A stretch of 64,000 nt of DNA from Lewinellaceae bacterium SD302 (GTDB lineage Bacteria; Bacteroidota; Bacteroidia; Chitinophagales; Saprospiraceae). Both the position numbers and the translations under genes were made by a program. How positions within the stretch are numbered: the first letter of the stretch is position 1; every line of letters begins with the position of its first letter. Below are positions 1 to 64,000 of this stretch, piece after piece. Location of the stretch: assembly GCA_002591745.1 (NCBI GenBank), contig PDLQ01000013.1, positions 1 through 64,000 of the forward strand. Reading direction: 5' to 3'. The notes beneath the pieces were generated by a model. It was not told the DNA's origin. It did no database searches and saw only the letters and a list, made by a program, of their open reading frames with translations.

Positions 1-1551
1 GCTACTGACGGTTGTGGCAACACGGCGATCGATCTGCTGATCTTCGAAGTGGTCGACTGTAAAGCACCGACCCCGATCTGTATCAACGGCCTGACGGTTA
101 CGCTGATGCCCGACGGAGAAGGTGGCGGTATGGCTGCGATCTGGGTAAGCGACTTCATCGCCAGCCCGGTGACGGACTGTAACGGTCCGGTGAAGTACGC
201 CATCTACATCGACGGAGAGGAGCCGGTGGTTCCTAACCCACTGGACACCGGTCTGGTACTGAGCTGTGACGAACTGGGTCCTCAGACGATCCGGATCTAC
301 GCCATCGACGCGACTGGGCAGGCGGACTACTGTCTGACGAGCTTGCTGGTACAGGCCTTCAACCCGACGGTTTGTAACGACGGCCCGGGCAGCAGCCTGA
401 GCGGAGCGGTCATGACGCCGATCGACGAGATGCTGAACGACGTACAAATCGACATTACGAGCGACGCGGGTATGACCGGAGCGACCTTCACGGCCGGTGG
501 CCTGTACAGCTTCGCCGAACTGACGGCCGGCGACGACTACACGCTGGAACCAACCCATAACCCAGGTATCGACCTGGGCCGGGTAACTACCGCCGACCTG
601 ATCGCCATCAGCCGCCATATCCTCGGCCTGCAGGAGATCACGGACACCTACCAGTTGCTTGCTGCTGACGTAACGCAGGAGCAGACGGTCAACATCCTGG
701 ACATCATCGCGATCCGTCGGGTGATCCTGGGACTGGACGCTGAGTTCAGCAGCACGAACAGCTGGCGCTTCTACGCCACTGACGAGTTGCTGGAGAACTG
801 GACGGAGAACAACCTGGAGGGCAACGTAGTCGCTCCTGACTTCGTAGCCGTCGAGATGGGTAACGTCAACCAGACGGCGCTGAGCCTGAGTGGAAGCCCC
901 GCGAATGGTGGTGAGAGTGAAGGACGCGGAAGCGAGACCATCATTTCCGAAGACCTGGTATTGGCTGCTGCTCAGACGGTAACGATCCCGGTTGCTCTGG
1001 ACGGAGCTGGCTTCCAGGGTACCTTTCAGGTAGCTCCTGGTGTAGAGATCATCGACGTAGTAGCGGCTGACGCCAACGCTACGGCTTTCAACCTGACGCA
1101 AGCTGCCAGTGGCCTTGTTGCCTTCAGCCACACCGGTGGAGAAGGCTTCGAGCTGACGCTGCGCGCTTCTGCCGACGTTAAGTTGAGCGAAGTGCTGAGC
1201 CTGACGGACCGCATCACGACGACGGAAGCCTACCCGGTAACAGGAGGTGTTGCTGATCTTGGTTTGAGCTTCGTGAGTGCCGCTACGGCCGGAAGCGAGT
1301 TGTTCCAGAACAGCCCCAACCCCTTCGCTACCCAGACGCAGATCGCCTTCAATCTGGAGGTTGCCGGCACTGCTACTTTGTTAGTCCAAAACCAGAACGG
1401 TCAGCTGCTGCGCAGCTACGAGATCGATGCTGCCGCCGGACGCAATGTACAGACGGTCACCCGTCAGGAACTCGGAAACGTATCCGGTGTACTGACCTAC
1501 ACGATCATCGCCGAGGGCTTCACGGCTACGCGGAAGATGATCCTGCAGTAA
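1..1551 (+). CDS. T9SS surface protein with dockerin-like motif, 3' part only
   Basis: The reading frame is open from the first base, so this is the C-terminal part (about 516 residues) of a larger secreted protein. It is closely similar in protein and DNA to the end of the next gene, so the two are tandem paralogs. A duplicated dockerin-like motif lies at about 565-744 (VTTADLIAISRHILG, then VNILDIIAIRRVILG); the second copy keeps Asp/Glu/Asn/Asp at likely calcium positions. A beta-rich domain follows, and the last 80 residues form a T9SS type A sorting domain (NSPNPF near its start, RKMILQ at its end). It is therefore expected outside the cell or on the surface. The specific function is unknown. 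Confidence 0.88.
   Translation, partial: ATDGCGNTAIDLLIFEVVDCKAPTPICINGLTVTLMPDGEGGGMAAIWVSDFIASPVTDCNGPVKYAIYIDGEEPVVPNPLDTGLVLSCDELGPQTIRIYAIDATGQADYCLTSLLVQAFNPTVCNDGPGSSLSGAVMTPIDEMLNDVQIDITSDAGMTGATFTAGGLYSFAELTAGDDYTLEPTHNPGIDLGRVTTADLIAISRHILGLQEITDTYQLLAADVTQEQTVNILDIIAIRRVILGLDAEFSSTNSWRFYATDELLENWTENNLEGNVVAPDFVAVEMGNVNQTALSLSGSPANGGESEGRGSETIISEDLVLAAAQTVTIPVALDGAGFQGTFQVAPGVEIIDVVAADANATAFNLTQAASGLVAFSHTGGEGFELTLRASADVKLSEVLSLTDRITTTEAYPVTGGVADLGLSFVSAATAGSELFQNSPNPFATQTQIAFNLEVAGTATLLVQNQNGQLLRSYEIDAAAGRNVQTVTRQELGNVSGVLTYTIIAEGFTATRKMILQ
1370..1380 (+). repeat. CTGCTACTTTG motif inside a gene
   Basis: Continues as TTAGTCCAAAA, as in intergenic copies. It lies in the T9SS tail of the first gene, encoding TATLLVQ. 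Confidence 0.5.
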
Positions 1552-1621
1552 TTGGTTAGCGACCTCCTCCCGGTCGCTCTTCCATAAACTGACACCGAGC
1601 GATCAGGAGGTCGCTAGCCAA
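1552..1621. repeat. Intergenic inverted repeat, family A copy 1
   Basis: Arms 1552-1568 and 1605-1621 pair with one mismatch. The core is TAGCGACCTCC, beginning right after the stop codon. A second copy of the element lies at 43350-43416, also directly after a stop codon. Confidence 0.7.
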
Positions 1622-1623
1622 GA

Positions 1624-1660
1624 GCGGCCCCGTACGAATAATCGTGCGGGGCCGCCTTTT
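1624..1660 (+). terminator. Rho-independent terminator
   Basis: A GC-rich hairpin (GCGGCCCCG pairing with CGGGGCCGC, a short loop at 1638-1641) is followed by TTTT. It ends the gene finishing at 1551. The rest of the gap up to 1870 is AT-richer and should hold the promoter of the next gene; no clear -7 element was found there. Confidence 0.8.
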
Positions 1661-1870
1661 ACTATAAAGGGGAAATTCCTCCATGAATTCCGGTAGTTTT
1701 CGCCGGATTCCCGTGTTTTTAACGTGAATGTATTACTTTAGTCCTCTCAAAAGCCGGTTAAGTTGCCTCTGTAATTTCAAGCAGGCTTTAGAGTTTAGAT
1801 TTCTTGGCGTATGACCGACGCCAGCTTTTTCGAACGTATCGCGTGATTTGTTTTATCATAATCTTACACC

Positions 1871-4800
1871 ATGAAACGACCTTTACCCGCAGCACTCCGT
1901 GCTAAAGGAATGAACCGACTGCAAAATGTTGGCCGCTCAATCTCCGCATTGCTACTTTGGAGTCTCCTGCTTACTACCACCGGGTTATCCGCCCAGTGCC
2001 CTTCTAGTGGAGGACCCTTCTGCTACGACCAAACCAGTGCCTTAATTCCCGTTGCCGTTGACATTTGCCCGGATCCAGGCATGGCCATCCAGGTAACCAT
2101 AACGGCGGGCCAGGTTGAAGATATTTTTGACGAGTTTCAGGTTTTTTATGGCCCCGTTGGCTCCGGCAGCGGGGGGACTCAGATTTATGATGATTATGGC
2201 ACTGGTGGAGATCTCACCGGACTACAGTTCACTAGCCCGGTGCCTGGCGAATGTATCAGTCTTTACGTTAATTCTGATATTTCGGTCACCTGTGCCAGTA
2301 ATGGTTTTACGCCGATCAGCTACACGACTGCTTGCGTTATGACCGATTGTCAACGCATAGAGACGGCCTGTTACGGGAACATTCAATCAGCAGCGGTACT
2401 GACAGAAATTTGTCCGGACGCTGGTGCTACAATGTTAGACATCGAATTTTTGACAGGAGACATCGAAACTTCTTTCGATGATCTGGATATATACAGTGGC
2501 CCGACCGGTTCAGCTGCTTCCGGCACCCAGCTTGCGAATGACCTGGAAGGTGACCTGACCGGCTTGACTTTCGCGAGTGTAAACGCGAATGACTGCATTA
2601 TTTTAGTCATTAGCTCGGATGGAAGCGTTAGCTGTCAAACCTCCACTAGTCTCGACGAGATGGTAATATGTGTTAACAGCCTGACTCCAGCCTGTGCCAT
2701 CGATAACGTGGTGATCGACAACCCACGTTGCGGCAATGACGCAAATGACTTCAATACGGACGAAGCCATCGTCGACGTCACTTTCGACGTTGTTGGTGGT
2801 TCCGGAAACTACAATACTTTAATTGAACCCGACGGCGACCCCAATACCTACTTTGGCGGTATTCAAGGTGGTTTGGCAACCGACGGTACCGTTACCATTT
2901 CCGCCTTGGTTAACCCGGCTATAACCGCCCCCGGCACCAACGTGCAAATAACGGTTATCGATCAAGACAACCAGGTTTGTCAGGCCGGGCCGTTCAATTA
3001 TACGGTACATTCTTGCCCCGAATGCCCCCCCGTGGGTGATCTGGTCATTACTGAGATCATGCAAAACCCCAGCGCAGTAGCTGATGGTAGCGGCGAATGG
3101 ATCGAGCTTTACAATGCTGGTGATGAAGTCGTCAATTTGATCGGCTTCATCCTCAGCGATAACGGTATCGATGAGCACGTTATCAATCAGAACGTACTGG
3201 TTCAGCCGGGTGAATACGTGGTGTTGGGTAACAATGACGATATGGCTACCAATGGTGGTGTTATGGTCGATTACGAGTATTCTGACTTCTTTCTGAGTAA
3301 TGGTGACGATGAAGTCATCATAAGTTGCCCCTCGGCCGAGATCGACCGGGTCGAATACGACGGTGGCACAGATTTCCCCGATCCAAATGGTGCTTCTATG
3401 CAACTTAGTTCAGATAATCTGGGTGACGACAATAACGACGGTGCTAACTGGTGTGCTTCGGTTGCAGCTTACGGCGACGGTGATTTGGGTACACCCGGTG
3501 CGGCCAACGAGTCCTGCTGTGCAATTGGTGATACGCAAGATCCGGTCATCGTAGAAGGTCCCGGCCTGGATTGCGGCGATGTTTTTACCGCTCAGTCTCA
3601 ACTTGATTATGTACTGACCGTCGAGGGAAACCCAACTAATGGCGTAAGCGGAAATCAGGATTGTAAATCCATGATCATCCTGCGCACCCCTCAGTTTCAG
3701 GATAATTGTGGGATCGATAGTCTACGTGTCAGCTTCACTCAAGGCAGCGCCGCTCCTCCCCAGGACTTTGAAGATGATTTCAGCCTAAGCGTGAGTAACG
3801 GTGATTTCCCCGCTGGAGCAATGGATACAAATTTCATTCTTCCTTCATTGTCTTTCTTCAGTTTTGAAGGTGGCCTTTCCGCTACCACACAAGTTAACTT
3901 TGAGATTTTCGATGCGGCCGGCAACTCCACAAGTTGCTTCTATTTAATTACCGTTGAAGACAATCAGGCCCCCGTGCTGACCTGCCAGGCCGATACTATC
4001 GTCGATTTGGATGAAAACGGAATGGCTTCGGTAGATTTTGCCGGTCTCGTTACCTCGGCTACCGATAACTGTGGTGCTGGAAACATCGACACTGTGGCGA
4101 TGAATCTCGATTTCACCTGTGGTGATATTGGAACCTTCGTAGTCGAGGACGCTGTCGTTATTTTTGATGGCGTCAATAACACCGCAAGTGCTAATAGCGA
4201 TACTTGTGACATCACGGTCACGGTCAGAGATACCGTTTCACCAGTCTTAGTCTGTCAGGATGCAACGATCGATCTTGATGCTAACGGAGTAGCTGATTTT
4301 GGATTCACATTTGTTACCAATAACGTTATCGTTAGTTCTACGGATAACTGTAATGTTAATGGTATCGGGCTTACTGTCATACCTGGAGAATTAGATTGTG
4401 ATGACATCGGAACCTTCGAATTAGGAGTTAATATTCAAGATGATGCACCGAATTTTGACAATTGTACAGTCACTATTACGGTAGCGGACCCCTTTATGGT
4501 CTGTAACACCCCACCCGTGGCCGTTTGCCGCGACTTCACCGTTTTCGCCGACGAGAATTGTCTGGCCGGGGTAGTTGCTGATAGCTTAGATGGCGGATCC
4601 ACTGATATCGATGGTGATATGCTGACCTTCACCATCGACCCCGCCGGACCCTTTACTCTGGGTGACACTATCGTTGATCTGATCGTTTCCGATGGTATGT
4701 TATCGGATACTTGCCAGTCAACCATCACCGTGCTGGATACTATTCCCCCAATGCTGGTGGTTCCTAATGATACCGTGGTCTTCGTTAGCGCGGACAGCTG

Positions 4801-7800
4801 CTCCACCGTGGTGAACTACCCGGACATTATGGCCAGCGATAATTGTGATTTAACGATTACCCCAAGTAATTTGACCACTTTATTCGCTGAAAATAATGGC
4901 TTCGCCGGTAATATGTTCGACCTGGAGAATGTATCGGCCGACCCGATCCTAATTACCAGTTTCGAGGTTAATGTAGAAAGTGCCGTTGGTGAAATGCTCG
5001 ATCTGCAGGTCTGGACGACTCCAGGTACCTTCAACGGCGTTCAAAACGATGCCAGCCAGTGGACCTCCCTGGGCAGCGCCACCGTGGCGGGAAAAGGTGT
5101 CGACAACCCAACTCCCCTACCCGTGGGTGGGCTAACGATCTTGCCGGGTGAGAGTTTTGGCATTACGGTCTACCTCAATAATTATGCTAACAGTGGTGTC
5201 ACGCGTCGTTTTGTTTACACCAACGGAGACAACATTTACAACAACGGCGACCTAGAACTCAGGACGGGTGTTGGGCTTAACACCCCGGACCCCTTTACTG
5301 ACGGATTCATTAATTCGCGGACTTGGAACGGTTCGGTACTGTACAGCCAGCTAATGGCGGAACCGACCATGGTCACCCAGCTCAGCGGTTTGATGAGTGG
5401 CGAAGAGTTCCCGCTGGGTGTTACTACCAATGTTTTCGAAGCCGAAGATGCTAGCGGTAACACAACCGTTGACTCCTTCACCGTCACGGTATTGGATACT
5501 ATTCCTCCTACGGTTATTTGTAGTGACACTACAATCTTCCTGGATGATATGGGGATGGCTAGCGTAGAAGCAATGCTTTTGATCGAAGCCAGTGACAACT
5601 GCTCGCTGGATACGCTGTCCGACTTCGACATTGTATTTGACTGCGACAGCGTTACCGCTCCCGGAACTACGCTGAACTTCACTCTGATCGCCGCAGACTC
5701 CAGCGGTAACGTATCCAGTTGTGTCGCATCGATTACGGTGCTGGACACCGTTGCTCCGGTAATCACGACCACTGATCAAACGATCACACTTAACGGCCAG
5801 GGTTTAGCTCAGCTGGACATCGACGACATCGCTTCTGCCACCGACGCCTGTGGCATCGCAGCACTCTTCGCCGATCGCGAACTGATCTTCGACTGTGAGG
5901 ACATCGGTGACAACGAACTGCTGATCACGGCCATCGACGTCAACGGCAACGAAGCTACGGCGACGGTGAACGTGACGGTCCTCTTCGAGGAACCCGAACT
6001 AGGCTGTATCACGGAGATCAACGTGACGCTGGACGAGAACTGTCAGGAAGAGCTGACGCCCCAGATGGTGCTGGCCGGCAACACGATCTGTCTGGAGCAA
6101 TTTGCCTTCGACATCGTGGTAGAAGACAACGACCCGAGCAACGGCCCGATCATCGACGGCTGTGGTCAGTTCACTTACACCATCGCTCCGGCCGCCAACC
6201 CCGGCCCGGATGAGATGGTCCTGGAGAACTTTGAGGGCTGCTGGGGTTTCGTGAACGCCGAGGACAAAACCAGCCCGGTCGACACCATGCTGCCCACGCC
6301 TTCGGCCGAGCTGTTCTGCGAAGACATCAGCCTGGTGAACATCAACGAGCTTCCTGCAAACGTATCCCGCTGCTGGACCCAATCGGGCACCAGTGCTGCG
6401 ACCTTGAACGGTAGCATGAACCCACTGCTGCGGGCTCGCCTGATCGCCGGCGGTAACGGCACGACTTACGTGGACGCCGACGGCAACACCATTCCCAACG
6501 GTATCCCGAACTTCTTCGACGGCTGTTCGAGCGTAGAAATCTGCGTAAATGACCTGGTGAGTGGCACGAACGGCGACTGCGAGGACGTGGTCATCACCCG
6601 GGTCTTCACGGCTACGGACGGCGATTGCCCGAGCGTAAGCGGTGAAGAGAACGCCCCGACGGTGGTATCCTACCAGATCACCTTCACCCGCCCGAGTATC
6701 TCTGACGTCAGCGGCGTGGACAGCATCGCCAGCTTCAGCTGTGATGCCAACCCGCCCCTGCTGCCGCCCAACGGCTTCGGTGACGCCAACCCGGCTCCGG
6801 TCGCTTCGGACTATCCCTTCTTCACGCTGGACGACGGTACCCAGGTCTTCCTGGACGAAGACGGGCTGTGCAACCTGGGGGCGACCTTCCAGGACGGGCC
6901 GCGGATCGTGACCTGCGATCAGACCTACAAGTTCGTGCGCACCTTCACGGTGATCGACTGGTGCCAGGTGGACAGCATCGCCACCTACACCCAGCTGGTG
7001 AAAGTGGGCGACTTTGACGCCCCGACCATCGTGGCGCCGACCCAGGACCTGGACTTCAACGGGGTACCCGACGTGGGCCCACTGTTCTTCAGTACGAACA
7101 CGGCGGACTGCGAGGCCATCTTCGCCATCCCGGCGGGCACGGCCAGCGACAACTGCGATCCCAACCCGGGCATCACGGCGGTGATCTACCCGAATGGCGA
7201 CACCCTGTCCCTGGGCTTTGGCCCCTACAACGTCGGTGAACTGACGCTGACGATCAACGGCGGCATTCCCGCCGGTCTGCACCTGATCCGCTACACCTCG
7301 GTCGACGACTGCGGCAACTTCTCCCAGATCGACGTAGAGTTGCTGATCGGTGACCAGACCGCCCCGGTGGCCATCTGCGAGGACGGACTGAACGTGAGCA
7401 TCGGTGGCCCCATCGGCACGACCGGCGGCATCGCCCAGATCTGCGCTGAGGACGTCAACGCCGCCTCCTACGACGACTGCTCGGACATCGAATTGGCCAT
7501 CCGCCTGACGGAGGTCAACGACGTTCCGCTCTCACCCTTCGACCCGCTCAACCAGTTCCAGGCCTGCCACACGCTGAGCTGTGACCAACTGGGCACGGTG
7601 GAGATCGAACTGCGGGTGACGGACGATGCGAACAACGACGGCAACTTCGACCCGCTGGTGGACAACAGCAACTTCTGCTGGCTGGACATCCTGGTGGAAG
7701 ACAAGACCGCCCCGATCTGTATCCCGCCGGCCCCCCAGACGATTGCCTGTAACGAACTGGCCAGCGACTTCCCTCAGGACCTGAACGTGGAGTTCGCCAT

Positions 7801-10351
7801 CGATCCCGTCGGTACGGCCGCCCTGCTGGATGCTCAGTTCGGCCTGGCCACCGGCCTGGACAACTGTCCGGACCCCGTGGTGACCCAAACGGTGGTAGAC
7901 GGCCGCAATAGCTGTGGCGTAGGTCTGATCACGCGGACCTTCACGGTAACGGACGCCCAGGGCTTCACGGCCCCTCCGGGCTGCGTACAGACGATCAACG
8001 TGATCGGTCTGCACGACTACACGGTGGTCTTCCCCGGCGACCAGGAGAGCGACCAGTGTGTCGAACCGGACTACAACGGCGTGAGCTACACGGAGAACGG
8101 CTGTGACCTGATCACGGTCTCGGCCAGTATCGACACCTTCACGGCCACGGCCGACGAGTGCTACAAACTGCGCATCAGCTACGAGGTACTCAACTGGTGT
8201 GAGTACAACACCATCGACGAGGCCTACGCCATTCCGCGGGATGCGGACGGCGACGGCATCCTGGACATGGATACCACGGTACTGCACGTCATCCCGAACC
8301 AGGACGGCCTGGCCGACGACGTGGCCTTCCTGGACCGCGACGTGAACCGCTTCAACTTCAACGCGATTGGCAACCTGGACACCGGCGACGGTGGCATCCT
8401 GGCGGGCAGCGACGTGGAAGGCTACGGCCTGGACGGCAGCCGCGGTGCGTTCACCTACGTGCAGTTCATCAAGGTCTACGACGATACGCCGCCGACCCTG
8501 GTGGTGACCGACTCGACGGACTTCTGCAGCTTCGACGGGGTGAACTGTGATGCGGACGTATCGCTGAACTTCTCGATCGACGACGAGTGTTCTCCGGCAA
8601 GTGTGAATGCGACGGTTGAGCTGGATGCCTTCATCAACCCCGGAGCGGACGGCATCTACACCCTGGCGGACTTCGTGGCCGACGGCGGTAACGTAACCGA
8701 CGCGATCACCAACAACGGTGACGGCACCTTCACGATCAACCTGCCCGACATTCCGATCGGGCGCCACGCGCTGCGCATCCGGGCCACGGACGGCTGTGGC
8801 AACACGGCCATCGAACTGCTGGAGTTCGAGGTAGCCGACTGCAAGGCGCCGACCCCGATCTGTATCAACGGCCTGACGGTCACCCTGATGCCGGACGGTG
8901 ACGGTGGTGGTATGGCCGCGATCTGGGTGAGCGACTTCATCGCCAGCCCGAGCGAGGACTGCTCCGGTCCGGTCAAGTTTGCCATCTACCTGGACGACGA
9001 GGTGTCCGGTGACCCGAACTTCATCCCCAACGTGATCGACACCGGTCTGGTGCTGAGTTGCGACGAACTGGGCCCCCAGACGATCCGGATCTACGCCATC
9101 GACGGGATGGGGCAGAGCGACTACTGCCAGACGAGCCTGCTGGTGCAGGCCTTCAACCCGACGGTCTGTGGCCCCGGTCCCGGACCGGATGCCAGCCTGA
9201 GCGGCGCGATCATGACCCCGATCGACGAGATGCTGAACGGCGTACAGGTCGACATTACGAGCAACGCAGGCATGACCGACGCGATGTTCACGGCCGGTGG
9301 TCTGTACAGCTTCACCGAACTGACGACGGGGGATGACTACACGGTGCAGCCGACCCACAACCCAAGCATCGACCTGGGGCGGGTGACTACGGCCGACCTG
9401 ATCGCGATCAGCCGCCACATCCTGGGTCTGCAGCAGATCACGGACACCTACCAGCTACTGGCCGCCGACGTGACGCAGGAAGCCACGATCAACATCCTGG
9501 ACATCATCGCGATCCGCCGGGTGATCCTGGGGCTGGACGCGGAGTTCAGCAGCACGAACAGCTGGCGCTTCTACGCCACGGACGAGTTGCTGGAGAACTG
9601 GACGGAGAACAACCTGGAGGGCAACCTGGTGGCCCCGGACTTCATCGCCGTGGAGATGGGTAACGTCAACCAGACGGCCCTGAGCCTGAGTGGTAGCCCC
9701 GCCCATGGTGGCGAGAGTGAAGGACGCGGAGGTGAGACGATCATCACCGAAGACATCGTCTGGCGGGCCGGAGAGGTCTCGACCATCACGATCGGAGCGA
9801 ACGGCGCCGGCTTCCAGGGAACCTTCGAGGTGGCCCCGGGGGTGGAGATCGTGGACGTAGTGGCGGCGGACGCCAACGCTACGGCCTTCAACCTGACCGA
9901 GGCGGCCAGCGGGCTGATCGCCTTCAGCCACACCGGTGGGGAGGGCTTCGAGCTGACGCTGCGCGCCACGACCGACACCCGGCTGAGCGAAGTGCTGAGC
10001 CTGACGGACCGCATCACACCGACCGAAGCCTACCCGGTGGCGGGAGGGGTTGCTGATCTGGGGCTGAGCTTCGTGAGTGCCGCTACGGCCGGAAGCGAGT
10101 TGTTCCAGAACAGCCCCAACCCCTTCGGTACCCAGACGCAGATCGCCTTCAACCTGGAGGTTGCCGGCACTGCTACTTTGCTAGTCCAAAACCAGAACGG
10201 TCAGCTGCTGCGCAGCTACGAGATCGACGCTGCGGCCGGACTGAACACCCAAACGATCACGCGTCAGGAACTCGGTAATGCCTCGGGGGTGCTGACCTAC
10301 ACGATCGTCGCCGAGGGCTTCACGGCTACGCGGAAAATGATCTTGCAGTAA
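1871..10351 (+). CDS. Giant T9SS surface protein (2826 aa): CUB-like, lamin-tail, HYR-like and dockerin-like domains
   Basis: The N-terminus has a long basic n-region and a hydrophobic signal segment ending at about residue 42 (LSAQC). Visible parts: two tandem CUB-like domains (about 42-160 and 165-270); a lamin-tail domain (about 385-545, VITEIMQNP then GEWIELYN); a series of HYR-like Ig-fold modules (about 690-1390, each starting around DTxxPxxxC and containing a SATDNCG-type motif); a long Cys-rich region with further DNC motifs; a dockerin-like pair (about 2497-2557); and a T9SS type A sorting domain in the last 80 residues. The tail is nearly the same as that of the preceding gene. From about base 5780 codon use turns strongly toward GAC, ATC, CTG and ACG, unlike the first half. 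Likely a surface adhesin or scaffold-binding protein; the ligand is unknown. Confidence 0.9.
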   Translation: MKRPLPAALRAKGMNRLQNVGRSISALLLWSLLLTTTGLSAQCPSSGGPFCYDQTSALIPVAVDICPDPGMAIQVTITAGQVEDIFDEFQVFYGPVGSGSGGTQIYDDYGTGGDLTGLQFTSPVPGECISLYVNSDISVTCASNGFTPISYTTACVMTDCQRIETACYGNIQSAAVLTEICPDAGATMLDIEFLTGDIETSFDDLDIYSGPTGSAASGTQLANDLEGDLTGLTFASVNANDCIILVISSDGSVSCQTSTSLDEMVICVNSLTPACAIDNVVIDNPRCGNDANDFNTDEAIVDVTFDVVGGSGNYNTLIEPDGDPNTYFGGIQGGLATDGTVTISALVNPAITAPGTNVQITVIDQDNQVCQAGPFNYTVHSCPECPPVGDLVITEIMQNPSAVADGSGEWIELYNAGDEVVNLIGFILSDNGIDEHVINQNVLVQPGEYVVLGNNDDMATNGGVMVDYEYSDFFLSNGDDEVIISCPSAEIDRVEYDGGTDFPDPNGASMQLSSDNLGDDNNDGANWCASVAAYGDGDLGTPGAANESCCAIGDTQDPVIVEGPGLDCGDVFTAQSQLDYVLTVEGNPTNGVSGNQDCKSMIILRTPQFQDNCGIDSLRVSFTQGSAAPPQDFEDDFSLSVSNGDFPAGAMDTNFILPSLSFFSFEGGLSATTQVNFEIFDAAGNSTSCFYLITVEDNQAPVLTCQADTIVDLDENGMASVDFAGLVTSATDNCGAGNIDTVAMNLDFTCGDIGTFVVEDAVVIFDGVNNTASANSDTCDITVTVRDTVSPVLVCQDATIDLDANGVADFGFTFVTNNVIVSSTDNCNVNGIGLTVIPGELDCDDIGTFELGVNIQDDAPNFDNCTVTITVADPFMVCNTPPVAVCRDFTVFADENCLAGVVADSLDGGSTDIDGDMLTFTIDPAGPFTLGDTIVDLIVSDGMLSDTCQSTITVLDTIPPMLVVPNDTVVFVSADSCSTVVNYPDIMASDNCDLTITPSNLTTLFAENNGFAGNMFDLENVSADPILITSFEVNVESAVGEMLDLQVWTTPGTFNGVQNDASQWTSLGSATVAGKGVDNPTPLPVGGLTILPGESFGITVYLNNYANSGVTRRFVYTNGDNIYNNGDLELRTGVGLNTPDPFTDGFINSRTWNGSVLYSQLMAEPTMVTQLSGLMSGEEFPLGVTTNVFEAEDASGNTTVDSFTVTVLDTIPPTVICSDTTIFLDDMGMASVEAMLLIEASDNCSLDTLSDFDIVFDCDSVTAPGTTLNFTLIAADSSGNVSSCVASITVLDTVAPVITTTDQTITLNGQGLAQLDIDDIASATDACGIAALFADRELIFDCEDIGDNELLITAIDVNGNEATATVNVTVLFEEPELGCITEINVTLDENCQEELTPQMVLAGNTICLEQFAFDIVVEDNDPSNGPIIDGCGQFTYTIAPAANPGPDEMVLENFEGCWGFVNAEDKTSPVDTMLPTPSAELFCEDISLVNINELPANVSRCWTQSGTSAATLNGSMNPLLRARLIAGGNGTTYVDADGNTIPNGIPNFFDGCSSVEICVNDLVSGTNGDCEDVVITRVFTATDGDCPSVSGEENAPTVVSYQITFTRPSISDVSGVDSIASFSCDANPPLLPPNGFGDANPAPVASDYPFFTLDDGTQVFLDEDGLCNLGATFQDGPRIVTCDQTYKFVRTFTVIDWCQVDSIATYTQLVKVGDFDAPTIVAPTQDLDFNGVPDVGPLFFSTNTADCEAIFAIPAGTASDNCDPNPGITAVIYPNGDTLSLGFGPYNVGELTLTINGGIPAGLHLIRYTSVDDCGNFSQIDVELLIGDQTAPVAICEDGLNVSIGGPIGTTGGIAQICAEDVNAASYDDCSDIELAIRLTEVNDVPLSPFDPLNQFQACHTLSCDQLGTVEIELRVTDDANNDGNFDPLVDNSNFCWLDILVEDKTAPICIPPAPQTIACNELASDFPQDLNVEFAIDPVGTAALLDAQFGLATGLDNCPDPVVTQTVVDGRNSCGVGLITRTFTVTDAQGFTAPPGCVQTINVIGLHDYTVVFPGDQESDQCVEPDYNGVSYTENGCDLITVSASIDTFTATADECYKLRISYEVLNWCEYNTIDEAYAIPRDADGDGILDMDTTVLHVIPNQDGLADDVAFLDRDVNRFNFNAIGNLDTGDGGILAGSDVEGYGLDGSRGAFTYVQFIKVYDDTPPTLVVTDSTDFCSFDGVNCDADVSLNFSIDDECSPASVNATVELDAFINPGADGIYTLADFVADGGNVTDAITNNGDGTFTINLPDIPIGRHALRIRATDGCGNTAIELLEFEVADCKAPTPICINGLTVTLMPDGDGGGMAAIWVSDFIASPSEDCSGPVKFAIYLDDEVSGDPNFIPNVIDTGLVLSCDELGPQTIRIYAIDGMGQSDYCQTSLLVQAFNPTVCGPGPGPDASLSGAIMTPIDEMLNGVQVDITSNAGMTDAMFTAGGLYSFTELTTGDDYTVQPTHNPSIDLGRVTTADLIAISRHILGLQQITDTYQLLAADVTQEATINILDIIAIRRVILGLDAEFSSTNSWRFYATDELLENWTENNLEGNLVAPDFIAVEMGNVNQTALSLSGSPAHGGESEGRGGETIITEDIVWRAGEVSTITIGANGAGFQGTFEVAPGVEIVDVVAADANATAFNLTEAASGLIAFSHTGGEGFELTLRATTDTRLSEVLSLTDRITPTEAYPVAGGVADLGLSFVSAATAGSELFQNSPNPFGTQTQIAFNLEVAGTATLLVQNQNGQLLRSYEIDAAAGLNTQTITRQELGNASGVLTYTIVAEGFTATRKMILQ
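1949..1959 (+). repeat. TTGCTACTTTG motif inside a signal peptide
   Basis: Exact copy in the signal-peptide region of the giant gene at 1871 (encoding LLLWS); continues as GAGTCTCC. Confidence 0.5.
10170..10180 (+). repeat. CTGCTACTTTG motif inside a gene
   Basis: Same place as the copy at 1370, in the paralog. Surrounding codons use CTG for Leu almost always, while this word forces TTG and CTA. Confidence 0.5.
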
Positions 10352-10436
10352 TGATCAAATGAGGCAATGATAGAATGGGTAAATGATAGAATGATGGTGT
10401 AATTAAATCATTTTATCATTTACTCATTAGATCATT
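10350..10436. repeat. Long AT-rich imperfect hairpin
   Basis: The sequence from the stop codon folds back on itself: 10350-10363 pairs with 10423-10436 (one mismatch) and 10378-10395 pairs with 10407-10424 (few mismatches). The word AATGATAGAATG occurs twice in the left arm. It may act as a terminator or mRNA 3' stabiliser for the giant gene. Confidence 0.6.
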
Positions 10437-10465
10437 GTCAATTAGAAACTAAAGTCCTATCTTTG
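10435..10465 (+). promoter_or_regulatory. Bacteroidota-type promoter of rpsT
   Basis: TTG at 10435-10437, a 20-base spacer, then TATCTTTG at 10458-10465. This fits the known TTG/TAnnTTTG consensus of the phylum and lies 38 bases before the rpsT start. Confidence 0.8.
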
Positions 10466-10503
10466 CCCTCCGAATTGGAAAACCGGATAAAATAAAAATA
10501 TTA

Positions 10504-10758
10504 ATGGCACATCATAAGTCATCCAAGAAGCGCATTCGTCAAGATGCCAAGAAGCGTTTGCACAATCGCTATTACAAGAAATCTACTCGTACTGCTATCC
10601 GCTCCTTCCGTGAGTTGGAAGACAAGAACGAAGCGGAAAAAGCACTGCCTAAGTTGTTTAGCATGATCGATCGTCTGGCTAAGCGTAACCAGTGGCACCA
10701 GAACAAGGCAGCCAACGTGAAGAGCGGTTTGTCTCTATTCACTAAGAGCCTCGGCTAG
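10504..10758 (+). CDS. rpsT: 30S ribosomal protein S20
   Basis: A basic 84-residue protein with the S20 start MAHHKSSKKRIRQDAKK, a Lys/Arg-rich helix pair and the conserved NKAANVKSGL region near the end. S20 binds 16S rRNA in the small subunit. The length matches the family. It is monocistronic, with its own promoter upstream and a strong terminator downstream. Confidence 0.97.
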   Translation: MAHHKSSKKRIRQDAKKRLHNRYYKKSTRTAIRSFRELEDKNEAEKALPKLFSMIDRLAKRNQWHQNKAANVKSGLSLFTKSLG

Positions 10759-10793
10759 TCCTCATACGAGGACATTTTGTTGGTTTTCCAACC

Positions 10794-10831
10794 AAAAGCC
10801 CGTTTCGACAATTGTCGAAACGGGCTTTTTT
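10794..10831. terminator. Bidirectional terminator
   Basis: A perfect inverted repeat: AAAAGCCCGTTTCGACAA at 10794-10811 is followed directly by its complement to 10829, with A-runs and T-runs at the ends. It serves rpsT on the plus strand and the thioredoxin-like gene ending at 10860 on the minus strand. Confidence 0.88.
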
Positions 10832-10859
10832 GTTGAGTAATTGAAGGAAACGCAGGCGA

Positions 10860-11534
10860 TTACTTCGCTTTGATCGTACAGCCGACGGCTTTAACATCAA
10901 CCGGGTCGATCTCTTTACCGGACAAATGGGCATCGATAGCGGACTTGACATAACTGACGCTGACATCTTCTCCTTCGTAATCATCGTCGATAGCTCCGTG
11001 ATAGAGAAGTGTGCGACCCTTATCCAGCAGGAAAATCTCAGGAGTACGGGTGGCTCCGTAAGCGGGGTAGACGGACTGTTCGGCATCCAGCAAATAGAGG
11101 TAGGGGATTTCTTTGTCCGCAACCCGTTGTTGCATCGCTTCCATATTGTCGCCTGGCTTGATGGCAACGTCGTTAGGCTGAATGGCTACGACGGGGAACC
11201 CTTTAGCGGCCATTTCCTGGTGCAATTGAATGATTCGGTCCTCGTACTTCACGGCATAAGGGCAGGTATTGCAAGTGAAGGTGACGATGAAGCCTTGATT
11301 CTCGTCTTTCATACCATCCAAGCTATAAGTGCCGCCATCGGTACCAGTGAGAGCGAAATCGGGTGCGGTGTCTCCGATATTTAATTTTGGAGTTGCAACC
11401 ACGGCTGATGGCGCTGCGTCCACTACTGCTGCGGCGGTCTCGGCAGCTTCTACAGTTTCGGGGGCTGTCTCACCGCTGTCACAGGCAAAACTGAAAGCGG
11501 CCAGGGCGCATAAGGTGATCGTTCGTAAAGTCAT
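10860..11534 (-). CDS. Exported thioredoxin-fold lipoprotein (AhpC/TSA-redoxin type)
   Basis: A 224-residue protein with a signal peptide ending in a lipobox (FSFAC), so probably anchored as a lipoprotein in the cell envelope. After an Ala-rich linker comes a redoxin domain (IGDTAPDFALTGTDG) with the active-site motif CNTCPYAVKYE, then the cis-Pro segment TRTPEIFLLD. The CxxCP motif suits a thiol-disulfide oxidoreductase or peroxiredoxin-like enzyme. It lies 14 bases downstream of a TlpA-like gene on the same strand, so the two are probably co-transcribed. The exact substrate cannot be told from sequence. Confidence 0.88.
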   Translation of the reverse strand: MTLRTITLCALAAFSFACDSGETAPETVEAAETAAAVVDAAPSAVVATPKLNIGDTAPDFALTGTDGGTYSLDGMKDENQGFIVTFTCNTCPYAVKYEDRIIQLHQEMAAKGFPVVAIQPNDVAIKPGDNMEAMQQRVADKEIPYLYLLDAEQSVYPAYGATRTPEIFLLDKGRTLLYHGAIDDDYEGEDVSVSYVKSAIDAHLSGKEIDPVDVKAVGCTIKAK

Positions 11535-11548
11535 AATCAGGTTTTGAA

Positions 11549-12091
11549 TTACATTAAAGGTTCTACCTGGGTTTTAAGGTCCTGGTAGGTGGAGAATGAT
11601 TTATCAACGAAAAAACGCAGACCATTCTTATAGATTACGGTGATGGGGATCGTGCCGGTCCAGCGACTGTCTACCCGGTCGATCCAGCTGTTTTGGTCTT
11701 TGTCGGTTAGAGCAACGACTGGCAGCGAACGAGGGTCTAACGGAAATTCTTCAATAAAACGGGGCAGCTTGGTCGTCAGATCTTTCTTGAAATCCAGGCT
11801 GACAAGTACTATCCGTAGTGGTTTTCCCGTATAATCACGCGCCAATTGTTGGAAATGGGGTAGTTCTTCTACGCAAGGAGCGCACCAGGTAGCCCAGAAA
11901 TTGATGACGTAAGTGGTGTCGTTTTGCTGGTTAAACAGTCCTTCGATGGCGTCGAAATTATCGTAAACTGGAAAGCTGAGTCCCTGATCGGTATTTGGTT
12001 GTAAGATAGTAGTAATACCATCGGTTTTCGGCTCAGAACAACCAAATAGCAACAATAAGGAAAGAGCAATCAGTAGATTTAATGTCTTCAT
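11549..12091 (-). CDS. TlpA-family thiol-disulfide oxidoreductase, lipoprotein
   Basis: The start chosen is the ATG at 12091, giving MKTLNLLIALSLLLLFGC, a clean lipoprotein signal; a TTG five codons upstream is less likely. The 180-residue product has a thioredoxin fold with active site WATWCAPCVEELP and cis-Pro region GTIPITVIY. TlpA/ResA proteins reduce disulfides in the envelope, for example during cytochrome c maturation. It is the first gene of a likely two-gene operon with the redoxin lipoprotein. Confidence 0.9.
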   Translation of the reverse strand: MKTLNLLIALSLLLLFGCSEPKTDGITTILQPNTDQGLSFPVYDNFDAIEGLFNQQNDTTYVINFWATWCAPCVEELPHFQQLARDYTGKPLRIVLVSLDFKKDLTTKLPRFIEEFPLDPRSLPVVALTDKDQNSWIDRVDSRWTGTIPITVIYKNGLRFFVDKSFSTYQDLKTQVEPLM

Positions 12092-12122
12092 GCTCACCAA
12101 ACGCAATGCAGGGCAGTTGGGT

Positions 12123-12170
12123 TGATACGACGAAGGGGGAAACGTTCACGTTTCCCCCTTCGTCGTATCA
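12123..12170. terminator. Long perfect hairpin
   Basis: A 23-bp perfect stem (12123-12145 with 12148-12170) and a 2-base loop lie just after the end of the minus-strand gene at 12186 and before the TlpA start. There is no T-run next to it, so it could be a terminator, an mRNA 3' structure or a dispersed palindrome. Confidence 0.55.
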
Positions 12171-12185
12171 GAAACATGCACTTAG

Positions 12186-13808
12186 TTATTGCTTGACCAC
12201 CTTGGTTGTATAGAGCAATTCATCTCCACTCAGTAATTGAATACTGTAATGGCCTTCAGGCAGTTGTTGGCCAACCTGAACACGCCCGGAAACAGCGAAG
12301 GATTCCAGACGGCGTTCGGCCACAGTTCTGCCGGCCTGATCGGTAACCTTTACTGACAGTGTGCTAAAATTGCGACCGGGCAGGTCGTAATCGATCTGAA
12401 AAAAATCATCGCTGGGGTTGGGGAAAACGTTGACCACAACCGATGCTTTAGCTATGTATTCAGTATTGACTGCCGTAAGTTGCAGACTGGTGTCTACAAT
12501 AGTCACCACGTCATTTTCAAGTTCAACCGGCACAGTCAAATCATCGTATCCATCCAGACTGAAGGTGGCGGTATATGCACCGCCAAAAGCTGAACCGGTC
12601 TTATAATCGCCGGTGGCATCGGTGGTGGTGGCTTTATCATCCGGTCCGGTCAGTACGACACTTACGCCGTTGAGGGAAGCGCCGGAATCAGCGTCGGTGA
12701 TGTTGCCGTGGAGACGGGCGCCGCGGATGTAGTCAACTTCAACCACGTAGAGTCCACTGTCGCGATCGGTCATCAGTACAAGACCGGAAGGCAGGAAGGG
12801 GTAAGCACCCCAATTGCCATTGAAGCCTAATTCGTCGGTTGGAGCCCAGGTATCAAAGTAGCCGACCTCGATAATGTTATCGGGTACTGAGGCGTCGGCG
12901 ATCTCCAGTCCGTCGGTATAGTAACTGGTGACGAGGTATTCGTCGATCACGTGAACATTATGGGGTATCGTTCCCTGTCCCAGGCTACGCTCGGGGCGGA
13001 ATTCGTCGATCAGGATCGGTTCGTTTTCATTGCTGATGTCGTAAGCGGCTACCGGAGCGTCGGGGCGCTCATCGCAGGTAAATATATAGTTGGCGTCGGC
13101 GGTCGTCCAGGCGTTATGGGTGAAGTCCGAGGGGGTAGGGGCCGAGCCCAGAAATACAATGTTCTGCGGATCACTTACGTCATAAATGGTCAGTGTGCCG
13201 ACGTAAATTTCGGAAGCATACATCCGGTCATTTTGCACGTAGACATCGTGGGCGTAGACGGAAGGAGCGTCGGCGACAAAGGGAACTCCCTGTGCCGGAT
13301 TGCTCACGTCGTAAATGACCTGTCCTCCAAAATTGAGGTTAGAGCCGGCGATGTAGGCGTAGCCTTCCTTGGTGTCTACGTAGATGTTGTGAGCGCTGGT
13401 CAAAGAATCTCCGCTGGTGGGATGCTCTAAGTTGATGAACTCGAAACTGACGGAATCGGGTAGGGGGCTGAGGTCAATGACCAGCAATCCGTCCTGTACA
13501 TTGCCGTCAGCCACAACGAAAGCATAGTCTCCCATTGTTTTGAGATCACGCCATACCGTCGGTGTCCCTTCGATACGCTGAATCTCCACGATGTTGTCCG
13601 GGTCGGCGAGACTCACGATGGAAACAGCGTCCTGGAGGCCAACGAGGGCGTACTCCGTGCTGTCCGGCGCCACGTAGCCCCAAATATCGTTGGTGCGGGG
13701 TTCAAAGTCGATCTGGTCACGCAGCGTAGTGTTGAATGTGGCATTCTGAGCACTGAGACCTGCGGAAAAGAGGGTCAGGCTGATCGCCAAGAGCGCGAAG
13801 TATTTCAT
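12186..13808 (-). CDS. Choice-of-anchor B family protein with T9SS tail
   Basis: Start at the ATG at 13808, giving signal peptide MKYFALLAISLTLFSAGLSA; the frame is open further upstream. The 540-residue product contains LVIVD-type beta-propeller repeats (YALVGLQDAVSIVSLADP, then HDVYVQNDRMYASEIYVG, then IPHNVHVIDEYLVTSYYTDG), a carboxypeptidase-regulatory-like Ig domain at about 390-455 (LHGNITDADSG), and a T9SS type A sorting domain (VFPNPSDDFF). It is a paralog of the gene ending at 14066. Secreted or surface-attached; the substrate is unknown. The TTGCTACTTTG word lies 25 bases upstream of the start. Confidence 0.9.
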   Translation of the reverse strand: MKYFALLAISLTLFSAGLSAQNATFNTTLRDQIDFEPRTNDIWGYVAPDSTEYALVGLQDAVSIVSLADPDNIVEIQRIEGTPTVWRDLKTMGDYAFVVADGNVQDGLLVIDLSPLPDSVSFEFINLEHPTSGDSLTSAHNIYVDTKEGYAYIAGSNLNFGGQVIYDVSNPAQGVPFVADAPSVYAHDVYVQNDRMYASEIYVGTLTIYDVSDPQNIVFLGSAPTPSDFTHNAWTTADANYIFTCDERPDAPVAAYDISNENEPILIDEFRPERSLGQGTIPHNVHVIDEYLVTSYYTDGLEIADASVPDNIIEVGYFDTWAPTDELGFNGNWGAYPFLPSGLVLMTDRDSGLYVVEVDYIRGARLHGNITDADSGASLNGVSVVLTGPDDKATTTDATGDYKTGSAFGGAYTATFSLDGYDDLTVPVELENDVVTIVDTSLQLTAVNTEYIAKASVVVNVFPNPSDDFFQIDYDLPGRNFSTLSVKVTDQAGRTVAERRLESFAVSGRVQVGQQLPEGHYSIQLLSGDELLYTTKVVKQ

Positions 13809-13832
13809 ATAGCGGTTTTTTATTGGGACTAG

Positions 13833-13843
13833 CAAAGTAGCAA
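13833..13843 (-). promoter_or_regulatory. TTGCTACTTTG motif
   Basis: Reads TTGCTACTTTGCTAGTCCC on the minus strand, 25 bases before the choice-of-anchor B start and oriented toward it. In frame it could also encode an upstream TTG start (MLVPIKNRYMKY). Confidence 0.6.
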
Positions 13844-13999
13844 AGTTTTTGAAGGCTAAGTGGCGGAGTATCAACCGCGCCGCCTGAAAATTTCCACGAT
13901 ATGGACAATCTACAGCCTTCGGTCAGCCAAAGATTTACTTATCGAAATTGGAAGATAAGGCTTATCGTCACTCATGCAAGACACTGCTACATTGCCAGC

Positions 14000-14041
14000 C
14001 CAAAAAAAGCCCGACAAAACCATTGGAATTGTCGGGCTTAA
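14000..14041 (-). terminator. Rho-independent terminator
   Basis: Stem AAGCCCGACAA (14007-14017) pairs with 14029-14039; on the minus strand it is followed by a T-run. It ends the gene finishing at 14066. A degenerate copy of the dispersed word (CTGCTACATTG) lies at 13984-13994. Confidence 0.85.
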
Positions 14042-14065
14042 AGCAATTCACGTTCTTAGGAAATG

Positions 14066-16489
14066 CTATTGTTTAATGATGGTTGTGGTAGAAACGGCCT
14101 CACCGTTTACTTCCAGGAGCAGGCTGTAGCTTCCGGCGGGTAGCGTTCCGCCCAGGCTAATGGTGCCATTAGTAACGTCGTTGGCCAATTCGAACAATTG
14201 TAACTGTCGGCCTTGCAGATCGATTACTTTCAACGTTGCCGCATCGGTGAGGGAAGGCAGGCTGTAGCTGACGTTGAAAAGGTCACTACTCGGGTTGGGG
14301 AACACAGCTACACTAAGATCAGCAGCGGTGAAGTCTTCGTTGGAAGAGATGAATTCTGCGGTGATGCTGAAGTTGTCCAGGCCGGCTTCCGAAAGGTGGC
14401 CTTCACCGGTATCTTCGGCAGTTACGATGAACTGTAATAGATCGTCCGCCGAAAATCCAAAGTCAGATAGGCGGAAGCTATCGGCTACCCAGGCACTGCT
14501 GGTGGTATTGGGATTTCCAGTAGCGTATTCCGTGATGTCTACGATGTTACCACCGCCGGCAAGCGAAATAGTAAGAATATCATCGGGAGCACTACCGCCG
14601 CCACCGTTGTAGAACCAGTAGTCGAAGTTAAAGATAAAGTCACTTGCGTTCGGTCCGTAGATTGCCAGGTCAATAGGGGGGGACAATAACCGAACGATGC
14701 CGTCGTCGATGTCGTCATCGCCTACACCACCACCAGCGTTGCCGGTTACGTAGGCGCGCTGGCCCAAATCGCCACCATTTTCGGAGTCGTTGCCGGGGGC
14801 CACCTGTTCGCCGCCGTTAGTTGTGCCGACGGGTCGGGCACGGGTCCACTCGCCTGTTTCGGCCAGGAACTGATTGGTCCATCCCTGGTCGATGACAAAG
14901 CCATCACGGTAACCAGGTTCCAGCTGGATGGAGAACTCCTCACCCGCTGCGACCGTAAATTCGAGCGCTTCGTTCTGGAAGCCCCATTGGGCGGCGTACA
15001 CGGTGTAATCACCGGTGAATATGCTGTTCAGGCTCACGTTACCATTAGCATCGGTAGTAGCTTCAAATGTACCGTTGAAACCTTCAAATAGTACCGTGGC
15101 TCCTTCGATCGGGCTGTTGTCGAAAGCATTGGTTACGTTGCCACTGATGGCTACGACTTCCAGCGGAGAGAGCACTACGTCCAGATCGGCTACTTCACCT
15201 TGAATTAAGTCGACAGATACCGTTTGGCTCAGGTAGCCGGATGCGGAAAAGACAACGTCGAAAGTTCCCGCGTCCACCTGTCCGGCTTGATAGTCGCCAC
15301 TGGCGTCCGTGAAAGCAATAGGGCCTTCGGCGCTGAGCACACTCACGGTAACGTTATTAATATTGTTGCCATTACTTGCGTCGGTTACATTACCGGCCAA
15401 ACGAGCGGCTCGCTGGTAGTCTACTTCAATAACAAAGAGACCGTTGCTGATGTCCGTGGCGAGTACCAGACCGGATGGCAGGAATGGGTATGCCCCCCAG
15501 CAACCATTAAAGCCGCCGCTGCCGCCGGACCAGGTGTCGTAAAAGCCTACTTCAATCAAGTTACTCGGTACGGAGGCATCCACGATTTCGAGACCGTCGG
15601 TATAGTGACTGGTAATCAGGTAGCCATCCAACACGTGGGTATTGTGGGGGATAACCCCTTCACCAACGCTACGGTTGGGGCGAAATTCGTCGATGAGGAT
15701 CGGATTGTTGGGGTCGCTGATGTCGTAAGCGGCCGTAGGGGCGTCGGCTCGTTCGTCGGTGGTGAAGATGTATTGTGCATCGGCAGTCGTCCAGGCGTTA
15801 TGGCAGAAGGAAAACGGGGTGATGCGGGTGCCGAGTTCGATAATATCCGACGGGTCAGTTACGTCGTAGATGGCCAGGCGGCCCAGGCCGATTTCGGAAG
15901 AGTACATCACATCGTCCTGTACGTAAACGTCGTGGGCGTAGATATTAGGTGCTGTGGCAATAAATTCCGGATTGAAGGGGTCGGCTTTCAGGTCGTAAAG
16001 GACCATGCCACCGCCGTTGTAATTTCCACCGGAGATGTAAAGGATATCAGTTGGAACATCGATGTAGAGGTTGTGGGCGGTCAGCAAAATCTCATTGGAT
16101 CCGGCGATGGGCAGGTTGAGATACTGGAATTCAAATTCTCCCGGGGTGCCGCTCATGTCAACGATCAAGAGGCCGTCGTCACCGGTGTCGGTAGTGGTAT
16201 AGGCGTAGTTCCCGTAGGTCTTCATGTCGCGCCAGGTGGAAGCATCACCTTCGATGAACTGTACTTCCACGGGGTTGTCGTGATCTTCGAGACTGACGAT
16301 GGAGAGGCCCGTGCGGGTGCCGACCAAAGCGTACTCGATATTGTTGACCTGATCAACGTAGCCCCAAATGTCGTTCAGCGATTGGGAGTACTGGAGTTGT
16401 CCGCGCAAGGTAGTGTTGAAAGCGACTTGGGATGAAACGGAGGATAGGGCCACCAACAGAAGGGCGGCTAACGTAAATAGTCTGGTCAT
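14066..16489 (-). CDS. Choice-of-anchor B family protein with two Ig-like regulatory domains and T9SS tail
   Basis: Start at the ATG at 16489 (MTRLFTLAALLLVALSSVSS, a signal peptide); 21 further codons upstream are open but unlikely. The 807-residue product has an LVIVD-type propeller domain (about 20-370) closely similar to its neighbour, then two carboxypeptidase-regulatory-like domains (LAGNVTDASNGNNINNV and ISGNVTNAFDNSPIEGA), a jelly-roll-like domain (about 540-700, containing FNFDYWFYNGGGG), and a T9SS type A sorting domain (VFPNPSSDLF). It is an enlarged tandem paralog of the gene at 12186-13808. Expected on the surface or secreted; function unknown. Confidence 0.9.
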   Translation of the reverse strand: MTRLFTLAALLLVALSSVSSQVAFNTTLRGQLQYSQSLNDIWGYVDQVNNIEYALVGTRTGLSIVSLEDHDNPVEVQFIEGDASTWRDMKTYGNYAYTTTDTGDDGLLIVDMSGTPGEFEFQYLNLPIAGSNEILLTAHNLYIDVPTDILYISGGNYNGGGMVLYDLKADPFNPEFIATAPNIYAHDVYVQDDVMYSSEIGLGRLAIYDVTDPSDIIELGTRITPFSFCHNAWTTADAQYIFTTDERADAPTAAYDISDPNNPILIDEFRPNRSVGEGVIPHNTHVLDGYLITSHYTDGLEIVDASVPSNLIEVGFYDTWSGGSGGFNGCWGAYPFLPSGLVLATDISNGLFVIEVDYQRAARLAGNVTDASNGNNINNVTVSVLSAEGPIAFTDASGDYQAGQVDAGTFDVVFSASGYLSQTVSVDLIQGEVADLDVVLSPLEVVAISGNVTNAFDNSPIEGATVLFEGFNGTFEATTDANGNVSLNSIFTGDYTVYAAQWGFQNEALEFTVAAGEEFSIQLEPGYRDGFVIDQGWTNQFLAETGEWTRARPVGTTNGGEQVAPGNDSENGGDLGQRAYVTGNAGGGVGDDDIDDGIVRLLSPPIDLAIYGPNASDFIFNFDYWFYNGGGGSAPDDILTISLAGGGNIVDITEYATGNPNTTSSAWVADSFRLSDFGFSADDLLQFIVTAEDTGEGHLSEAGLDNFSITAEFISSNEDFTAADLSVAVFPNPSSDLFNVSYSLPSLTDAATLKVIDLQGRQLQLFELANDVTNGTISLGGTLPAGSYSLLLEVNGEAVSTTTIIKQ

Positions 16490-16700
16490 TCTAAGATTAA
16501 AATTGATATTCAGTGAGTTTCCGATAAGGAAAAAGGGCAATTGCTGAAGCAATTGGCCGGAGGATGTTGTTTGAAATTCGTAGGAATATGAATAGGTAAC
16601 ACTGAAGCAACGCGAAAGTAACGTTTCTTAGGCAAAGGTTTGTCATTCAACGCCTGTACATAAAGCGTTTGGGCAATTCACGGACAAAATTAGTGCTGAA

Positions 16701-17240
16701 TTACCAGTCGATCTGGTCACCGGGCCGCAGCCCCTTGCGCTGGCCGTAGCCGGCATTGACTTCCAAAACGTATTTGGCCGGGCCAGTGCTGGGAACCGGG
16801 TCGGTAGTCATCGGGGTGGTGTTGGCAGCAACGTTGACTATTTTGCGTTCTGCGTCGATGAAAATAATGTCCAGCGGAATATAGGTATTGAGCATCCAGA
16901 AGGATTGAGGTTCCTCGGCATCCATCAGGAACAGCATGCCTTGGTCCTCCTCCATGCTACGGCGGTACATAAGGCCCTGAGTAATGTCGTCGCGGTTGTC
17001 GGCGATCTCGATGTCGAGGGTAGCAATGGAAGCTCCGTCGCGGCTGATCGTCAGTTCGCCTTCTTTGGTGAATTGTGGTCCCACTTTCGCGTTACTGGCT
17101 TTGGGAATGGAAGAATAGATGAAGGCAACGATGCCGATGCCCAGAATGATCAGGATGCCCCATTTGGTGCCACCGGTTGATTTCGACTTACGCTTACCGT
17201 GGCGATCGGTGACGGAGGGACGTTTTTTGGCTTTGCTCAT
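16701..17240 (-). CDS. DUF192 domain protein, membrane-anchored
   Basis: A 179-residue protein with a Lys-rich N-terminus, one membrane segment (about 26-44, GILIILGIGIVAFIYSSIP) and an outside DUF192 domain (GLMYRRSMEEDQGMLFLM, then SFWMLNTYIPLDIIFID, then VLEVNAG). The length and motif order are typical of the family, whose biochemical role is not established. A TTGCTACTTTG word at 17369-17379 points toward it, about 130 bases upstream, across an AT-rich leader. Confidence 0.9.
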   Translation of the reverse strand: MSKAKKRPSVTDRHGKRKSKSTGGTKWGILIILGIGIVAFIYSSIPKASNAKVGPQFTKEGELTISRDGASIATLDIEIADNRDDITQGLMYRRSMEEDQGMLFLMDAEEPQSFWMLNTYIPLDIIFIDAERKIVNVAANTTPMTTDPVPSTGPAKYVLEVNAGYGQRKGLRPGDQIDW

Positions 17241-17368
17241 AGGGTCACAAAGTTAATTAAGAAAAAAGATTAAGCCGGCGCTGCTCGTCGGATTGGAGAA
17301 AAGGATCAAAATATTTATTCCGAATAGTCGGCAGGGTGGTCTGTAAGGTTGTCTTTTTTTTTGGTTAG

Positions 17369-17379
17369 CAAAGTAGCAA
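17369..17379 (-). promoter_or_regulatory. TTGCTACTTTG motif
   Basis: Reads TTGCTACTTTGCTAACCAA on the minus strand. It lies just after the stop of the helical-protein gene and points toward the DUF192 gene. A homologous copy sits at the same place after the paralog ending at 23663. Confidence 0.6.
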
Positions 17380-17394
17380 TGCCGAATGTAAAGC

Positions 17395-18807
17395 TCAAAA
17401 ATTCCGCTCAACCGCTCGTAGTAACCAATCCTTTTCCGTGCAGGGGTCGGTGGCTTGTATTTTTTGTCCGAGTTCCCGTTTTGCTACTTTGTCTCCCGGC
17501 GGTAGTTTGCTGGCTTTCTCGGCCAAAGAGAAAATGTTGAGGTAGTTCTTCTGGTGATAACCAAGGTTATTCTTTCGCCTCAACAATGATTTGGTAGATC
17601 GAATATGACTAATGAGCAGGTTGTAATCATCCCGTTCGAAATAAATTTTGAGTTGCAGCACCCTGGCCGTGAGGTGATGAATGAAATCCTGATAATCAGC
17701 CGTTCTTAAGTGGCCCAGTGTTTGGTTGTAGTCACCACGTTTGAAAGAGAGCCGGGCGCGGCTGAGCGATTCCACTTCTTCCCGTTTGTCCTCCGGCAGG
17801 CGCCGGGCGTTCTTTTGCAGAAAGTTTTCCGCCCAGTCCACTTCTTCCAGGCGCAGGGCAATACCCAAAATGTTATTAAAAGTAAAGATGCCAATGTAGC
17901 CGGCTTCGTTGTAAAATATTTTTCGCTCCAGCCCTAGTTTGTATAGAGTGAGCGTACGGGGCAGGTAATCCAATCGGCCCGTATTGCTCTCCCTGAGGCA
18001 GTGGTTGATGGCTAGAATCAAGAGGTTACGTTGGTCCTGGCTCGGGAAAAGGGCGATGTGGAGCATGATCCCTTCCATCAACTCTTCAAAAATACGGTCG
18101 GTATTCGCTCCTTTGTCCTGGTCGCGATACAACAGGGCCGCCAGATAGAAAAGATGAATACCCGGTTCATCGGTTTGGGGGTGATTAGCGTAATAGGCCA
18201 TGCTTTCTTCGAGCAGGGGAGCGAATAGCTCGGACCGGACCTGACGTTGATAAGAAAGGGTGTCGCAGGCTTGGCGAAATCGTTGTGCCAAAAAGAGATT
18301 AGTCAGCGTTTTTTCCTGAGCGTCGATGTTGTGGACCATTTTACGGCTTTGGGAAGCTTTCAAGAAGTATTGCGCTTTTTCCAGCTGATAACTCAAGCGG
18401 TATTGAGCCGTAGCGGCCCAGGGCTTGCTCGAAGCGTATTTCCGGTATTGGTTGATCCGTTTTTGCTGATGCTTCACCAGTCCACGACGACGATATTGTT
18501 GCAACACCTGCTCCCGGTAGGCCCAGGTATCCTGCCGCAAAGCCAGGTAGGCCAGGCAGTCTTCCATGCTCGTCAGAAGTTCGTGGTATAACCGGCGATA
18601 GCGGGCAGCATCGGGTTGCTTGTTACCCTCCAGCTTAGCCAGCACGGCACCGGGGTCCGGCTCAATGCCCAGCCGGTGGTAATGATCGGCCAGCGCGTTG
18701 TAAAGCTCGGCCAGTAGTTTATTACTGTTGTGTAAAGGAGAGGTCAGCCATTCCTTCATAGCCTTTTGCTCCTGATTGTCCAGCGATTTTATGAGGTCGA
18801 CGATCAA
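17395..18807 (-). CDS. Helical module protein, paralog 1 (unknown function)
   Basis: A 470-residue protein without signal peptide or membrane segment, Leu/Arg/Glu-rich and almost all helical by appearance, possibly of TPR type. I do not recognise a named family. Landmarks shared by four paralogs in this window are an N-terminal SP-x-HN motif, a central FTFNN block, LSRARLSFKRGDYNQTL, a LLRRKNNLGYHQKNYLN block and a final WLLRAVERNF. It starts with TTG; a stop lies three codons upstream and there is no ATG. It is divergent from the giant T9SS gene at 19049, with 241 bases between them. Its closest relative is the paralog at 23663-25069, which also faces an SprB-type giant. Confidence 0.85.
   Translation of the reverse strand: MIVDLIKSLDNQEQKAMKEWLTSPLHNSNKLLAELYNALADHYHRLGIEPDPGAVLAKLEGNKQPDAARYRRLYHELLTSMEDCLAYLALRQDTWAYREQVLQQYRRRGLVKHQQKRINQYRKYASSKPWAATAQYRLSYQLEKAQYFLKASQSRKMVHNIDAQEKTLTNLFLAQRFRQACDTLSYQRQVRSELFAPLLEESMAYYANHPQTDEPGIHLFYLAALLYRDQDKGANTDRIFEELMEGIMLHIALFPSQDQRNLLILAINHCLRESNTGRLDYLPRTLTLYKLGLERKIFYNEAGYIGIFTFNNILGIALRLEEVDWAENFLQKNARRLPEDKREEVESLSRARLSFKRGDYNQTLGHLRTADYQDFIHHLTARVLQLKIYFERDDYNLLISHIRSTKSLLRRKNNLGYHQKNYLNIFSLAEKASKLPPGDKVAKRELGQKIQATDPCTEKDWLLRAVERNF
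17481..17491 (+). repeat. TTGCTACTTTG motif inside a gene
   Basis: An exact copy, antisense to the helical-protein gene and encoding part of GDKVAKREL. The paralog at 23663-25069 lacks the word here. Confidence 0.55.
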
Positions 18808-18859
18808 ATCGCACTAGATTTTAATTTAGTATTAATCATATGTGAAAAACTTTGACTAG

Positions 18860-18870
18860 CAAAGTAGCAA
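18860..18870 (-). promoter_or_regulatory. TTGCTACTTTG motif before helical paralog 1
   Basis: Reads TTGCTACTTTGCTAGTCAAA on the minus strand, 53 bases before the TTG start of the helical gene. It forms a back-to-back pair with the plus-strand copy at 18888. Confidence 0.65.
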
Positions 18871-18887
18871 TATTTTTATAATAAACA

Positions 18888-18898
18888 TTGCTACTTTG
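18888..18898 (+). promoter_or_regulatory. TTGCTACTTTG motif before SprB-type giant 1
   Basis: Reads TTGCTACTTTGATAGCCAAA, pointing toward the ATG at 19049, 150 bases away. With the copy at 18860 it makes a divergent regulatory region. Confidence 0.65.
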
Positions 18899-19048
18899 AT
18901 AGCCAAAAGTAAGCAGGATCTAAAACTATTGCTATTAAATGTGCTTGCCTCAGCGCCGAGACCGCCCGATCATTGTAGCATTGGAGTCGGACAGCTAACT
19001 TGATTTTAGGTTACCCGGCCACTTACTCGGACTGAAAACACTTCTCTC

Positions 19049-22000
19049 ATGCGATTCTTACACACCTTTCTTACTTTTTTACTGCTGTTTGTAACGGGAA
19101 TAGTAGCCCAGTGCCCCCAGTACGATCTATCTCACATTCAGGAATCATACGAACTGAACTGTGATAATGATTTTTCGATCACGCTACAAGCTATCCTGGA
19201 TGGTGAGCCGCCGGCAAGTATTGAATGGCGGCGAACCGGGACCATCTTTAGCACGGAAAATGAAGTTACGATTACCAACGTCGCTACCCCCTATGTTCTG
19301 GAAGTGACCGGGCAGGATGGCTGCGTGGAAACGACCAGTTTTGGTGTTACAAATGGGGCCCTCGGGTTTTTACCTTCTACAATCTTACCAATTTATTGTG
19401 CGGGTCCGACTGATCCAATTCCCTACTGTTTAACTTACATGCCATCAGGTGCAACTGCGGAATGGTCGAATGGTGCCACGGGAACGTGTTCAGAAAACAT
19501 TGTAGCCGGGGACACGATCACTGTGTTTTTTTCTACTTTCTCCGGTGGTTGTAAGGACACCATGGAGTACGTTGCTCCTTTTGCCGAGTACGAGATCTAT
19601 GTTTTTGTTGATGGAGATGATTGCGGAGGCCAACAAGTCGCCATAATTCAGGTTTTCGATAATACTATTGCCAATAATGGGCAGCTCGAAGTTTACGTAG
19701 AAAACGTAAATACGAGTGAATCATTCGACACTATGGTTGCAATTGAATCCTCCGGAGGATTTGAATGGAGTTTGCCACCGGGCACGTATGGAGGTTTTGC
19801 GTTCAATCAAAGTGGTTGTGGTGCAAGCCTAAACAACTTTACCATCAATCCTCCGGGAGTTGTTATCGCGACGGCAACCGTCGACAGCGTAAATTGCCCG
19901 GGTGACGCCGATGGCAGCATTTCCGTAACATTCGATGACGGGCAATCACCCTTTACTTATCTCTGGGACAACGGACAAACCACGGCGACCATCACCAATC
20001 TGACCGCCGGAAGCTATACCCTGACGGTCACTGATGCCAACGGCTGCACCGATCAAGCCTCTTATACGGTGTCACAGCCGGATTCATTAGAGATAGAACT
20101 TGTGGAAAGCGGACCCGCGAGTTGCGCGGGCGAACCAGTGGGATATTTGCAAATTGAAGTGACGGGCGGTACGGGAGCCTACGGCTACGCCTGGAGTAAC
20201 GGCGGAGACACGACGCTGATCGACGGCCTGGCCGTAGGCAGCTACTTCGTAACGGTAACCGACGCCAATGGCTGTACCGCCGAAGCCAGCTACGAACTGG
20301 AAGACGGCATCGATGCCATAATTAGTTGGTCGGGGGAAGGAACACTCAACTGTCTTGAGGATGCCGTTACCCTAGCTGCTAGCCCTGACGGGCCTGATTT
20401 TACTTATTTATGGGCCGGCCCCGGCGTGGATGGGCAAACGGATGCCTCCGTTATCGCAACAGAATTAGGGCGCTATTTCGTGACTGTAACTAACGGCAGC
20501 CAGTTGAATTGCACGGGCGTAGACAGCTTCGATGTGGTAGATGGTACGGAACCCTTTGACTTCACCTTGGTCGGGTCGGTTGCCGATTGTGTGGTTGGTG
20601 ATTCCTACATGATCGAAGGATTTGTGGGGGCCGGCGGAGGATACGATTACCTCATTGAATTGGATGGCATTTTCGTTGAAAGCGGACAAATCAATGATCC
20701 GTTTTTTGTTCTCCTGGTTCAAGACCCCGGTCTTTATGAAATCACCCTGGTTAATTTATTTACTGGTTGCGTGGAAACGCGCTTTTGCGAAGTTCTTCCA
20801 TTCACTCCCTTCTCCGTTGAGTTCGCCGTAGACACGGCTGTTTGTTCCACTGGGTCGGCGGATATCATGCCGAATATAATTTCCGGAACTGAGCCTTTTA
20901 CCTGGCTATGGAGTAATGGCGCACAATCGCCTTCCCTGTTCAACGTAGCCAGCGGCACCTACAGCGTTACGGTAACCGACGGCAACGGCTGTATGCACGT
21001 TGAGGAGGTTTTCGGGGGAATCAGTGAGCCCCTGACCGTTGAATTCAATAATACCAACCCGTTTTGCGGAGAAACTGATGGCAGTATCGCCGTCACCAAT
21101 CTGACCAGCGGTATTCCTCCCTTTATTTATAACTGGTCAAACGGTAGCGATTCTTCCACTCTGACGAACGTAGGCAGCGGTACTTACGACCTGACCATAA
21201 CGGATGCCGTGGGCTGTGAAAATACCTGGCAGCTTGTTTTGCTCAACGACTTTCAAGCCAACATCATTGAGGAGCAAATCACCGGCCAGGGATGCGCCGG
21301 GGCTCTGCCGCAGTTAACCGCCATGCCAAATACGGCCAATTTTACTTATTTCTGGACGGGGCCAAATGGATTTACCTCTACGGAAGCAAGCTTTCAAGCT
21401 CCGGAAGCGGGCATTTATACGGTAACGATTTCCGCGGTGGATGGCTCTTGTTCAGACTTCGTAGCGATTGAGGTAAGCGAAGCAGAGGACTTTGCCCTGA
21501 CCGAGATTACGGTAACTCCGGCCCCTTGCTTCGATTTTACCACCTTGGTGCCGCAGTACACTTTCGATCCGGTAGATGAATTTGTCCATCGTTGGATAAT
21601 GAACGGGGATACCATCATCCACCCCGGCCCTGCATTTCAGGCCGAGGCGCCCGGATCTTACGTTTACATCGGAACAAATACGTTTACCGGTTGCGTGGTG
21701 ACCGACAGCTTGTTTTTGGCTACCGTCGGTGGACCTTGCGAAGGTGTAGTCGGTCGCCTCTGGGCAGTACAGAGTGACTGTAGCTTGAATGGTACCGAAA
21801 TACCCGTAGCGAATACGCCCATTCGGATTGAAGAAATTGATGGTACGAGTGTTCATTATACGGTTACCGACGGTGAGGGGGTTTATCAGGCAGATTTACC
21901 ACCGGGAACCTACGAAGCTTTTCCTCTGCCATTTGCTACGGATATTTTTGAAGATTGCGACAACATGCAATTGATCCAGGTTGATGAGGACGGAAACGCG

Positions 22001-23458
22001 CTGGACGATCTTTTCATCATTTTTGAAGAAGCTTGCCCCTCGATGTACGTGAATCTGGCGGTGCCGAATCTAATCCGTTGTTTCTCAAACGATGCCTTCT
22101 TGTATTACTGTAATGATGGCCCCTCCCTGGCCGAAGATGCGACTATTACGGTTGAGCTGGATCCCTTTCTTTTCTTCCAGGGGGCCAGCATTCCCCCGGC
22201 CAGCGTAGCAAATCACTTAGTGACTTTTGAGTTGGGCGATCTCCCACCTTTCACCTGTGGAACGATTGAATTGAATTTATTGGTCAGCTGTGAGGCGGAG
22301 ATCGGCCAGACTCACTGTGTAGAAGCCACTGCTACCCCTAACGAGCCCTGCCCGGCACCCGATGACTGGAACGGTGCCAACCTGGTGCTGGGAGCGGATT
22401 GCCTGGCGGATAGCCTGGAGTTCAGAATTACCAACAACGGCACGGCCACTACGACCCAGGGACTCAGCTATTTAGTCATCGAAGACGGTATCATGATGCT
22501 GAACGGGCCGACGGACGGGCCTTTCCTCAATCCTGCCGAAGAATTCCGCTTTCGCTTGCCGGCCAACGGCAGTACTTACCGCTTAGAAACCAATCAGGAG
22601 GCTAATAACCCCGGCTTCGGAATGCCCACATTAGTGGTAGAGGGCTGTGGAACCGACCAGGCCGGAAATTTCTCGACCGGTTTCGTTAATCAACTGCCGC
22701 TCAATGATACTGACGTGAGCTGGTACGATATTTTGTGCCGCCAGAACGTCGGTGCATACGACCCCAACGAGAAAATGGGACTTCCGTTGGGAGTAGGGGA
22801 GCCGAAACTCATCAAACCGGGTACACCCATCGTTTACGATATCCAGTTCCAGAATACCGGTACGGATACGGCCCGGACCGTGGTGCTACGCGATACTATC
22901 GCTCCGGAATTTGATCTCAATACGCTCCGGGTCGGTGCGGCTAGCCATAACTATATCTACACACTCGATTCTAACCGGGCGCTGACGATTACTTTTGCCG
23001 ACATAATGTTGCCGGACAGTTTCACTAATGTAGCGGCATCCCAGGGCGTGATCTCCTATTACATCGAGCATTACGCCGATCTGCCCCTGGGCACTGAGTT
23101 ACGCAATCAAGCGGCCATTTACTTCGACTTCAATGAACCGATCTTTACCAGTAACACCTTGCATACGCTGGGCGAGGACTTTTTATCTACTCTTACAAGT
23201 GACTTCTCGAGCGGCCACAAACTCACGGTCTTCCCCAACCCGGCCGACCGCCTGTCACAGTTAACTTTTGAGTGTTCGACTCCCGGTGCTTACTTACTGG
23301 AAATTTTTGATGGACTTGGCCGTAAAGTCATGACCCACCGCAGTAACGGTGATCTTACTACCTTGGACATGAGCCAGGAACCCGTGGGTTGGTACCTGGC
23401 CCGCGCTACAAGCCTGGATGGAAGCATTATCGGGCTGCGAAAGTTTGTATTGAAATAA
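19049..23458 (+). CDS. Giant T9SS protein with SprB-like repeats (1469 aa), module 1
   Basis: Signal peptide MRFLHTFLTFLLLFVTGIVA, then an N-terminal Cys-rich domain. SprB-like or PKD-like repeats cover about 275-760, each with a block such as YLWDNGQTTATITNL followed by AGSYTLTVTDANGC. A carboxypeptidase-regulatory-like domain lies at about 900-985 (GRLWAVQSDCSLNGTEIP). A DUF11-like region follows (RCFSNDAFLYYCNDGPSLAE), then the conserved block AYDPNEK...IQFQNTGTDTA...NQAAIYFDFNEPIF (DUF7619-like), then a T9SS sorting domain (VFPNPADR). SprB-type repeats are known from gliding adhesins of Bacteroidota. It is transcribed divergently from the helical protein at 17395-18807 and is a full-length paralog of the gene at 25390-29820. 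Confidence 0.9.
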   Translation: MRFLHTFLTFLLLFVTGIVAQCPQYDLSHIQESYELNCDNDFSITLQAILDGEPPASIEWRRTGTIFSTENEVTITNVATPYVLEVTGQDGCVETTSFGVTNGALGFLPSTILPIYCAGPTDPIPYCLTYMPSGATAEWSNGATGTCSENIVAGDTITVFFSTFSGGCKDTMEYVAPFAEYEIYVFVDGDDCGGQQVAIIQVFDNTIANNGQLEVYVENVNTSESFDTMVAIESSGGFEWSLPPGTYGGFAFNQSGCGASLNNFTINPPGVVIATATVDSVNCPGDADGSISVTFDDGQSPFTYLWDNGQTTATITNLTAGSYTLTVTDANGCTDQASYTVSQPDSLEIELVESGPASCAGEPVGYLQIEVTGGTGAYGYAWSNGGDTTLIDGLAVGSYFVTVTDANGCTAEASYELEDGIDAIISWSGEGTLNCLEDAVTLAASPDGPDFTYLWAGPGVDGQTDASVIATELGRYFVTVTNGSQLNCTGVDSFDVVDGTEPFDFTLVGSVADCVVGDSYMIEGFVGAGGGYDYLIELDGIFVESGQINDPFFVLLVQDPGLYEITLVNLFTGCVETRFCEVLPFTPFSVEFAVDTAVCSTGSADIMPNIISGTEPFTWLWSNGAQSPSLFNVASGTYSVTVTDGNGCMHVEEVFGGISEPLTVEFNNTNPFCGETDGSIAVTNLTSGIPPFIYNWSNGSDSSTLTNVGSGTYDLTITDAVGCENTWQLVLLNDFQANIIEEQITGQGCAGALPQLTAMPNTANFTYFWTGPNGFTSTEASFQAPEAGIYTVTISAVDGSCSDFVAIEVSEAEDFALTEITVTPAPCFDFTTLVPQYTFDPVDEFVHRWIMNGDTIIHPGPAFQAEAPGSYVYIGTNTFTGCVVTDSLFLATVGGPCEGVVGRLWAVQSDCSLNGTEIPVANTPIRIEEIDGTSVHYTVTDGEGVYQADLPPGTYEAFPLPFATDIFEDCDNMQLIQVDEDGNALDDLFIIFEEACPSMYVNLAVPNLIRCFSNDAFLYYCNDGPSLAEDATITVELDPFLFFQGASIPPASVANHLVTFELGDLPPFTCGTIELNLLVSCEAEIGQTHCVEATATPNEPCPAPDDWNGANLVLGADCLADSLEFRITNNGTATTTQGLSYLVIEDGIMMLNGPTDGPFLNPAEEFRFRLPANGSTYRLETNQEANNPGFGMPTLVVEGCGTDQAGNFSTGFVNQLPLNDTDVSWYDILCRQNVGAYDPNEKMGLPLGVGEPKLIKPGTPIVYDIQFQNTGTDTARTVVLRDTIAPEFDLNTLRVGAASHNYIYTLDSNRALTITFADIMLPDSFTNVAASQGVISYYIEHYADLPLGTELRNQAAIYFDFNEPIFTSNTLHTLGEDFLSTLTSDFSSGHKLTVFPNPADRLSQLTFECSTPGAYLLEIFDGLGRKVMTHRSNGDLTTLDMSQEPVGWYLARATSLDGSIIGLRKFVLK

Positions 23459-23636
23459 TGGCTGCGATTGCCGAATTGAAAAAGTAGAAAAGTAGTCAGG
23501 GTATTCCTACTCTGCGGCATGCTCTGAAAGAAAGAGTAGCCAAGCACAGCCAGGATGCTATCTGATCTTTTCTCTTTTTTTCCTGCAAATTAATTTGCGG
23601 AATGGTCTACGAGTTGGTCTTTACTCTTTTGGTTAG

Positions 23637-23647
23637 CAAAGTAGCAG
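23637..23647 (-). repeat. CTGCTACTTTG motif
   Basis: Lies just downstream of helical paralog 2 and points toward the end of the giant gene at 23458, with no minus-strand gene in front of it. The gap 23459-23662 otherwise holds no gene. Confidence 0.5.
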
Positions 23648-23662
23648 TGCCGAAAGTTAGCC

Positions 23663-25069
23663 TTAAAAATCCCGCTCAACTGCCCGCAGCAGCCATTCCT
23701 TTTCCGTGCAGGGGTCAGTGGCCATGATTTGCGCTTTTAGTTGTCCTGCAACTTCCCGGTCGCCCGGCGGTATTCGCACGATTTTTTCGGCCAACCGAAA
23801 GATGTTACGGTAATTACGCTGGTGGTAACCGATATTTTTGCGGCGGCCCAGTAGAGACTTGGTCGAACGAAGATGACTGGTAAGCAGATTGAAATCGTCC
23901 CGTTCGAAAAATATTTTAAGCTGGAGGAGCCGCGCGGTAAAATGGTGAATGAAATCCTGGTAATCTGCCGTTTGCAGGAAACTTAGTGTAGCGTCGTAGT
24001 CGCTTTTTTCGTATGCGAGTCTGGCGCGGTTCAGGGAGACAACTTCTTCTCTTTTTTCCTGCGGAAGTCGGGAAGCGTTGGCTTCCAGGAATTCATCCGC
24101 CCAACCTACTTCCCCGAGTTTCAAAGCCACGCCGACAATGTTGTTAAAGGTGAAAATGCCGATGCGCCCGCGCTCGTAGAAGGTCTTGCGCTGGAGTCCT
24201 AGTTTGTAAAGGTCGAGGGTTTGTGACAGGAACTCCCTTCGGCCGGCGTTGCTTTGACGCAGGCAGTGATTTATGGCCAGTACGAGCAAATCACGTTGGT
24301 CGTTATGCGGGAAATCATCGATGTAAGCCTCGATGCCACTTTTAAGGTCGGCAAAGACAGGGTCGTTGTCCTGCCGCAAATAGAGTAGGGTAGCGAGGTA
24401 GAACAAGTGGATGCCGGGCTGTTCCGGTTTGGGATTTTGGGCGTAGGCAGCCAGGCATTCATCCAGCAGGGGCAGGTCGATCTGTTTATTGGTCAACCTC
24501 AGATGCGCCAGGGTCTCGCAGGCCTGACGAAAACGCATGGCCAGCATGTGGTGAAATATGCTGGTTTCCTGTTCGCTGAGATTATGGCGATCATTACGTT
24601 TGCTGAGGGCCATCAGGTGATAGCGTTCTTTTTCCAGTCGGTGATCGTGTTGGTAACGGGCTAGTGAAGCAGTAGGAGCGGCCGTAGGGTAGCGGCGCTG
24701 ATAGCGGCTGATTCGAGTGGTAAGATGGCGGAATAGACCACGTTCGTTGTACAGCCGCAAGGAGATGTTTCTCGACTGAAAATCATCCGTTCGGAATTTT
24801 TCGTAGATCAGGTAGTCTTCAATTTGCCGCAATAACTCATGATCCAGACGGGTGGCGAGGTTTTTCCTGAAGGGGCGGTCGGAAAAGGCCCTCGCCCAGG
24901 CTTTTTCGGGTACGGGGGCAACGTTGAGGTCGTGGATTTGCTCGCAGAGGTAGTCGAAGAACGGAATTAGTTCTGCTTTGCCGTTATGGGCGGGAGAGAG
25001 GAGCCAGTTGCGGGCAGCGGTTCGCTCGGAAGGACTAAGGTCTTGCAGAAGGGAGTAGAGAAGTGGCAG
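23663..25069 (-). CDS. Helical module protein, paralog 2 (unknown function, no ATG start)
   Basis: Similar along its length to the 470-residue paralog at 17395-18807 and ending in WLLRAVERDF. The frame continues upstream of 24832 with the family's N-terminus (PSERTAARNWLLSPAHNGK), so the protein is about 468 residues. There is no ATG; the frame is closed by a stop at 25109-25111. CTG at 25069 is the start that best fits the paralogs; a TTG at 24832 would remove the conserved N-terminal 79 residues. It faces the SprB-type giant at 25390. It may use a weak start or be a gene losing expression; the frame itself is intact. Confidence 0.75.
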   Translation of the reverse strand: MPLLYSLLQDLSPSERTAARNWLLSPAHNGKAELIPFFDYLCEQIHDLNVAPVPEKAWARAFSDRPFRKNLATRLDHELLRQIEDYLIYEKFRTDDFQSRNISLRLYNERGLFRHLTTRISRYQRRYPTAAPTASLARYQHDHRLEKERYHLMALSKRNDRHNLSEQETSIFHHMLAMRFRQACETLAHLRLTNKQIDLPLLDECLAAYAQNPKPEQPGIHLFYLATLLYLRQDNDPVFADLKSGIEAYIDDFPHNDQRDLLVLAINHCLRQSNAGRREFLSQTLDLYKLGLQRKTFYERGRIGIFTFNNIVGVALKLGEVGWADEFLEANASRLPQEKREEVVSLNRARLAYEKSDYDATLSFLQTADYQDFIHHFTARLLQLKIFFERDDFNLLTSHLRSTKSLLGRRKNIGYHQRNYRNIFRLAEKIVRIPPGDREVAGQLKAQIMATDPCTEKEWLLRAVERDF

Positions 25070-25214
25070 GACTGAGGGATTGAAGGAAGAAGAAATGTAG
25101 GGCAGAAATCACCAGGAGTAGCTCCATATTTAGGTCTTTGGCCAACTATAATAATTGACAATATTTTATATGTGATGAATAGTTGAAGTTAATTTTATAC
25201 TGTAAAATAGATCA

Positions 25215-25225
25215 TTGCTACTTTG
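25215..25225 (+). promoter_or_regulatory. TTGCTACTTTG motif before SprB-type giant 2
   Basis: Reads TTGCTACTTTGATAGCCAAA, the same tail as the copy at 18888, and points toward the ATG at 25390. No minus-oriented copy was seen in this divergent region. Confidence 0.65.
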
Positions 25226-25389
25226 ATAGCCAAAAAAATAGATAGTAACGTGAATAATCAACTATAAATGTAGTTTTTTTCTCGTTCTATATCCCGGATA
25301 ATTGTAATGTGAAGCGGACAGACGGCCAATCCGCAACCACAATCTTGGATAACCCAGCCGAAATCACGGCGATCAAATTTTGTCTTCCC

Positions 25390-28300
25390 ATGCGTACTTT
25401 ACCCACCGTTATACTTTTACTCTTCGGTCTTTGGACCAGTCTTGCCGCCCAGTGCGATCAGTTTGATTTTTCTCATCTAGATGGTCAGACCTTTGTATTG
25501 GATTGTGACTTTACCCCAATAACCTTACAGGCGGTACTGGCCGGCGACCCACCGAGTAACACCACCTGGATTAATCAGACGACTAATGAGGTGCTGGGCT
25601 TTGAACCTTCCATTACCATCGCGGCGGGCGGTGAACATCAATTGCTGATTTCAGCTTCCGGCTGTACGGAGTCTATCTTTTTCTTCGTGGAAGAATCGGG
25701 CATTCTGCAAACCGATCTTCCTACTGGCCTGGAGTTAGCCACCTGCCTGGGGCCCGATACGGATACAGTATTTTGCCTCAACGCCAGCAGTTTTGACTGG
25801 GATTATGCGTGGTCCTCCAACGGTAGTGGCGCATGCTTGGTCGACCCGGAACTTGGCACTACCTATACGGTGACGATCACCAAGGCGAATGGCTGTAGTT
25901 ACCCGGTAACCGTAGAAACGCCTTCAGAATTAACGGAATTTACCGTAGATATTTCATCCCCTGACCCCTGTGATCCTAACCTGTTTACCATCAATTTCAC
26001 GGAGGGTACCGGTGGAGATAATATCTTCGAGATGGTTCTCCAGGACGGAAGTGGCAATGCGCTGACGTTTCTTTTTACCGGGGAAGGGCCTCACACATTC
26101 GAAGTGCCGGCCGGGGATTATACGGGTTTTGCCTACGGAGGGGTCGAGTGTGAAGTTCCCCTCAATTTTACTGCCGGCTTACCTGGTATAATCCTTACTG
26201 AAACAGTAGTGAACGTAAGTTGTAACGGAGTATCAGATGGTGCTATTGACCTGACAGCCGATGGCCAGGCACCACCCTTTACCTACAATTGGAGTACCGG
26301 ACAGACTACAGAGGATATCGACGGACTAGTTGCCGGTGTGTACATTGTGACCGTCACCGATGGCAACGGCTGTAGTGTAGTAAGAGACATTTTGGTGGAA
26401 GAACCAAATCCCATTTTTATTACCCTGATCGAAATAGAACCGGCCGGTTGTGCTGGAGAAAACAATGGCTCCATCGTCATCGAACATAGCGTAAGTGGGC
26501 TCGCTACCGTTTTCTGGAGCAACGGCTGGGACACTGAAGTTAACGACGGTCTGGAAGCGGGCGAATACACCGTAACGGTTACCGATGACAATACCGGTTG
26601 TTTCGCTACGGCAACCTATACCGTTGAACCCGGACTGGATGCCCTCATCGACGCTACCGGCAATGGTAACCTGGGCTGTGATACGGACAACGTTCAGCTT
26701 TTCGCCAACCCTGCCGGACCGGATTATAATGCCACATGGTTCTTAAACGGAGGAGCTATTGGCGTGACCCAAGTATTGACCGTTAGTGAGCCGGGCGAAT
26801 ACGTTCTGGTAGTGACCGATGTAAATGACCCCAGTTGTACGGGCACCGATACTTTAGAGGTGACCCAGTTTGATGATCCGGTAGACTTCGACATCACGGT
26901 AATGCCCGGAAATTGCGGCACCAATACCTTGCCCGGTATCGTTGTAATTATGACGGCCGGTAATGGGCCGTATACACACGTCTTGATTCAGGATGGCGTA
27001 CAAGTACAGTCCGGCTTTGTCGACCTGGCGTTTTCCATCAGTAATCTGAGCCCGACCAGCGTATACGAACTGATTCTGACCAGTAACGTTAGTGGCTGCT
27101 CCTCGAGTCAAATACTTCCACCGCTGCCTTTCGGGCCAGTGGTTGTAATCGAAGAAAACCTCGATGCTTGCGGAGGGTTAGAATGTTTTGAGGTCACCGT
27201 CACCGGGGGCACTGCTCCTTACGTCTACCTCTGGAGTGACGGAAGTACTGGCGCAGATAATTGTAACCTGCCGGCCGGTACTTATTGCGTAACGGTAATA
27301 GACGCTAATGGCTGTACCGCAGAAGGCTGTGGATTTGTAGAACAGGGAAATTTAATCTCTACGGAATTGACGGATATCGTTGTCCCAACGTGTGACGGCA
27401 ACCCCGGCTCCATTTTTGTTGAACCGGTCAACGGAACGGCTCCTTATACCTTCTTGTGGACAGAAGGGCCCACCGGTGCTGTTGTAAGTACCGAGCAGAA
27501 CCTGATCAATGTTCCCCCCGGGACTTACGTAGTAGAAGTGACCGACGCCAGCGGCTGTACAGGCACGGATATCTGGGAACTGTTCCCACCGTGGCTGACT
27601 TTCAATTTAGTAATGGAGCCGGCTGATGAAAATCTTGATAATTGTGGCTTTGAGAGTGCTAAGCTATACCCCGTATTTTTAGATAGCGATGGCAGTACTT
27701 TGAACTATACCTGGTTATTGCCAGGAGGAGGAACAATTGAGGGACAAGATACCATCTCCGTAACGGAATCAGGTGTGTACGAGTTACAGGTTGAAGGAGT
27801 CTTTAACGTCTGTTACAATGAAAGCCAAATTAATGTGGACCTGGGCCAGTCTTACGACGTAAATGTTGAGGCATCCGTAATTGACTGCAATGATTTTACG
27901 CTATTGGAAGCAAACTACCCCAGTGGAGTGATCACTAATACAATCCAGCATGAGTGGCTGGTAGCCGGAGATGTAATCACCACCGGATTACCAAGTCTGC
28001 TGGTCTTTACACCCGGCGAAATCGTTTACCTGGGCACCAACAGTACAACCGGCTGTATATCCTCCGATACCATCTTTCTCGCTACCGTTGGTACGGGTTG
28101 TTCCAGCGTCAGCGGTACCCTTTGGGCCGACGAAGGGAACTGCGCTCTGGACGGTACCGAAATTCCCGTACCCAACTGGCCGGTACTGATCGAAACGGCC
28201 AGCGGTGATTTCTCCGCATTCCTGGGCACGGATATCAATGGAGAATTCTATACCCAACTATCGCCTGGCAATTACATCGCCTACGCCAATCCTTACAATT

Positions 28301-29820
28301 CCGACCTCTACTACGAATGCCCCACCGGACAGGCCTTTACAGTTGTAGAAGGTGAGGAAGCCTACGTAGACGTCTTCATGCCCTACTTAGAAGCCTGTGC
28401 TACGATGTACACCAATGTGTCCGTTCCTCAGCTACGGCGCTGTTTCGAAAACGACATCTACGTCACCTACTGCAACGATGGTCCGGTAACCGCCGAAGAT
28501 GCTACGGTCACCGTAGACTTGGATCCTTTCCTGAACCTGGTGAGTGCCAGTGTGCCACCCTCGGACATTTCCCAGCAATCGTTGACTTTCGAATTGGGTG
28601 ACCTGGCGCCTTTTGAATGTGGCACCATCACCATCCGGGTACTCGTCAGTTGTGACGCCGTACTAGGGCAGACCCATTGTGTCGAAGCAACGGCTACTCC
28701 CAATGATCCTTGTCCGGACCCAGCCAACTGGAACGGTGCTAACCTGACGGTAGATGCAGTCTGTGACGGAGAGGAGATCATCTTTACGGTTACCAACGAC
28801 GGTACCGCTCCCACAACGTCTACCTTTAGTTACATAGTTATTGAGGACGGTATCATGCTGCCCATTCCCGGACCAGGCCCAATTTTGGAAGTAGGCGGTA
28901 CCTTCACTTTCAGTGTGCCGGCAAACGGTAGTACGTACTACTTCCAGACCAGTCAGGAGGAAGGCAATCCTGACTTTACCTCGCCGACCATTGTCGTAGA
29001 AGGTTGTGGCCTTAACTCGGCGGGGACCTTTAGTACCGGATTCGCCAATGCACTGCCACTGGGTGATGCTTCTACCGATTGGTACGACATTCAGTGCCGT
29101 GCCAACATCGGTGCCTACGATCCGAACGAGAAGACCGGTTTCCCACTGGGCCTCACGGAACAAAGTTTCATTGAAGAAGGCACCAACCTCAACTACCATA
29201 TTCAGTTCCAGAACACCGGCACGGACACGGCCTTTACCGTAGTCTTGCGTGACACCATCGCACCGGAATACGACCTCAGTACCCTGCGGATGGGCAGCGC
29301 AAGCCACCCCTACGTTTACGAAGTGGACAGCAACCGTGCCCTCACGGTGACCTTCAATGATATCATGCTGCCGGACAGCAACGTGAACCTACTCGGCTCT
29401 CAGGGTATTGTCAGCTACGTTATCGATCATGTTCCCGGAGTAGAAGTCGGTACCCAGTTGCGTAACCAGGCAGCCATCTACTTCGACTTCAACGCGCCCA
29501 TCTTTACCAGCCGTACGCTGCACACCATTGGTGAGGATATCACCTCCTCCTTAACGGATATTGACCGCAGTAACGAGGTGCCGCTGACCGTTTTCCCCAA
29601 CCCGGCAGACCGCCGTAGTAACGTAAGTATCAGTATACCAGTACAAGGGGCGTATCAATTGGAGGTTTACGACAATTTCGGTCGTATGATCATGAAGAGT
29701 CAGCACCGTAGTGGTACTGCGAGTCTGAACCTGAGCCAGTATCCCGCCGGTTGGTACCTTGTACGGGCCACCCGTCCGGACGGTACTTATCTTGGGTTAC
29801 AACAATTTATTCTGGATTAG
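25390..29820 (+). CDS. Giant T9SS protein with SprB-like repeats (1476 aa), module 2
   Basis: The ATG at 25390 gives signal peptide MRTLPTVILLLFGLWTSLAA; the frame is open to a GTG at 25309 but that would bury the signal. The domain order is as in the paralog at 19049: SprB-like repeats (YNWSTGQTTEDIDGLVAG, then VYIVTVTDGNGC), a regulatory Ig-like domain (GTLWADEGNCALDGTEIP), a DUF11-like region (RCFENDIYVTYCNDGP), the AYDPNEK...IQFQNTGTDTA block and a T9SS sorting domain (VFPNPADR). Expected on the cell surface, possibly as an adhesin. It is divergent from helical paralog 2. Confidence 0.9.
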   Translation: MRTLPTVILLLFGLWTSLAAQCDQFDFSHLDGQTFVLDCDFTPITLQAVLAGDPPSNTTWINQTTNEVLGFEPSITIAAGGEHQLLISASGCTESIFFFVEESGILQTDLPTGLELATCLGPDTDTVFCLNASSFDWDYAWSSNGSGACLVDPELGTTYTVTITKANGCSYPVTVETPSELTEFTVDISSPDPCDPNLFTINFTEGTGGDNIFEMVLQDGSGNALTFLFTGEGPHTFEVPAGDYTGFAYGGVECEVPLNFTAGLPGIILTETVVNVSCNGVSDGAIDLTADGQAPPFTYNWSTGQTTEDIDGLVAGVYIVTVTDGNGCSVVRDILVEEPNPIFITLIEIEPAGCAGENNGSIVIEHSVSGLATVFWSNGWDTEVNDGLEAGEYTVTVTDDNTGCFATATYTVEPGLDALIDATGNGNLGCDTDNVQLFANPAGPDYNATWFLNGGAIGVTQVLTVSEPGEYVLVVTDVNDPSCTGTDTLEVTQFDDPVDFDITVMPGNCGTNTLPGIVVIMTAGNGPYTHVLIQDGVQVQSGFVDLAFSISNLSPTSVYELILTSNVSGCSSSQILPPLPFGPVVVIEENLDACGGLECFEVTVTGGTAPYVYLWSDGSTGADNCNLPAGTYCVTVIDANGCTAEGCGFVEQGNLISTELTDIVVPTCDGNPGSIFVEPVNGTAPYTFLWTEGPTGAVVSTEQNLINVPPGTYVVEVTDASGCTGTDIWELFPPWLTFNLVMEPADENLDNCGFESAKLYPVFLDSDGSTLNYTWLLPGGGTIEGQDTISVTESGVYELQVEGVFNVCYNESQINVDLGQSYDVNVEASVIDCNDFTLLEANYPSGVITNTIQHEWLVAGDVITTGLPSLLVFTPGEIVYLGTNSTTGCISSDTIFLATVGTGCSSVSGTLWADEGNCALDGTEIPVPNWPVLIETASGDFSAFLGTDINGEFYTQLSPGNYIAYANPYNSDLYYECPTGQAFTVVEGEEAYVDVFMPYLEACATMYTNVSVPQLRRCFENDIYVTYCNDGPVTAEDATVTVDLDPFLNLVSASVPPSDISQQSLTFELGDLAPFECGTITIRVLVSCDAVLGQTHCVEATATPNDPCPDPANWNGANLTVDAVCDGEEIIFTVTNDGTAPTTSTFSYIVIEDGIMLPIPGPGPILEVGGTFTFSVPANGSTYYFQTSQEEGNPDFTSPTIVVEGCGLNSAGTFSTGFANALPLGDASTDWYDIQCRANIGAYDPNEKTGFPLGLTEQSFIEEGTNLNYHIQFQNTGTDTAFTVVLRDTIAPEYDLSTLRMGSASHPYVYEVDSNRALTVTFNDIMLPDSNVNLLGSQGIVSYVIDHVPGVEVGTQLRNQAAIYFDFNAPIFTSRTLHTIGEDITSSLTDIDRSNEVPLTVFPNPADRRSNVSISIPVQGAYQLEVYDNFGRMIMKSQHRSGTASLNLSQYPAGWYLVRATRPDGTYLGLQQFILD

Positions 29821-29851
29821 CCTTAAAAACCAGTATGTAAAACTGTTTTTG

Positions 29852-29881
29852 GCCCCGATCATTTTTGGTCGGGGCTTTTTT
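29852..29881 (+). terminator. Rho-independent terminator
   Basis: GCCCCGA pairs with TCGGGGC, with a T-run after the stem. It ends the giant gene finishing at 29820. Confidence 0.85.
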
Positions 29882-30043
29882 ATTAGCCATCGGAATAAGG
29901 AAAACTAAACAGCCTAATTATAGATAGTCATTTTGGGGAGAAGGTGAAATCTTTATTATTTTGGATTTTAGAACATTATTAGCAATTTCTTCTTTAGAAT
30001 CAAATAGTATTCGTTAACCCTTTTCAATTAAACAATTTTCGCT

Positions 30044-30910
30044 ATGAAATCAATTTTATCTATCTGTTTTGCCCTGTTGGCAGCTACGGGCCTGGTGGCT
30101 CAGAACGACGTCGTATTCGATGCTTCGGCAGGTTGGATCGGCTTCATGAATGTTTCCGATTTGCCAGAAAATGGTGGTGCTTACCAATTTGGTTCTGCCT
30201 GGGAAGTATCTGCTTTAAAGTCCACCCTGGACCAAACCGAAAACACGCTCGTTTTACAACCAAATTTCAATACTTACGCGGACAATCCGGGTGATCCATT
30301 TTGGATCAATGCCGATGGAGAGGGCAATAAACAAATGGAGGCTTTAACCTTCGTTGAGCCCGGTGAAACCTTTAACGGTAGTGATCTTACCTTCTCCGGA
30401 GTCGTACAATCCTACACCCTGAGTGACGATTACGAAGTCAAGTACTTCATCAAAGCCCTCGACCCTAACGATGGTTTTTCCGATGCCCTGGACGGCTCCA
30501 AAGTATTTGAACTGCCCGAGAGTGGAGAGTTCTCCGTATCCGCTACGGGTATGGAACTGGCCGCCGGACTAATTATTCAGTACGGTTTTTCCGTTACCGG
30601 CCGCAACGCCAATCCTGCCAATGAAGCTGAACTCGGTAGCGTTCAAATCGGTTCCGAGGTTTCCTCCGTCAATGCTTTCCAGACCCTGGAACTTCCGGTA
30701 AGTGTTTACCCCAACCCCGCCACGGACATGATCACCATTGCCACGGATGCTCAGGTGGAATCTTACCGCGTAGCTTCCATCACCGGTCAAACGCTGTTCA
30801 GCGGCCAAACTGATCGCAACGTTGATGTAGCAGAGCTGGCTGCCGGTACTTATTTCATCACCGTTGTTGCCAAAGAAGGCACCAAAGTGGTGAAGTTCAC
30901 GAAGCGGTAA
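30044..30910 (+). CDS. Small T9SS-secreted protein (288 aa)
   Basis: Signal peptide MKSILSICFALLAATGLVAQ. A single beta-rich domain (about 20-205) contains WIGFMNVSDLPENGGAYQFG and no motif I can name. A T9SS type A sorting domain forms the last 75 residues (VYPNPATDMITI, then VVKFTKR). It is flanked by terminators on both sides, so probably transcribed alone. Function unknown. Confidence 0.87.
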   Translation: MKSILSICFALLAATGLVAQNDVVFDASAGWIGFMNVSDLPENGGAYQFGSAWEVSALKSTLDQTENTLVLQPNFNTYADNPGDPFWINADGEGNKQMEALTFVEPGETFNGSDLTFSGVVQSYTLSDDYEVKYFIKALDPNDGFSDALDGSKVFELPESGEFSVSATGMELAAGLIIQYGFSVTGRNANPANEAELGSVQIGSEVSSVNAFQTLELPVSVYPNPATDMITIATDAQVESYRVASITGQTLFSGQTDRNVDVAELAAGTYFITVVAKEGTKVVKFTKR

Positions 30911-30959
30911 CATTTTACTTGTCTTTAGGAACTGTACTTTTTTAAGTTACGTTCCTGAA

Positions 30960-30994
30960 TCCCCGATCATTGATTTGGTCGGGGATTTTTTTTT
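30960..30994 (+). terminator. Rho-independent terminator
   Basis: TCCCCGA pairs with TCGGGGA, followed by a run of nine T. It ends the gene finishing at 30910. Confidence 0.85.
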
Positions 30995-30999
30995 GACTT

Positions 31000-31010
31000 C
31001 AAAGTAGCAA
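31000..31010 (-). repeat. TTGCTACTTTG motif
   Basis: Reads TTGCTACTTTGAAGTCAAAA on the minus strand, directly after a terminator. No minus-strand gene lies in front of it. Confidence 0.5.
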
Positions 31011-31017
31011 GCTTTGT

Positions 31018-31135
31018 GGCTCGTCCGCCGAAACGGACCAAAGGGTGTGATTAATTGGCCAAGCATAAACTTTAAAGACTACAGAGAAATTAAAAAGACT
31101 AGTTTACGCTCGGCGGACGAGTCAGGCCGTTCATC
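31018..31135. repeat. Intergenic inverted repeat, family B copy 1
   Basis: CTCGTCCGCCGA at 31020-31031 pairs perfectly with 31110-31121. The right arm continues as GTCAGGCC. The same pair of words recurs at 62523-62680. The middle is AT-rich with no coding frame of note. Confidence 0.65.
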
Positions 31136-31279
31136 CACAACGACACGGGCCGACCAACTAAAAAGCTATTTTGAATAATCCATTCCTTACCTTCGTCCCG
31201 ATTTTGGTGATTGAAGGTGGAAACCACAAGTAGATCAAGTTGCACAAGTCAATTCAGCTAGTCCTTAGCTTGTTTCTTT

Positions 31280-31460
31280 TGCGTTCCTGTGCTCTTGTTT
31301 TCTGTCCTGCAATCTTAAAAGGGAATCCGGTGAAAATCCGGAGCAGTCCCCGCTGCTGTAAGTTTCGATAAACGCCCGCCGGCGTAACCACTATCTGAGG
31401 ATGGGAAGGGCCGGTACGGGAGAAACGAGCCAGAAGACCTGCCAATGCCACATAATTCCT
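31280..31460 (+). ncRNA. Cobalamin riboswitch
   Basis: The core of the B12 riboswitch is visible: GGGAATCCGGTGAAAATCCG at 31321-31340, continuing into GAGCAGTCCCCGCTGCTGT, and the B12-box-like segment GAGCCAGAAGACCTGCC at 31428-31444. It lies just before a TonB-dependent receptor, so cobalamin binding should turn down expression of the receptor and the following gene. The outer ends are approximate. Confidence 0.93.
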
Positions 31461-31589
31461 AGCTCGCGGTGCTGACGAAGTTTGGAAGGCTTGTCGATCC
31501 TGATCTTTATCGGGTAGACCCCGTCTTTGCCCTATGGTAATGATCTGCCTTTCGCCTACGCCGGTATTCCGAAAAAGCCAGTTGCACTT

Positions 31590-33491
31590 TTGCGCTATTC
31601 CCCCGGCATTTATTTGATTTTGCTGTTTTGCTGTTTTGTCCAGTTGCTGTCTGGTCAAAGAGATAGCCTATTGCCCCTGATGGCCGATCTGCCGTTGGTG
31701 GAGCTGAGCAGCGGCCGGGAGCTACTGACCGAATTGGGAAAGACCACTTTCGATTCTACCCATCTGGCTCGAAGTGGCAGTAACAACGTAGCCGATTTAC
31801 TGAGTAACCAGAGCAGTGCTTTTATCAAATCCTATGGTTTGGGGAGTTTGGCGACACCCAGTTTGCGGGGAAGTAGTTCGGGACAGGTGGCGGTCCTCTG
31901 GAATGGTCTGCCGATCGAGAACCCGATGTTGGGGTTATTGGACCTTTCATTATTGGACCCGACCTACTTTGGATCGGTGGAACTGAGCAGTGGCAGTCAG
32001 TCAACGGGCTTCGGGAGTGGAGCGGTCGCCGGAGCTATTCGTTTAAAGTCCGAAAAAGGAGAGGTGGAGAAGAATGGTGGTCGTCTTACCGCTGGACTCG
32101 GAAGCTTCGGGCAACAGTGGCTTAAAGGACATTGCTACTTTGTCAGCCAAAATAAAAAGATGGCGGCCAGAACGACCGTTGTGAACCGGAGTGCGGATAA
32201 TGATTTTAGCTATTTCTCACCACGGGAAGACGACTGGCTGAAGCAGGAAAACGCCCGATTGGAACAGCGTGGGTTTCAGCAGCAAATTCGCTATACCCCG
32301 AACGATGCGACGCATTTGACACTAAGAATCTGGGGACAGCAAAGTGAGAAAAAACTACCTCCGACTACCACCCAGCGCGTATCTGAGTCCAGCCAGGGCG
32401 ATGATTTCCTGCGCTCCAGCCTGCACTACGCCAGTCGTTGGAATGCTTCGAGCCTGACAATCCGCTCCGGACTTTTCCGGGAAACCATTGATTTCAGAGA
32501 CCCGCAAAACAGTTTGCGTGCCATCAGTCACTTCTGGAAAGCACCGCTGGAGGGTGAGATGAACTGGTATCTGCCAGGAGAATTACGGCTCACCACCGGC
32601 CTTAGCGGGCAATGGTTAGAGGCTGAAACTGCGGCATACGGGGCCAAGCGGACCCAAACCAGGTTAGCTCCTTTTTTAGCACTTCGTAAAGCCTGGAAAC
32701 GCTGGCACGTTCGCCTTAGCCTGCGGCAAGAAACCGTAGATGGAGATTTTAAGCCAGTGACGCCGGGTGCTGAAGTAGAATGGCGCGCAACGGACCATCT
32801 GGCTATAAACGCCAGTATGTCAAGCAGCTACCGCTTGCCGGGGCTAAACGATCTGTTCTGGACGCCCGGAGGAAGGCCCGATCTACTGCCCGAACAGGGA
32901 TGGGCACAGGAATTAGGGCTTCGTTGGTCCGCAGGAGAGGGGGATCACCATTGGCACGTAAAGTTGGTGGGTCACCACCGATTGTTAGAGGACTGGATTC
33001 AGTGGGCACCTATGCCGGGAAGTTTTTTTTGGTCGGCCAACAACCTGACCAAGGTCAGGAGCTACGGACTGGAATGCAGCCAGGAGCAGCGCTGGCAATT
33101 GGGTAAGATCAGTTTGCAATTGAATGCCGCAGCTGAATACTTACGCTCTGAAAATCTGATAGCCATCGAACTGCCCCGCATGGCCGCCGGCGAACAGCTG
33201 ACTTACGTGCCGGAGTGGACGGGGCGAACGGGTCTGCGGATAGAAAGCGCACATAGTTACCTGAATATGCAACAGCAGTACGTGGGAAACCGACGCGACA
33301 ACAGCAATGAAACCATGGAAGCTTACTGGCTGGGCAGAGGTGTGTTGGGCCATCGATTCGAATTTGGGCCCCTGCTTTTTGACCTCAGTGCCAGCGTAGA
33401 GAACCTCTGGAATAACCGTCAATATCGCGTGATTGAACGCCGGCGCATGCCTGGCCGCCACTACGCCATTAATTTTATGATAACCATTTAA
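31590..33491 (+). CDS. btuB: TonB-dependent receptor, probable cobalamin transporter (BtuB-like)
   Basis: No ATG is available; the TTG at 31590 gives a good signal peptide (RYSPGIYLILLFCCFVQLLSG), while a TTG at 31527 would add 21 residues before it. The 633-residue product has a plug domain (NVADLLSNQSSAFIKSYG, then PSLRGSSSGQVAVLWNG, then GSGAVAGAIRLKSEKG) and a 22-strand-type barrel ending in RMPGRHYAINFMITI. Such receptors import substrates across the outer membrane using TonB energy. The cobalamin riboswitch upstream gives the substrate. It is 10 bases from the DUF4465 gene, so the two form an operon. Confidence 0.87.
   Translation: MRYSPGIYLILLFCCFVQLLSGQRDSLLPLMADLPLVELSSGRELLTELGKTTFDSTHLARSGSNNVADLLSNQSSAFIKSYGLGSLATPSLRGSSSGQVAVLWNGLPIENPMLGLLDLSLLDPTYFGSVELSSGSQSTGFGSGAVAGAIRLKSEKGEVEKNGGRLTAGLGSFGQQWLKGHCYFVSQNKKMAARTTVVNRSADNDFSYFSPREDDWLKQENARLEQRGFQQQIRYTPNDATHLTLRIWGQQSEKKLPPTTTQRVSESSQGDDFLRSSLHYASRWNASSLTIRSGLFRETIDFRDPQNSLRAISHFWKAPLEGEMNWYLPGELRLTTGLSGQWLEAETAAYGAKRTQTRLAPFLALRKAWKRWHVRLSLRQETVDGDFKPVTPGAEVEWRATDHLAINASMSSSYRLPGLNDLFWTPGGRPDLLPEQGWAQELGLRWSAGEGDHHWHVKLVGHHRLLEDWIQWAPMPGSFFWSANNLTKVRSYGLECSQEQRWQLGKISLQLNAAAEYLRSENLIAIELPRMAAGEQLTYVPEWTGRTGLRIESAHSYLNMQQQYVGNRRDNSNETMEAYWLGRGVLGHRFEFGPLLFDLSASVENLWNNRQYRVIERRRMPGRHYAINFMITI
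32132..32142 (+). repeat. TTGCTACTTTG motif inside a gene
   Basis: Reads TTGCTACTTTGTCAGCCAAA within the receptor gene; the extended right arm resembles the intergenic copies. Confidence 0.5.
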
Positions 33492-33501
33492 CCAATTCAA
33501 T

Positions 33502-34476
33502 ATGAAAACTAGTTTTACTTTTTTGTACACCTTGTTAATTGGCTTGTTTGTCAGTAGCCTGAACGCTCAATTGGTGGCTGATTTTGAAAGTCTTACGACT
33601 GGCCCGGATCAAGCTTTTTACGGACAAGACGGGGTGTTTACCCGTACTTCCGGCGGTGTGATAATGGACATAACCAGCTACGGTACCTTTGATGGTGGTT
33701 TTTTCTGGGGAGGCATGGCTGCCAGTAGTTATACCGGTGGGATGACTGGCGGGTTGGAGGAGCAATTTACCGCCCGTAACGGCTCTGGTGCTGAAGGGAG
33801 TGGTGGCTACGCCGTGACCTTTGGCGAGCGGGTGGTCATTCGCCTGGACGAGTCCGTGGCCGGTGGGGTAGTTGAGGGCATGTCGGTCAGCAATACAGCC
33901 TATGCCTACTTCGTGATCAGGGATGGTAACATGTTTTCCGATCTGTTCGGGGGAGAGAGTGGAGACGACCCTGATTTCTTTTTTCTCACCGTTAAGGGTT
34001 TCAGCGACGGCGAACTGACGACCGATAGTGTGAACTTTTATCTGGCGGACTACCGCTTCGAAGACAACGAGCAGGATTACATAATCGAAGATTGGGAGTT
34101 CATCAATTTAAGTAGCCTTGGTGGCGTCGATAGTCTGGAATTGACCCTCAAAAGCTCCGATTTCAACAACTTTGGTATCCTGACGCCAGCCTATGTCGCC
34201 ATAGATAACGTAATAACTGCGTCACCTAGCTCAGTACGCAGCTTATCGGACCTGCCGGAGGTCAATTTATTCCCCAACCCCGCCAAAAATGAAGTGCGGT
34301 TAACTACTACCCAAGGACTGACCGGTGCTTACCAACTGTATAATCTTTTCGGCCAGCGGGTAGCTACCGGACAGTGGAACGGTGCGCTGAACCTGTCCGG
34401 GGTGACTGCGGGCACTTATCAGCTGCTCCTGGAAACTGAGAGCGGGTGGTTGCCCAGACGATTTGTGAAACAATAG
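33502..34476 (+). CDS. DUF4465 protein with T9SS tail, cobalamin locus
   Basis: Signal peptide MKTSFTFLYTLLIGLFVSSLNA. A DUF4465-type domain covers about 23-235 (DFESLTTGPDQAFYG, then FFWGGMAASS, then PAYVAIDNVI). The last 80 residues form a T9SS sorting domain (LFPNPAKNEVRL). DUF4465 proteins are often encoded with BtuB-like receptors in Bacteroidota and are thought to help surface cobalamin capture; here the T9SS tail points to export through T9SS. The riboswitch upstream of the receptor likely controls it too. Confidence 0.87.
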   Translation: MKTSFTFLYTLLIGLFVSSLNAQLVADFESLTTGPDQAFYGQDGVFTRTSGGVIMDITSYGTFDGGFFWGGMAASSYTGGMTGGLEEQFTARNGSGAEGSGGYAVTFGERVVIRLDESVAGGVVEGMSVSNTAYAYFVIRDGNMFSDLFGGESGDDPDFFFLTVKGFSDGELTTDSVNFYLADYRFEDNEQDYIIEDWEFINLSSLGGVDSLELTLKSSDFNNFGILTPAYVAIDNVITASPSSVRSLSDLPEVNLFPNPAKNEVRLTTTQGLTGAYQLYNLFGQRVATGQWNGALNLSGVTAGTYQLLLETESGWLPRRFVKQ

Positions 34477-34490
34477 TTTACTGACAGAAC

Positions 34491-34534
34491 AAGAACGGGG
34501 CAATCACCCAAAGGTGATTGCCCCGTTCTTATTA
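34491..34534. terminator. Bidirectional terminator
   Basis: An 18-bp perfect stem (34491-34508 with 34513-34530) and a 4-base loop lie between convergent genes ending at 34476 and 34532. Confidence 0.88.
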
Positions 34535-36370
34535 CTCGAAACTCAGGGTGATCAATTTTTCATCCAGCAGGTAGTAGATGCGCTGATTTACGTAATCAGT
34601 CACAAAATTGATGTTTCTTTCACCTTTGCGGTGGTAGACTTCTTCGCTACTGAGCATATCGTAAATAGAGATCATCAGGTAAGGGTCTTGGCGTTTTTCT
34701 CCCTTCTTCTTTTCGGGAAAGAACATACCCTTAATCGGTACATAGGGAATGGTCGCTTTACCCAGTTCGGCAAGCGGAAGTACACCGGCGCGGACCTGAC
34801 GTTCCGCTCCGTAATCACTGGAGAGGTTGGCCGGGACGCGTTCCTCATCGTCGCCGCTATCACCGAGTAATTTGCCAAGTTTAGCGGCCGTTTTTTCGGC
34901 ACTATTGATAATCGGTCGCAACGCAACGGAACCAATTTCCGTAGGCTGACCGGCGGTGGCAGCGTAATGATAGGCCGCGAAATTACTGGCTACTACAAAA
35001 TTGCCCTTTGCATCAACCCGAAGTTCACGGACGCCGCCGTAGATCATTTTTTCTAGCTTGCTACTCGTGCCGTCGGCACTATGAACGGTAATAATGTACT
35101 TGTAATTTTTCTTCTTCAGGTCGGAACCTTCCGTAATTGGTCGGGCAGTGATCACCCTGTTGTTGACCGGGTCAATAGCGACACGGCCATAGTAGATTTC
35201 TTTTTCGCCCCAGGTGAGTTTGTAGGCGTTGAGCATAGAAAGTGTCTTGCCACCCAACTCCATAGTGGCTACGGGCTTGGCTGCTTCGGACTCTTCATCC
35301 ATAGACATGCCCATGAAGTAACCACCTACTTTTTCCGGCTTTTTCTGCCTGGCCTGGCCGGTGAGGGCATCGACGGGCATCATCTTACCTTTGTAGGTGA
35401 TGTTTAACACCTTGCCTTTGATTTCAATACGGCGGACGCCTTTCTCGTCGAAATCCTTTTTCCAGCGTGGCTCGGGATCGGCTTTCCAGTCGTATATATT
35501 AGCGCCATCCGTGTGGCCCAAAATGAATCCACCATCGTATGGTTCAAAAACGCGGAGATTCCCGCCCAGTTTCAGGCCCTTGCCATCGTTCCAGAGTAAT
35601 TCACCGGTTTGGTAATTGAGTAGGTGAACCACTTTGCCCATCCCCGCTATGGAAAGCAGGCCGGTGGGTTTTTCGGCGACAAGTACGTGCTGATTATTGT
35701 CCTGGAAGTAGAGCTTGGCTACTTTAACCTCGGTATTCCAAAGCAGTTTGTCGTTCTTGACATCAATGAGGGAAAGACTGCGACCGTCATCGTATAACAG
35801 ATTGCCTGCATCGTCAAAGCGAATACTTTGGGTGCTCTGATTGGCGCTGCCATCCAGGGTTTTTGACTCGCGGAGTTGAACGTTGAACTTGCGTTCGCCG
35901 GTTTCTGCGTCCAGCCCCATAAGCCGGATACTCCCCTTGTGGGCAGTTTCCAGTAGCAAGAGATTTCTGTCTCGTAAATATTCGTAGCTACGCAGATTTT
36001 TTATAGCGTCTTCGGCTCCCACCAGCATATTGCCGTTACGGGCATCCAGCAACTGTTTGCGAATCATGACGAAGGGCAGTCCATTCAGGTCTAGATAGTC
36101 TTCGGCGACGTCAGCATCGTTGGCATCGCCGGAGGCACGTTGGCCTAAGCCCATGAAAGCACCGCGCTCAATCGACCAAATAGCTTCGTTCTTATCGGCG
36201 TCGATACCGATGTAACTGGCTGCTGTACTGACAATAGCGACGCCGGATTCCGTTTCTACGTATACCGAAATGGGTTTGTCTTCCAGCATCAGGGAATCGA
36301 TGCTCACGGAAGCCTGAGCGGTAAGCATGGTGCCCAGAATGTATAATAGGATTAATGGAAAGAATCTCAT
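34532..36370 (-). CDS. Exported PQQ/WD40-like beta-propeller protein
   Basis: The ATG at 36370 gives signal peptide MRFFPLILLYILGTMLTAQ; the frame is open 25 codons upstream. The 612-residue product has repeated blade-like segments (ERKFNVQLRESKTLDG; LLNYQTGELLWNDGKGL; VDALTGQARQKKP) typical of PQQ-like propellers. There is no T9SS tail; the end is YYLLDEKLITLSFE. Probably periplasmic. It follows the DEAD-box helicase gene by 80 bases on the same strand. No catalytic motif was seen. Confidence 0.82.
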   Translation of the reverse strand: MRFFPLILLYILGTMLTAQASVSIDSLMLEDKPISVYVETESGVAIVSTAASYIGIDADKNEAIWSIERGAFMGLGQRASGDANDADVAEDYLDLNGLPFVMIRKQLLDARNGNMLVGAEDAIKNLRSYEYLRDRNLLLLETAHKGSIRLMGLDAETGERKFNVQLRESKTLDGSANQSTQSIRFDDAGNLLYDDGRSLSLIDVKNDKLLWNTEVKVAKLYFQDNNQHVLVAEKPTGLLSIAGMGKVVHLLNYQTGELLWNDGKGLKLGGNLRVFEPYDGGFILGHTDGANIYDWKADPEPRWKKDFDEKGVRRIEIKGKVLNITYKGKMMPVDALTGQARQKKPEKVGGYFMGMSMDEESEAAKPVATMELGGKTLSMLNAYKLTWGEKEIYYGRVAIDPVNNRVITARPITEGSDLKKKNYKYIITVHSADGTSSKLEKMIYGGVRELRVDAKGNFVVASNFAAYHYAATAGQPTEIGSVALRPIINSAEKTAAKLGKLLGDSGDDEERVPANLSSDYGAERQVRAGVLPLAELGKATIPYVPIKGMFFPEKKKGEKRQDPYLMISIYDMLSSEEVYHRKGERNINFVTDYVNQRIYYLLDEKLITLSFE

Positions 36371-36450
36371 AAGAGTAGGTTTAGAGAAGCAATAGTTAAT
36401 TACAAATGTAATCAAAATAATGTCTAAAAACCATTGTGTAGTCAAAAAGC

Positions 36451-37683
36451 TTATCTTTTCTTTTTGTTTCTCTTAGTCGCTTTCTCTGCTTCTTTCATCA
36501 ATTCCTCCAATCCAAATTGATCTTCTTCCGCTTGTTGAAGGGTCTCCCGATAGGCGCTGCGGTCCAGGTTGAGAATGGATATTTCGTAACCGGTATAGCG
36601 GTGGATAGCCTGCAGTAATTCTTTCTCTTCGGGGGCACAAAAGGAGTAAGCTATTCCTTTGGCCTTGCCCCGGCCGGTACGGCCGATACGGTGTACGTAT
36701 TGATCGGCTTCGGTGGGGAGATCGTAATTGATGACGTGAGTTATGGCGGGAACATCGATACCCCGGGCGCTGACGTCAGTGGCGATCATGAGGCGTTCTT
36801 CCGTGCGGCGGAAAGCCTGAAGAGTTTCCATACGTAGATTTTGCTCTACGTCTCCGTGCAGGATCAGACTGTTGATCTCGACACGTGCCATGGCTTTTTG
36901 TACCCGTTCGGCGCGCACCTTGGTGCGGACAAAGACCAGGAATTTTCCTTCGGGATTCTCACGCAACACTCTTTCGAGGAAGAAGCGCTTGTCGTCCATG
37001 GCTACAAAAAGTACGTGGTGCTCTACATTTTTTGAAACCGGGTCTTTGGGAGAGACCTGAATACGAATGGGCTTGGGAGTAAGGGAATAAGCCAGTTTTT
37101 TAATGTCCTCATCGATGGTGGCTGAAAAGAAAAGGGTCTGGCGGCGCCTGGGAAGAAGCTTGATGACATCGCGGATATCCTTCACGAAGCCGAGGCCGAG
37201 CATCTGATCTGCTTCGTCCACAATCAGGATGCGGACCCGCTCCAACCTCAGTTCTCCCTGGTGGCGAAGGTCGAACATCCGGCCCGGTGTGGTAATGAGT
37301 ACATCTACACCCTTATTGAGTTTGGCGATCTGGGGGTCTTGATCCACTCCGCCGAAGATGCCGTAAACGCTTACGCCCGTATTCGTTGCCAGGGACTTGA
37401 AGACCTTGGTTATCTGCAAAGCCAATTCACGGGTGGGCACCATTACCAGACATTGGATGCCGTCGCGCCGCCGTTGATTTTCCTTGAAATTCTGCATGAG
37501 TTGCAGAACCGGAATGGCAAAAGCAGCGGTCTTGCCGGTACCGGTTTGGGCAACGGCCAGTACGTCTTCACCCCGGAGTATATGGGGTATAGCCTTATAC
37601 TGAATATCGGTGGGGCGCTTGAAACCGGCGGAGGCAATATTCTGCTTGATCTGGGGGGAGAGGGGGTATTCGGAAAATTTCAC
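36451..37683 (-). CDS. DEAD-box RNA helicase (RhlE-like)
   Basis: A 410-residue ATP-dependent RNA helicase with all family motifs: Q motif region (FKRPTDIQYKAIP), motif I AQTGTGKT, Ia PTRELALQ, II VDEADQ, III SAT, V ATDVSARGIDVP and VI HRIGRTGR. A Lys-rich tail (ATKRNKKKR) may bind RNA. The start is GTG at 37683, 18 bases after the M23 peptidase gene. Cytoplasmic; likely acts in ribosome assembly or mRNA turnover. Confidence 0.95.
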   Translation of the reverse strand: MKFSEYPLSPQIKQNIASAGFKRPTDIQYKAIPHILRGEDVLAVAQTGTGKTAAFAIPVLQLMQNFKENQRRRDGIQCLVMVPTRELALQITKVFKSLATNTGVSVYGIFGGVDQDPQIAKLNKGVDVLITTPGRMFDLRHQGELRLERVRILIVDEADQMLGLGFVKDIRDVIKLLPRRRQTLFFSATIDEDIKKLAYSLTPKPIRIQVSPKDPVSKNVEHHVLFVAMDDKRFFLERVLRENPEGKFLVFVRTKVRAERVQKAMARVEINSLILHGDVEQNLRMETLQAFRRTEERLMIATDVSARGIDVPAITHVINYDLPTEADQYVHRIGRTGRGKAKGIAYSFCAPEEKELLQAIHRYTGYEISILNLDRSAYRETLQQAEEDQFGLEELMKEAEKATKRNKKKR

Positions 37684-37701
37684 CCGCCAAAGATAGTTTC
37701 C

Positions 37702-38340
37702 TTACGGCACTACCGTAGAGAGTAAGGGCAAAGGATCAATTGATTGCCGTTTCTTTCCTTCCAGAACTTCGAAATGAAGGTGAGGTGTTGTGCCTTTTGC
37801 ATTTCCGGTATCTCCCACGGTTCCTAATTCCTGTCCTTCGCGGACTGCCGCAAATTCTTCCACGGACCAATCTTCCAGATGGGCGTAGTAGTAAAGTCTG
37901 CCGTCGCCGGCCCGGAGATAAAGTACTTTGCCACCGGACCCGCCCTCACGAATTTTCTCTACGAAACCATCTACAACCGCTACAACCGGAGTGTGACGTG
38001 GGGCTTTAACGTCAACGCCCTGGTGAAGACGGGTTTTTCCACGCTTGTCTCCGTAAAAACTGATGATAGCGTCCGCGTCGTATCCAGCCACTGGAAAACG
38101 CAACTGGGCGTCCAGGTCAGCGTTGGAAGATACCGGGTGAAAGGTTTTGGTGGGAATAGATTCTACTGCCTGCTCGGCGGGTCGTGCTTGCTCTATGGGT
38201 AGTTCCTCAGTGGCAGTTACGGGCGCATGGGTAGCTTTTACCTGAAAAGTAGCGGGCTCCATTGTATAGCCGGAAATGGCTACGTAAGCCCAGATAAGGG
38301 CCAAACCGATTAACTGAAAACGCAGCAACTTCTTAAGCAT
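37702..38340 (-). CDS. M23 family metallopeptidase (cell wall endopeptidase)
   Basis: A 212-residue protein with an N-terminal membrane segment (about 7-23) and an LytM/M23 domain: the zinc motif HQGVDVKAP, the block YYYAHLEDW and the closing HLHFEV. These His and Asp residues form the zinc site of active enzymes, which cut peptidoglycan cross-links. It is in the same strand run as murB and the helicase, which suits a cell-wall role. Confidence 0.92.
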   Translation of the reverse strand: MLKKLLRFQLIGLALIWAYVAISGYTMEPATFQVKATHAPVTATEELPIEQARPAEQAVESIPTKTFHPVSSNADLDAQLRFPVAGYDADAIISFYGDKRGKTRLHQGVDVKAPRHTPVVAVVDGFVEKIREGGSGGKVLYLRAGDGRLYYYAHLEDWSVEEFAAVREGQELGTVGDTGNAKGTTPHLHFEVLEGKKRQSIDPLPLLSTVVP

Positions 38341-38409
38341 GAGTGGGTGTGTTGTTCTTTTCTATAACGACCGGGAAGTTGTTTTATGCGCAAGCAGCTT
38401 GTCGGGAAA

Positions 38410-38736
38410 CTACACAAAGTCCTCCTCGTCGCCCAATTCCAGGCGCGCTCCAGCCAACTCCGATCGTGCGTGCTGCTCATTATTGCGCTTACAGACGCCC
38501 ATCCCATCGGTATAGGTTTTAAAGGCCGCGGCTTCTTCGCCCAGGCGTTCCAGGGTCTTACCCAAATGATAGTAAGTACCCACGTAATCGGGGTCGTCCG
38601 CCAGAATAGCCTGGTAAATTTCTTTGACCTTTTGGTCTTCGCCCAGCTTTTCGTATTCCTTGGCAAGGGCGAAACGCAGGAAAGAATCTTTAGGATTGGC
38701 TTCCAGCATCGACTGGATGGTGGCCATTTTGCTCAT
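38410..38736 (-). CDS. Small TPR protein
   Basis: A 108-residue protein with two tetratricopeptide-like helical pairs (FLRFALAKEYEKLGEDQKV and GTYYHLGKTLERLGEEAAA). The ATG at 38736 is one base after the murB stop, which suggests translational coupling; longer frames upstream overlap murB. It is a likely protein-binding adaptor; the partner is unknown. Confidence 0.85.
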   Translation of the reverse strand: MSKMATIQSMLEANPKDSFLRFALAKEYEKLGEDQKVKEIYQAILADDPDYVGTYYHLGKTLERLGEEAAAFKTYTDGMGVCKRNNEQHARSELAGARLELGDEEDFV

Positions 38737-38737
38737 A

Positions 38738-39781
38738 TTATTTGCTCTTTTGACCGATAAGTCGCACTTCCCGTTCCAGCTCAATGCCGTAATGGTCCAT
38801 TATATCGGCCTGGATACGTTCACTGAACGCCAATATCTCCGCTCCGGTTGCCCCGCCATAGTTAACAATTACCAGTGCCTGTTTGGTGAAAGTGCCAACT
38901 GCACCATTTCGCTTACCCTTCCAGCCCGCCTGGTCGATCAGCCAGCCGGCGGGTATTTTCATTTTACCGGTTCCGGCGGAGTAGGCCGGAAGTTGCGGAA
39001 AACGTTCTTTTAAAGACTCGTAGGTGCTGCTGGCAATGATTGGGTTTTTGAAGAAGGAACCACTATTCCCCAACTGGGAAAAGAAAGGTAATTTTTCAGC
39101 CCTGATTTCCATCACCGCCCGGGCAATTTTACTCGGGCTTACCTCCTGGCCGGGAAAACGTAATTCCAGCCGATCGCCCACGGCACCATAACTGGTTTCT
39201 GGCTCGAAGTGACCACCCAATTTGAAATCGACGGCCGTAATCAGGTAGCGACCGGAATTTCGCTTGAAGTAACTGTCGCGGTAGGCGAAAGCACACTCTT
39301 CTTTATTCAAAACCGTCATGCCCACTCCATATTCGTAAGCGTGTACGGCGTGAATGCGATCGGCCACTTCAAGCCCGTAAGCACCGATGTTCTGAACCGG
39401 GCTGGCACCAACCGTACCCGGGATCAGGGCCAGGTTTTCCAGGCCGTGCAGTCCTTTGCTCAGGGTGTATAGCACGAATTGTTGCCAATTCACCCCCGCT
39501 GCGGCCCTGACGATTGTCGCAGGAGCCCCGTCAGTGGGGGAATAATTTGGTAAAGTTTGCCCGAATTCGTCCGTAACGCCGCGCAGATCGATGTGCAGGG
39601 TCAGGCCGGGAACCTCGTCGAGTAACAGCAGATTGGAACCGGAGCCGAGGACCAGTTCGGGTGCTTTCTCCAATTGTAACTCATCCAGTTGGCTAAGCGC
39701 GTGGAGGCGCAGGTAACGTTCGGCCCGGGCGGGTAGGCCAAAGGTATTGTAGGCGGTCAATTCAAAGTTACTCTCAATCAT
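38738..39781 (-). CDS. murB: UDP-N-acetylmuramate dehydrogenase
   Basis: A 347-residue FAD enzyme that reduces UDP-GlcNAc-enolpyruvate to UDP-MurNAc in peptidoglycan synthesis. FAD-binding segments are clear (LVLGSGSNLLLLD, then LENLALIPGTVGASPVQNIGAYG), as are the substrate-loop YRDSYFKR and the proton-donor serine in GNSGSFFKNP. It overlaps the upstream membrane-protein gene by four bases (ATGA) and precedes the TPR gene by one base. Confidence 0.96.
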   Translation of the reverse strand: MIESNFELTAYNTFGLPARAERYLRLHALSQLDELQLEKAPELVLGSGSNLLLLDEVPGLTLHIDLRGVTDEFGQTLPNYSPTDGAPATIVRAAAGVNWQQFVLYTLSKGLHGLENLALIPGTVGASPVQNIGAYGLEVADRIHAVHAYEYGVGMTVLNKEECAFAYRDSYFKRNSGRYLITAVDFKLGGHFEPETSYGAVGDRLELRFPGQEVSPSKIARAVMEIRAEKLPFFSQLGNSGSFFKNPIIASSTYESLKERFPQLPAYSAGTGKMKIPAGWLIDQAGWKGKRNGAVGTFTKQALVIVNYGGATGAEILAFSERIQADIMDHYGIELEREVRLIGQKSK

Positions 39782-40380
39782 TCAGCTGCCAAGATAAAGT
39801 CTTGCCCCCATCTGCCGTGGTACAAACGGGCGGTAATTTTCGAACCGGCCTCCAGGTCGTTGGCTTGCTGCCCTTTTATCCGGATGGTCGGGTACTTGTT
39901 TTTCTCAGTCCGACCAACAGACATTGCTACATTGTTAACCAAAACAACGGCTGCGTCGACGTAAGCCAATTCACCTTCGTCAGATCCGATTCGCTGATTG
40001 TTTTTTAGTCTGACCACCTCTACCTCCACCGGTTCACTCGCTAGTGTGGCGGGGAAGATTCGGTTGCTCCAGGCCAGGAACCAGGTCGCGAACACACAGG
40101 AAAGCAACAGGGAAAAGAGGCCGAAACGGACTTTCTCCAACTGATTATAACCTACGGCGTCTTTAATGAAAAACAGACCCACGGCGAATGTAATGGCAAT
40201 GCCGGCTTTAATGCCAGTGCTCACCAATCCGGCGCTGCCCAGATAGGCCCGCGAGAATAAAAATTCCCGAAATGCCAGCGCTAGGATGACGACCACCAGA
40301 ATACCCAACAGGGTACCCCGCCAACCGTCGAGCATCTCTTCCTCCCGGCTCTGGTATTCATGGTTTACGTCGGAAAGCAT
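39778..40380 (-). CDS. Membrane protein of unknown function
   Basis: A 200-residue protein with about three membrane segments (24-40, 57-73, 85-105) and a C-terminal outside domain of about 90 residues (PVEVEVVRLKNNQRIGSDEG, then KYPTIRIKGQQANDLEAGSK). I do not recognise a family. Its stop overlaps the murB start, so the two are translationally coupled. A TTGCTACTTTG word lies 52 bases before its ATG, pointing to it. Confidence 0.8.
   Translation of the reverse strand: MLSDVNHEYQSREEEMLDGWRGTLLGILVVVILALAFREFLFSRAYLGSAGLVSTGIKAGIAITFAVGLFFIKDAVGYNQLEKVRFGLFSLLLSCVFATWFLAWSNRIFPATLASEPVEVEVVRLKNNQRIGSDEGELAYVDAAVVLVNNVAMSVGRTEKNKYPTIRIKGQQANDLEAGSKITARLYHGRWGQDFILAAE
39923..39944 (+). repeat. 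Degenerate TTGCTACATTG motif inside a gene
   Basis: One mismatch from the core word, but the right arm (GTTAACCAAAA) is like other copies. Antisense to the membrane-protein gene. Confidence 0.35.
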
Positions 40381-40431
40381 GCTTGTGTTTTTCAGATACG
40401 GGTAACTGTAATCTAAGGCCTTTTATGGCTT

Positions 40432-40442
40432 CAAAGTAGCAA
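40432..40442 (-). promoter_or_regulatory. TTGCTACTTTG motif before the membrane protein-murB operon
   Basis: Reads TTGCTACTTTGAAGCCATAA on the minus strand, 52 bases upstream of the ATG at 40380 and oriented toward it. Confidence 0.65.
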
Positions 40443-40482
40443 TATTCAGATAAAACTGAGGGTATCCGCTTCCGGAAGGCCA

Positions 40483-42324
40483 CTAGGCCGTAGTCGATAC
40501 GTTGTCAAACTGCAATTTAGCCAGGGCGTTGTAGGCTCCATTCGGAATGTTGCTGAGTTCATCGTGGGTGCCGCTTTCAATGATCCGGCCCTGGTCGATG
40601 ACGTAGATCCGGTCAGCTTCCCTGATGGTAGACAGGCGGTGGGCGATGATGATGCTGGTCCGATTCTCCATAAGTCGGTCCAAGGCTTCCTGAACAACTC
40701 TTTCGCTTTCGGCGTCGAGGCTACTGGTTGCTTCGTCCAGCAGCAATATAGCCGGATCTTTGAGAATGGCCCGGGCGATAGCGATTCTTTGTCGCTGTCC
40801 TCCACTGAGCTTAATGCCGCGGTCACCGACGATAGTATCCAGACCATCGGGGAAGCCCATGATGAATTCCAGAGCGTTGGCCTGGTCGGCGGCGGCCATG
40901 ATCTCTTCTTCGCTGGCTGCGAGGCGGCCGTAGGCAATATTTTCCCGGATGGTGCCACCGAAGAGCATCACTTCCTGGGGAACCAGGGCGAGGTTGTCGC
41001 GGTAATTGTGGAGATCGTAGTCCCAAATCTCCTGTCCGTCTACGGTGATGGAGCCGCCATCGAGCTCATAAAAACGCAGTAGTAATTTTACGATCGTGGA
41101 TTTTCCACTACCGCTGGCTCCGACCAGAGCGACTTTCTGGCCCGGCGCGATGCGCAGATCGAGATTCTTCAGTACGGGTACGTCCGGTCGGGTGGGGTAG
41201 GAGAAGTCGACGTTGGCGTAGACAATGTCACCGCTGAGCGCTGGTGCCTGGTTGGTCTGGCGATCAGCGTTTACGAGGCTTTCGTCACTTTCACTCACTT
41301 CGTCGTTCAGGATGTCGAGAATACGGTCGGCGGCTCCAAGGGCGGAGACGATCTCGGTATAGAAATTTCCCAGACTGGCGATAGCTGCACCGATAATGCC
41401 GGTGAAAACTACGAAACTGAACAGGTCGCCGATCGGTAGATCTCCGGCCTGTACCAACAAAGCGGCCCGGTAAATGATGAAGAATAAAGCACCAAACATC
41501 ACCGTGATCAAAAAGGCGGCGAAAAGGCCACGCATTGTGGCAGTTTTCAGCGATATTTTGACGGTTTCGTCGATGCTTTTCTGGTAGCGGCTGAGCTCAA
41601 AATCTTCGTTAGTGTAAGCTTTTACGGTGTGAATACTCTGCAGGGTTTCTTCGACTACGACATTACTCTGTGCGAGTTGATCCTGCCGTTGCTTCATCAA
41701 TTTGCGAATGTAGCGGCCGAAAAACATGGCTGAAATCACTACTACGGGGAAAGTAGCCAGGCTAATCAGGGCCAGCTTCCACATCGTAAAAAGAATGTAG
41801 ACCGTACCACCGATGAAGATGATGATCTGCCGCAGGAATTCTGCGAGGGTCAGGGAGAATACCCCCTGTATCTGGGTGACGTCGTTGGTGATGCGGCTGG
41901 TCAGTTCTCCCACCCGCCGCTGCTCGAAAAAAGGGATGTTGAGACTTAGTATCTTTTGAAAAAGATCTTTGCGCAAAAGCGCCATACTTTTTTCACTCAC
42001 GATGGCCTGTAAGCGGACGCGCAGAAAGCTGAGGACCGCCTGAAACACCAGCAGCCCCGCCAGGGCAATGAAAATCTGGTTGATCGTGTAGTCGTGGGTA
42101 GCTTCTCCGTTGATGATATTCAGTACCTCACCCGGCAGTTGCATGATGGCCAAAAAGACCACGCTACCCAGTGCCAGGATGAACATACTGGAAATGAAAT
42201 ACCATTTATAGGGTAGGACGTAACTGAAAATACCCATCGAACGTTTGAGCTGTTCCCAGCTGAAACTCGGTTTCTTTTCTTCTTTGTCCGTCGCTTTATC
42301 GGCGGTGGAATGTTGACTTGCCAT
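40483..42324 (-). CDS. ABC exporter, fused permease and ATPase (MsbA-like)
   Basis: A 613-residue half-transporter: six membrane segments in the first 330 residues, then an ATPase domain with Walker A GASGSGKST (about 398), Q-loop LVPQEVMLFGG, signature LSGGQRQR, Walker B ILLLDEATSSLD and switch His in AHRLSTI. Homodimeric exporters of this type move lipids (MsbA) or drugs across the inner membrane; the substrate cannot be told. It is not closely linked to other transporter genes. Confidence 0.94.
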   Translation of the reverse strand: MASQHSTADKATDKEEKKPSFSWEQLKRSMGIFSYVLPYKWYFISSMFILALGSVVFLAIMQLPGEVLNIINGEATHDYTINQIFIALAGLLVFQAVLSFLRVRLQAIVSEKSMALLRKDLFQKILSLNIPFFEQRRVGELTSRITNDVTQIQGVFSLTLAEFLRQIIIFIGGTVYILFTMWKLALISLATFPVVVISAMFFGRYIRKLMKQRQDQLAQSNVVVEETLQSIHTVKAYTNEDFELSRYQKSIDETVKISLKTATMRGLFAAFLITVMFGALFFIIYRAALLVQAGDLPIGDLFSFVVFTGIIGAAIASLGNFYTEIVSALGAADRILDILNDEVSESDESLVNADRQTNQAPALSGDIVYANVDFSYPTRPDVPVLKNLDLRIAPGQKVALVGASGSGKSTIVKLLLRFYELDGGSITVDGQEIWDYDLHNYRDNLALVPQEVMLFGGTIRENIAYGRLAASEEEIMAAADQANALEFIMGFPDGLDTIVGDRGIKLSGGQRQRIAIARAILKDPAILLLDEATSSLDAESERVVQEALDRLMENRTSIIIAHRLSTIREADRIYVIDQGRIIESGTHDELSNIPNGAYNALAKLQFDNVSTTA

Positions 42325-42380
42325 AGGGCAAAGGAAACATCTTTAACTACAAAATGGTCGGTACCACACAATAAATGGCG

Positions 42381-42388
42381 TAACTTTG
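42381..42388 (+). promoter_or_regulatory. Possible -7 promoter element (TAACTTTG)
   Basis: Matches TAnnTTTG and lies about 100 bases before the gene at 42486. No TTG at the expected -33 position was seen. Confidence 0.45.
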
Positions 42389-42485
42389 ATCTTTCTATTG
42401 CAATTCTCTTTGCTTTTACAAGTTTTATATCCTGAAAACGACGACCTGTCTTTCTTTCGACGGGCGAAATAAATCAACACGCTAT

Positions 42486-43349
42486 ATGAGAGGCATCACC
42501 TCCATCATCCCACTGCTGCTTTGCCTGTTTGCTATTGGCAACCAGCCATCTGCCCAAGAATTTGAACTCGGCCTCATGGGCGGAGTATCTCTTTACAGTG
42601 GCGACCTCAGCCCGGACGAATTCGGTCTCTATTTCGAAGACCTCAACCCTGCGGGCGGCGCCTATATCCGTTACCGGCCCACGAGCCGTCTGGCCTTACG
42701 CTTCCAGGGCATGTTCACCCAGCTATCTGCTACGGACAATGCACCCATCCCCGGTGACGTGGATGAGCGTCAGGAACGCTTGCTTAACTTTCGCAGTAAT
42801 CTGACCGAATTCAGCCTGACCGCCGAACTCGATCTTTTTTACATTGGCGACAAAGACGATAATCACCTCGCCCCCTACGTTTACGGAGGCGGAAGCATCA
42901 TTTCCTTCAATCCAGAAGGGAATCTTGATGGTAACTGGGTCGAACTCCAGCCCCTGGCTACCGAAGGACAGGGCATTCAGGGAAACCCGAACTACGATCC
43001 GGCTCGGTATTCTCTCAACGAGATCGTGCTGAACGTTGGTGGCGGTTTACGCTGGCGCGTCAGTGAGAAGTTCGTCCTCGGCCTGGAAATCGGTGGCCGC
43101 CGCGTTGCCTCCGATTACCTCGATGATGTCTCAAACACTCAGGTCGATTATCTCGACATTCTGGAAAATACGGGCTCTCAGGCCGCTGAGTTTTCCAATC
43201 CCAATATCGCTAACCCGACCGACGTACGCGGGCAAACCTATACCCGTGGTGGAGAGTTCGCCGATTGGTTCTTCCACGGAGGCCTGACGGTGGGCATCAC
43301 ATTGGGTGAAGGTAGTAGTAACGGTAAAACCGGTTGTTACGAGTTTTAA
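42486..43349 (+). CDS. Outer membrane beta-barrel protein (DUF6089-like)
   Basis: Signal peptide ending near SAQ (residue 24), then an amphipathic beta-barrel pattern: ELGLMGGVSLYSGDLSP, YIRYRPTSRLALRFQGMF, HLAPYVYGGGS and LNVGGGLRWRVSEKFVLGLE. This matches the DUF6089 family of Bacteroidota in layout and length. It is an integral outer membrane protein of unknown function. A family A inverted repeat follows directly after its stop. Confidence 0.88.
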   Translation: MRGITSIIPLLLCLFAIGNQPSAQEFELGLMGGVSLYSGDLSPDEFGLYFEDLNPAGGAYIRYRPTSRLALRFQGMFTQLSATDNAPIPGDVDERQERLLNFRSNLTEFSLTAELDLFYIGDKDDNHLAPYVYGGGSIISFNPEGNLDGNWVELQPLATEGQGIQGNPNYDPARYSLNEIVLNVGGGLRWRVSEKFVLGLEIGGRRVASDYLDDVSNTQVDYLDILENTGSQAAEFSNPNIANPTDVRGQTYTRGGEFADWFFHGGLTVGITLGEGSSNGKTGCYEF

Positions 43350-43416
43350 TTGGCTAGCGACCTCCAGGTCGCTCAAATTCTGAATTGCTCAAGAGCGACC
43401 TGGAGGTCGCTAGCCG
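43350..43416. repeat. Intergenic inverted repeat, family A copy 2
   Basis: A 22-bp perfect stem (43352-43373 with 43394-43415) and a 20-base loop, core TAGCGACCTCC as in the copy at 1552. It lies between convergent genes and may also act as a bidirectional terminator. Confidence 0.75.
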
Positions 43417-43429
43417 ATCACCTACGTGC

Positions 43430-46400
43430 TCAATGTTTTACCACCGTCCCGCTCTGCAACAAGCGTCCGGACTGAATAAGCTGGTAAGCATACTGTCCTG
43501 CTATCAATCGGCTAAGATCGATTGAACTTACACGACCACCAAGTAACCGCTGTCGCAGGACTACCCTGCCGAATAAATCAGTAATTACTAGCTCGGTTAC
43601 CGTCCGCTGACTGACCAGGTCGAAGTACAATTCATTTATGACCGGGCTGGGATAGACCGGAATATCCACTTCGCCGACGGTGAAATTTCGGGTGGATGAG
43701 ATCAACAAATTCCGGTCAATCGTCTGGCGGCTGATGTTGGTGATGATGGGCTCATTGAAGTCGAAGTAAATGGCGGCGTCGTTCTCGATTACGGTGCCGT
43801 CCGGCAGATCGGGCTGCTGGGCGATCTGGAAATGGACGTAGCCATTGGAGGCGATCGGATTGGTCGTACTATCCGGCAGCAGGATATTCTCGAAGGTGAA
43901 GACCAGCTCATTATTTAAAATCATCACGCGGTAGGGATGGCTACTGGCTCCGGCTGTGAAGGTGCTCAGGTTCAGTACGCTGGTGTCGATCTGGTCGCGC
44001 AGGGTCACGTTGAAGGCCGTATCCGTGCCAGTGTTCTGGAAGCGAATCTTATAATCCATCGTCTGGTTGGGGAAGATGTCGTTGTCTTCACCCACTCCGG
44101 CGGGAATGGCCTGCTTATCATTCGGGTCATAGGCGGCAGAGGTCTCCTGGCAATAACGATCAAACCAGGGGTCATCATCCAGTAAAGAAAAGTCATTCAC
44201 GAAACCAACGCTGATGCCGCCGCCGGTCAGCATACCACAGCCTTCTTCGATACCCAGGGGATGACTGAGATAAGGGGCTGCTTCCGGCCGATCCAGTTCC
44301 AGTCGGAAGGTCGTGCCCTCCGCGGCGAAAGCCATCTCCATCAACTCTCCAGCGTCAATGTCAATGGTCCCATTGTTGTAAATGATCACATCTTCGATGA
44401 CGTGGAATTCGATTTCTCCGCTGGGTCCGTCGCCGATGTTTTTGATTTGGAAGCGAATGCTGTCGTTGTCGCAGCTGGGGGTGACTTGGAGATTAGCGCC
44501 CTGGAAGCTGGGGTCGGGGGGTGTGCAGTCTAGCGGCCGGGGGTAAATAGTGGCGGAGGCGCAGATGGCGGCACCTACGGGGAAATCGCAATCGATGTGG
44601 CCGGTGATGGTGATGTTGCCATCAACGGAGATATTAACTGTCCCTAAATCAAAGCGATATAGTCCATTACCCAGATCTGTGTGAGCTATACTCGAGGAAA
44701 GAATTGTAAAATCGGAGTCGATCGCTACATCGACGTATGCATTTTCCGCAGCTACCGTACCGTAATTGCCGTAGTGCACCCGAATGAGGTTGTTTTCAAA
44801 GCAGGGACGTAAGTTCCCAGACGAAATTGCTACCTGTAGATACGGGCACTCAAAGACAACCGTGGCCGTATGATCGAAGTTTACGAACTCGTTTTCCTGG
44901 GCAATGGTGACCTGAAGATCATTGCAGTAATTCCAGTTAAGCGGGTTCCCTGGTGGCGTCCAGTGCTGGATGTAATCACCTATAGGGACGTTCATGAATG
45001 CCTGGCCATCATCCCCGGTTATCCCCGAATAAACGGAAGAGCTGTAAACATCCGTAAAGGTCACCAACCATCCCGCCAGTCCGGTGGAGTCGGATACTTC
45101 ACCACAGACACCGCTATTTCCCAGTCTTAGCGAGCAGGTTACGTTGGAAGCGGCACTGTTGACCAGCGGAACCCCGCAATTATTCACTGGTAAAGGTCCC
45201 ATGTTAGACAAGGCCCAAAATGCCGTCGTATTATCCGAAAAATCAATATTCAGGAAAGTTGTCGGTTCTTGAACTTCAAACGTCAAGCCTAATAGCGCCG
45301 TGCCGCTTATTACCGAGACGGGAACCTCATCGGTTCCATTGTATCGAATACTGATACGGCCAGGTTCTTCTTCGGCAATGACGAGGCTATCGCCCAGTAA
45401 GCCATTGTCAACTCCCTCGATGAAATCTAATTGAAAGGCATCGTATACCACTTCTGCTGAAATGGAGGTTATGCTGGTGAAATTAGCAACATCAAAAGCG
45501 ATGGTCGTTTCCTGGCCGGGGGCGTAAACTCCAGGTTCAAAATCCAAACAAAAGTCCACTGGAATTTGGTTGGCCTCGGTTCCACAGAAAATAAAGAGCC
45601 CGTCTTCTTCATTCGCGTGAGTAATACTGGAAAAGCCATCGGTGGTGATCAATTCGAAGTTTCGGTCAGCGAAATTGACGGTGGCTTCAAAGACAACATC
45701 CATGAAAGCTTCTGAATCATCAAGCGTTGTAGATGGTCCGGACCAAGTCACTTCAACTAGACCGGGCGTAATCTCTGTAGCCGTTGCTCCAGCCAACATG
45801 GAGTGTGGATTGATTTCGATAAAGTCATTTTCCTCTGCGTTGTAGGAAAAACGAAAATTGAAATCGGTGACGTTGGTAAAGTCAGAGGCTTCCAGAGCAG
45901 GACCGTGTTCTTCACCGTTCAGGACTTCCATATTCGTGATTAAGAAGCAGACGTCTATTGGGGGATTAGGTACGGGGAGTTCGCCACAAATAGTATAAGG
46001 AACTGGAATCCCGTTGTATGGCGCTGTAAATGCTTCAATACCGTCAGGACTTTCAAGCAATTCTATTGGTAATTCAACGATGGATTCAAGGACTTCAAAC
46101 GTCAAACTTACCATCTCACTCATATCGGGTAAGGTCATTGGGTCGTCCCCTATAATGCCACCATACGTTATGACCAGAAACCCATCACTACCGATTACAT
46201 CGACCATGTCAATTAGAGTCTGATTTCCGGTTGCTTCAATAAATTCAAGCTTTTCTGGATCATAGGTAACTGAAAAAGTGACCGCTTCAATATTAATGAA
46301 ATTCTCTACTCGTATATCAGTCCATACGGTTTCCCCCTGTGAATAAATACCGAGTTCAGTTTTTAAGCAAAAATCTATGGTTTCAATTATTATTGGTGGC

Positions 46401-46918
46401 CCAGCTATGTAAAATCCGCATTGAGTAACCGAAAACAGACTATTGTTACTATCTAGGAATTCAACGGAGAATGGAGAGTTGGTTAACTCTATCGACAAAT
46501 CTTCACTATCGTCTGTTATTTCGAAAGTGAAACTTAGCAAATTTGAACCGTCAGGAAGAGCTACAGGGCCGCCACTAATTGTAGACCAAGACACACGGAT
46601 GTCTCCTGGGTTAGGAGCATTTACAAATGTAAAAGGGATTGATTCATCTGAAGAAGACTGATAGTTCATTTGTATAGGGTCATAAACGATACCAAATTGG
46701 AAGCCATTAACATTTTCAAAGCCCGTCACTATCGTCTCAAATATCACCATCTGCCCAGCTACGTAAGGACCTTCCGTAGTTGGCGTCAAACAGACATCCA
46801 CGACGGGTTGGGCGAAGAGGTTCGTCAAAAAGAGTAAACTGAAAAACAGACTGAGATATATTTTTTTGGCTAACAAAGTAGCAATGCCATCAAAAGAGCA
46901 CGATTGTAAAAAAGTCAT
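43430..46918 (-). CDS. Giant T9SS protein with four cohesin-like modules, module 3
   Basis: The ATG at 46918 gives a signal peptide with a long n-region (hydrophobic part IYLSLFFSLLFLTNLFAQ); a TTG at 46876 within the dispersed word would give a shorter one. Four tandem cohesin-like modules follow (about 38-575), each starting with a VDVC or IDFC strand and a module pattern like GFQFGIVYDPIQMNY. Then come an Ig-like domain (GVCGEVSDSTGLAGWLVTF), a DUF11-like region (RPCFENNLIRVHYGNYG), the block AYDPNDK...IRFQNTGTDTA...NDAAIYFDFNEPI and a T9SS sorting domain (VYPSPVINELYF). It is a paralog of the gene at 48765-51830 and divergent from helical paralog 3. Confidence 0.88.
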   Translation of the reverse strand: MTFLQSCSFDGIATLLAKKIYLSLFFSLLFLTNLFAQPVVDVCLTPTTEGPYVAGQMVIFETIVTGFENVNGFQFGIVYDPIQMNYQSSSDESIPFTFVNAPNPGDIRVSWSTISGGPVALPDGSNLLSFTFEITDDSEDLSIELTNSPFSVEFLDSNNSLFSVTQCGFYIAGPPIIIETIDFCLKTELGIYSQGETVWTDIRVENFINIEAVTFSVTYDPEKLEFIEATGNQTLIDMVDVIGSDGFLVITYGGIIGDDPMTLPDMSEMVSLTFEVLESIVELPIELLESPDGIEAFTAPYNGIPVPYTICGELPVPNPPIDVCFLITNMEVLNGEEHGPALEASDFTNVTDFNFRFSYNAEENDFIEINPHSMLAGATATEITPGLVEVTWSGPSTTLDDSEAFMDVVFEATVNFADRNFELITTDGFSSITHANEEDGLFIFCGTEANQIPVDFCLDFEPGVYAPGQETTIAFDVANFTSITSISAEVVYDAFQLDFIEGVDNGLLGDSLVIAEEEPGRISIRYNGTDEVPVSVISGTALLGLTFEVQEPTTFLNIDFSDNTTAFWALSNMGPLPVNNCGVPLVNSAASNVTCSLRLGNSGVCGEVSDSTGLAGWLVTFTDVYSSSVYSGITGDDGQAFMNVPIGDYIQHWTPPGNPLNWNYCNDLQVTIAQENEFVNFDHTATVVFECPYLQVAISSGNLRPCFENNLIRVHYGNYGTVAAENAYVDVAIDSDFTILSSSIAHTDLGNGLYRFDLGTVNISVDGNITITGHIDCDFPVGAAICASATIYPRPLDCTPPDPSFQGANLQVTPSCDNDSIRFQIKNIGDGPSGEIEFHVIEDVIIYNNGTIDIDAGELMEMAFAAEGTTFRLELDRPEAAPYLSHPLGIEEGCGMLTGGGISVGFVNDFSLLDDDPWFDRYCQETSAAYDPNDKQAIPAGVGEDNDIFPNQTMDYKIRFQNTGTDTAFNVTLRDQIDTSVLNLSTFTAGASSHPYRVMILNNELVFTFENILLPDSTTNPIASNGYVHFQIAQQPDLPDGTVIENDAAIYFDFNEPIITNISRQTIDRNLLISSTRNFTVGEVDIPVYPSPVINELYFDLVSQRTVTELVITDLFGRVVLRQRLLGGRVSSIDLSRLIAGQYAYQLIQSGRLLQSGTVVKH
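46874..46884 (-). promoter_or_regulatory. TTGCTACTTTG motif at the start of cohesin-like giant 1
   Basis: Reads TTGCTACTTTGTTAGCCAAA on the minus strand, directly before the hydrophobic signal segment. The TTG at 46876-46874 is in frame, so the word may hold the start codon or lie inside the coding region. Confidence 0.5.
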
Positions 46919-47041
46919 TTGTCCGAGATTAAAATATTGATCGAAAAGGGATGTCAGGTAACTGTTCATTGGGTCACGATACAAATATGCAGTTCTCACT
47001 TGACCGACCAAAAGACAAATTTTTCATTTTGTAAGCAAGCC

Positions 47042-47052
47042 TTGCTACTTTG
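47042..47052 (+). promoter_or_regulatory. TTGCTACTTTG motif before helical paralog 3
   Basis: Reads TTGCTACTTTGAAGTCAAAA, 68 bases before the TTG start at 47121 and pointing to it. Confidence 0.65.
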
Positions 47053-47120
47053 AAGTCAAAATATAATTGAAAATCAACGAATTGTGATTTTATTTGTAGG
47101 CTTGTAAAGCTTCTACTTCC

Positions 47121-48488
47121 TTGAAGAACCAATTAAATCGTCTGCTGGCCACCTTTTCAACCGAAGAACTCAACCGCTTTGAGTTATTTCTGGCTTCCCC
47201 TTACTTCAACCGAAAGCCAGGTCTGCTCTTGCTTTTTCGTAATAACTACCGCTGCGACACGGACGGAGGCATGGGGGAGAAAGAGAAAGTTCAAGATCGC
47301 CTCGAGCGCAGCGAACTACTGGCCCTGGCCGAAAAATTCTTAATCCTGGAAGCCAGGCAGAGCGACTTCGGACCCTTGCAAGATCAAATGCTGTTACGGG
47401 AAATCGCCCGCAAACGAGTCCAACCCTTGCGGGTAAAACAAGCCGGAAAGCGGGCCGCTAAAATTCTTTCTGATACCCCCGACGGTACAACTCGCGCCAG
47501 ACTGGCCTACGAATTAGAGTGGGAAGACACGGCAGCCAAACTTAACAACCGCCGCCTGCAGATCGAAGAAGCCAACGCTACCCGCCGGTTACAGGAACGC
47601 AGCTTCCTGCTGGAAAAATTACGACTGGCCTGTGAGTCGGTATCCACCCAAGCCATCGACCCCGGCCTGTTGGAAGATGGCCTGTTGCCAACTGTGTTAA
47701 ACTACCTGGAGGCGAGCCCCGAACTGCTGACGAAGGATGCGCTATTGAGTACTTACCTGTATTGCTACCGCTCGTTGATCGATGCAAATGACCATCAGTC
47801 TTTCGAACGTCTTCTATATCTCCTGAGCAAGCCTACTTATTTCGACCCGGCTGAAACCGGCAGCCTCCTGTTATTGGCGATCAACGCCTGCATCCGCCGC
47901 ATCAACCAAGGCCAGTCAGATGCCGCTAATGCTGCTTTTGAACTCTATTCCATCGGTTTGGAAAGTGGCTACCTACTCACTGCTGGAAAGGTGTCCCGCT
48001 TTACTTTCAGCAACGTGGTCGTGCTAGCCCTGAAAGCCGGAGATTACGCTCGGGCCGGCGCCTTCATCGATCGCTACGCCGCCAAACTGGAAAAATCCGT
48101 TGCCCAATCCACCGAAGCGCTCAACCGGGCCCGCCTGGCTTACGAGCAGGGGCAGTTGCCCCAGGCCATGAACTTCCTCCGCTCCGCTCGTGATGAGGAT
48201 GTTCTTACTACGCTTAACATCCGAATCTTACAAATGAGGGTCTACTACCAGCTCCAAAATTTTCGCCTCCTGGACGCTCACTTGGATGCCCTGGACATCT
48301 ACCTGCGCCGCCGCAAAAACTCACTCGGCTACCATTACAAAGCTTACCGAATACTGACGGCCTCCGTTCGGAAACTCCGACGTATTAACTTTCACGAGCG
48401 AGGACAGATCGAAAGTTTCCGTCGTGAAATTGAGGAGGCCGAGAATTTGCCGGAGAAGAACTGGTTGTTACGGATAGTAGCATCCTGA
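47121..48488 (+). CDS. Helical module protein, paralog 3 (unknown function)
   Basis: A 455-residue helical protein with no signal peptide, starting with TTG. It shares with its paralogs the N-terminal SP-x-FN motif (FLASPYFNRK), the FTFSNVVVLALKAGDYARA block, the STEALNRARLAYEQGQLPQA block, the YLRRRKNSLGYHYKAYR block and a final WLLRIV. It is closest to the paralog at 52034-53440. It is divergent from the cohesin-like giant at 43430-46918, 202 bases away. Cytoplasmic; a TPR-like role in protein binding is possible but unproven. Confidence 0.86.
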   Translation: MKNQLNRLLATFSTEELNRFELFLASPYFNRKPGLLLLFRNNYRCDTDGGMGEKEKVQDRLERSELLALAEKFLILEARQSDFGPLQDQMLLREIARKRVQPLRVKQAGKRAAKILSDTPDGTTRARLAYELEWEDTAAKLNNRRLQIEEANATRRLQERSFLLEKLRLACESVSTQAIDPGLLEDGLLPTVLNYLEASPELLTKDALLSTYLYCYRSLIDANDHQSFERLLYLLSKPTYFDPAETGSLLLLAINACIRRINQGQSDAANAAFELYSIGLESGYLLTAGKVSRFTFSNVVVLALKAGDYARAGAFIDRYAAKLEKSVAQSTEALNRARLAYEQGQLPQAMNFLRSARDEDVLTTLNIRILQMRVYYQLQNFRLLDAHLDALDIYLRRRKNSLGYHYKAYRILTASVRKLRRINFHERGQIESFRREIEEAENLPEKNWLLRIVAS

Positions 48489-48764
48489 AAGCTTAAAGCT
48501 TGCTGGAATTCAGGAAATGACACGAAAAAGGCCCGGAAAGGCCGGGCCGCATAATCGTTATCTGGGATTGAAAATTAACTCATGACATTTGTTGGGCGTA
48601 GTATTTGGAATGGAGGGAGGCAGAAGTAACTCGCCTCCCTCAAGACATTCCTACACGCTAAGTTTTTGGGTGTTTTTCAGAGGAGTCGCAATTTTTAAAA
48701 GGGCTCATCCCCGGCAACTTGGAAATGCACGGAAACGAGCCTCGTAACGATAGATTGGAAGGGG

Positions 48765-51700
48765 TTATTCTTTAACAACTACGCCCGTCTGGATCAATTG
48801 CCCGGAGCGCAGGAGGCGGTAAGCGTAACGTCCGCTTGGCAGCGTCGTTAGGTCCAACTGGCTGCGGCTACCTCCGGCTAAGTTTCGTTGAATCAGTTGA
48901 CGACCGAAGACATCGTAGATAATCACTTCGGCACTTTGATGGTGCTCACTCAAATCCAGGTTCAGTAAGCCATTGGTCGGGCTGGGGTAGACCGGAATGG
49001 CCGCGCCCTGGGCTTGGAAGTTGACCGTACGGCTAGGCAGTAAATTGCGGTCGATGGTCTGACGGCTGGGTTCAGTGACGATCGGATCGTTAAAGTCGAA
49101 GTAGATAGAGGCGATATTTTCAATGATCGTACCATCCGCCAGGTCTGGTTGCTGAGCGATGGAGAAGTGGACGAAGCCGTGGCTGGCTGCTTCATTGGTC
49201 AGGCTGTCTACGAGCAGGATGTTTTCGAAAGTGAAAATCAGTTCGTTGCCTTCGATGTTGAGGCGGTAGGGGTGGCTGCTACTGCCACTGCTGAGGGTGT
49301 TTATATTCAAGACACTGGTATCGATGGTATCACGCACCACCACAGTGAAGGCCGTATCCGTACCCGTGTTCTGGAAGCGAATCTTGTAATCCATCGTTTG
49401 GTTGGGCAGAATGTCGTTGTCCGGGCCTACGCCGGCGGGGATGGCCTGTTTGTCATTGGGGTCATAGGCGGCGCTGGTTTGCTGGCAGTAGCGGTCTAGC
49501 CAGAGGTCACCATCCAGTAAGGAAAAGCCATTTACCAGGCCGCTGCTGAAGCCGCCACCGGGCAGCGTGCCACAGGCCTCGCTGATATCCAGTCCCTGAC
49601 TCAGGTAAGGAGCGAACTCCGGCAGATCGGTTTCCAGCCGATAGGTTCTGCCGTTGGCTGGTACGCTGAAGGGCATCGATTCACCGAATTCCAGGTCGAT
49701 GGGGGTGCTCATGTAGATCACCACGTCCTCGATGATGGTCAGGCTGATCTCACCAGTAGGGCCGCTACCGACGTTTTCTACCAGGAAGCGCACGCTGTCA
49801 CCGTCGCATTGAGCGCTTACTTTTAGCTCTCCGCCACCAAATGAAGGATTGTCAAATGAGCAATCCGTCTCGTAGGGGTAAATGGTGGCCGAGGCGCATA
49901 GGCTGGCACCTACTGGGTAGTCGCAGTCGATTTGGCCGGCGATCCAAAAGAAGCCACTCTCATTCGGGGCCAGGTCACCCAATTCAAAACGGTAAGTACC
50001 ACCGCCCAGATCCGTGTAAGGCAGGGTGCTGCTATTGGGTACAAAGGCCTGTTCGATGATTACATCTATGTAGGCATCTTCAGCTACGGCGGTGCCCTGG
50101 TTGTAGTAATCTACGACGAAAGTGTTGTTTTCGAAGCAGGGACGCAGGTTGAAGGAAGAGATCGTAACCGCCACTTCTGAACACTCGGCAAGTACGCCGA
50201 CCGTAGCTGTGTCCACCTCCGTGATATTCGTGGTGTCGGTTACCTCGAAGGGCATCGGAACGCAGTTGTCCCACAGTTCGGGGTTGCCTGGGGCGTGCCA
50301 TTCGTAGGTGTAGTTGCCTACGGGCAGCGATAGATAAGCGTTACCGTACTCTCCGACGGAAGCAGAGTGTTCCTGGTTGGTGACATCATTGGTGAATGTG
50401 ACAATCCAGTTGAGAAGGGGGTCGCCGGTAGGTATGCCGGAACAATTGTTTTGCTCGTCCTGAAAAACGGTAACGTTTACGTTGGCCAGAATGTAGCCAA
50501 GGTAGTGCAGGTCACAAGCAGTAACTGGTTGCTGCTGGGTGATTTCGATGTCCCGGCTGGTGTAGAAGTCGCCAACCGTCGGGTCGATCTCCAGATTAAC
50601 GGCGTCCACATCCTGGTTGGCGGCCAGACGAACGGTAAACAGAATGTCATCGTCGGCCAGTACGATACCTGATTCGTCCCAATCGATTAAGGTAGTCCGT
50701 AATCCTCCGTCCGGCAGTGTTTCGACGCTGATGGCAGCTACGTCATTAGGGAGATCCAATTGAACGTCTACGTAAGTGAAATCGTTGGCATCAAAACGTA
50801 GTGGCAAACCAGTGACCACCATACCGACAAAGTTATTGACGCGGATCGGAATTTCAATGATCTCATCGGTAGTGAAGGGACCGGCCGGGTTGTCCGGACA
50901 AAAGTCGACGAAGTTGTCTGGGTCGAAGGTACTGCCATCGCAAAAGTCATAGGTGCCTTCTACGTCGTCTAAAAAGGTAACTGTAGCGTTCCCTTCGTCT
51001 ACGAGAAGTTGAAGATTTGGGTTCGGGGAGGTTTGTATGGCGCTGAAATTAAAGGTGATGAGGCCTGCGCCATCCACTAGGCTCAGTGGTGTATCGTTGA
51101 CCCAGCTGACGAGAATTTGGCCCGGATTAGGTTCAGAAATGGTCAGGCCGGGACCGAGTTCTACTTGGGCTACCCATTCGTTATACTGCAATAGTGCGGC
51201 GTTGTATTGCAGTAGATAGGTAAAGCTGGTCACTTCGTTAAAGCCACTCCAGAAGATGCTCTGGCCAGTGATCGCGTCGCCAGCGTTGATCGGTCCGTCA
51301 GTGATGCTGGTACACATGGTCAATTCGAAATTATTGCCGGCCTGGCCGTCGTTGATCGGCTCGCCACAGTAAGTAGTCGGCAAGGTATTGGCATCGAGGC
51401 CAACGGCTTCCAGTGCATTCTCGCCGGCTGTAGCCAGAATGTTGAGGTTCATGAATGGAATGTCCGTATCGGCCGTGAAAGTGAGTGTGAAAAAGGCAGT
51501 GCCGTCAGGGTAGGTAATACCGGTAACTTGTGGATCGGTATAGACCATACGGATTTCACCGGGGGTTACGGCATTAAAGTCACTGGCGGCGGCTTCTACG
51601 CTGGTACCGCTCGAGAAACTAACGTCCTGCTCATCGAAGGCCAGGAAAAGCTGGAGTCCGATAATGTCGGTAATGCCAGTAGCGATCACGGGAATAGTAA

Positions 51701-51830
51701 TGGTCTGTCCGGAGGTAAATGGTCCGGCGGGTACTTCCGGACAGAGGTCGACAGTCTGGGAATAGATAACCGATGTCAACAGCATACTCAGGGCCAGGAA
51801 AAGGTGTTGTAGTAGAGATTTAATTTGCAT
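48765..51830 (-). CDS. Giant T9SS protein with three cohesin-like modules (1021 aa), module 4
   Basis: Signal peptide MQIKSLLQHLFLALSMLLTS. Three cohesin-like modules (about 27-480) each begin with a VDLCP/VDFCP-like strand and contain a GLQLFLAFDEQDVSF-like pattern. An Ig-like domain, a DUF11-like region (RPCFENNTFVVDYYNQG), the block AYDPNDK...IRFQNTGTDTA...NIASIYFDFNDPI and a T9SS sorting domain (VYPSPTNGLLNL, then TGVVVKE) follow. Cohesins are beta-sandwich modules that bind dockerins in cellulosomes; the resemblance here is by pattern only. It is divergent from helical paralog 4. The gap 48489-48764 to its end holds only a short GC-rich hairpin near 48530-48548. Confidence 0.88.
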   Translation of the reverse strand: MQIKSLLQHLFLALSMLLTSVIYSQTVDLCPEVPAGPFTSGQTITIPVIATGITDIIGLQLFLAFDEQDVSFSSGTSVEAAASDFNAVTPGEIRMVYTDPQVTGITYPDGTAFFTLTFTADTDIPFMNLNILATAGENALEAVGLDANTLPTTYCGEPINDGQAGNNFELTMCTSITDGPINAGDAITGQSIFWSGFNEVTSFTYLLQYNAALLQYNEWVAQVELGPGLTISEPNPGQILVSWVNDTPLSLVDGAGLITFNFSAIQTSPNPNLQLLVDEGNATVTFLDDVEGTYDFCDGSTFDPDNFVDFCPDNPAGPFTTDEIIEIPIRVNNFVGMVVTGLPLRFDANDFTYVDVQLDLPNDVAAISVETLPDGGLRTTLIDWDESGIVLADDDILFTVRLAANQDVDAVNLEIDPTVGDFYTSRDIEITQQQPVTACDLHYLGYILANVNVTVFQDEQNNCSGIPTGDPLLNWIVTFTNDVTNQEHSASVGEYGNAYLSLPVGNYTYEWHAPGNPELWDNCVPMPFEVTDTTNITEVDTATVGVLAECSEVAVTISSFNLRPCFENNTFVVDYYNQGTAVAEDAYIDVIIEQAFVPNSSTLPYTDLGGGTYRFELGDLAPNESGFFWIAGQIDCDYPVGASLCASATIYPYETDCSFDNPSFGGGELKVSAQCDGDSVRFLVENVGSGPTGEISLTIIEDVVIYMSTPIDLEFGESMPFSVPANGRTYRLETDLPEFAPYLSQGLDISEACGTLPGGGFSSGLVNGFSLLDGDLWLDRYCQQTSAAYDPNDKQAIPAGVGPDNDILPNQTMDYKIRFQNTGTDTAFTVVVRDTIDTSVLNINTLSSGSSSHPYRLNIEGNELIFTFENILLVDSLTNEAASHGFVHFSIAQQPDLADGTIIENIASIYFDFNDPIVTEPSRQTIDRNLLPSRTVNFQAQGAAIPVYPSPTNGLLNLDLSEHHQSAEVIIYDVFGRQLIQRNLAGGSRSQLDLTTLPSGRYAYRLLRSGQLIQTGVVVKE

Positions 51831-51991
51831 AGTTGAATTGTTCAGAGTCGGCGCAAATGCCTGGGATGGGATTATAATTTTGGCGGTTAGCTCAAATTAC
51901 TGGGTGGTTAATTATTTCGACGATACAAATATGCGACAAGCAAGCCCGGATCGAAAGTACAGAATTGAACATTTATAGGTTTACTAAAACA

Positions 51992-52002
51992 TTGCTACTT
52001 TG
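51992..52002 (+). promoter_or_regulatory. TTGCTACTTTG motif before helical paralog 4
   Basis: Reads TTGCTACTTTGTTAATCA, 31 bases before the ATG at 52034 and pointing to it. Confidence 0.65.
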
Positions 52003-52033
52003 TTAATCATCTGATATACATATATTTGCGGTA

Positions 52034-53440
52034 ATGAATTATAGTGTTTCAAAGCAGTTAACCACACTTCTTGGTAGCCTCGACCGCGAAGAAAAGTCGG
52101 GGATCAAGCAGTTTTTACGCTCTCCTCATCATAACCAGCGGGAGGAATTGACCGATTTTGCGGAAATTTTATTGGACTATCAAAGTAGCAAAGCTAGTAA
52201 TCAGAGGCGGCTGATCCGGCTCGCGGAACGAACAACCAAAGGCAAAGCCATCAAATGGCACCTGCTCAATAGCGACCTGCTGCGAAAGATCGAGGAATAC
52301 CTGACTGAGCGCAGTGAACGACTTCCCACATTGATTGGTCGCCAGTTAGACCTGAAGTACGGACTGCGTTCCCGCCAACAGCCCCAGCGCGTAGCTGCTG
52401 CCGCACGGCGGCTGAACAAACAGCTGGAAAAATTACCGGATGGCGTTACCCGCAGCCGTATCGACTACCAGGTCGCCTGGGAAGAACTGAGTGAACAATT
52501 AGCCGTCCGCAAACTCACGGCTGAAGCAGCTAATAGCGTCAGGGAATTGCACGAGCGCAGTACTTTACTGGAAGCCCTCCAACTGGCCTGTGAATCGCTA
52601 TCTACCCGTACGATCGACAGTGGTGCTCTAGCTCCCGGCTTGTTACCCATTTACCTCAATCACCTCGAATCCGGTCAGCTAATAGCGACTGATCGAGTAC
52701 TGGCCATCTATTACTACTGCTACCGGACAATGGAGAGCGTGGAGAATGAAGCGGCCTTCCATCAACTGCGGCAGCGACTGGTAGACTTGCCCTTACTGGA
52801 TGAAAGGGAAGCCACCGACATACTGCGCATGGCCATCAACGCCTGTATCCGCCGGGTGAACAACAACCGACCCGAGTTCAACGAAGTGGCCTTGGACCTA
52901 TACGACCTCGGGCTGGAAAAAACCTATTTACTGGACCATGGTCAACTATCCCGCTTCACTTACAGCAACGTGATCGCTCTGGCTTTAAAATCGGACAACC
53001 CGAGTCGTGCCCAGAGCTTTATGGAACGCTTCAGCTCCCTATTGCCTGCCGAGTTCGCCCAATCAACCGAAGCGCTCAATCGAGCACGCCTCGCTTACCA
53101 CGAAAAGAGATTGGGCGAAGCTATGGATTGGTTGCAATCTGCTAAAGATCAGGATGTTTTGACCACACTAAATATCCGAATACTACAAATGCGGGTCTAT
53201 TACGAACTGTCCGAATTTCGCCTCCTGGATGCCCACCTGGATGCCCTGGACATCTACCTCCGCCGGCGCAAAGATTCGTTGGATTACCACTATAAAGCCT
53301 ACCGGAATCTGGTGGGCTTCGTACGTCGCTTTCGCCGGCTCAATCCTTACGACGCCGAGGCACTGAAAGCATTTCGGGAAAAAGTGGCCAGTACGGAAGG
53401 ATTGCCGGAGCGGGGGTGGCTGGTGGGAATTGCGGGTTGA
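52034..53440 (+). CDS. Helical module protein, paralog 4 (unknown function)
   Basis: A 468-residue helical protein without signal peptide, the only one of the four paralogs with an ATG start. It has the same landmarks: FLRSPHHNQREEL near the start, FTYSNVIALALKSDNPSRA, STEALNRARLAYHEKRLGEA, YLRRRKDSLDYHYKAYRN and a final GWLVGIAG. It is divergent from the cohesin-like giant at 48765-51830, 203 bases away. It is close to paralog 3 in sequence. Confidence 0.86.
   Translation: MNYSVSKQLTTLLGSLDREEKSGIKQFLRSPHHNQREELTDFAEILLDYQSSKASNQRRLIRLAERTTKGKAIKWHLLNSDLLRKIEEYLTERSERLPTLIGRQLDLKYGLRSRQQPQRVAAAARRLNKQLEKLPDGVTRSRIDYQVAWEELSEQLAVRKLTAEAANSVRELHERSTLLEALQLACESLSTRTIDSGALAPGLLPIYLNHLESGQLIATDRVLAIYYYCYRTMESVENEAAFHQLRQRLVDLPLLDEREATDILRMAINACIRRVNNNRPEFNEVALDLYDLGLEKTYLLDHGQLSRFTYSNVIALALKSDNPSRAQSFMERFSSLLPAEFAQSTEALNRARLAYHEKRLGEAMDWLQSAKDQDVLTTLNIRILQMRVYYELSEFRLLDAHLDALDIYLRRRKDSLDYHYKAYRNLVGFVRRFRRLNPYDAEALKAFREKVASTEGLPERGWLVGIAG
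52181..52191 (-). repeat. TTGCTACTTTG motif inside a gene
   Basis: Lies on the minus strand within the helical paralog 4 gene, encoding part of LDYQSSKAS. Confidence 0.5.
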
Positions 53441-53528
53441 TTCCCAGAGCGGTCGGATCGCTGTCCTTCCCTCCGGTTTTGCCAGGGGTGGAGAGGAGTG
53501 TTCCGATTATCTACTAAATGTTTTCATT

Positions 53529-54047
53529 TCATCTCCAGTGTACCCTCACTGGCTTATTCATCCACGGCAAACTGATGAACGATATGGACCAAGGTATATA
53601 AACAAGTAAAACGTCATAGCCTTTTTCTTCTACGGTCAATTCCCAGTGCTCCTCCGTAGCGTTGATTATGCTATCCCTGATCAAAAAGGTAGCCCGTAGA
53701 TTTTCTACCGTTGAGTTGCTCATTTTGTCCCAATTCTGCAAAATGGCGTTGAGTAGACTGTCCGAAGTGCTGCGTTCTTCGTCACTCATGTCAATGCCGT
53801 GGGGAACGGGAGTGCTCACGTCCAGTCCACACAGAATTTTGTTGAAAATGAGAAGGTGTTCTTCGGTTTCAGCTTGCCCACTCGCCAGATATTGCAGAAG
53901 GTGGACGCCACGGATGGCTGATGCTTCGTCTATGAATTGATCATCCTCGTTTAATAAACCGAGCCTGTTGAAATAGGTGGGTAGGTAAGCGCCCAAAATC
54001 ACTAAGCCGGCATTGTGCACAAACAGATCATTTTGAAATATCTCCAT
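53529..54047 (-). CDS. Contractile injection system tape-measure protein, C-terminal part only
   Basis: A 172-residue protein that resembles the conserved C-terminal region of the CIS tape-measure family of Bacteroidota: FVHNAGLVILGAYLP near the start, then AIRGVHLLQYLASG, FNKILCGLDV, LRATFLIRDS and VYIPWSISFISLPWM. Family members that I know carry a long variable N-terminal part, absent here. Directly upstream (54061-54230) lies a MITE-like inverted repeat with no coding frame continuing the protein. It is probably a truncated remnant, although the ATG and frame are intact. It ends the CIS gene run. Confidence 0.78.
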   Translation of the reverse strand: MEIFQNDLFVHNAGLVILGAYLPTYFNRLGLLNEDDQFIDEASAIRGVHLLQYLASGQAETEEHLLIFNKILCGLDVSTPVPHGIDMSDEERSTSDSLLNAILQNWDKMSNSTVENLRATFLIRDSIINATEEHWELTVEEKGYDVLLVYIPWSISFISLPWMNKPVRVHWR

Positions 54048-54060
54048 ATGATTTTCTAGT

Positions 54061-54230
54061 AGTTATACTCCCCTCGGGCACACCAGGTGATTTTTGACGG
54101 CCGCTTTTTCCGCCTGACTTCACCGCCGAGTCTTGCCGTAGCTATGGCTATGCCTTCATCTTGCCAGTTTGCCAGCCGATAAAATCAGCTCGTCAAATTT
54201 TCACCTCTTGTGCCCGAAGGGAGTATAGTT
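54061..54230. mobile_element. MITE-like element with long inverted ends
   Basis: Arms 54061-54099 and 54191-54230 are imperfect complements (shared core TATACTCCC-TCGGGCACA, then AGGTGA). The 90-base middle has no coding content. It sits between the tape-measure fragment and the PAAR gene. No flanking target duplication was clear. It could instead be a very large hairpin. Confidence 0.5.
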
Positions 54231-54232
54231 AT

Positions 54233-54532
54233 TTAACCTCCGATCATTACGGTAGGCACACCCAGCACTATAGTACCACCGTGGGCCGTAGTGTCACCCA
54301 TCCGCGCGGCCGGTTTTCCACCGATCATGACGGTAGCCGAACCCTTGACGATGCTATCCGGAGGACCTACGCAGCTGCACATGTCGCCCAGTACGGCGGC
54401 CGGCATTTTACCGATCAAAACAGTGGGTACGCCAGGACCGATCACGGGACCTCCTACGTGAGGAATCGGTGGGTTGCCCGGGGTGACCATCGGGCAAGTA
54501 TGCATGGAGGTAAGTGTTGCTGCTGGAGGCAT
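54233..54532 (-). CDS. PAAR-domain spike tip protein
   Basis: A 99-residue protein with the PAAR fold pattern: a Gly/Pro-rich beta repeat (PVIGPGVPTVLIGKMPAAVLG, shown in part) and the metal-site residues His, Cys and Cys (MHTCPM, DMCSC), then AARMGDTTAHGG. PAAR proteins cap the VgrG spike of contractile systems with a pointed zinc-binding tip. It is 10 bases after the VgrG gene. Confidence 0.93.
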   Translation of the reverse strand: MPPAATLTSMHTCPMVTPGNPPIPHVGGPVIGPGVPTVLIGKMPAAVLGDMCSCVGPPDSIVKGSATVMIGGKPAARMGDTTAHGGTIVLGVPTVMIGG

Positions 54533-54542
54533 AATATTAATT

Positions 54543-55802
54543 TTAGTTGATCATGACCATTGCGCCTTTCACCGTGGTCTGCCCACCGGCACTGAGTTCG
54601 GCTTTTGCGCCACCTTTTACGGTAGCACTTACTTGCCCGTTAGCGATCACGTTCAATCCATCAATGGAGACCTCTCCGCCGCTGGATTTGATGTCTATTT
54701 TTTGATTGGCTTTTAGTTTGATGTTGCCGGTGGCGTCCAGAGTGATGTCCCTGGTACTTTTCAGGTTAATCCCGGCAGCGGTCATTTCCATTTCGTTGCC
54801 GTGCTCATCCTTGAGTAAAATACTTCCGTCCCGATCCGATAACACACAAGTATTTCCATTCGGGGTGAGGATGTTCACTATATTTTCTTCGTCGTCCAGC
54901 TGTATTTTTAATCCGGATCTGGTTAGGATAGAAGACGCTGCCCCACTGGTAGCCATAGTGTGCGAAGGATGTAAGATGTCCGCCGAAAGCCCGAATCCCA
55001 CCTCGGTTTTCCAGTTTCCTTCCCGCAGCAGATGACGAACACGGGTAATTAAAACGTCACCATCAAAATGTTTACTAAAGCCACTTATATTAATTATAGT
55101 ATTGATCATGGGAATGGAACTGCCCTGGAACACCACTCGGCCGCTTTTTTGTTGATTGGATGCTAACGTCAATTCAATGTCGTTTATATCCATGCCGTTG
55201 GTAAGATTGAGTACTGAACTACCACTTTCCAGAGGTCTTTCTACCTTGACTACACCATCTTCGGGATAAACAATCATTCCATTTGCCGCGGCTCTTTTCA
55301 GGATGAAGTCCCAGTCTTTCTCTTGATACTGAATGAGTTGAGGAAACTCGTGACCGCTGTTCTCTACTTCACTGTCCAACCCATACTCACTAACGATTTG
55401 CTGGATGATCTGACTATCGGACAAGCTCTCAAAAGTATTGGACTTCATTTCTTTTGTCAGTTCGATTGCCTCATCTTGGCTGTGTAGTGACAGGACATGA
55501 TTGCCCGTGCCATTAGAACGAATGGACTGAGCGGTGATCAGGCCCTTAAATACCCTTCCGGTATTTTGTTCGTAGCCCAGCTTAATCTCAATTTCACTTC
55601 CCGGAATGAGCGCATTGTCCGTGCCAGGATTTAGTTTTTCACCCGGAACGATCGCTATGGCTACCGTTGCGCGGGGTATTGAGTTGACCTCACGACTCAC
55701 TTCGATGGAAATTACGTTGTACGCATCTGCGAGTGGCTTTCCATTGATAATGATCTCAAAATTGACCAATCCGGTGCTTTTTATAAGTTGAGTCTTGGAC
55801 AT
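54543..55802 (-). CDS. VgrG-like spike protein, OB-fold apparently missing
   Basis: A 419-residue spike protein. The N-terminal gp27-like domains are present (about 1-270: VNFEIIINGKPLADAYNVIS, then AANGMIVYPEDGVVKV, then WKTEVGFGLS). The C-terminal beta-helix-type tail is also present (about 290-419: SGLKIQLDDEENIVNI, then GQTTVKGAMVMIN). The OB-fold domain of about 140 residues normally found between them is replaced by a 15-residue linker (HPSHTMATSGAASS). Family members are usually near 580 residues. The joint is in frame. It lies in the CIS cluster between tube and PAAR genes. Confidence 0.87.
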   Translation of the reverse strand: MSKTQLIKSTGLVNFEIIINGKPLADAYNVISIEVSREVNSIPRATVAIAIVPGEKLNPGTDNALIPGSEIEIKLGYEQNTGRVFKGLITAQSIRSNGTGNHVLSLHSQDEAIELTKEMKSNTFESLSDSQIIQQIVSEYGLDSEVENSGHEFPQLIQYQEKDWDFILKRAAANGMIVYPEDGVVKVERPLESGSSVLNLTNGMDINDIELTLASNQQKSGRVVFQGSSIPMINTIINISGFSKHFDGDVLITRVRHLLREGNWKTEVGFGLSADILHPSHTMATSGAASSILTRSGLKIQLDDEENIVNILTPNGNTCVLSDRDGSILLKDEHGNEMEMTAAGINLKSTRDITLDATGNIKLKANQKIDIKSSGGEVSIDGLNVIANGQVSATVKGGAKAELSAGGQTTVKGAMVMIN

Positions 55803-55964
55803 AGCTTAGATAGACTTTAAATTATAGCTTGTTAGGTTTTCGGTTTTCTGGTCGGTTTCGAGGATTTTTGGCCCCAGTAAGGCAGCAAAACCGGCGTCCT
55901 ATTAAGCGATGGGTAGATGGACGTAATCAAAAAAAGTCATACTCGAAAACGGGCGTCATATACT

Positions 55965-56417
55965 TTAAGCAGCTTCGAATTCAAGTCCCTCGTGGACCAG
56001 TACGATCTCCTCTACGGCGACTTCACCGGTTTGAGCATTGAGATCGATACCGGAAATCTTCATCGGAAAGGCGTTCTTTAGTGTCCAGGTGAACATTGAC
56101 GTACCTGTTTCATCCAGTAACTGTATAGTAACTTTCTGTCTTTTGATGGCATTCGTAACCACCTCGTTGAAGTATTCACCTAAGCCTGATTCTTCGTCGA
56201 AAGTACCTTTTTTAAAAGTAACATCGGAGCCTTTGCGAATACCTGGCATGCTCACGGAGGAAAAATCCACGCTGTTGCCAGCACGATATTCAATGACATC
56301 AAGCTCGGTATCCAAACCGGAAACTTCCTGAAAAGCAATCTCCCCTAAATCACCGATGGTTACTTTGAAATGAAATTTCGGGACGGGCCACGGGTTACTT
56401 TGGGCTTCACCAGCCAT
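55965..56417 (-). CDS. CIS/phage tail tube protein
   Basis: The ATG at 56417 gives a 150-residue protein of the T4 gp19-like tube family (PVPKFHFKVTIGDLGEIAFQ, then EVSGLDTELDVIEYRAG, then FPMKISGIDLNAQTGEVAVE). The length is typical of injection system tubes. It forms the inner tube through which cargo passes. It is 118 bases after the sheath gene. A gap of 162 bases to the VgrG gene holds no feature that I can see. Confidence 0.93.
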   Translation of the reverse strand: MAGEAQSNPWPVPKFHFKVTIGDLGEIAFQEVSGLDTELDVIEYRAGNSVDFSSVSMPGIRKGSDVTFKKGTFDEESGLGEYFNEVVTNAIKRQKVTIQLLDETGTSMFTWTLKNAFPMKISGIDLNAQTGEVAVEEIVLVHEGLEFEAA

Positions 56418-56535
56418 AATTATGAAATTTTGAATTGTTGGATTGATTTGGACTTCAAGTCTGCCTGGCCTGACGGAAAGGCGGACGGGGTAGCAGTGCT
56501 GAAAGGCATCCGAAAAATGGTTAACTCGTGATGTT

Positions 56536-58176
56536 CTAAGACTGCTGTAGCTGTTGCTCAAAAGTGAGCACTATGAACTCCGCCGGGCGGACCACTGCAA
56601 TCTTTGCGCTGATGCGCATAATACCGTTCAGGATATCCGTCTGAGTCATTGTGGAGCCAAGACCTACATCGACACTAAAGGCATCTTCTGGCGAAGCACC
56701 CACCAGTGCACCAGTCTGCCAGGTATTGGTCAGAAAGTTGACGATCATAGCTTGCACATCTGACCAAGTGGACGAGGTGTTGGGTTCGAAAACGTATGGC
56801 TCCAAGGCATTCTTGATGGATTGCTCGATGTAAATCACCGTACGACGTACACTGATGTAACGCCAGTCCTGGCTATTGCCGTCCAGCGTTCGGGCACCCC
56901 ATACCAAAGTGCCTTTGCCAGGAAAGGAGCGGATGGCATTCACCGCTTTTCCATCTAAAGGCAGGTTGAGGCTTTCCTGCTCTACACTATTTATGTTCAC
57001 AGCGGGCTCGACTACCGAGGCTACGCCTACATTGGCCGGAGATTGGAAAACCCCCGCGGAATTATCAACCATGGAGTAGATGCCAGCCATCGCTCCGCTG
57101 GGAGGTAGTAAATTGAGCTGCAGGCGAATGTCTGTAAGCAGTTTCTTGTAAGTAGGACTATTTCTTAGTAACCCCTGGTCCAGTTCGTTGATTTTAGCGT
57201 CGTCCTTGTCCTTTAGAACTGCCGGTATCTGTCGGAATAGCTCGTTTTTGATCTCATTGGCTCGGGCCGGTTTCACAAGTCCATCCAGTACTTCCTGGTT
57301 CAGAGCGCGTTCCAGCAGGCCTAGCAAAGTAGCTGTGTCTATAGCATCAACCATGGCTACTTTGAAGCCATCCCTATCTTTTATTGCCCCATCATCCAGT
57401 ATCTCCTCGCTTATATCCTTAATTGAACCAATTTTTCCGATGCTGCCGGGATGGATGTTCAGGATATTGACTTCGTCAGGGGTGACCACGCTGGTGTGAA
57501 GCCAGGGGAAATAAGCTGCGCCCCACTGGAGGTTATTGTTGCCGATCTCTTGACGGAACAAGTCAATGTCGGCTCCCATATTGTAGGAAGGGGTGCTGTA
57601 TTTTTTACGGTCCATCCGCACGTCCATTATCGCGAAGCGACTGCGGGTGTCTTCGCCACAGTGTTTTAGCATATCTTGATAGAGTCCGTAAACGGTACCG
57701 TCATCATCATCAGCCATATTTGCTTCGGGAATGACGATCATACTGGGTTCCGGGTACTTTAACAGCGGTTCGATCCCTGCGCGGAGATCCTCGGTCTTCA
57801 CTCTGCCGGGAGTTGAGCCTCCTTCACCAACGGTTTCATAGCCGCCCACGGATACTACGTAACATTCCGATCCGCCGTTACTGAAAAACAATTTTATCTG
57901 GCTGTGGAGTGTGAAGTGACGCTCTGCTATAACAAGCTTATCCGGGGAGTCTGCGGAAATGCTAAAAGTGGTCAGTGGGGGGGCTCCGAAAAACTGGAGA
58001 AATTCGCTATAAGAACCGATTTTCGTCGGCACTTTCGTCAAATCCTTCTTATCGCGAATTGCTATTTCGGTATAGCCAATAAAAGCAGGCGTAGCGGTTG
58101 GAACCGGAACGACTGAATTAGGGAAGGCACTTTTTTCCTCAATGTATACTCCTGGGGTCTGGTATGTTTTTGCCAT
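56536..58176 (-). CDS. CIS/phage tail sheath protein
   Basis: A 546-residue sheath protein: N-terminus MAKTYQTPGVYIEEKS, the central LPPSGAMAGIYSMVDN block and the conserved C-terminus (RYISVRRTVIYIEQSIKNAL, then RPAEFIVLTFEQQL). The sheath contracts around the tube to drive injection. It is the only sheath gene in view; many CIS clusters carry two or three. Two partial copies of the dispersed word occur inside it (near 57325 and 57355). Confidence 0.94.
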   Translation of the reverse strand: MAKTYQTPGVYIEEKSAFPNSVVPVPTATPAFIGYTEIAIRDKKDLTKVPTKIGSYSEFLQFFGAPPLTTFSISADSPDKLVIAERHFTLHSQIKLFFSNGGSECYVVSVGGYETVGEGGSTPGRVKTEDLRAGIEPLLKYPEPSMIVIPEANMADDDDGTVYGLYQDMLKHCGEDTRSRFAIMDVRMDRKKYSTPSYNMGADIDLFRQEIGNNNLQWGAAYFPWLHTSVVTPDEVNILNIHPGSIGKIGSIKDISEEILDDGAIKDRDGFKVAMVDAIDTATLLGLLERALNQEVLDGLVKPARANEIKNELFRQIPAVLKDKDDAKINELDQGLLRNSPTYKKLLTDIRLQLNLLPPSGAMAGIYSMVDNSAGVFQSPANVGVASVVEPAVNINSVEQESLNLPLDGKAVNAIRSFPGKGTLVWGARTLDGNSQDWRYISVRRTVIYIEQSIKNALEPYVFEPNTSSTWSDVQAMIVNFLTNTWQTGALVGASPEDAFSVDVGLGSTMTQTDILNGIMRISAKIAVVRPAEFIVLTFEQQLQQS

Positions 58177-58248
58177 GATTTATAGGTTAATAGGTGCGGA
58201 GAGTTAAACGGGACTTTAGCCATTTATTGGAAGCGGTTAAAGTCCTGC

Positions 58249-59157
58249 TTATAGATAGATGTATTGATCGGAGTAATATCCGTCGCTGACCGACGGGGTG
58301 TCACTTGGTGATCTATCCGAAATTCGTTCAGCATTCGGGTTTGGTAACCGCAACTCCACTGGTGCGTCCTCTCCTTGATCAGGCCGATTGATACTGAGGT
58401 TTAAATATTGAGGATATTGTTCTTTTAAGGCAATCGGAACGGAGGATTCCAGCACTGCGGCATCAGTTCCATTGGCTAGCGTATGCTTTTCCGGGAGTAA
58501 ATTAAAATTGGCTCCGTCGATCATTTCCTCTCCGCCGGTGATTTTAGTGGAATCCAACACGAAATCACCACCTTGCGGGATAATGTAATAGCGCCAAATG
58601 GTTTTGCGGGCGGTGAAATTCAGTGTAACCGAAGGAGTATTTTCAGAATTAAGCCAGCCTTCGGTAACGCCGCCCGCCAATGGGAATAGAATGGATAAGA
58701 GACCAAAGTCACTCGCGATCACGCCATCTTCAAGAAAAATTACGGATGCCTCATCGTCTATTTCTTCCGAGTCAGGCAAAATTTTCGGAACCAGACCTTC
58801 TGATAGACCGTAAATATTGAATGAGTCGGACTCGACCGCCCAATCTGATAACCAACCGTTTTGTGAGAAGTCTGATATTTCGAGGTCGGTGTAATTATAA
58901 AACCGCTGGTCCGCAACCAACAAACGGAAACTGAGGACGAAGTCCTTCGTATCTTCCGAAAGGAAAGGATTCGCAGCCTGATCAGAACGGAAGAATACTT
59001 CGTAAAAACCGTCACGCTCCACCAGTCGTAGTCCATAATGTTGCATCAACTGGGCTGAAGATTCACTGGGTACCAACTTTAATTGGCGGCATTTTCCGTC
59101 GTGAAAATAACTATGCTGGCAGTTGATACGAAAAAGCAGCTGGTACTGGACTTGCAT
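58249..59157 (-). CDS. CIS-associated protein of unknown function
   Basis: The ATG at 59157 gives a 302-residue protein (MQVQYQLLFRINCQHSYFHDG); the frame is open 33 codons upstream. It is beta-rich, with the block ERDGFYEVFFRSDQAANPFL and a Ser-rich C-terminus (SDRSPSDTPSVSDGYYSD). No signal peptide or membrane segment. It is the first gene of the CIS run, 72 bases before the sheath start, so it may be a structural or assembly part such as a tail terminator; this is inferred from position only. Confidence 0.75.
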   Translation of the reverse strand: MQVQYQLLFRINCQHSYFHDGKCRQLKLVPSESSAQLMQHYGLRLVERDGFYEVFFRSDQAANPFLSEDTKDFVLSFRLLVADQRFYNYTDLEISDFSQNGWLSDWAVESDSFNIYGLSEGLVPKILPDSEEIDDEASVIFLEDGVIASDFGLLSILFPLAGGVTEGWLNSENTPSVTLNFTARKTIWRYYIIPQGGDFVLDSTKITGGEEMIDGANFNLLPEKHTLANGTDAAVLESSVPIALKEQYPQYLNLSINRPDQGEDAPVELRLPNPNAERISDRSPSDTPSVSDGYYSDQYIYL

Positions 59158-59310
59158 GGAAAAGAGATATTGATTCTGATCACTAAGGCAACGCGATACT
59201 TTCTGGAAAGAAATATCGTGGCCGGCTAGCTTTCTCAAATTAGGGAAAAAGCTCAATCCAGCCCTCGTGAGCGAATAACAATACCCGAAAACAGGTAATT
59301 ATACCTATCT

Positions 59311-62232
59311 CTATTTACTCAAATCCAGATACGTTCCCTCCGGCATTTTCTCCGGGCTGATGCTTTCCAGGTATTCCGAGGCCTGAGCGTTACTGTTTTC
59401 CACGAAAGGTCGGATTTGGAAGAGCCAGATCTTATCGTCCTGGAAACCAAGTTCTACGTCCCAGGGACCATTGCCGGTTACTCCGTCGCTTTCGGGCATT
59501 ACCTTTTCTACTTCTCTGGCGAGATCGTAGAGGTCCTTCAGGTTCTTTTCGCTGAGTACGCGCTCGTCGAATCCGGCGGGTACCATTACTGAGCCACCGC
59601 TTTTCGGCAGTCTGCGGTGCAGTCGCTCCCGGGCCGGACTGAGCAGGGTAGGGGTGCCACCTGCGTTCATGATGTAGGCTTCGGCGGCCTGTCCGTCCAC
59701 CGCGCCACCGGCGCCCCGGCTGAAGGCGACGGTGATGTCATCCTCAATACCACTGGATACCCCCTTGGTGATCATTACGCCGGAGTAATCTACGTCCACA
59801 CTAGGAATGATGAGGATGCTGGGGAAGACATTCTCCGGATTCAGCAGGTAGCTCTGCCGCCACTTGTAGCTGCGTTCAGTATAAGGACTGGCCCATACGG
59901 CACGAATGCCATCCAGGATGCCCTGCTCGTCTACCACGTTAAAGACAGTCTTGTTGAGCCCCGCTCCCGTAAAATCTGCCAGGTCCTCCATGTTGGTGTC
60001 ACTGCGCAGGAAAACGGGAACTTCACCCAAAGGTGCCCCAAAGACACGCTGGAAACTATCTTGCAAGGCTTCCACCAGCTTCCGTTCCAGGCGAATATCA
60101 CCGATGGCTTCACGCAAGGTTTCGAGTTGCTCCAGGGAATACCGTTGGACCTCTTCGACACTACGGCCATCTTTTTCCATTTGCTTGGCAATGCCGAAAC
60201 GATCGTTCAGAAACTGCCAGTAGGATACGCCGGGCTGATCGGGCATGGGTTGATCCAGGTGACCTCTGAAAATCCCGAAAGGGATGACCAGGCCTTCCAC
60301 CACCTTATCGGGGAAAAGCGCTTTTAGCTGTCCCAGGTTGGCTGCTTTAGGGCCGCAGAGTTTGCCGCTGTCCTTGCTGCGGACTTCCCGCATATTCAGT
60401 ACGCGCCTTACGTCCAGTCGGATATTTTCTACCGGCACTTCAATACGTTCGGTGCTGCGTTCTTTGACGGCAAACAGTTCTTTTTCCACCTCGGTCATGT
60501 CTTTCACCGGCTTCATGATGGCCGTGCCGCCGTTGGAGACCGCGTAGAAAACTTCGTCGCCGTCATACTTCTTGAGCCGGGCGAACTGATCATCGGTGAT
60601 CACTGCGTTGGGGATGCCCAGGTTACGGGCCAGCAGTTGTACGTGGCTGACCATATTGCCCTCGCTCACCGTGGCAATGCCTCCTACGGGCTTTAGGTCG
60701 GCCGGTGGAACGGCGAAGATGTAGATGTCGTTCTGGTTCACCTCGGGATCTTCGGGGGTGCCCTCGATGACGTGCAGTACACCGCGGGTATAACCGGGGT
60801 TGAGCCCCCGGATTTGCCCCTGGTTCGGTACGTCCAGCATGGCATTGTTCAGGTTGCCGTTTCGGGCCACCCAGTTACCCAGTTCACCAACGGCGTCGCC
60901 CAGCGGCAGCAATACGGAACCCCGGATCATATTATCCAGGAAACCGTAAGCCTTGGGCTCAAATTCCGCGTACAGGGCTACTACTTCTCCATAGACGGCG
61001 CGGTTGGTGCTGGTGCCCCATTCTACGTAGCGGCGGGCGTTGTCCAGGTAATTGGTCATGGTTTGTGGCAGCACGTATTGGTAGTTGGGGTCACCGAAAC
61101 CGGTAATGGCCTGTTGGTACTCCCATTCTTCCACGAAACCGGCACCGGCGGTGGCTTTGGCGAGGTAGCATATCTTTTCGGTCAGCTCACGGGTATCGGT
61201 TGGCTCCCATTTGGCGGCAGTACTGAAGATGAGTTGCTCCAATGCCAGACTGATGTCCATCATCTCCAAGCGGTAGTAGGGCGTCTCGTTCCAGATTCCG
61301 GTACGGATGTCGTACATCAGATCGGCAGCGGCGGTTAGGCGGTCAATGACGTTTCCTTCGTCGTTGCCGGGGTCCATGGCGTGTTGCTCGGCAAAGCGGT
61401 TGATCTGGTCTTTGAGGCCGTTCTTTTCCGGCACCGTTTTATTGATGGCCAGGATGTCGGCAATCAGGTCGCGGTCTACGTAAGCGGTGCGGATATCCTT
61501 GGCCAGGGTTTCCATCATGCCCGTGAGCTTGCGTTTTTCCAATTCACTACGATTGTTTTCCAGGAACTTACTGACTGCCTCAGCATCTTTCCCTTCCGGC
61601 TGCCCGTGAATCTTGATGCGCAAGTCCATGAATTTTGGATACTTGTCGGCGATGACCTTGGAATCATTACGGATCTTTTGGGTCAGGTCATCGTCTTTGC
61701 GGTGGGGAATTCCGTTAACGGCTTGGCGCGCCAGGTAAAAATTCTTGCGGACGGCCTCCTCCTGACCCATTAGCCAATTCAGGAATTCACGGCCCCATTC
61801 CATTTCATCTTCAATCTGAAAAGCGCCGCGGTAATACTGTCCGGTACGGTTCACCCAGCCATCATCGATGGCCGCCAGGTAGTTGCCCAACTGATACTGT
61901 TTGAGGCGGGAATGATCGTTTTCCGCATCCCAAAACTGCTTTATGTCCGTATCGGTCAGAATTTGCGCCAGGAAGATGTGGTTTTTCCTGCCCAGTTCAA
62001 TCACTTCCTGCTTGTAACGGGCGTGTTGCTTATTGCCCTCGTGCGGGCTTGCGCAGCCTCCGGATACCGAAGGGACAACGCTGCCATCGTTACAGAACCA
62101 GGCAATGTCGCGGTAAGGGCCGCGTGGCTCTTCCTTGAAGCGCTCGATCATGGCGGCGATATCGGTCTGGGCAGTCATTGACGATAGCAAGGCCAAAAGT
62201 ACAAGTGAGCAGAAGATACGTGGGTTGAACAT
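59311..62232 (-). CDS. Exported PEP/pyruvate-dikinase-like protein (973 aa)
   Basis: Signal peptide MFNPRIFCSLVLLALLSSMT. A mostly helical N-terminal region spans about 25-470. A swivelling phosphohistidine-like domain follows (about 480-570), with the block GNMVSHVQLLARNLGIPNAV holding the likely catalytic His near residue 530. The ATP-grasp/PPDK-type domain lies at about 620-955 (GPKAANLGQLKALFP, VFLRSDTNMEDLADFTGAG, ending WLFQIRPFVE). This His-before-ATP order is that of glucan water dikinases rather than PEP synthase. The signal peptide is odd for an ATP-using enzyme. The product and substrate are unknown. Confidence 0.87.
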   Translation of the reverse strand: MFNPRIFCSLVLLALLSSMTAQTDIAAMIERFKEEPRGPYRDIAWFCNDGSVVPSVSGGCASPHEGNKQHARYKQEVIELGRKNHIFLAQILTDTDIKQFWDAENDHSRLKQYQLGNYLAAIDDGWVNRTGQYYRGAFQIEDEMEWGREFLNWLMGQEEAVRKNFYLARQAVNGIPHRKDDDLTQKIRNDSKVIADKYPKFMDLRIKIHGQPEGKDAEAVSKFLENNRSELEKRKLTGMMETLAKDIRTAYVDRDLIADILAINKTVPEKNGLKDQINRFAEQHAMDPGNDEGNVIDRLTAAADLMYDIRTGIWNETPYYRLEMMDISLALEQLIFSTAAKWEPTDTRELTEKICYLAKATAGAGFVEEWEYQQAITGFGDPNYQYVLPQTMTNYLDNARRYVEWGTSTNRAVYGEVVALYAEFEPKAYGFLDNMIRGSVLLPLGDAVGELGNWVARNGNLNNAMLDVPNQGQIRGLNPGYTRGVLHVIEGTPEDPEVNQNDIYIFAVPPADLKPVGGIATVSEGNMVSHVQLLARNLGIPNAVITDDQFARLKKYDGDEVFYAVSNGGTAIMKPVKDMTEVEKELFAVKERSTERIEVPVENIRLDVRRVLNMREVRSKDSGKLCGPKAANLGQLKALFPDKVVEGLVIPFGIFRGHLDQPMPDQPGVSYWQFLNDRFGIAKQMEKDGRSVEEVQRYSLEQLETLREAIGDIRLERKLVEALQDSFQRVFGAPLGEVPVFLRSDTNMEDLADFTGAGLNKTVFNVVDEQGILDGIRAVWASPYTERSYKWRQSYLLNPENVFPSILIIPSVDVDYSGVMITKGVSSGIEDDITVAFSRGAGGAVDGQAAEAYIMNAGGTPTLLSPARERLHRRLPKSGGSVMVPAGFDERVLSEKNLKDLYDLAREVEKVMPESDGVTGNGPWDVELGFQDDKIWLFQIRPFVENSNAQASEYLESISPEKMPEGTYLDLSK

Positions 62233-62278
62233 AAGTTTGAGTTAGGGATCCTAAAATCATTAGGTAATTAGGTAGAAT

Positions 62279-62316
62279 CCTGGGTCGATCCCGATACGTA
62301 TCGGGATCGACCCAGG
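62279..62316. repeat. Perfect 38-bp palindrome
   Basis: Left half CCTGGGTCGATCCCGATAC at 62279-62297 is followed directly by its complement. It lies 47 bases before the ATG of the dikinase-like gene, within its likely leader. Confidence 0.75.
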
Positions 62317-62440
62317 GCTCCGACTGGAGAATTTAGTAATTTCTAAGGTATAAAAACTTCCAGTGTTCGGACTCGAGTGTAGTTTATTTTGGCTGACTAC
62401 TCTGAGGATCAACTTTAGCATCAGATAAGATTTTGACTAG

Positions 62441-62451
62441 CAAAGTAGCAA
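62441..62451 (-). promoter_or_regulatory. TTGCTACTTTG motif before the dikinase-like gene
   Basis: Reads TTGCTACTTTGCTAGTCAAA on the minus strand and points toward the ATG at 62232, 208 bases away. Confidence 0.6.
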
Positions 62452-62522
62452 TGGTAAGTTGAAACGGGAGAGACATCTTTTTTGCGACGATCACCGAAAG
62501 TAAAGTAACAGTGCTGGTGGCA

Positions 62523-62680
62523 AGCTCGTCCGCCGAGGTGCGATGCTAGGAGCTGGTTCGTCGGCCGAGCGGATGATATGGCATTCTTGATGAATAAAAA
62601 TTTTTCCAGATGAATTAATGATGAGTAACTCCCGCTCGGCGGACGAATCAGGCCCTACGGTCCGCTTCGGCCGACGAGCT
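62523..62680. repeat. Intergenic inverted repeat, family B copy 2
   Basis: AGCTCGTCCGCCGA at 62523-62536 pairs with TCGGCCGACGAGCT ending at 62680 with one mismatch. A nested word GCTCGGCGGACGAATCAGG at 62634-62652 matches the copy at 31109. The 515-base gap 62233-62747 holds this repeat, the palindrome and two dispersed words but no gene. Confidence 0.65.
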
Positions 62681-62739
62681 AAGGCTGGCGGAAGAGTAAA
62701 TCCATCGTATCTTCGAACTTTATCCCCTGAAAACCAACT

Positions 62740-62750
62740 TTGCTACTTTG
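62740..62750 (+). promoter_or_regulatory. TTGCTACTTTG motif at the start of the last gene
   Basis: Reads TTGCTACTTTGCTAGTCCC. The TTG at 62748-62750 is in frame with the signal peptide that follows, so the word may overlap the start codon. Confidence 0.55.
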
Positions 62751-64000
62751 CTAGTCCCAAAAATCCAGCTTACGGCCATCTTCCTGTTGATGACCTTCGC
62801 CGTAACCGCCCAGTGTACCGGCAACCTCGGCGAAAATATCTTTACCGACGGCGATTTCGGCTCCGGCGTAGATAATATCCCGCCAACCGACCCCGGTATC
62901 GCCCCAGGTTATACTTACACGACCTTTCCGCCGCCCAACGACGGCTCTTACGTGATCACCAATAATACGGCTCCCTGGGGTTCCTTCGCTTCCAACTGGG
63001 ATGATATCGGCGACAACAGTCCCGACCCCAATGGCTACATGATGGTGGTAAACGCCAGCTTTAGCCCCGGCCTTTTCTACGAACAGGAAGTGACGGGCCT
63101 TTGCGAAAACACGCTCTACGTGTTCAGCGCAGATATCTATAACTTGATTCCCGGCAGTCAGTGGATCCAGCCTAATGTGTCATTTTTGATCGATGGAAAT
63201 ATTGAATTCGAGACCGGAGACATCACGGCAGCCGGAGCATGGATCACCTACGGATTTACTTTCACTACTGCTCCCGGGCAAACCAGCGTGACGCTGGCCC
63301 TGGCAAACAATGCGCCCGGCGGTAACGGCAATGATCTGGCCCTGGACAACATCACTTTCCGCCCTTGCGGCCCCGAAGCATTGATCTTGCCGGACATAGT
63401 GGCCAACATCTGCGAGGACGGCGATCCGCTAACCCTGGACGCTACGGTCAATGGCGAACAGTACGATACCCCGGTCATCCAGTGGCAAGAGAGCCTGGAT
63501 GGTGGCCTGACCTGGATGGATGTGCCCGGTGCCAACGACCTGGAATTGATCTTTGATAACCTGGCATCCGGCGAATATCAATTTCGCTACCTGCTGGCCA
63601 ATGCACCCAGCAACCTGGCCAACAGCCGCTGCCGGGTGGTTTCCAATGTGAAAGTAGTGAACGTGATCCCTAAATTTTATACGATTACCGACACCCTTTG
63701 TGAAGGCTTAGGTTTCGACCTGAACGGAACCCTCTACACGGAAAGCGGGGTCTACGTCGATAGTTTATTCACCGTCCTGGGCTGTGATAGCGTAGTGACG
63801 CTGGAACTGACCATCGTACCCGACTCAGACATAACGGCAGACTTTACCACCGTCGATCCCGAATGTAACGGCTTTGGCTCCGGCTCAATATTTATCGATA
63901 CGGTTTTCAACGGAGCTCCGCCGCTGATCCTCACCCTTAATGACACTATGTTTGCGGATACGGCCCTGTTAAACGTAATGGCCGGTAATTACCATTTCGT
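62748..64000 (+). CDS. Secreted surface protein, 5' part (cut by window end)
   Basis: The frame is open to the last base. There is no ATG ahead of the signal peptide; the TTG at 62748 gives LVPKIQLTAIFLLMTFAVTA with cleavage before QC. A carbohydrate-binding-like jelly-roll domain covers about 20-200 (NIFTDGDFGSG, then FLIDGNIEFETGDI, then LALDNITFRPCG), followed by an Ig-like module (about 205-300) and a domain starting TDTLCEGLGFDLNGTLYT. It resembles the large T9SS proteins in this window, but its C-terminus is not visible, so T9SS export is inferred. Confidence 0.8.
   Translation, partial: MLVPKIQLTAIFLLMTFAVTAQCTGNLGENIFTDGDFGSGVDNIPPTDPGIAPGYTYTTFPPPNDGSYVITNNTAPWGSFASNWDDIGDNSPDPNGYMMVVNASFSPGLFYEQEVTGLCENTLYVFSADIYNLIPGSQWIQPNVSFLIDGNIEFETGDITAAGAWITYGFTFTTAPGQTSVTLALANNAPGGNGNDLALDNITFRPCGPEALILPDIVANICEDGDPLTLDATVNGEQYDTPVIQWQESLDGGLTWMDVPGANDLELIFDNLASGEYQFRYLLANAPSNLANSRCRVVSNVKVVNVIPKFYTITDTLCEGLGFDLNGTLYTESGVYVDSLFTVLGCDSVVTLELTIVPDSDITADFTTVDPECNGFGSGSIFIDTVFNGAPPLILTLNDTMFADTALLNVMAGNYHF

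Follow-up and report, generated by a model that had tools for sequence, protein, structure and literature searches.

A family of predicted helical proteins encoded head-to-head with T9SS cargo genes in Bacteroidota: candidate local regulators of single surface proteins

Introduction

A 64-kb window of bacterial DNA (the whole stretch analysed here) carries four divergent gene pairs, each made of a helical protein of 455-470 aa and a giant surface protein with the domain DUF7619. Such a repeated arrangement raises the question of why a surface-protein gene should keep this partner next to its 5' end, and what the partner does there. To our knowledge, the control of single T9SS cargo genes has been little studied. 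In a study on MocR regulators, conserved divergent synteny with a regulator is taken as a strong hint of function (PMC4944035, which cites Korbel 2004), and a review on T9SS effectors (PMC10202324), in the portion considered, is concerned with the secretion machine, with tails and with processing. Among the papers listed, a literature search found no account of a divergent helical/T9SS pair like the one described here. The helical family marks a subset of cargo by its position and would thereby offer a handle on single surface proteins; cargo of unknown role would also gain a linked partner, and the libraries may be extended by a family that binds nucleic acids or acts as a chaperone.

Four divergent pairs in one window

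Four helical frames and four giants, each pair divergent, had been reported in an earlier note made from the sequence, and all of them were found in place (Table 1). The likeness of the helical copies extends over a full-length alignment, in which copies 2, 3 and 4 share 52, 27 and 24% of their residues with copy 1, and the assignment of SprB repeats to giants 1-2 and of cohesin domains to giants 3-4 was also confirmed. The giants had been said to share their C-terminal half, and their best alignment does lie there, around DUF7619 and including the AYDPN block, but the part called 'DUF11-like' matches DUF7619 (PF24595, threshold 27 bits) far better, with 122.9, 133.5, 146.7 and 146.7 bits in the four giants. 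The TIGR04183 sorting domain (cut-off 23 bits) is matched by giants 1, 2 and 4 with 45.0, 66.6 and 28.9 bits, respectively, whereas giant 3 stays below the cut-off.

Two start positions deserve a comment. The start given before for helical copy 2 is a CTG, and the first canonical in-frame start is a TTG that leaves a frame of 389 aa, the one that entered the family comparisons; no M occurs among the 13 translated codons above the CTG. The start of giant 3 may be further in, because the frame from 46918 includes a promoter-like 11-mer at 46874-46884.

Table 1. Genes of the four divergent pairs and elements in their intergenic regions (window coordinates)
Feature	Coordinates	Strand	Description
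Helical copy 1	17395..18807	-	470 aa, TTG start; partner of giant 1
Inverted repeat	18851..18907	.	Lies between helical 1 and giant 1; 25-nt arms, 88%; holds the promoter-like 11-mer TTGCTACTTTG twice, in opposed orientation
Giant 1	19049..23458	+	1469 aa; SprB repeats, DUF7619, T9SS type A tail
Helical copy 2	23663..25069	-	468 aa counted from CTG; canonical start only at 24832
Promoter-like 11-mer TTGCTACTTTG	25215..25225	+	Intergenic region of pair 2
Giant 2	25390..29820	+	SprB repeats, DUF7619, T9SS type A tail; open frame from GTG 25309
Giant 3	43430..46918	-	Cohesin domains and DUF7619; T9SS tail weak, at 18.6 bits versus a cut-off of 23
Promoter-like 11-mer	47042..47052	+	Upstream of helical 3
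Helical copy 3	47121..48488	+	455 aa, TTG start
Giant 4	48765..51830	-	1021 aa; cohesin domains, DUF7619, T9SS tail
Promoter-like 11-mer	51992..52002	+	Upstream of helical 4
Helical copy 4	52034..53440	+	468 aa, ATG start

Spread and linkage of the helical family

The window's four pairs are part of 12 helical matches in the host genome, and one distant Bacteroidota genome holds 51, so local duplication was rejected as the whole account of the pairs. The head-to-head layout recurs elsewhere in the order as well as in genomes labelled as sharing the phylum only, where at most four candidates per genome were scored. A search with a four-row profile contributed a single locus (L141), at which the helical gene again stands opposite a DUF7619/T9SS protein of 965 aa.

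For 170 helical genes, drawn from a non-random sample of 140 stretches (7 x 20) mostly around the best-scoring of the matches listed (many matches of genomes G023, G025, G309 and G344 lie outside it), the 5' neighbour was a divergent gene with a T9SS tail in 109 of the 159 complete cases, at a median gap of 194 bp. On the 3' side of the same genes a T9SS-tail gene was present in only 31 of 160, which is the conserved head-to-head layout typical of divergent regulators; as a background, 79 of 649 ORFs of at least 200 aa that were neither helical nor a 5' neighbour had such a tail (first set). In these counts, tails and DUF7619 were called with profiles of our own that started from the window sequences and were refined in rounds with the fetched loci. 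The adjacency to T9SS genes proposed from the window holds for most of this sample, but not its tie to the AYDPN/DUF7619 block, which occurs in only 32 of those 109 partners and leads us to regard the pairing as one with T9SS cargo in general. The remaining 5' neighbours were divergent genes without a tail (32/159) or genes on the same strand (18/159), some of the 'other' neighbours being spurious frames since ORFs were called mechanically from ATG, GTG or TTG. Among the 32 tail-less divergent neighbours, 17 pass a crude signal-peptide rule, which is also satisfied by 380 of 1020 other ORFs. In one clade, the helical genes lack a T9SS gene at their 5' side.

Within the genus, 13 of 21 genomes have a helical match above 100 bits, and 8 of 21 lack a full-length helical match (none above 100 bits) although they encode DUF7619 proteins, which argues that the helical protein would be dispensable for the cargo class. 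The host genome itself has at least 150 T9SS-tail matches versus its 12 helical ones.

Partner proteins and their joint inheritance

The partners are of varied kinds, including adhesin-like, subtilase, thermolysin-like and NHL proteins, and what they have in common is T9SS export and the head-to-head layout. Nine of the 77 partners without DUF7619 were scanned with Pfam: their outer parts are unrelated, and seven have a type A tail by their match to PF18962. Paired and unpaired cargo tails are weakly separable when DUF7619 proteins are left out (AUC 0.62; shuffled mean 0.54, 95% point 0.61). Given these unrelated outer parts and weakly separable tails, the most clearly common part of the pairs is the intergenic region. 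A tail subtype as the recognised signal was set aside, its AUC lying just above the 95% point of the shuffles, as were the tail distances when all pairs were compared within their genomes (-0.26 versus a shuffled mean of -0.32, p 0.017), an effect too small for use.

For the DUF7619 type, the trees of both partners largely agree. In a quick tree with three long end branches (L127, L258 and L268), one branch (SH-aLRT 99) separates the 32 paired from the 14 unpaired DUF7619 proteins; the latter were taken from the top-scoring match in each of 14 genomes with one further locus, so that 14 of 15 loci were used (L279 had no usable frame), and their unpaired state was deduced from the helical match lists rather than from observed neighbours. 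The helical tree, which takes proteins of at least 400 aa and whose label for a non-T9SS neighbour also covers missing or cut neighbours, needs 5 label changes for its 31 rows with a DUF7619 partner versus 28.8 in shuffles; the number is 31 and not 32 because helical 2 (389 aa) is absent. Mantel tests gave r 0.83 (p 0.001) for nine host-genome pairs and r 0.69 for all 32 DUF7619 pairs. Five DUF7619 pairs of genome G021 showed no such correlation (r 0.22, p 0.35), and tail-only distances were uncorrelated in G309 (-0.21), G344 (-0.18), G023 (0.15, p 0.22) and G034 (0.18, p 0.19). As for individual copies, giant 1 is closest to the C82 giant (73%), whereas helical 1 is closer to helical 2 (56%) than to the helical protein of C82 (51%).

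The joint inheritance of DUF7619-type partners suggests that each helical protein may control or serve its own surface protein. The view that the pairs are functional units is supported by the 5' linkage, as counted above, and by the tree agreement; it gains from the 5' linkage and from the agreement of the DUF7619-type trees, and has to be widened in that the partner set exceeds the AYDPN/DUF7619 proteins.

Start regions of the helical genes

The pairs of the window show mainly general promoter elements. The 11-mer TTGCTACTTTG was rejected as a pair-specific operator, being a general element with 826 copies in the host genome versus 4 of the reversed control. A more specific picture emerged from ortholog group A, where the direct repeat TTGTTGAAAAAAA (up to two mismatches) is found at -113 to -116 and at +10 of the helical ATG in 8/8 genus genomes, and additionally at -12 to -14 in six of them. 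Eleven of the 33 exact occurrences of TGTTGAAAAAAA lie, by coordinates, in the group A locus (8 genomes), while the reversed control totals 6. Moreover, the same codon is kept at codons 2-12 in 0.76 (group A) and 0.74 (group B) of same-residue comparisons, versus 0.40-0.46 further in; this constraint is missing in group C (0.39) and hardly visible in an orphan group (0.56 vs 0.49-0.58).

No family-wide motif was found in the helical start or intergenic regions. Direct repeats across the family did not clearly exceed shuffles, with 58 of 121 starts versus 39-52 and, under a stricter setting, 8 of 98 non-redundant starts versus 0-5. Two further candidates were dropped: a leaderless start, in which the last base of TAnnTTTG lies 2-14 nt ahead of the start codon, commoner among aligned helical starts (8/111) than in other genes (24/903) but rare, and an intergenic k-mer enrichment in the genus (e.g. 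TGTTGAA, 14/27 vs 7/129), which came from orthologous loci that are not independent.

Features of the helical protein

The helical copies of the window have no match at the Pfam or NCBIfam cut-offs, and all four are below the cut-off of every Pfam TPR model. The family profile nevertheless matches designed TPR structures (8bu0 and 2fo7) with an E-value of 2.9e-10, although just one short stretch of about 42 residues (positions 330-371) is alike, and TPR_1 matches at E up to 0.01 in 4 of 68 members. In those 68 members no DNA-binding domain was recognised by Pfam or NCBIfam (E up to 0.01); a search of 38 N-terminal parts against Pfam gave scattered single matches and no recognised DNA-binding domain, no match to the N-terminal part with its SPxFN motif held across members, and neither did any from PADLOC, PHROGs or NCBIfam for the helical members. 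These results leave room for a new DNA-binding domain in the family. The proteins are somewhat basic (median pI 8.75, and 8.96 for the N-terminal part), and among 170 of them the crude signal-peptide rule is met by six and a membrane-helix rule by four.

A proposed role and its alternatives

Taken together, the conserved head-to-head linkage, the co-inheritance of DUF7619-type partners and, in group A, the repeats with their reduced synonymous change point to a module composed of a surface-protein gene and a private local regulator acting through the region that both genes share, a reading to which we would give close to an even chance. The helical protein, whose family is unnamed in the libraries consulted, would be cytoplasmic and fold as a TPR-like alpha-solenoid; it may act on the region between the two genes, probably on DNA rather than RNA, as a putative binder of the start-region elements, and would set in this way the expression of the divergent T9SS cargo gene and of its own. 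In a more general and more tentative form, which we consider less likely than not, Bacteroidota would have an undescribed layer of T9SS control made of self-regulating, one-to-one cytoplasmic regulators, encoded head-to-head with cargo of any function and numbering dozens in a genome, with about 50 in one case; each cell could then set its surface repertoire gene by gene.

The main competitor sees the helical protein as a chaperone or targeting factor that is specific for its cargo and works in the cytoplasm, where it would bind the nascent T9SS precursor and keep it fit for Sec export or delay its folding. The TPR-like profile match, the near absence of signal-peptide-like starts in the helical proteins, the slightly separable tails of paired cargo and the DUF7619-type tree agreement would all suit such a factor, as would the nature of the partners, T9SS cargo together with the signal-peptide-like starts of 17 of the 32 tail-less neighbours. 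Cognate cargo-shuttle gene pairs, as described for T9SS (PMC12618676), would be a precedent, though shuttles work at the outer membrane. We consider it rather unlikely, since the scanned partners have unrelated outer parts, some genus genomes keep DUF7619 proteins while lacking a helical match over the full length, T9SS tails far outnumber helical matches in the host genome, and genes in divergent orientation do not share a transcript. A chaperone would not call for start-region repeats either, and those around the helical start in group A favour a local, self-controlling regulator over an export factor; between the two, the evidence leans to the regulator, leaving the matter unsettled. Phase control, another option in the earlier note, is not indicated by anything observed here. 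How a regulator would work admits other answers. That it acts post-transcriptionally, by binding the RNA of either its own start region or the cargo leader, fits the group A repeats flanking the start codon, the reduced synonymous change into codons 2-12 of groups A and B and the basic character of the family, but one of the repeats coincides with a promoter-like TTTG some 114 nt upstream, and TPR-like folds usually bind proteins, which makes this option quite improbable. We would give a smaller chance still to a helical protein that might hold or sense another regulator and bind no nucleic acid itself, by analogy with the Rap type of TPR-only proteins, which act in that manner; the TPR-like profile and the lack of a recognised DNA-binding domain speak for it. 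Strongly disfavoured is a pairing without joint function, a mere side effect of a selfish cassette or of duplication in place. Four copies within one window, a patchy presence in the genus and up to 51 matches in a single genome are what such a process could leave behind, and yet the same layout is found elsewhere in the order and in genomes sharing the phylum only, with unrelated partners, the linkage is mainly 5', and the DUF7619-type trees agree.

Relation to known systems

SARP-type regulators combine a wHTH with a TPR-like BTAD, and a possible parallel may be seen in the small N-terminal helical part and the TPR-like C-terminal part of the helical proteins. A SARP identity was however discarded, as both wHTH and BTAD were unmatched by Pfam in the helical members scanned, and BTAD had no match in the host genome. 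The MocR/YczR-yczE pairs, as described in PMC4944035, resemble the present ones in a head-to-head synteny conserved over long distances, in a pairing confined to part of the target family, and in paired members having features of their own. They differ in that MocR/YczR regulators have a recognised wHTH, whereas the libraries recognise none in the helical family, and in that the common trait of the helical partners is an export signal and not a function. Closer to the cargo side are the T9SS type B proteins with an SprF-like shuttle, known cognate cargo-shuttle gene pairs (PMC12618676) whose shuttles serve type B tails and act at the outer membrane, unlike the helical proteins, which are without a signal-peptide-like start and of whose nine scanned partners seven have PF18962 tails. 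Both systems are alike in a dedicated gene beside the cargo gene, in several pairs per genome and in co-specific partners.

Paired genes in the window

All four head-to-head pairs that the earlier note had claimed lie between positions 17395 and 53440 (see the table). The four helical proteins can be aligned end to end, and none of them matches a Pfam or NCBIfam model at cut-off. Every giant carries DUF7619 (PF24595, 123-147 bits), three of the four exceed the NCBIfam cut-off for a type A T9SS tail, and additional SprB repeats (giants 1 and 2) or cohesin domains (giants 3 and 4) are found. Helical copy 2 either starts at a rare codon or is decaying, because no ATG, GTG or TTG preserves its N-terminal region within the stretch examined (24833-25108, minus strand).

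Features of the window, with positions and strands
Feature	Position	Strand	Remark
helical 1	17395-18807	-	opposite giant 1
helical 2	23663-25069	-	opposite giant 2
helical 3	47121-48488	+	opposite giant 3
helical 4	52034-53440	+	opposite giant 4
giant 1	19049-23458	+	faces helical 1
giant 2	25390-29820	+	faces helical 2
giant 3	46918-43430	-	faces helical 3
giant 4	51830-48765	-	faces helical 4
PorG-like protein	42486-43349	+	T9SS component; 94.1 bits, below cut-off 130; adjoins giant 3 end, between the two groups of pairs
other T9SS-tail proteins, one of 2826 aa	1871-10351; 14066-16552; 30044-30910	+; -; +	none directly beside a helical gene
cobalamin riboswitch	31273-31460	+	98.4 bits; ahead of receptor gene
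TonB-dependent receptor	31527-33491	+	best NCBIfam match B12 receptor, below cut-off
TTGCTACTTTG starts	1949, 13833, 17369, 17481, 18860, 18888, 25215, 31000, 32132, 40432, 46874, 47042, 51992, 52181, 62441, 62740

Linkage to T9SS cargo

Among 170 distinct helical genes of at least 380 aa in the fetched stretches, 159 had a complete 5′ neighbour (5 others were cut and 6 missing). This neighbour was a divergent gene with a T9SS tail or DUF7619 in 109 cases, at a median gap of 194 bp, a divergent gene without a tail in 32, another same-strand gene in 13 and a same-strand helical gene in 5. With a tail in only 31 of 160 complete neighbours on the 3′ side, the neighbour count proposed in the earlier note favours the pairing. 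A crude signal-peptide rule was passed by 17 of the 32 tail-less divergent neighbours, compared with 198/240 T9SS proteins and 380/1020 other ORFs. The layout also occurs in genomes labelled as the same phylum only (loci L244, L245, L246, L250 and many in genomes G309 and G344); in the latter two, proteins of ~110 aa resembling, by eye, fibronectin type III domains face some helical genes (L219, L222, L237, L256).

The expectation that partners carry the AYDPN block (DUF7619) held for 32 of the 109, but not for the other 77, which are linked as T9SS cargo. Nine of these 77 were scanned with Pfam, giving three cadherin/Ig-like proteins, a subtilase with PKD domains, a thermolysin-like protease with LRRs, one protein with NHL repeats, one weak MG2 match and two with a tail only (tail domain at E ≤0.001 in 7/9); given such varied domains, the common factor is T9SS export. 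Tails of paired and unpaired cargo are only weakly separable. The majority of T9SS genes in the own genome are unpaired: its helical genes number 12, its tail matches at least 150.

Co-inheritance and spread

In a quick tree of DUF7619, one branch (SH-aLRT 99) splits 32 paired from 14 sampled unpaired proteins, and both kinds coexist within single genomes (e.g., G000, G002, G005). In the helical tree, the 31 rows with DUF7619 partners need 5 changes, compared with 28.8 in shuffles. Within the own genome, partner distances correlate over 9 pairs (Mantel r 0.83, p 0.001), as they do over all 32 DUF7619 pairs (r 0.69), so the agreement of partner trees sought by the earlier note was largely found, but not in G021 (5 DUF7619 pairs, r 0.22, p 0.35), and pair 1 is mildly mismatched, giant 1 being closest to the giant of another pair (C82) and helical 1 to helical 2. 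Tail-only distances correlate in G000 (0.45, p 0.013) and G021 (0.42, p 0.010), and show no correlation in G309, G344, G023 and G034.

A profile from the four window copies matched 12 proteins in the own genome and found matches in 29 of 40 relatives, and a wider one (A4, 68 members) gave matches in at least 27 of 395 phylum genomes, a lower bound with up to 4 candidates scored per genome, and scores over 100 bits in at least 12; the pairing is therefore not a matter of local duplication, the alternative set by the note. Within the genus, the best match exceeds 100 bits in 13/21 genomes. When 12 positive genomes were scored in full, G309 gave 51 matches, of which two are parts of a single frame and another is short and fragmentary, and G344 gave 39; the label of both is the same phylum but not the same class. 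In these genomes of 3.7-3.8 Mb (loci L218-L237 and L252-L257) several matches are in tandem, and in the helical tree a single branch has all their rows on one side. The translocon protein SprA (PF14349) is present in 26/27 helical-positive genomes and in 12/12 of those over 100 bits, a weak link by itself since 303/395 genomes have it; the sole exception, G307, has only one of 43.8 bits, to the TPR-like region. Other genomes of the order encode proteins of 514-542 aa (L186-L190, L193, L196) that match the profile weakly, in its TPR-like part, and have no SPxFN start; they are perhaps a distant sister family.

DNA elements around the helical start

The usual Bacteroidota -7 motif is shorter than the promoter-like 11-mer TTGCTACTTTG, which occurs in one or both directions in the intergenic regions of the window's pairs. 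Its 826 copies in the 5.5 Mb own genome, against 4 for the reversed control, rule it out as a pair-specific element; it is a strong promoter-like element used generally in this organism. Ortholog group A comprises the own genome and 8 genus genomes. In 8/8 of the latter the 13-mer TTGTTGAAAAAAA, allowing ≤2 mismatches, lies at -113 to -116 and at +10 of the helical ATG, and in 6/8 also at -12 to -14; the own-genome locus, whose helical start is uncertain, has two copies 103 nt apart. For the exact 12-mer TGTTGAAAAAAA, 11 of 33 copies in the 8 genomes fall, by coordinates, in the group A locus, compared with 6 copies in all for its reversed control. Synonymous positions of helical codons 2-12 show unusual constraint in groups A and B, whereas the orphan group hardly shows it and group C does not; the partner frames of group A, also constrained, were left unused because their 5′ ends probably extend into the intergenic region. 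No repeat or k-mer common to the whole helical family emerged from the repeat and k-mer comparison.

Possible role of the helical protein

The helical protein would target the intergenic region common to both genes, because the linkage is independent of cargo function and nearly independent of the tail; the repeats and constrained start codons likewise point to that region. The reading we favour, at close to an even chance, is that it is a local regulator also controlling itself, through a presumed contact with nucleic acid. A chaperone serving its own cargo is clearly less probable, as 8 genus genomes have DUF7619 proteins without a full-length helical match, the partners are varied and the cargo tails ordinary. 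A regulator acting at the RNA level seems unlikely, and a TPR-type sensor of another regulator somewhat more so.

The nearest known arrangements to the helical/cargo pairs are divergent regulator-target pairs, similar in layout but with a known DNA-binding domain in the regulator, where the libraries searched recognise none in the helical family (PMC4944035), and type B cargo-shuttle pairs, similar in cargo logic but acting at the outer membrane (PMC12618676). The arrangement is already known; the literature searched gave no description of the protein family or its pairing.

For some helical genes (L096-L099 and L125) the 5′ neighbour lies on the same strand and lacks a T9SS tail; a close relative, in L092, is cut off on its 5′ side. 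Five helical proteins of this clade share 52-74% identity with the L096 protein. An orphan clade of this kind suggests that some members may act without linked cargo, which would be open to a regulator working in trans. The next gene downstream in L096, L097 and L098 resembles, by eye, what we take to be a SpoU-type methyltransferase (rlmB), and in L125 a presumably rlmB-like gene lies ~4 kb downstream.
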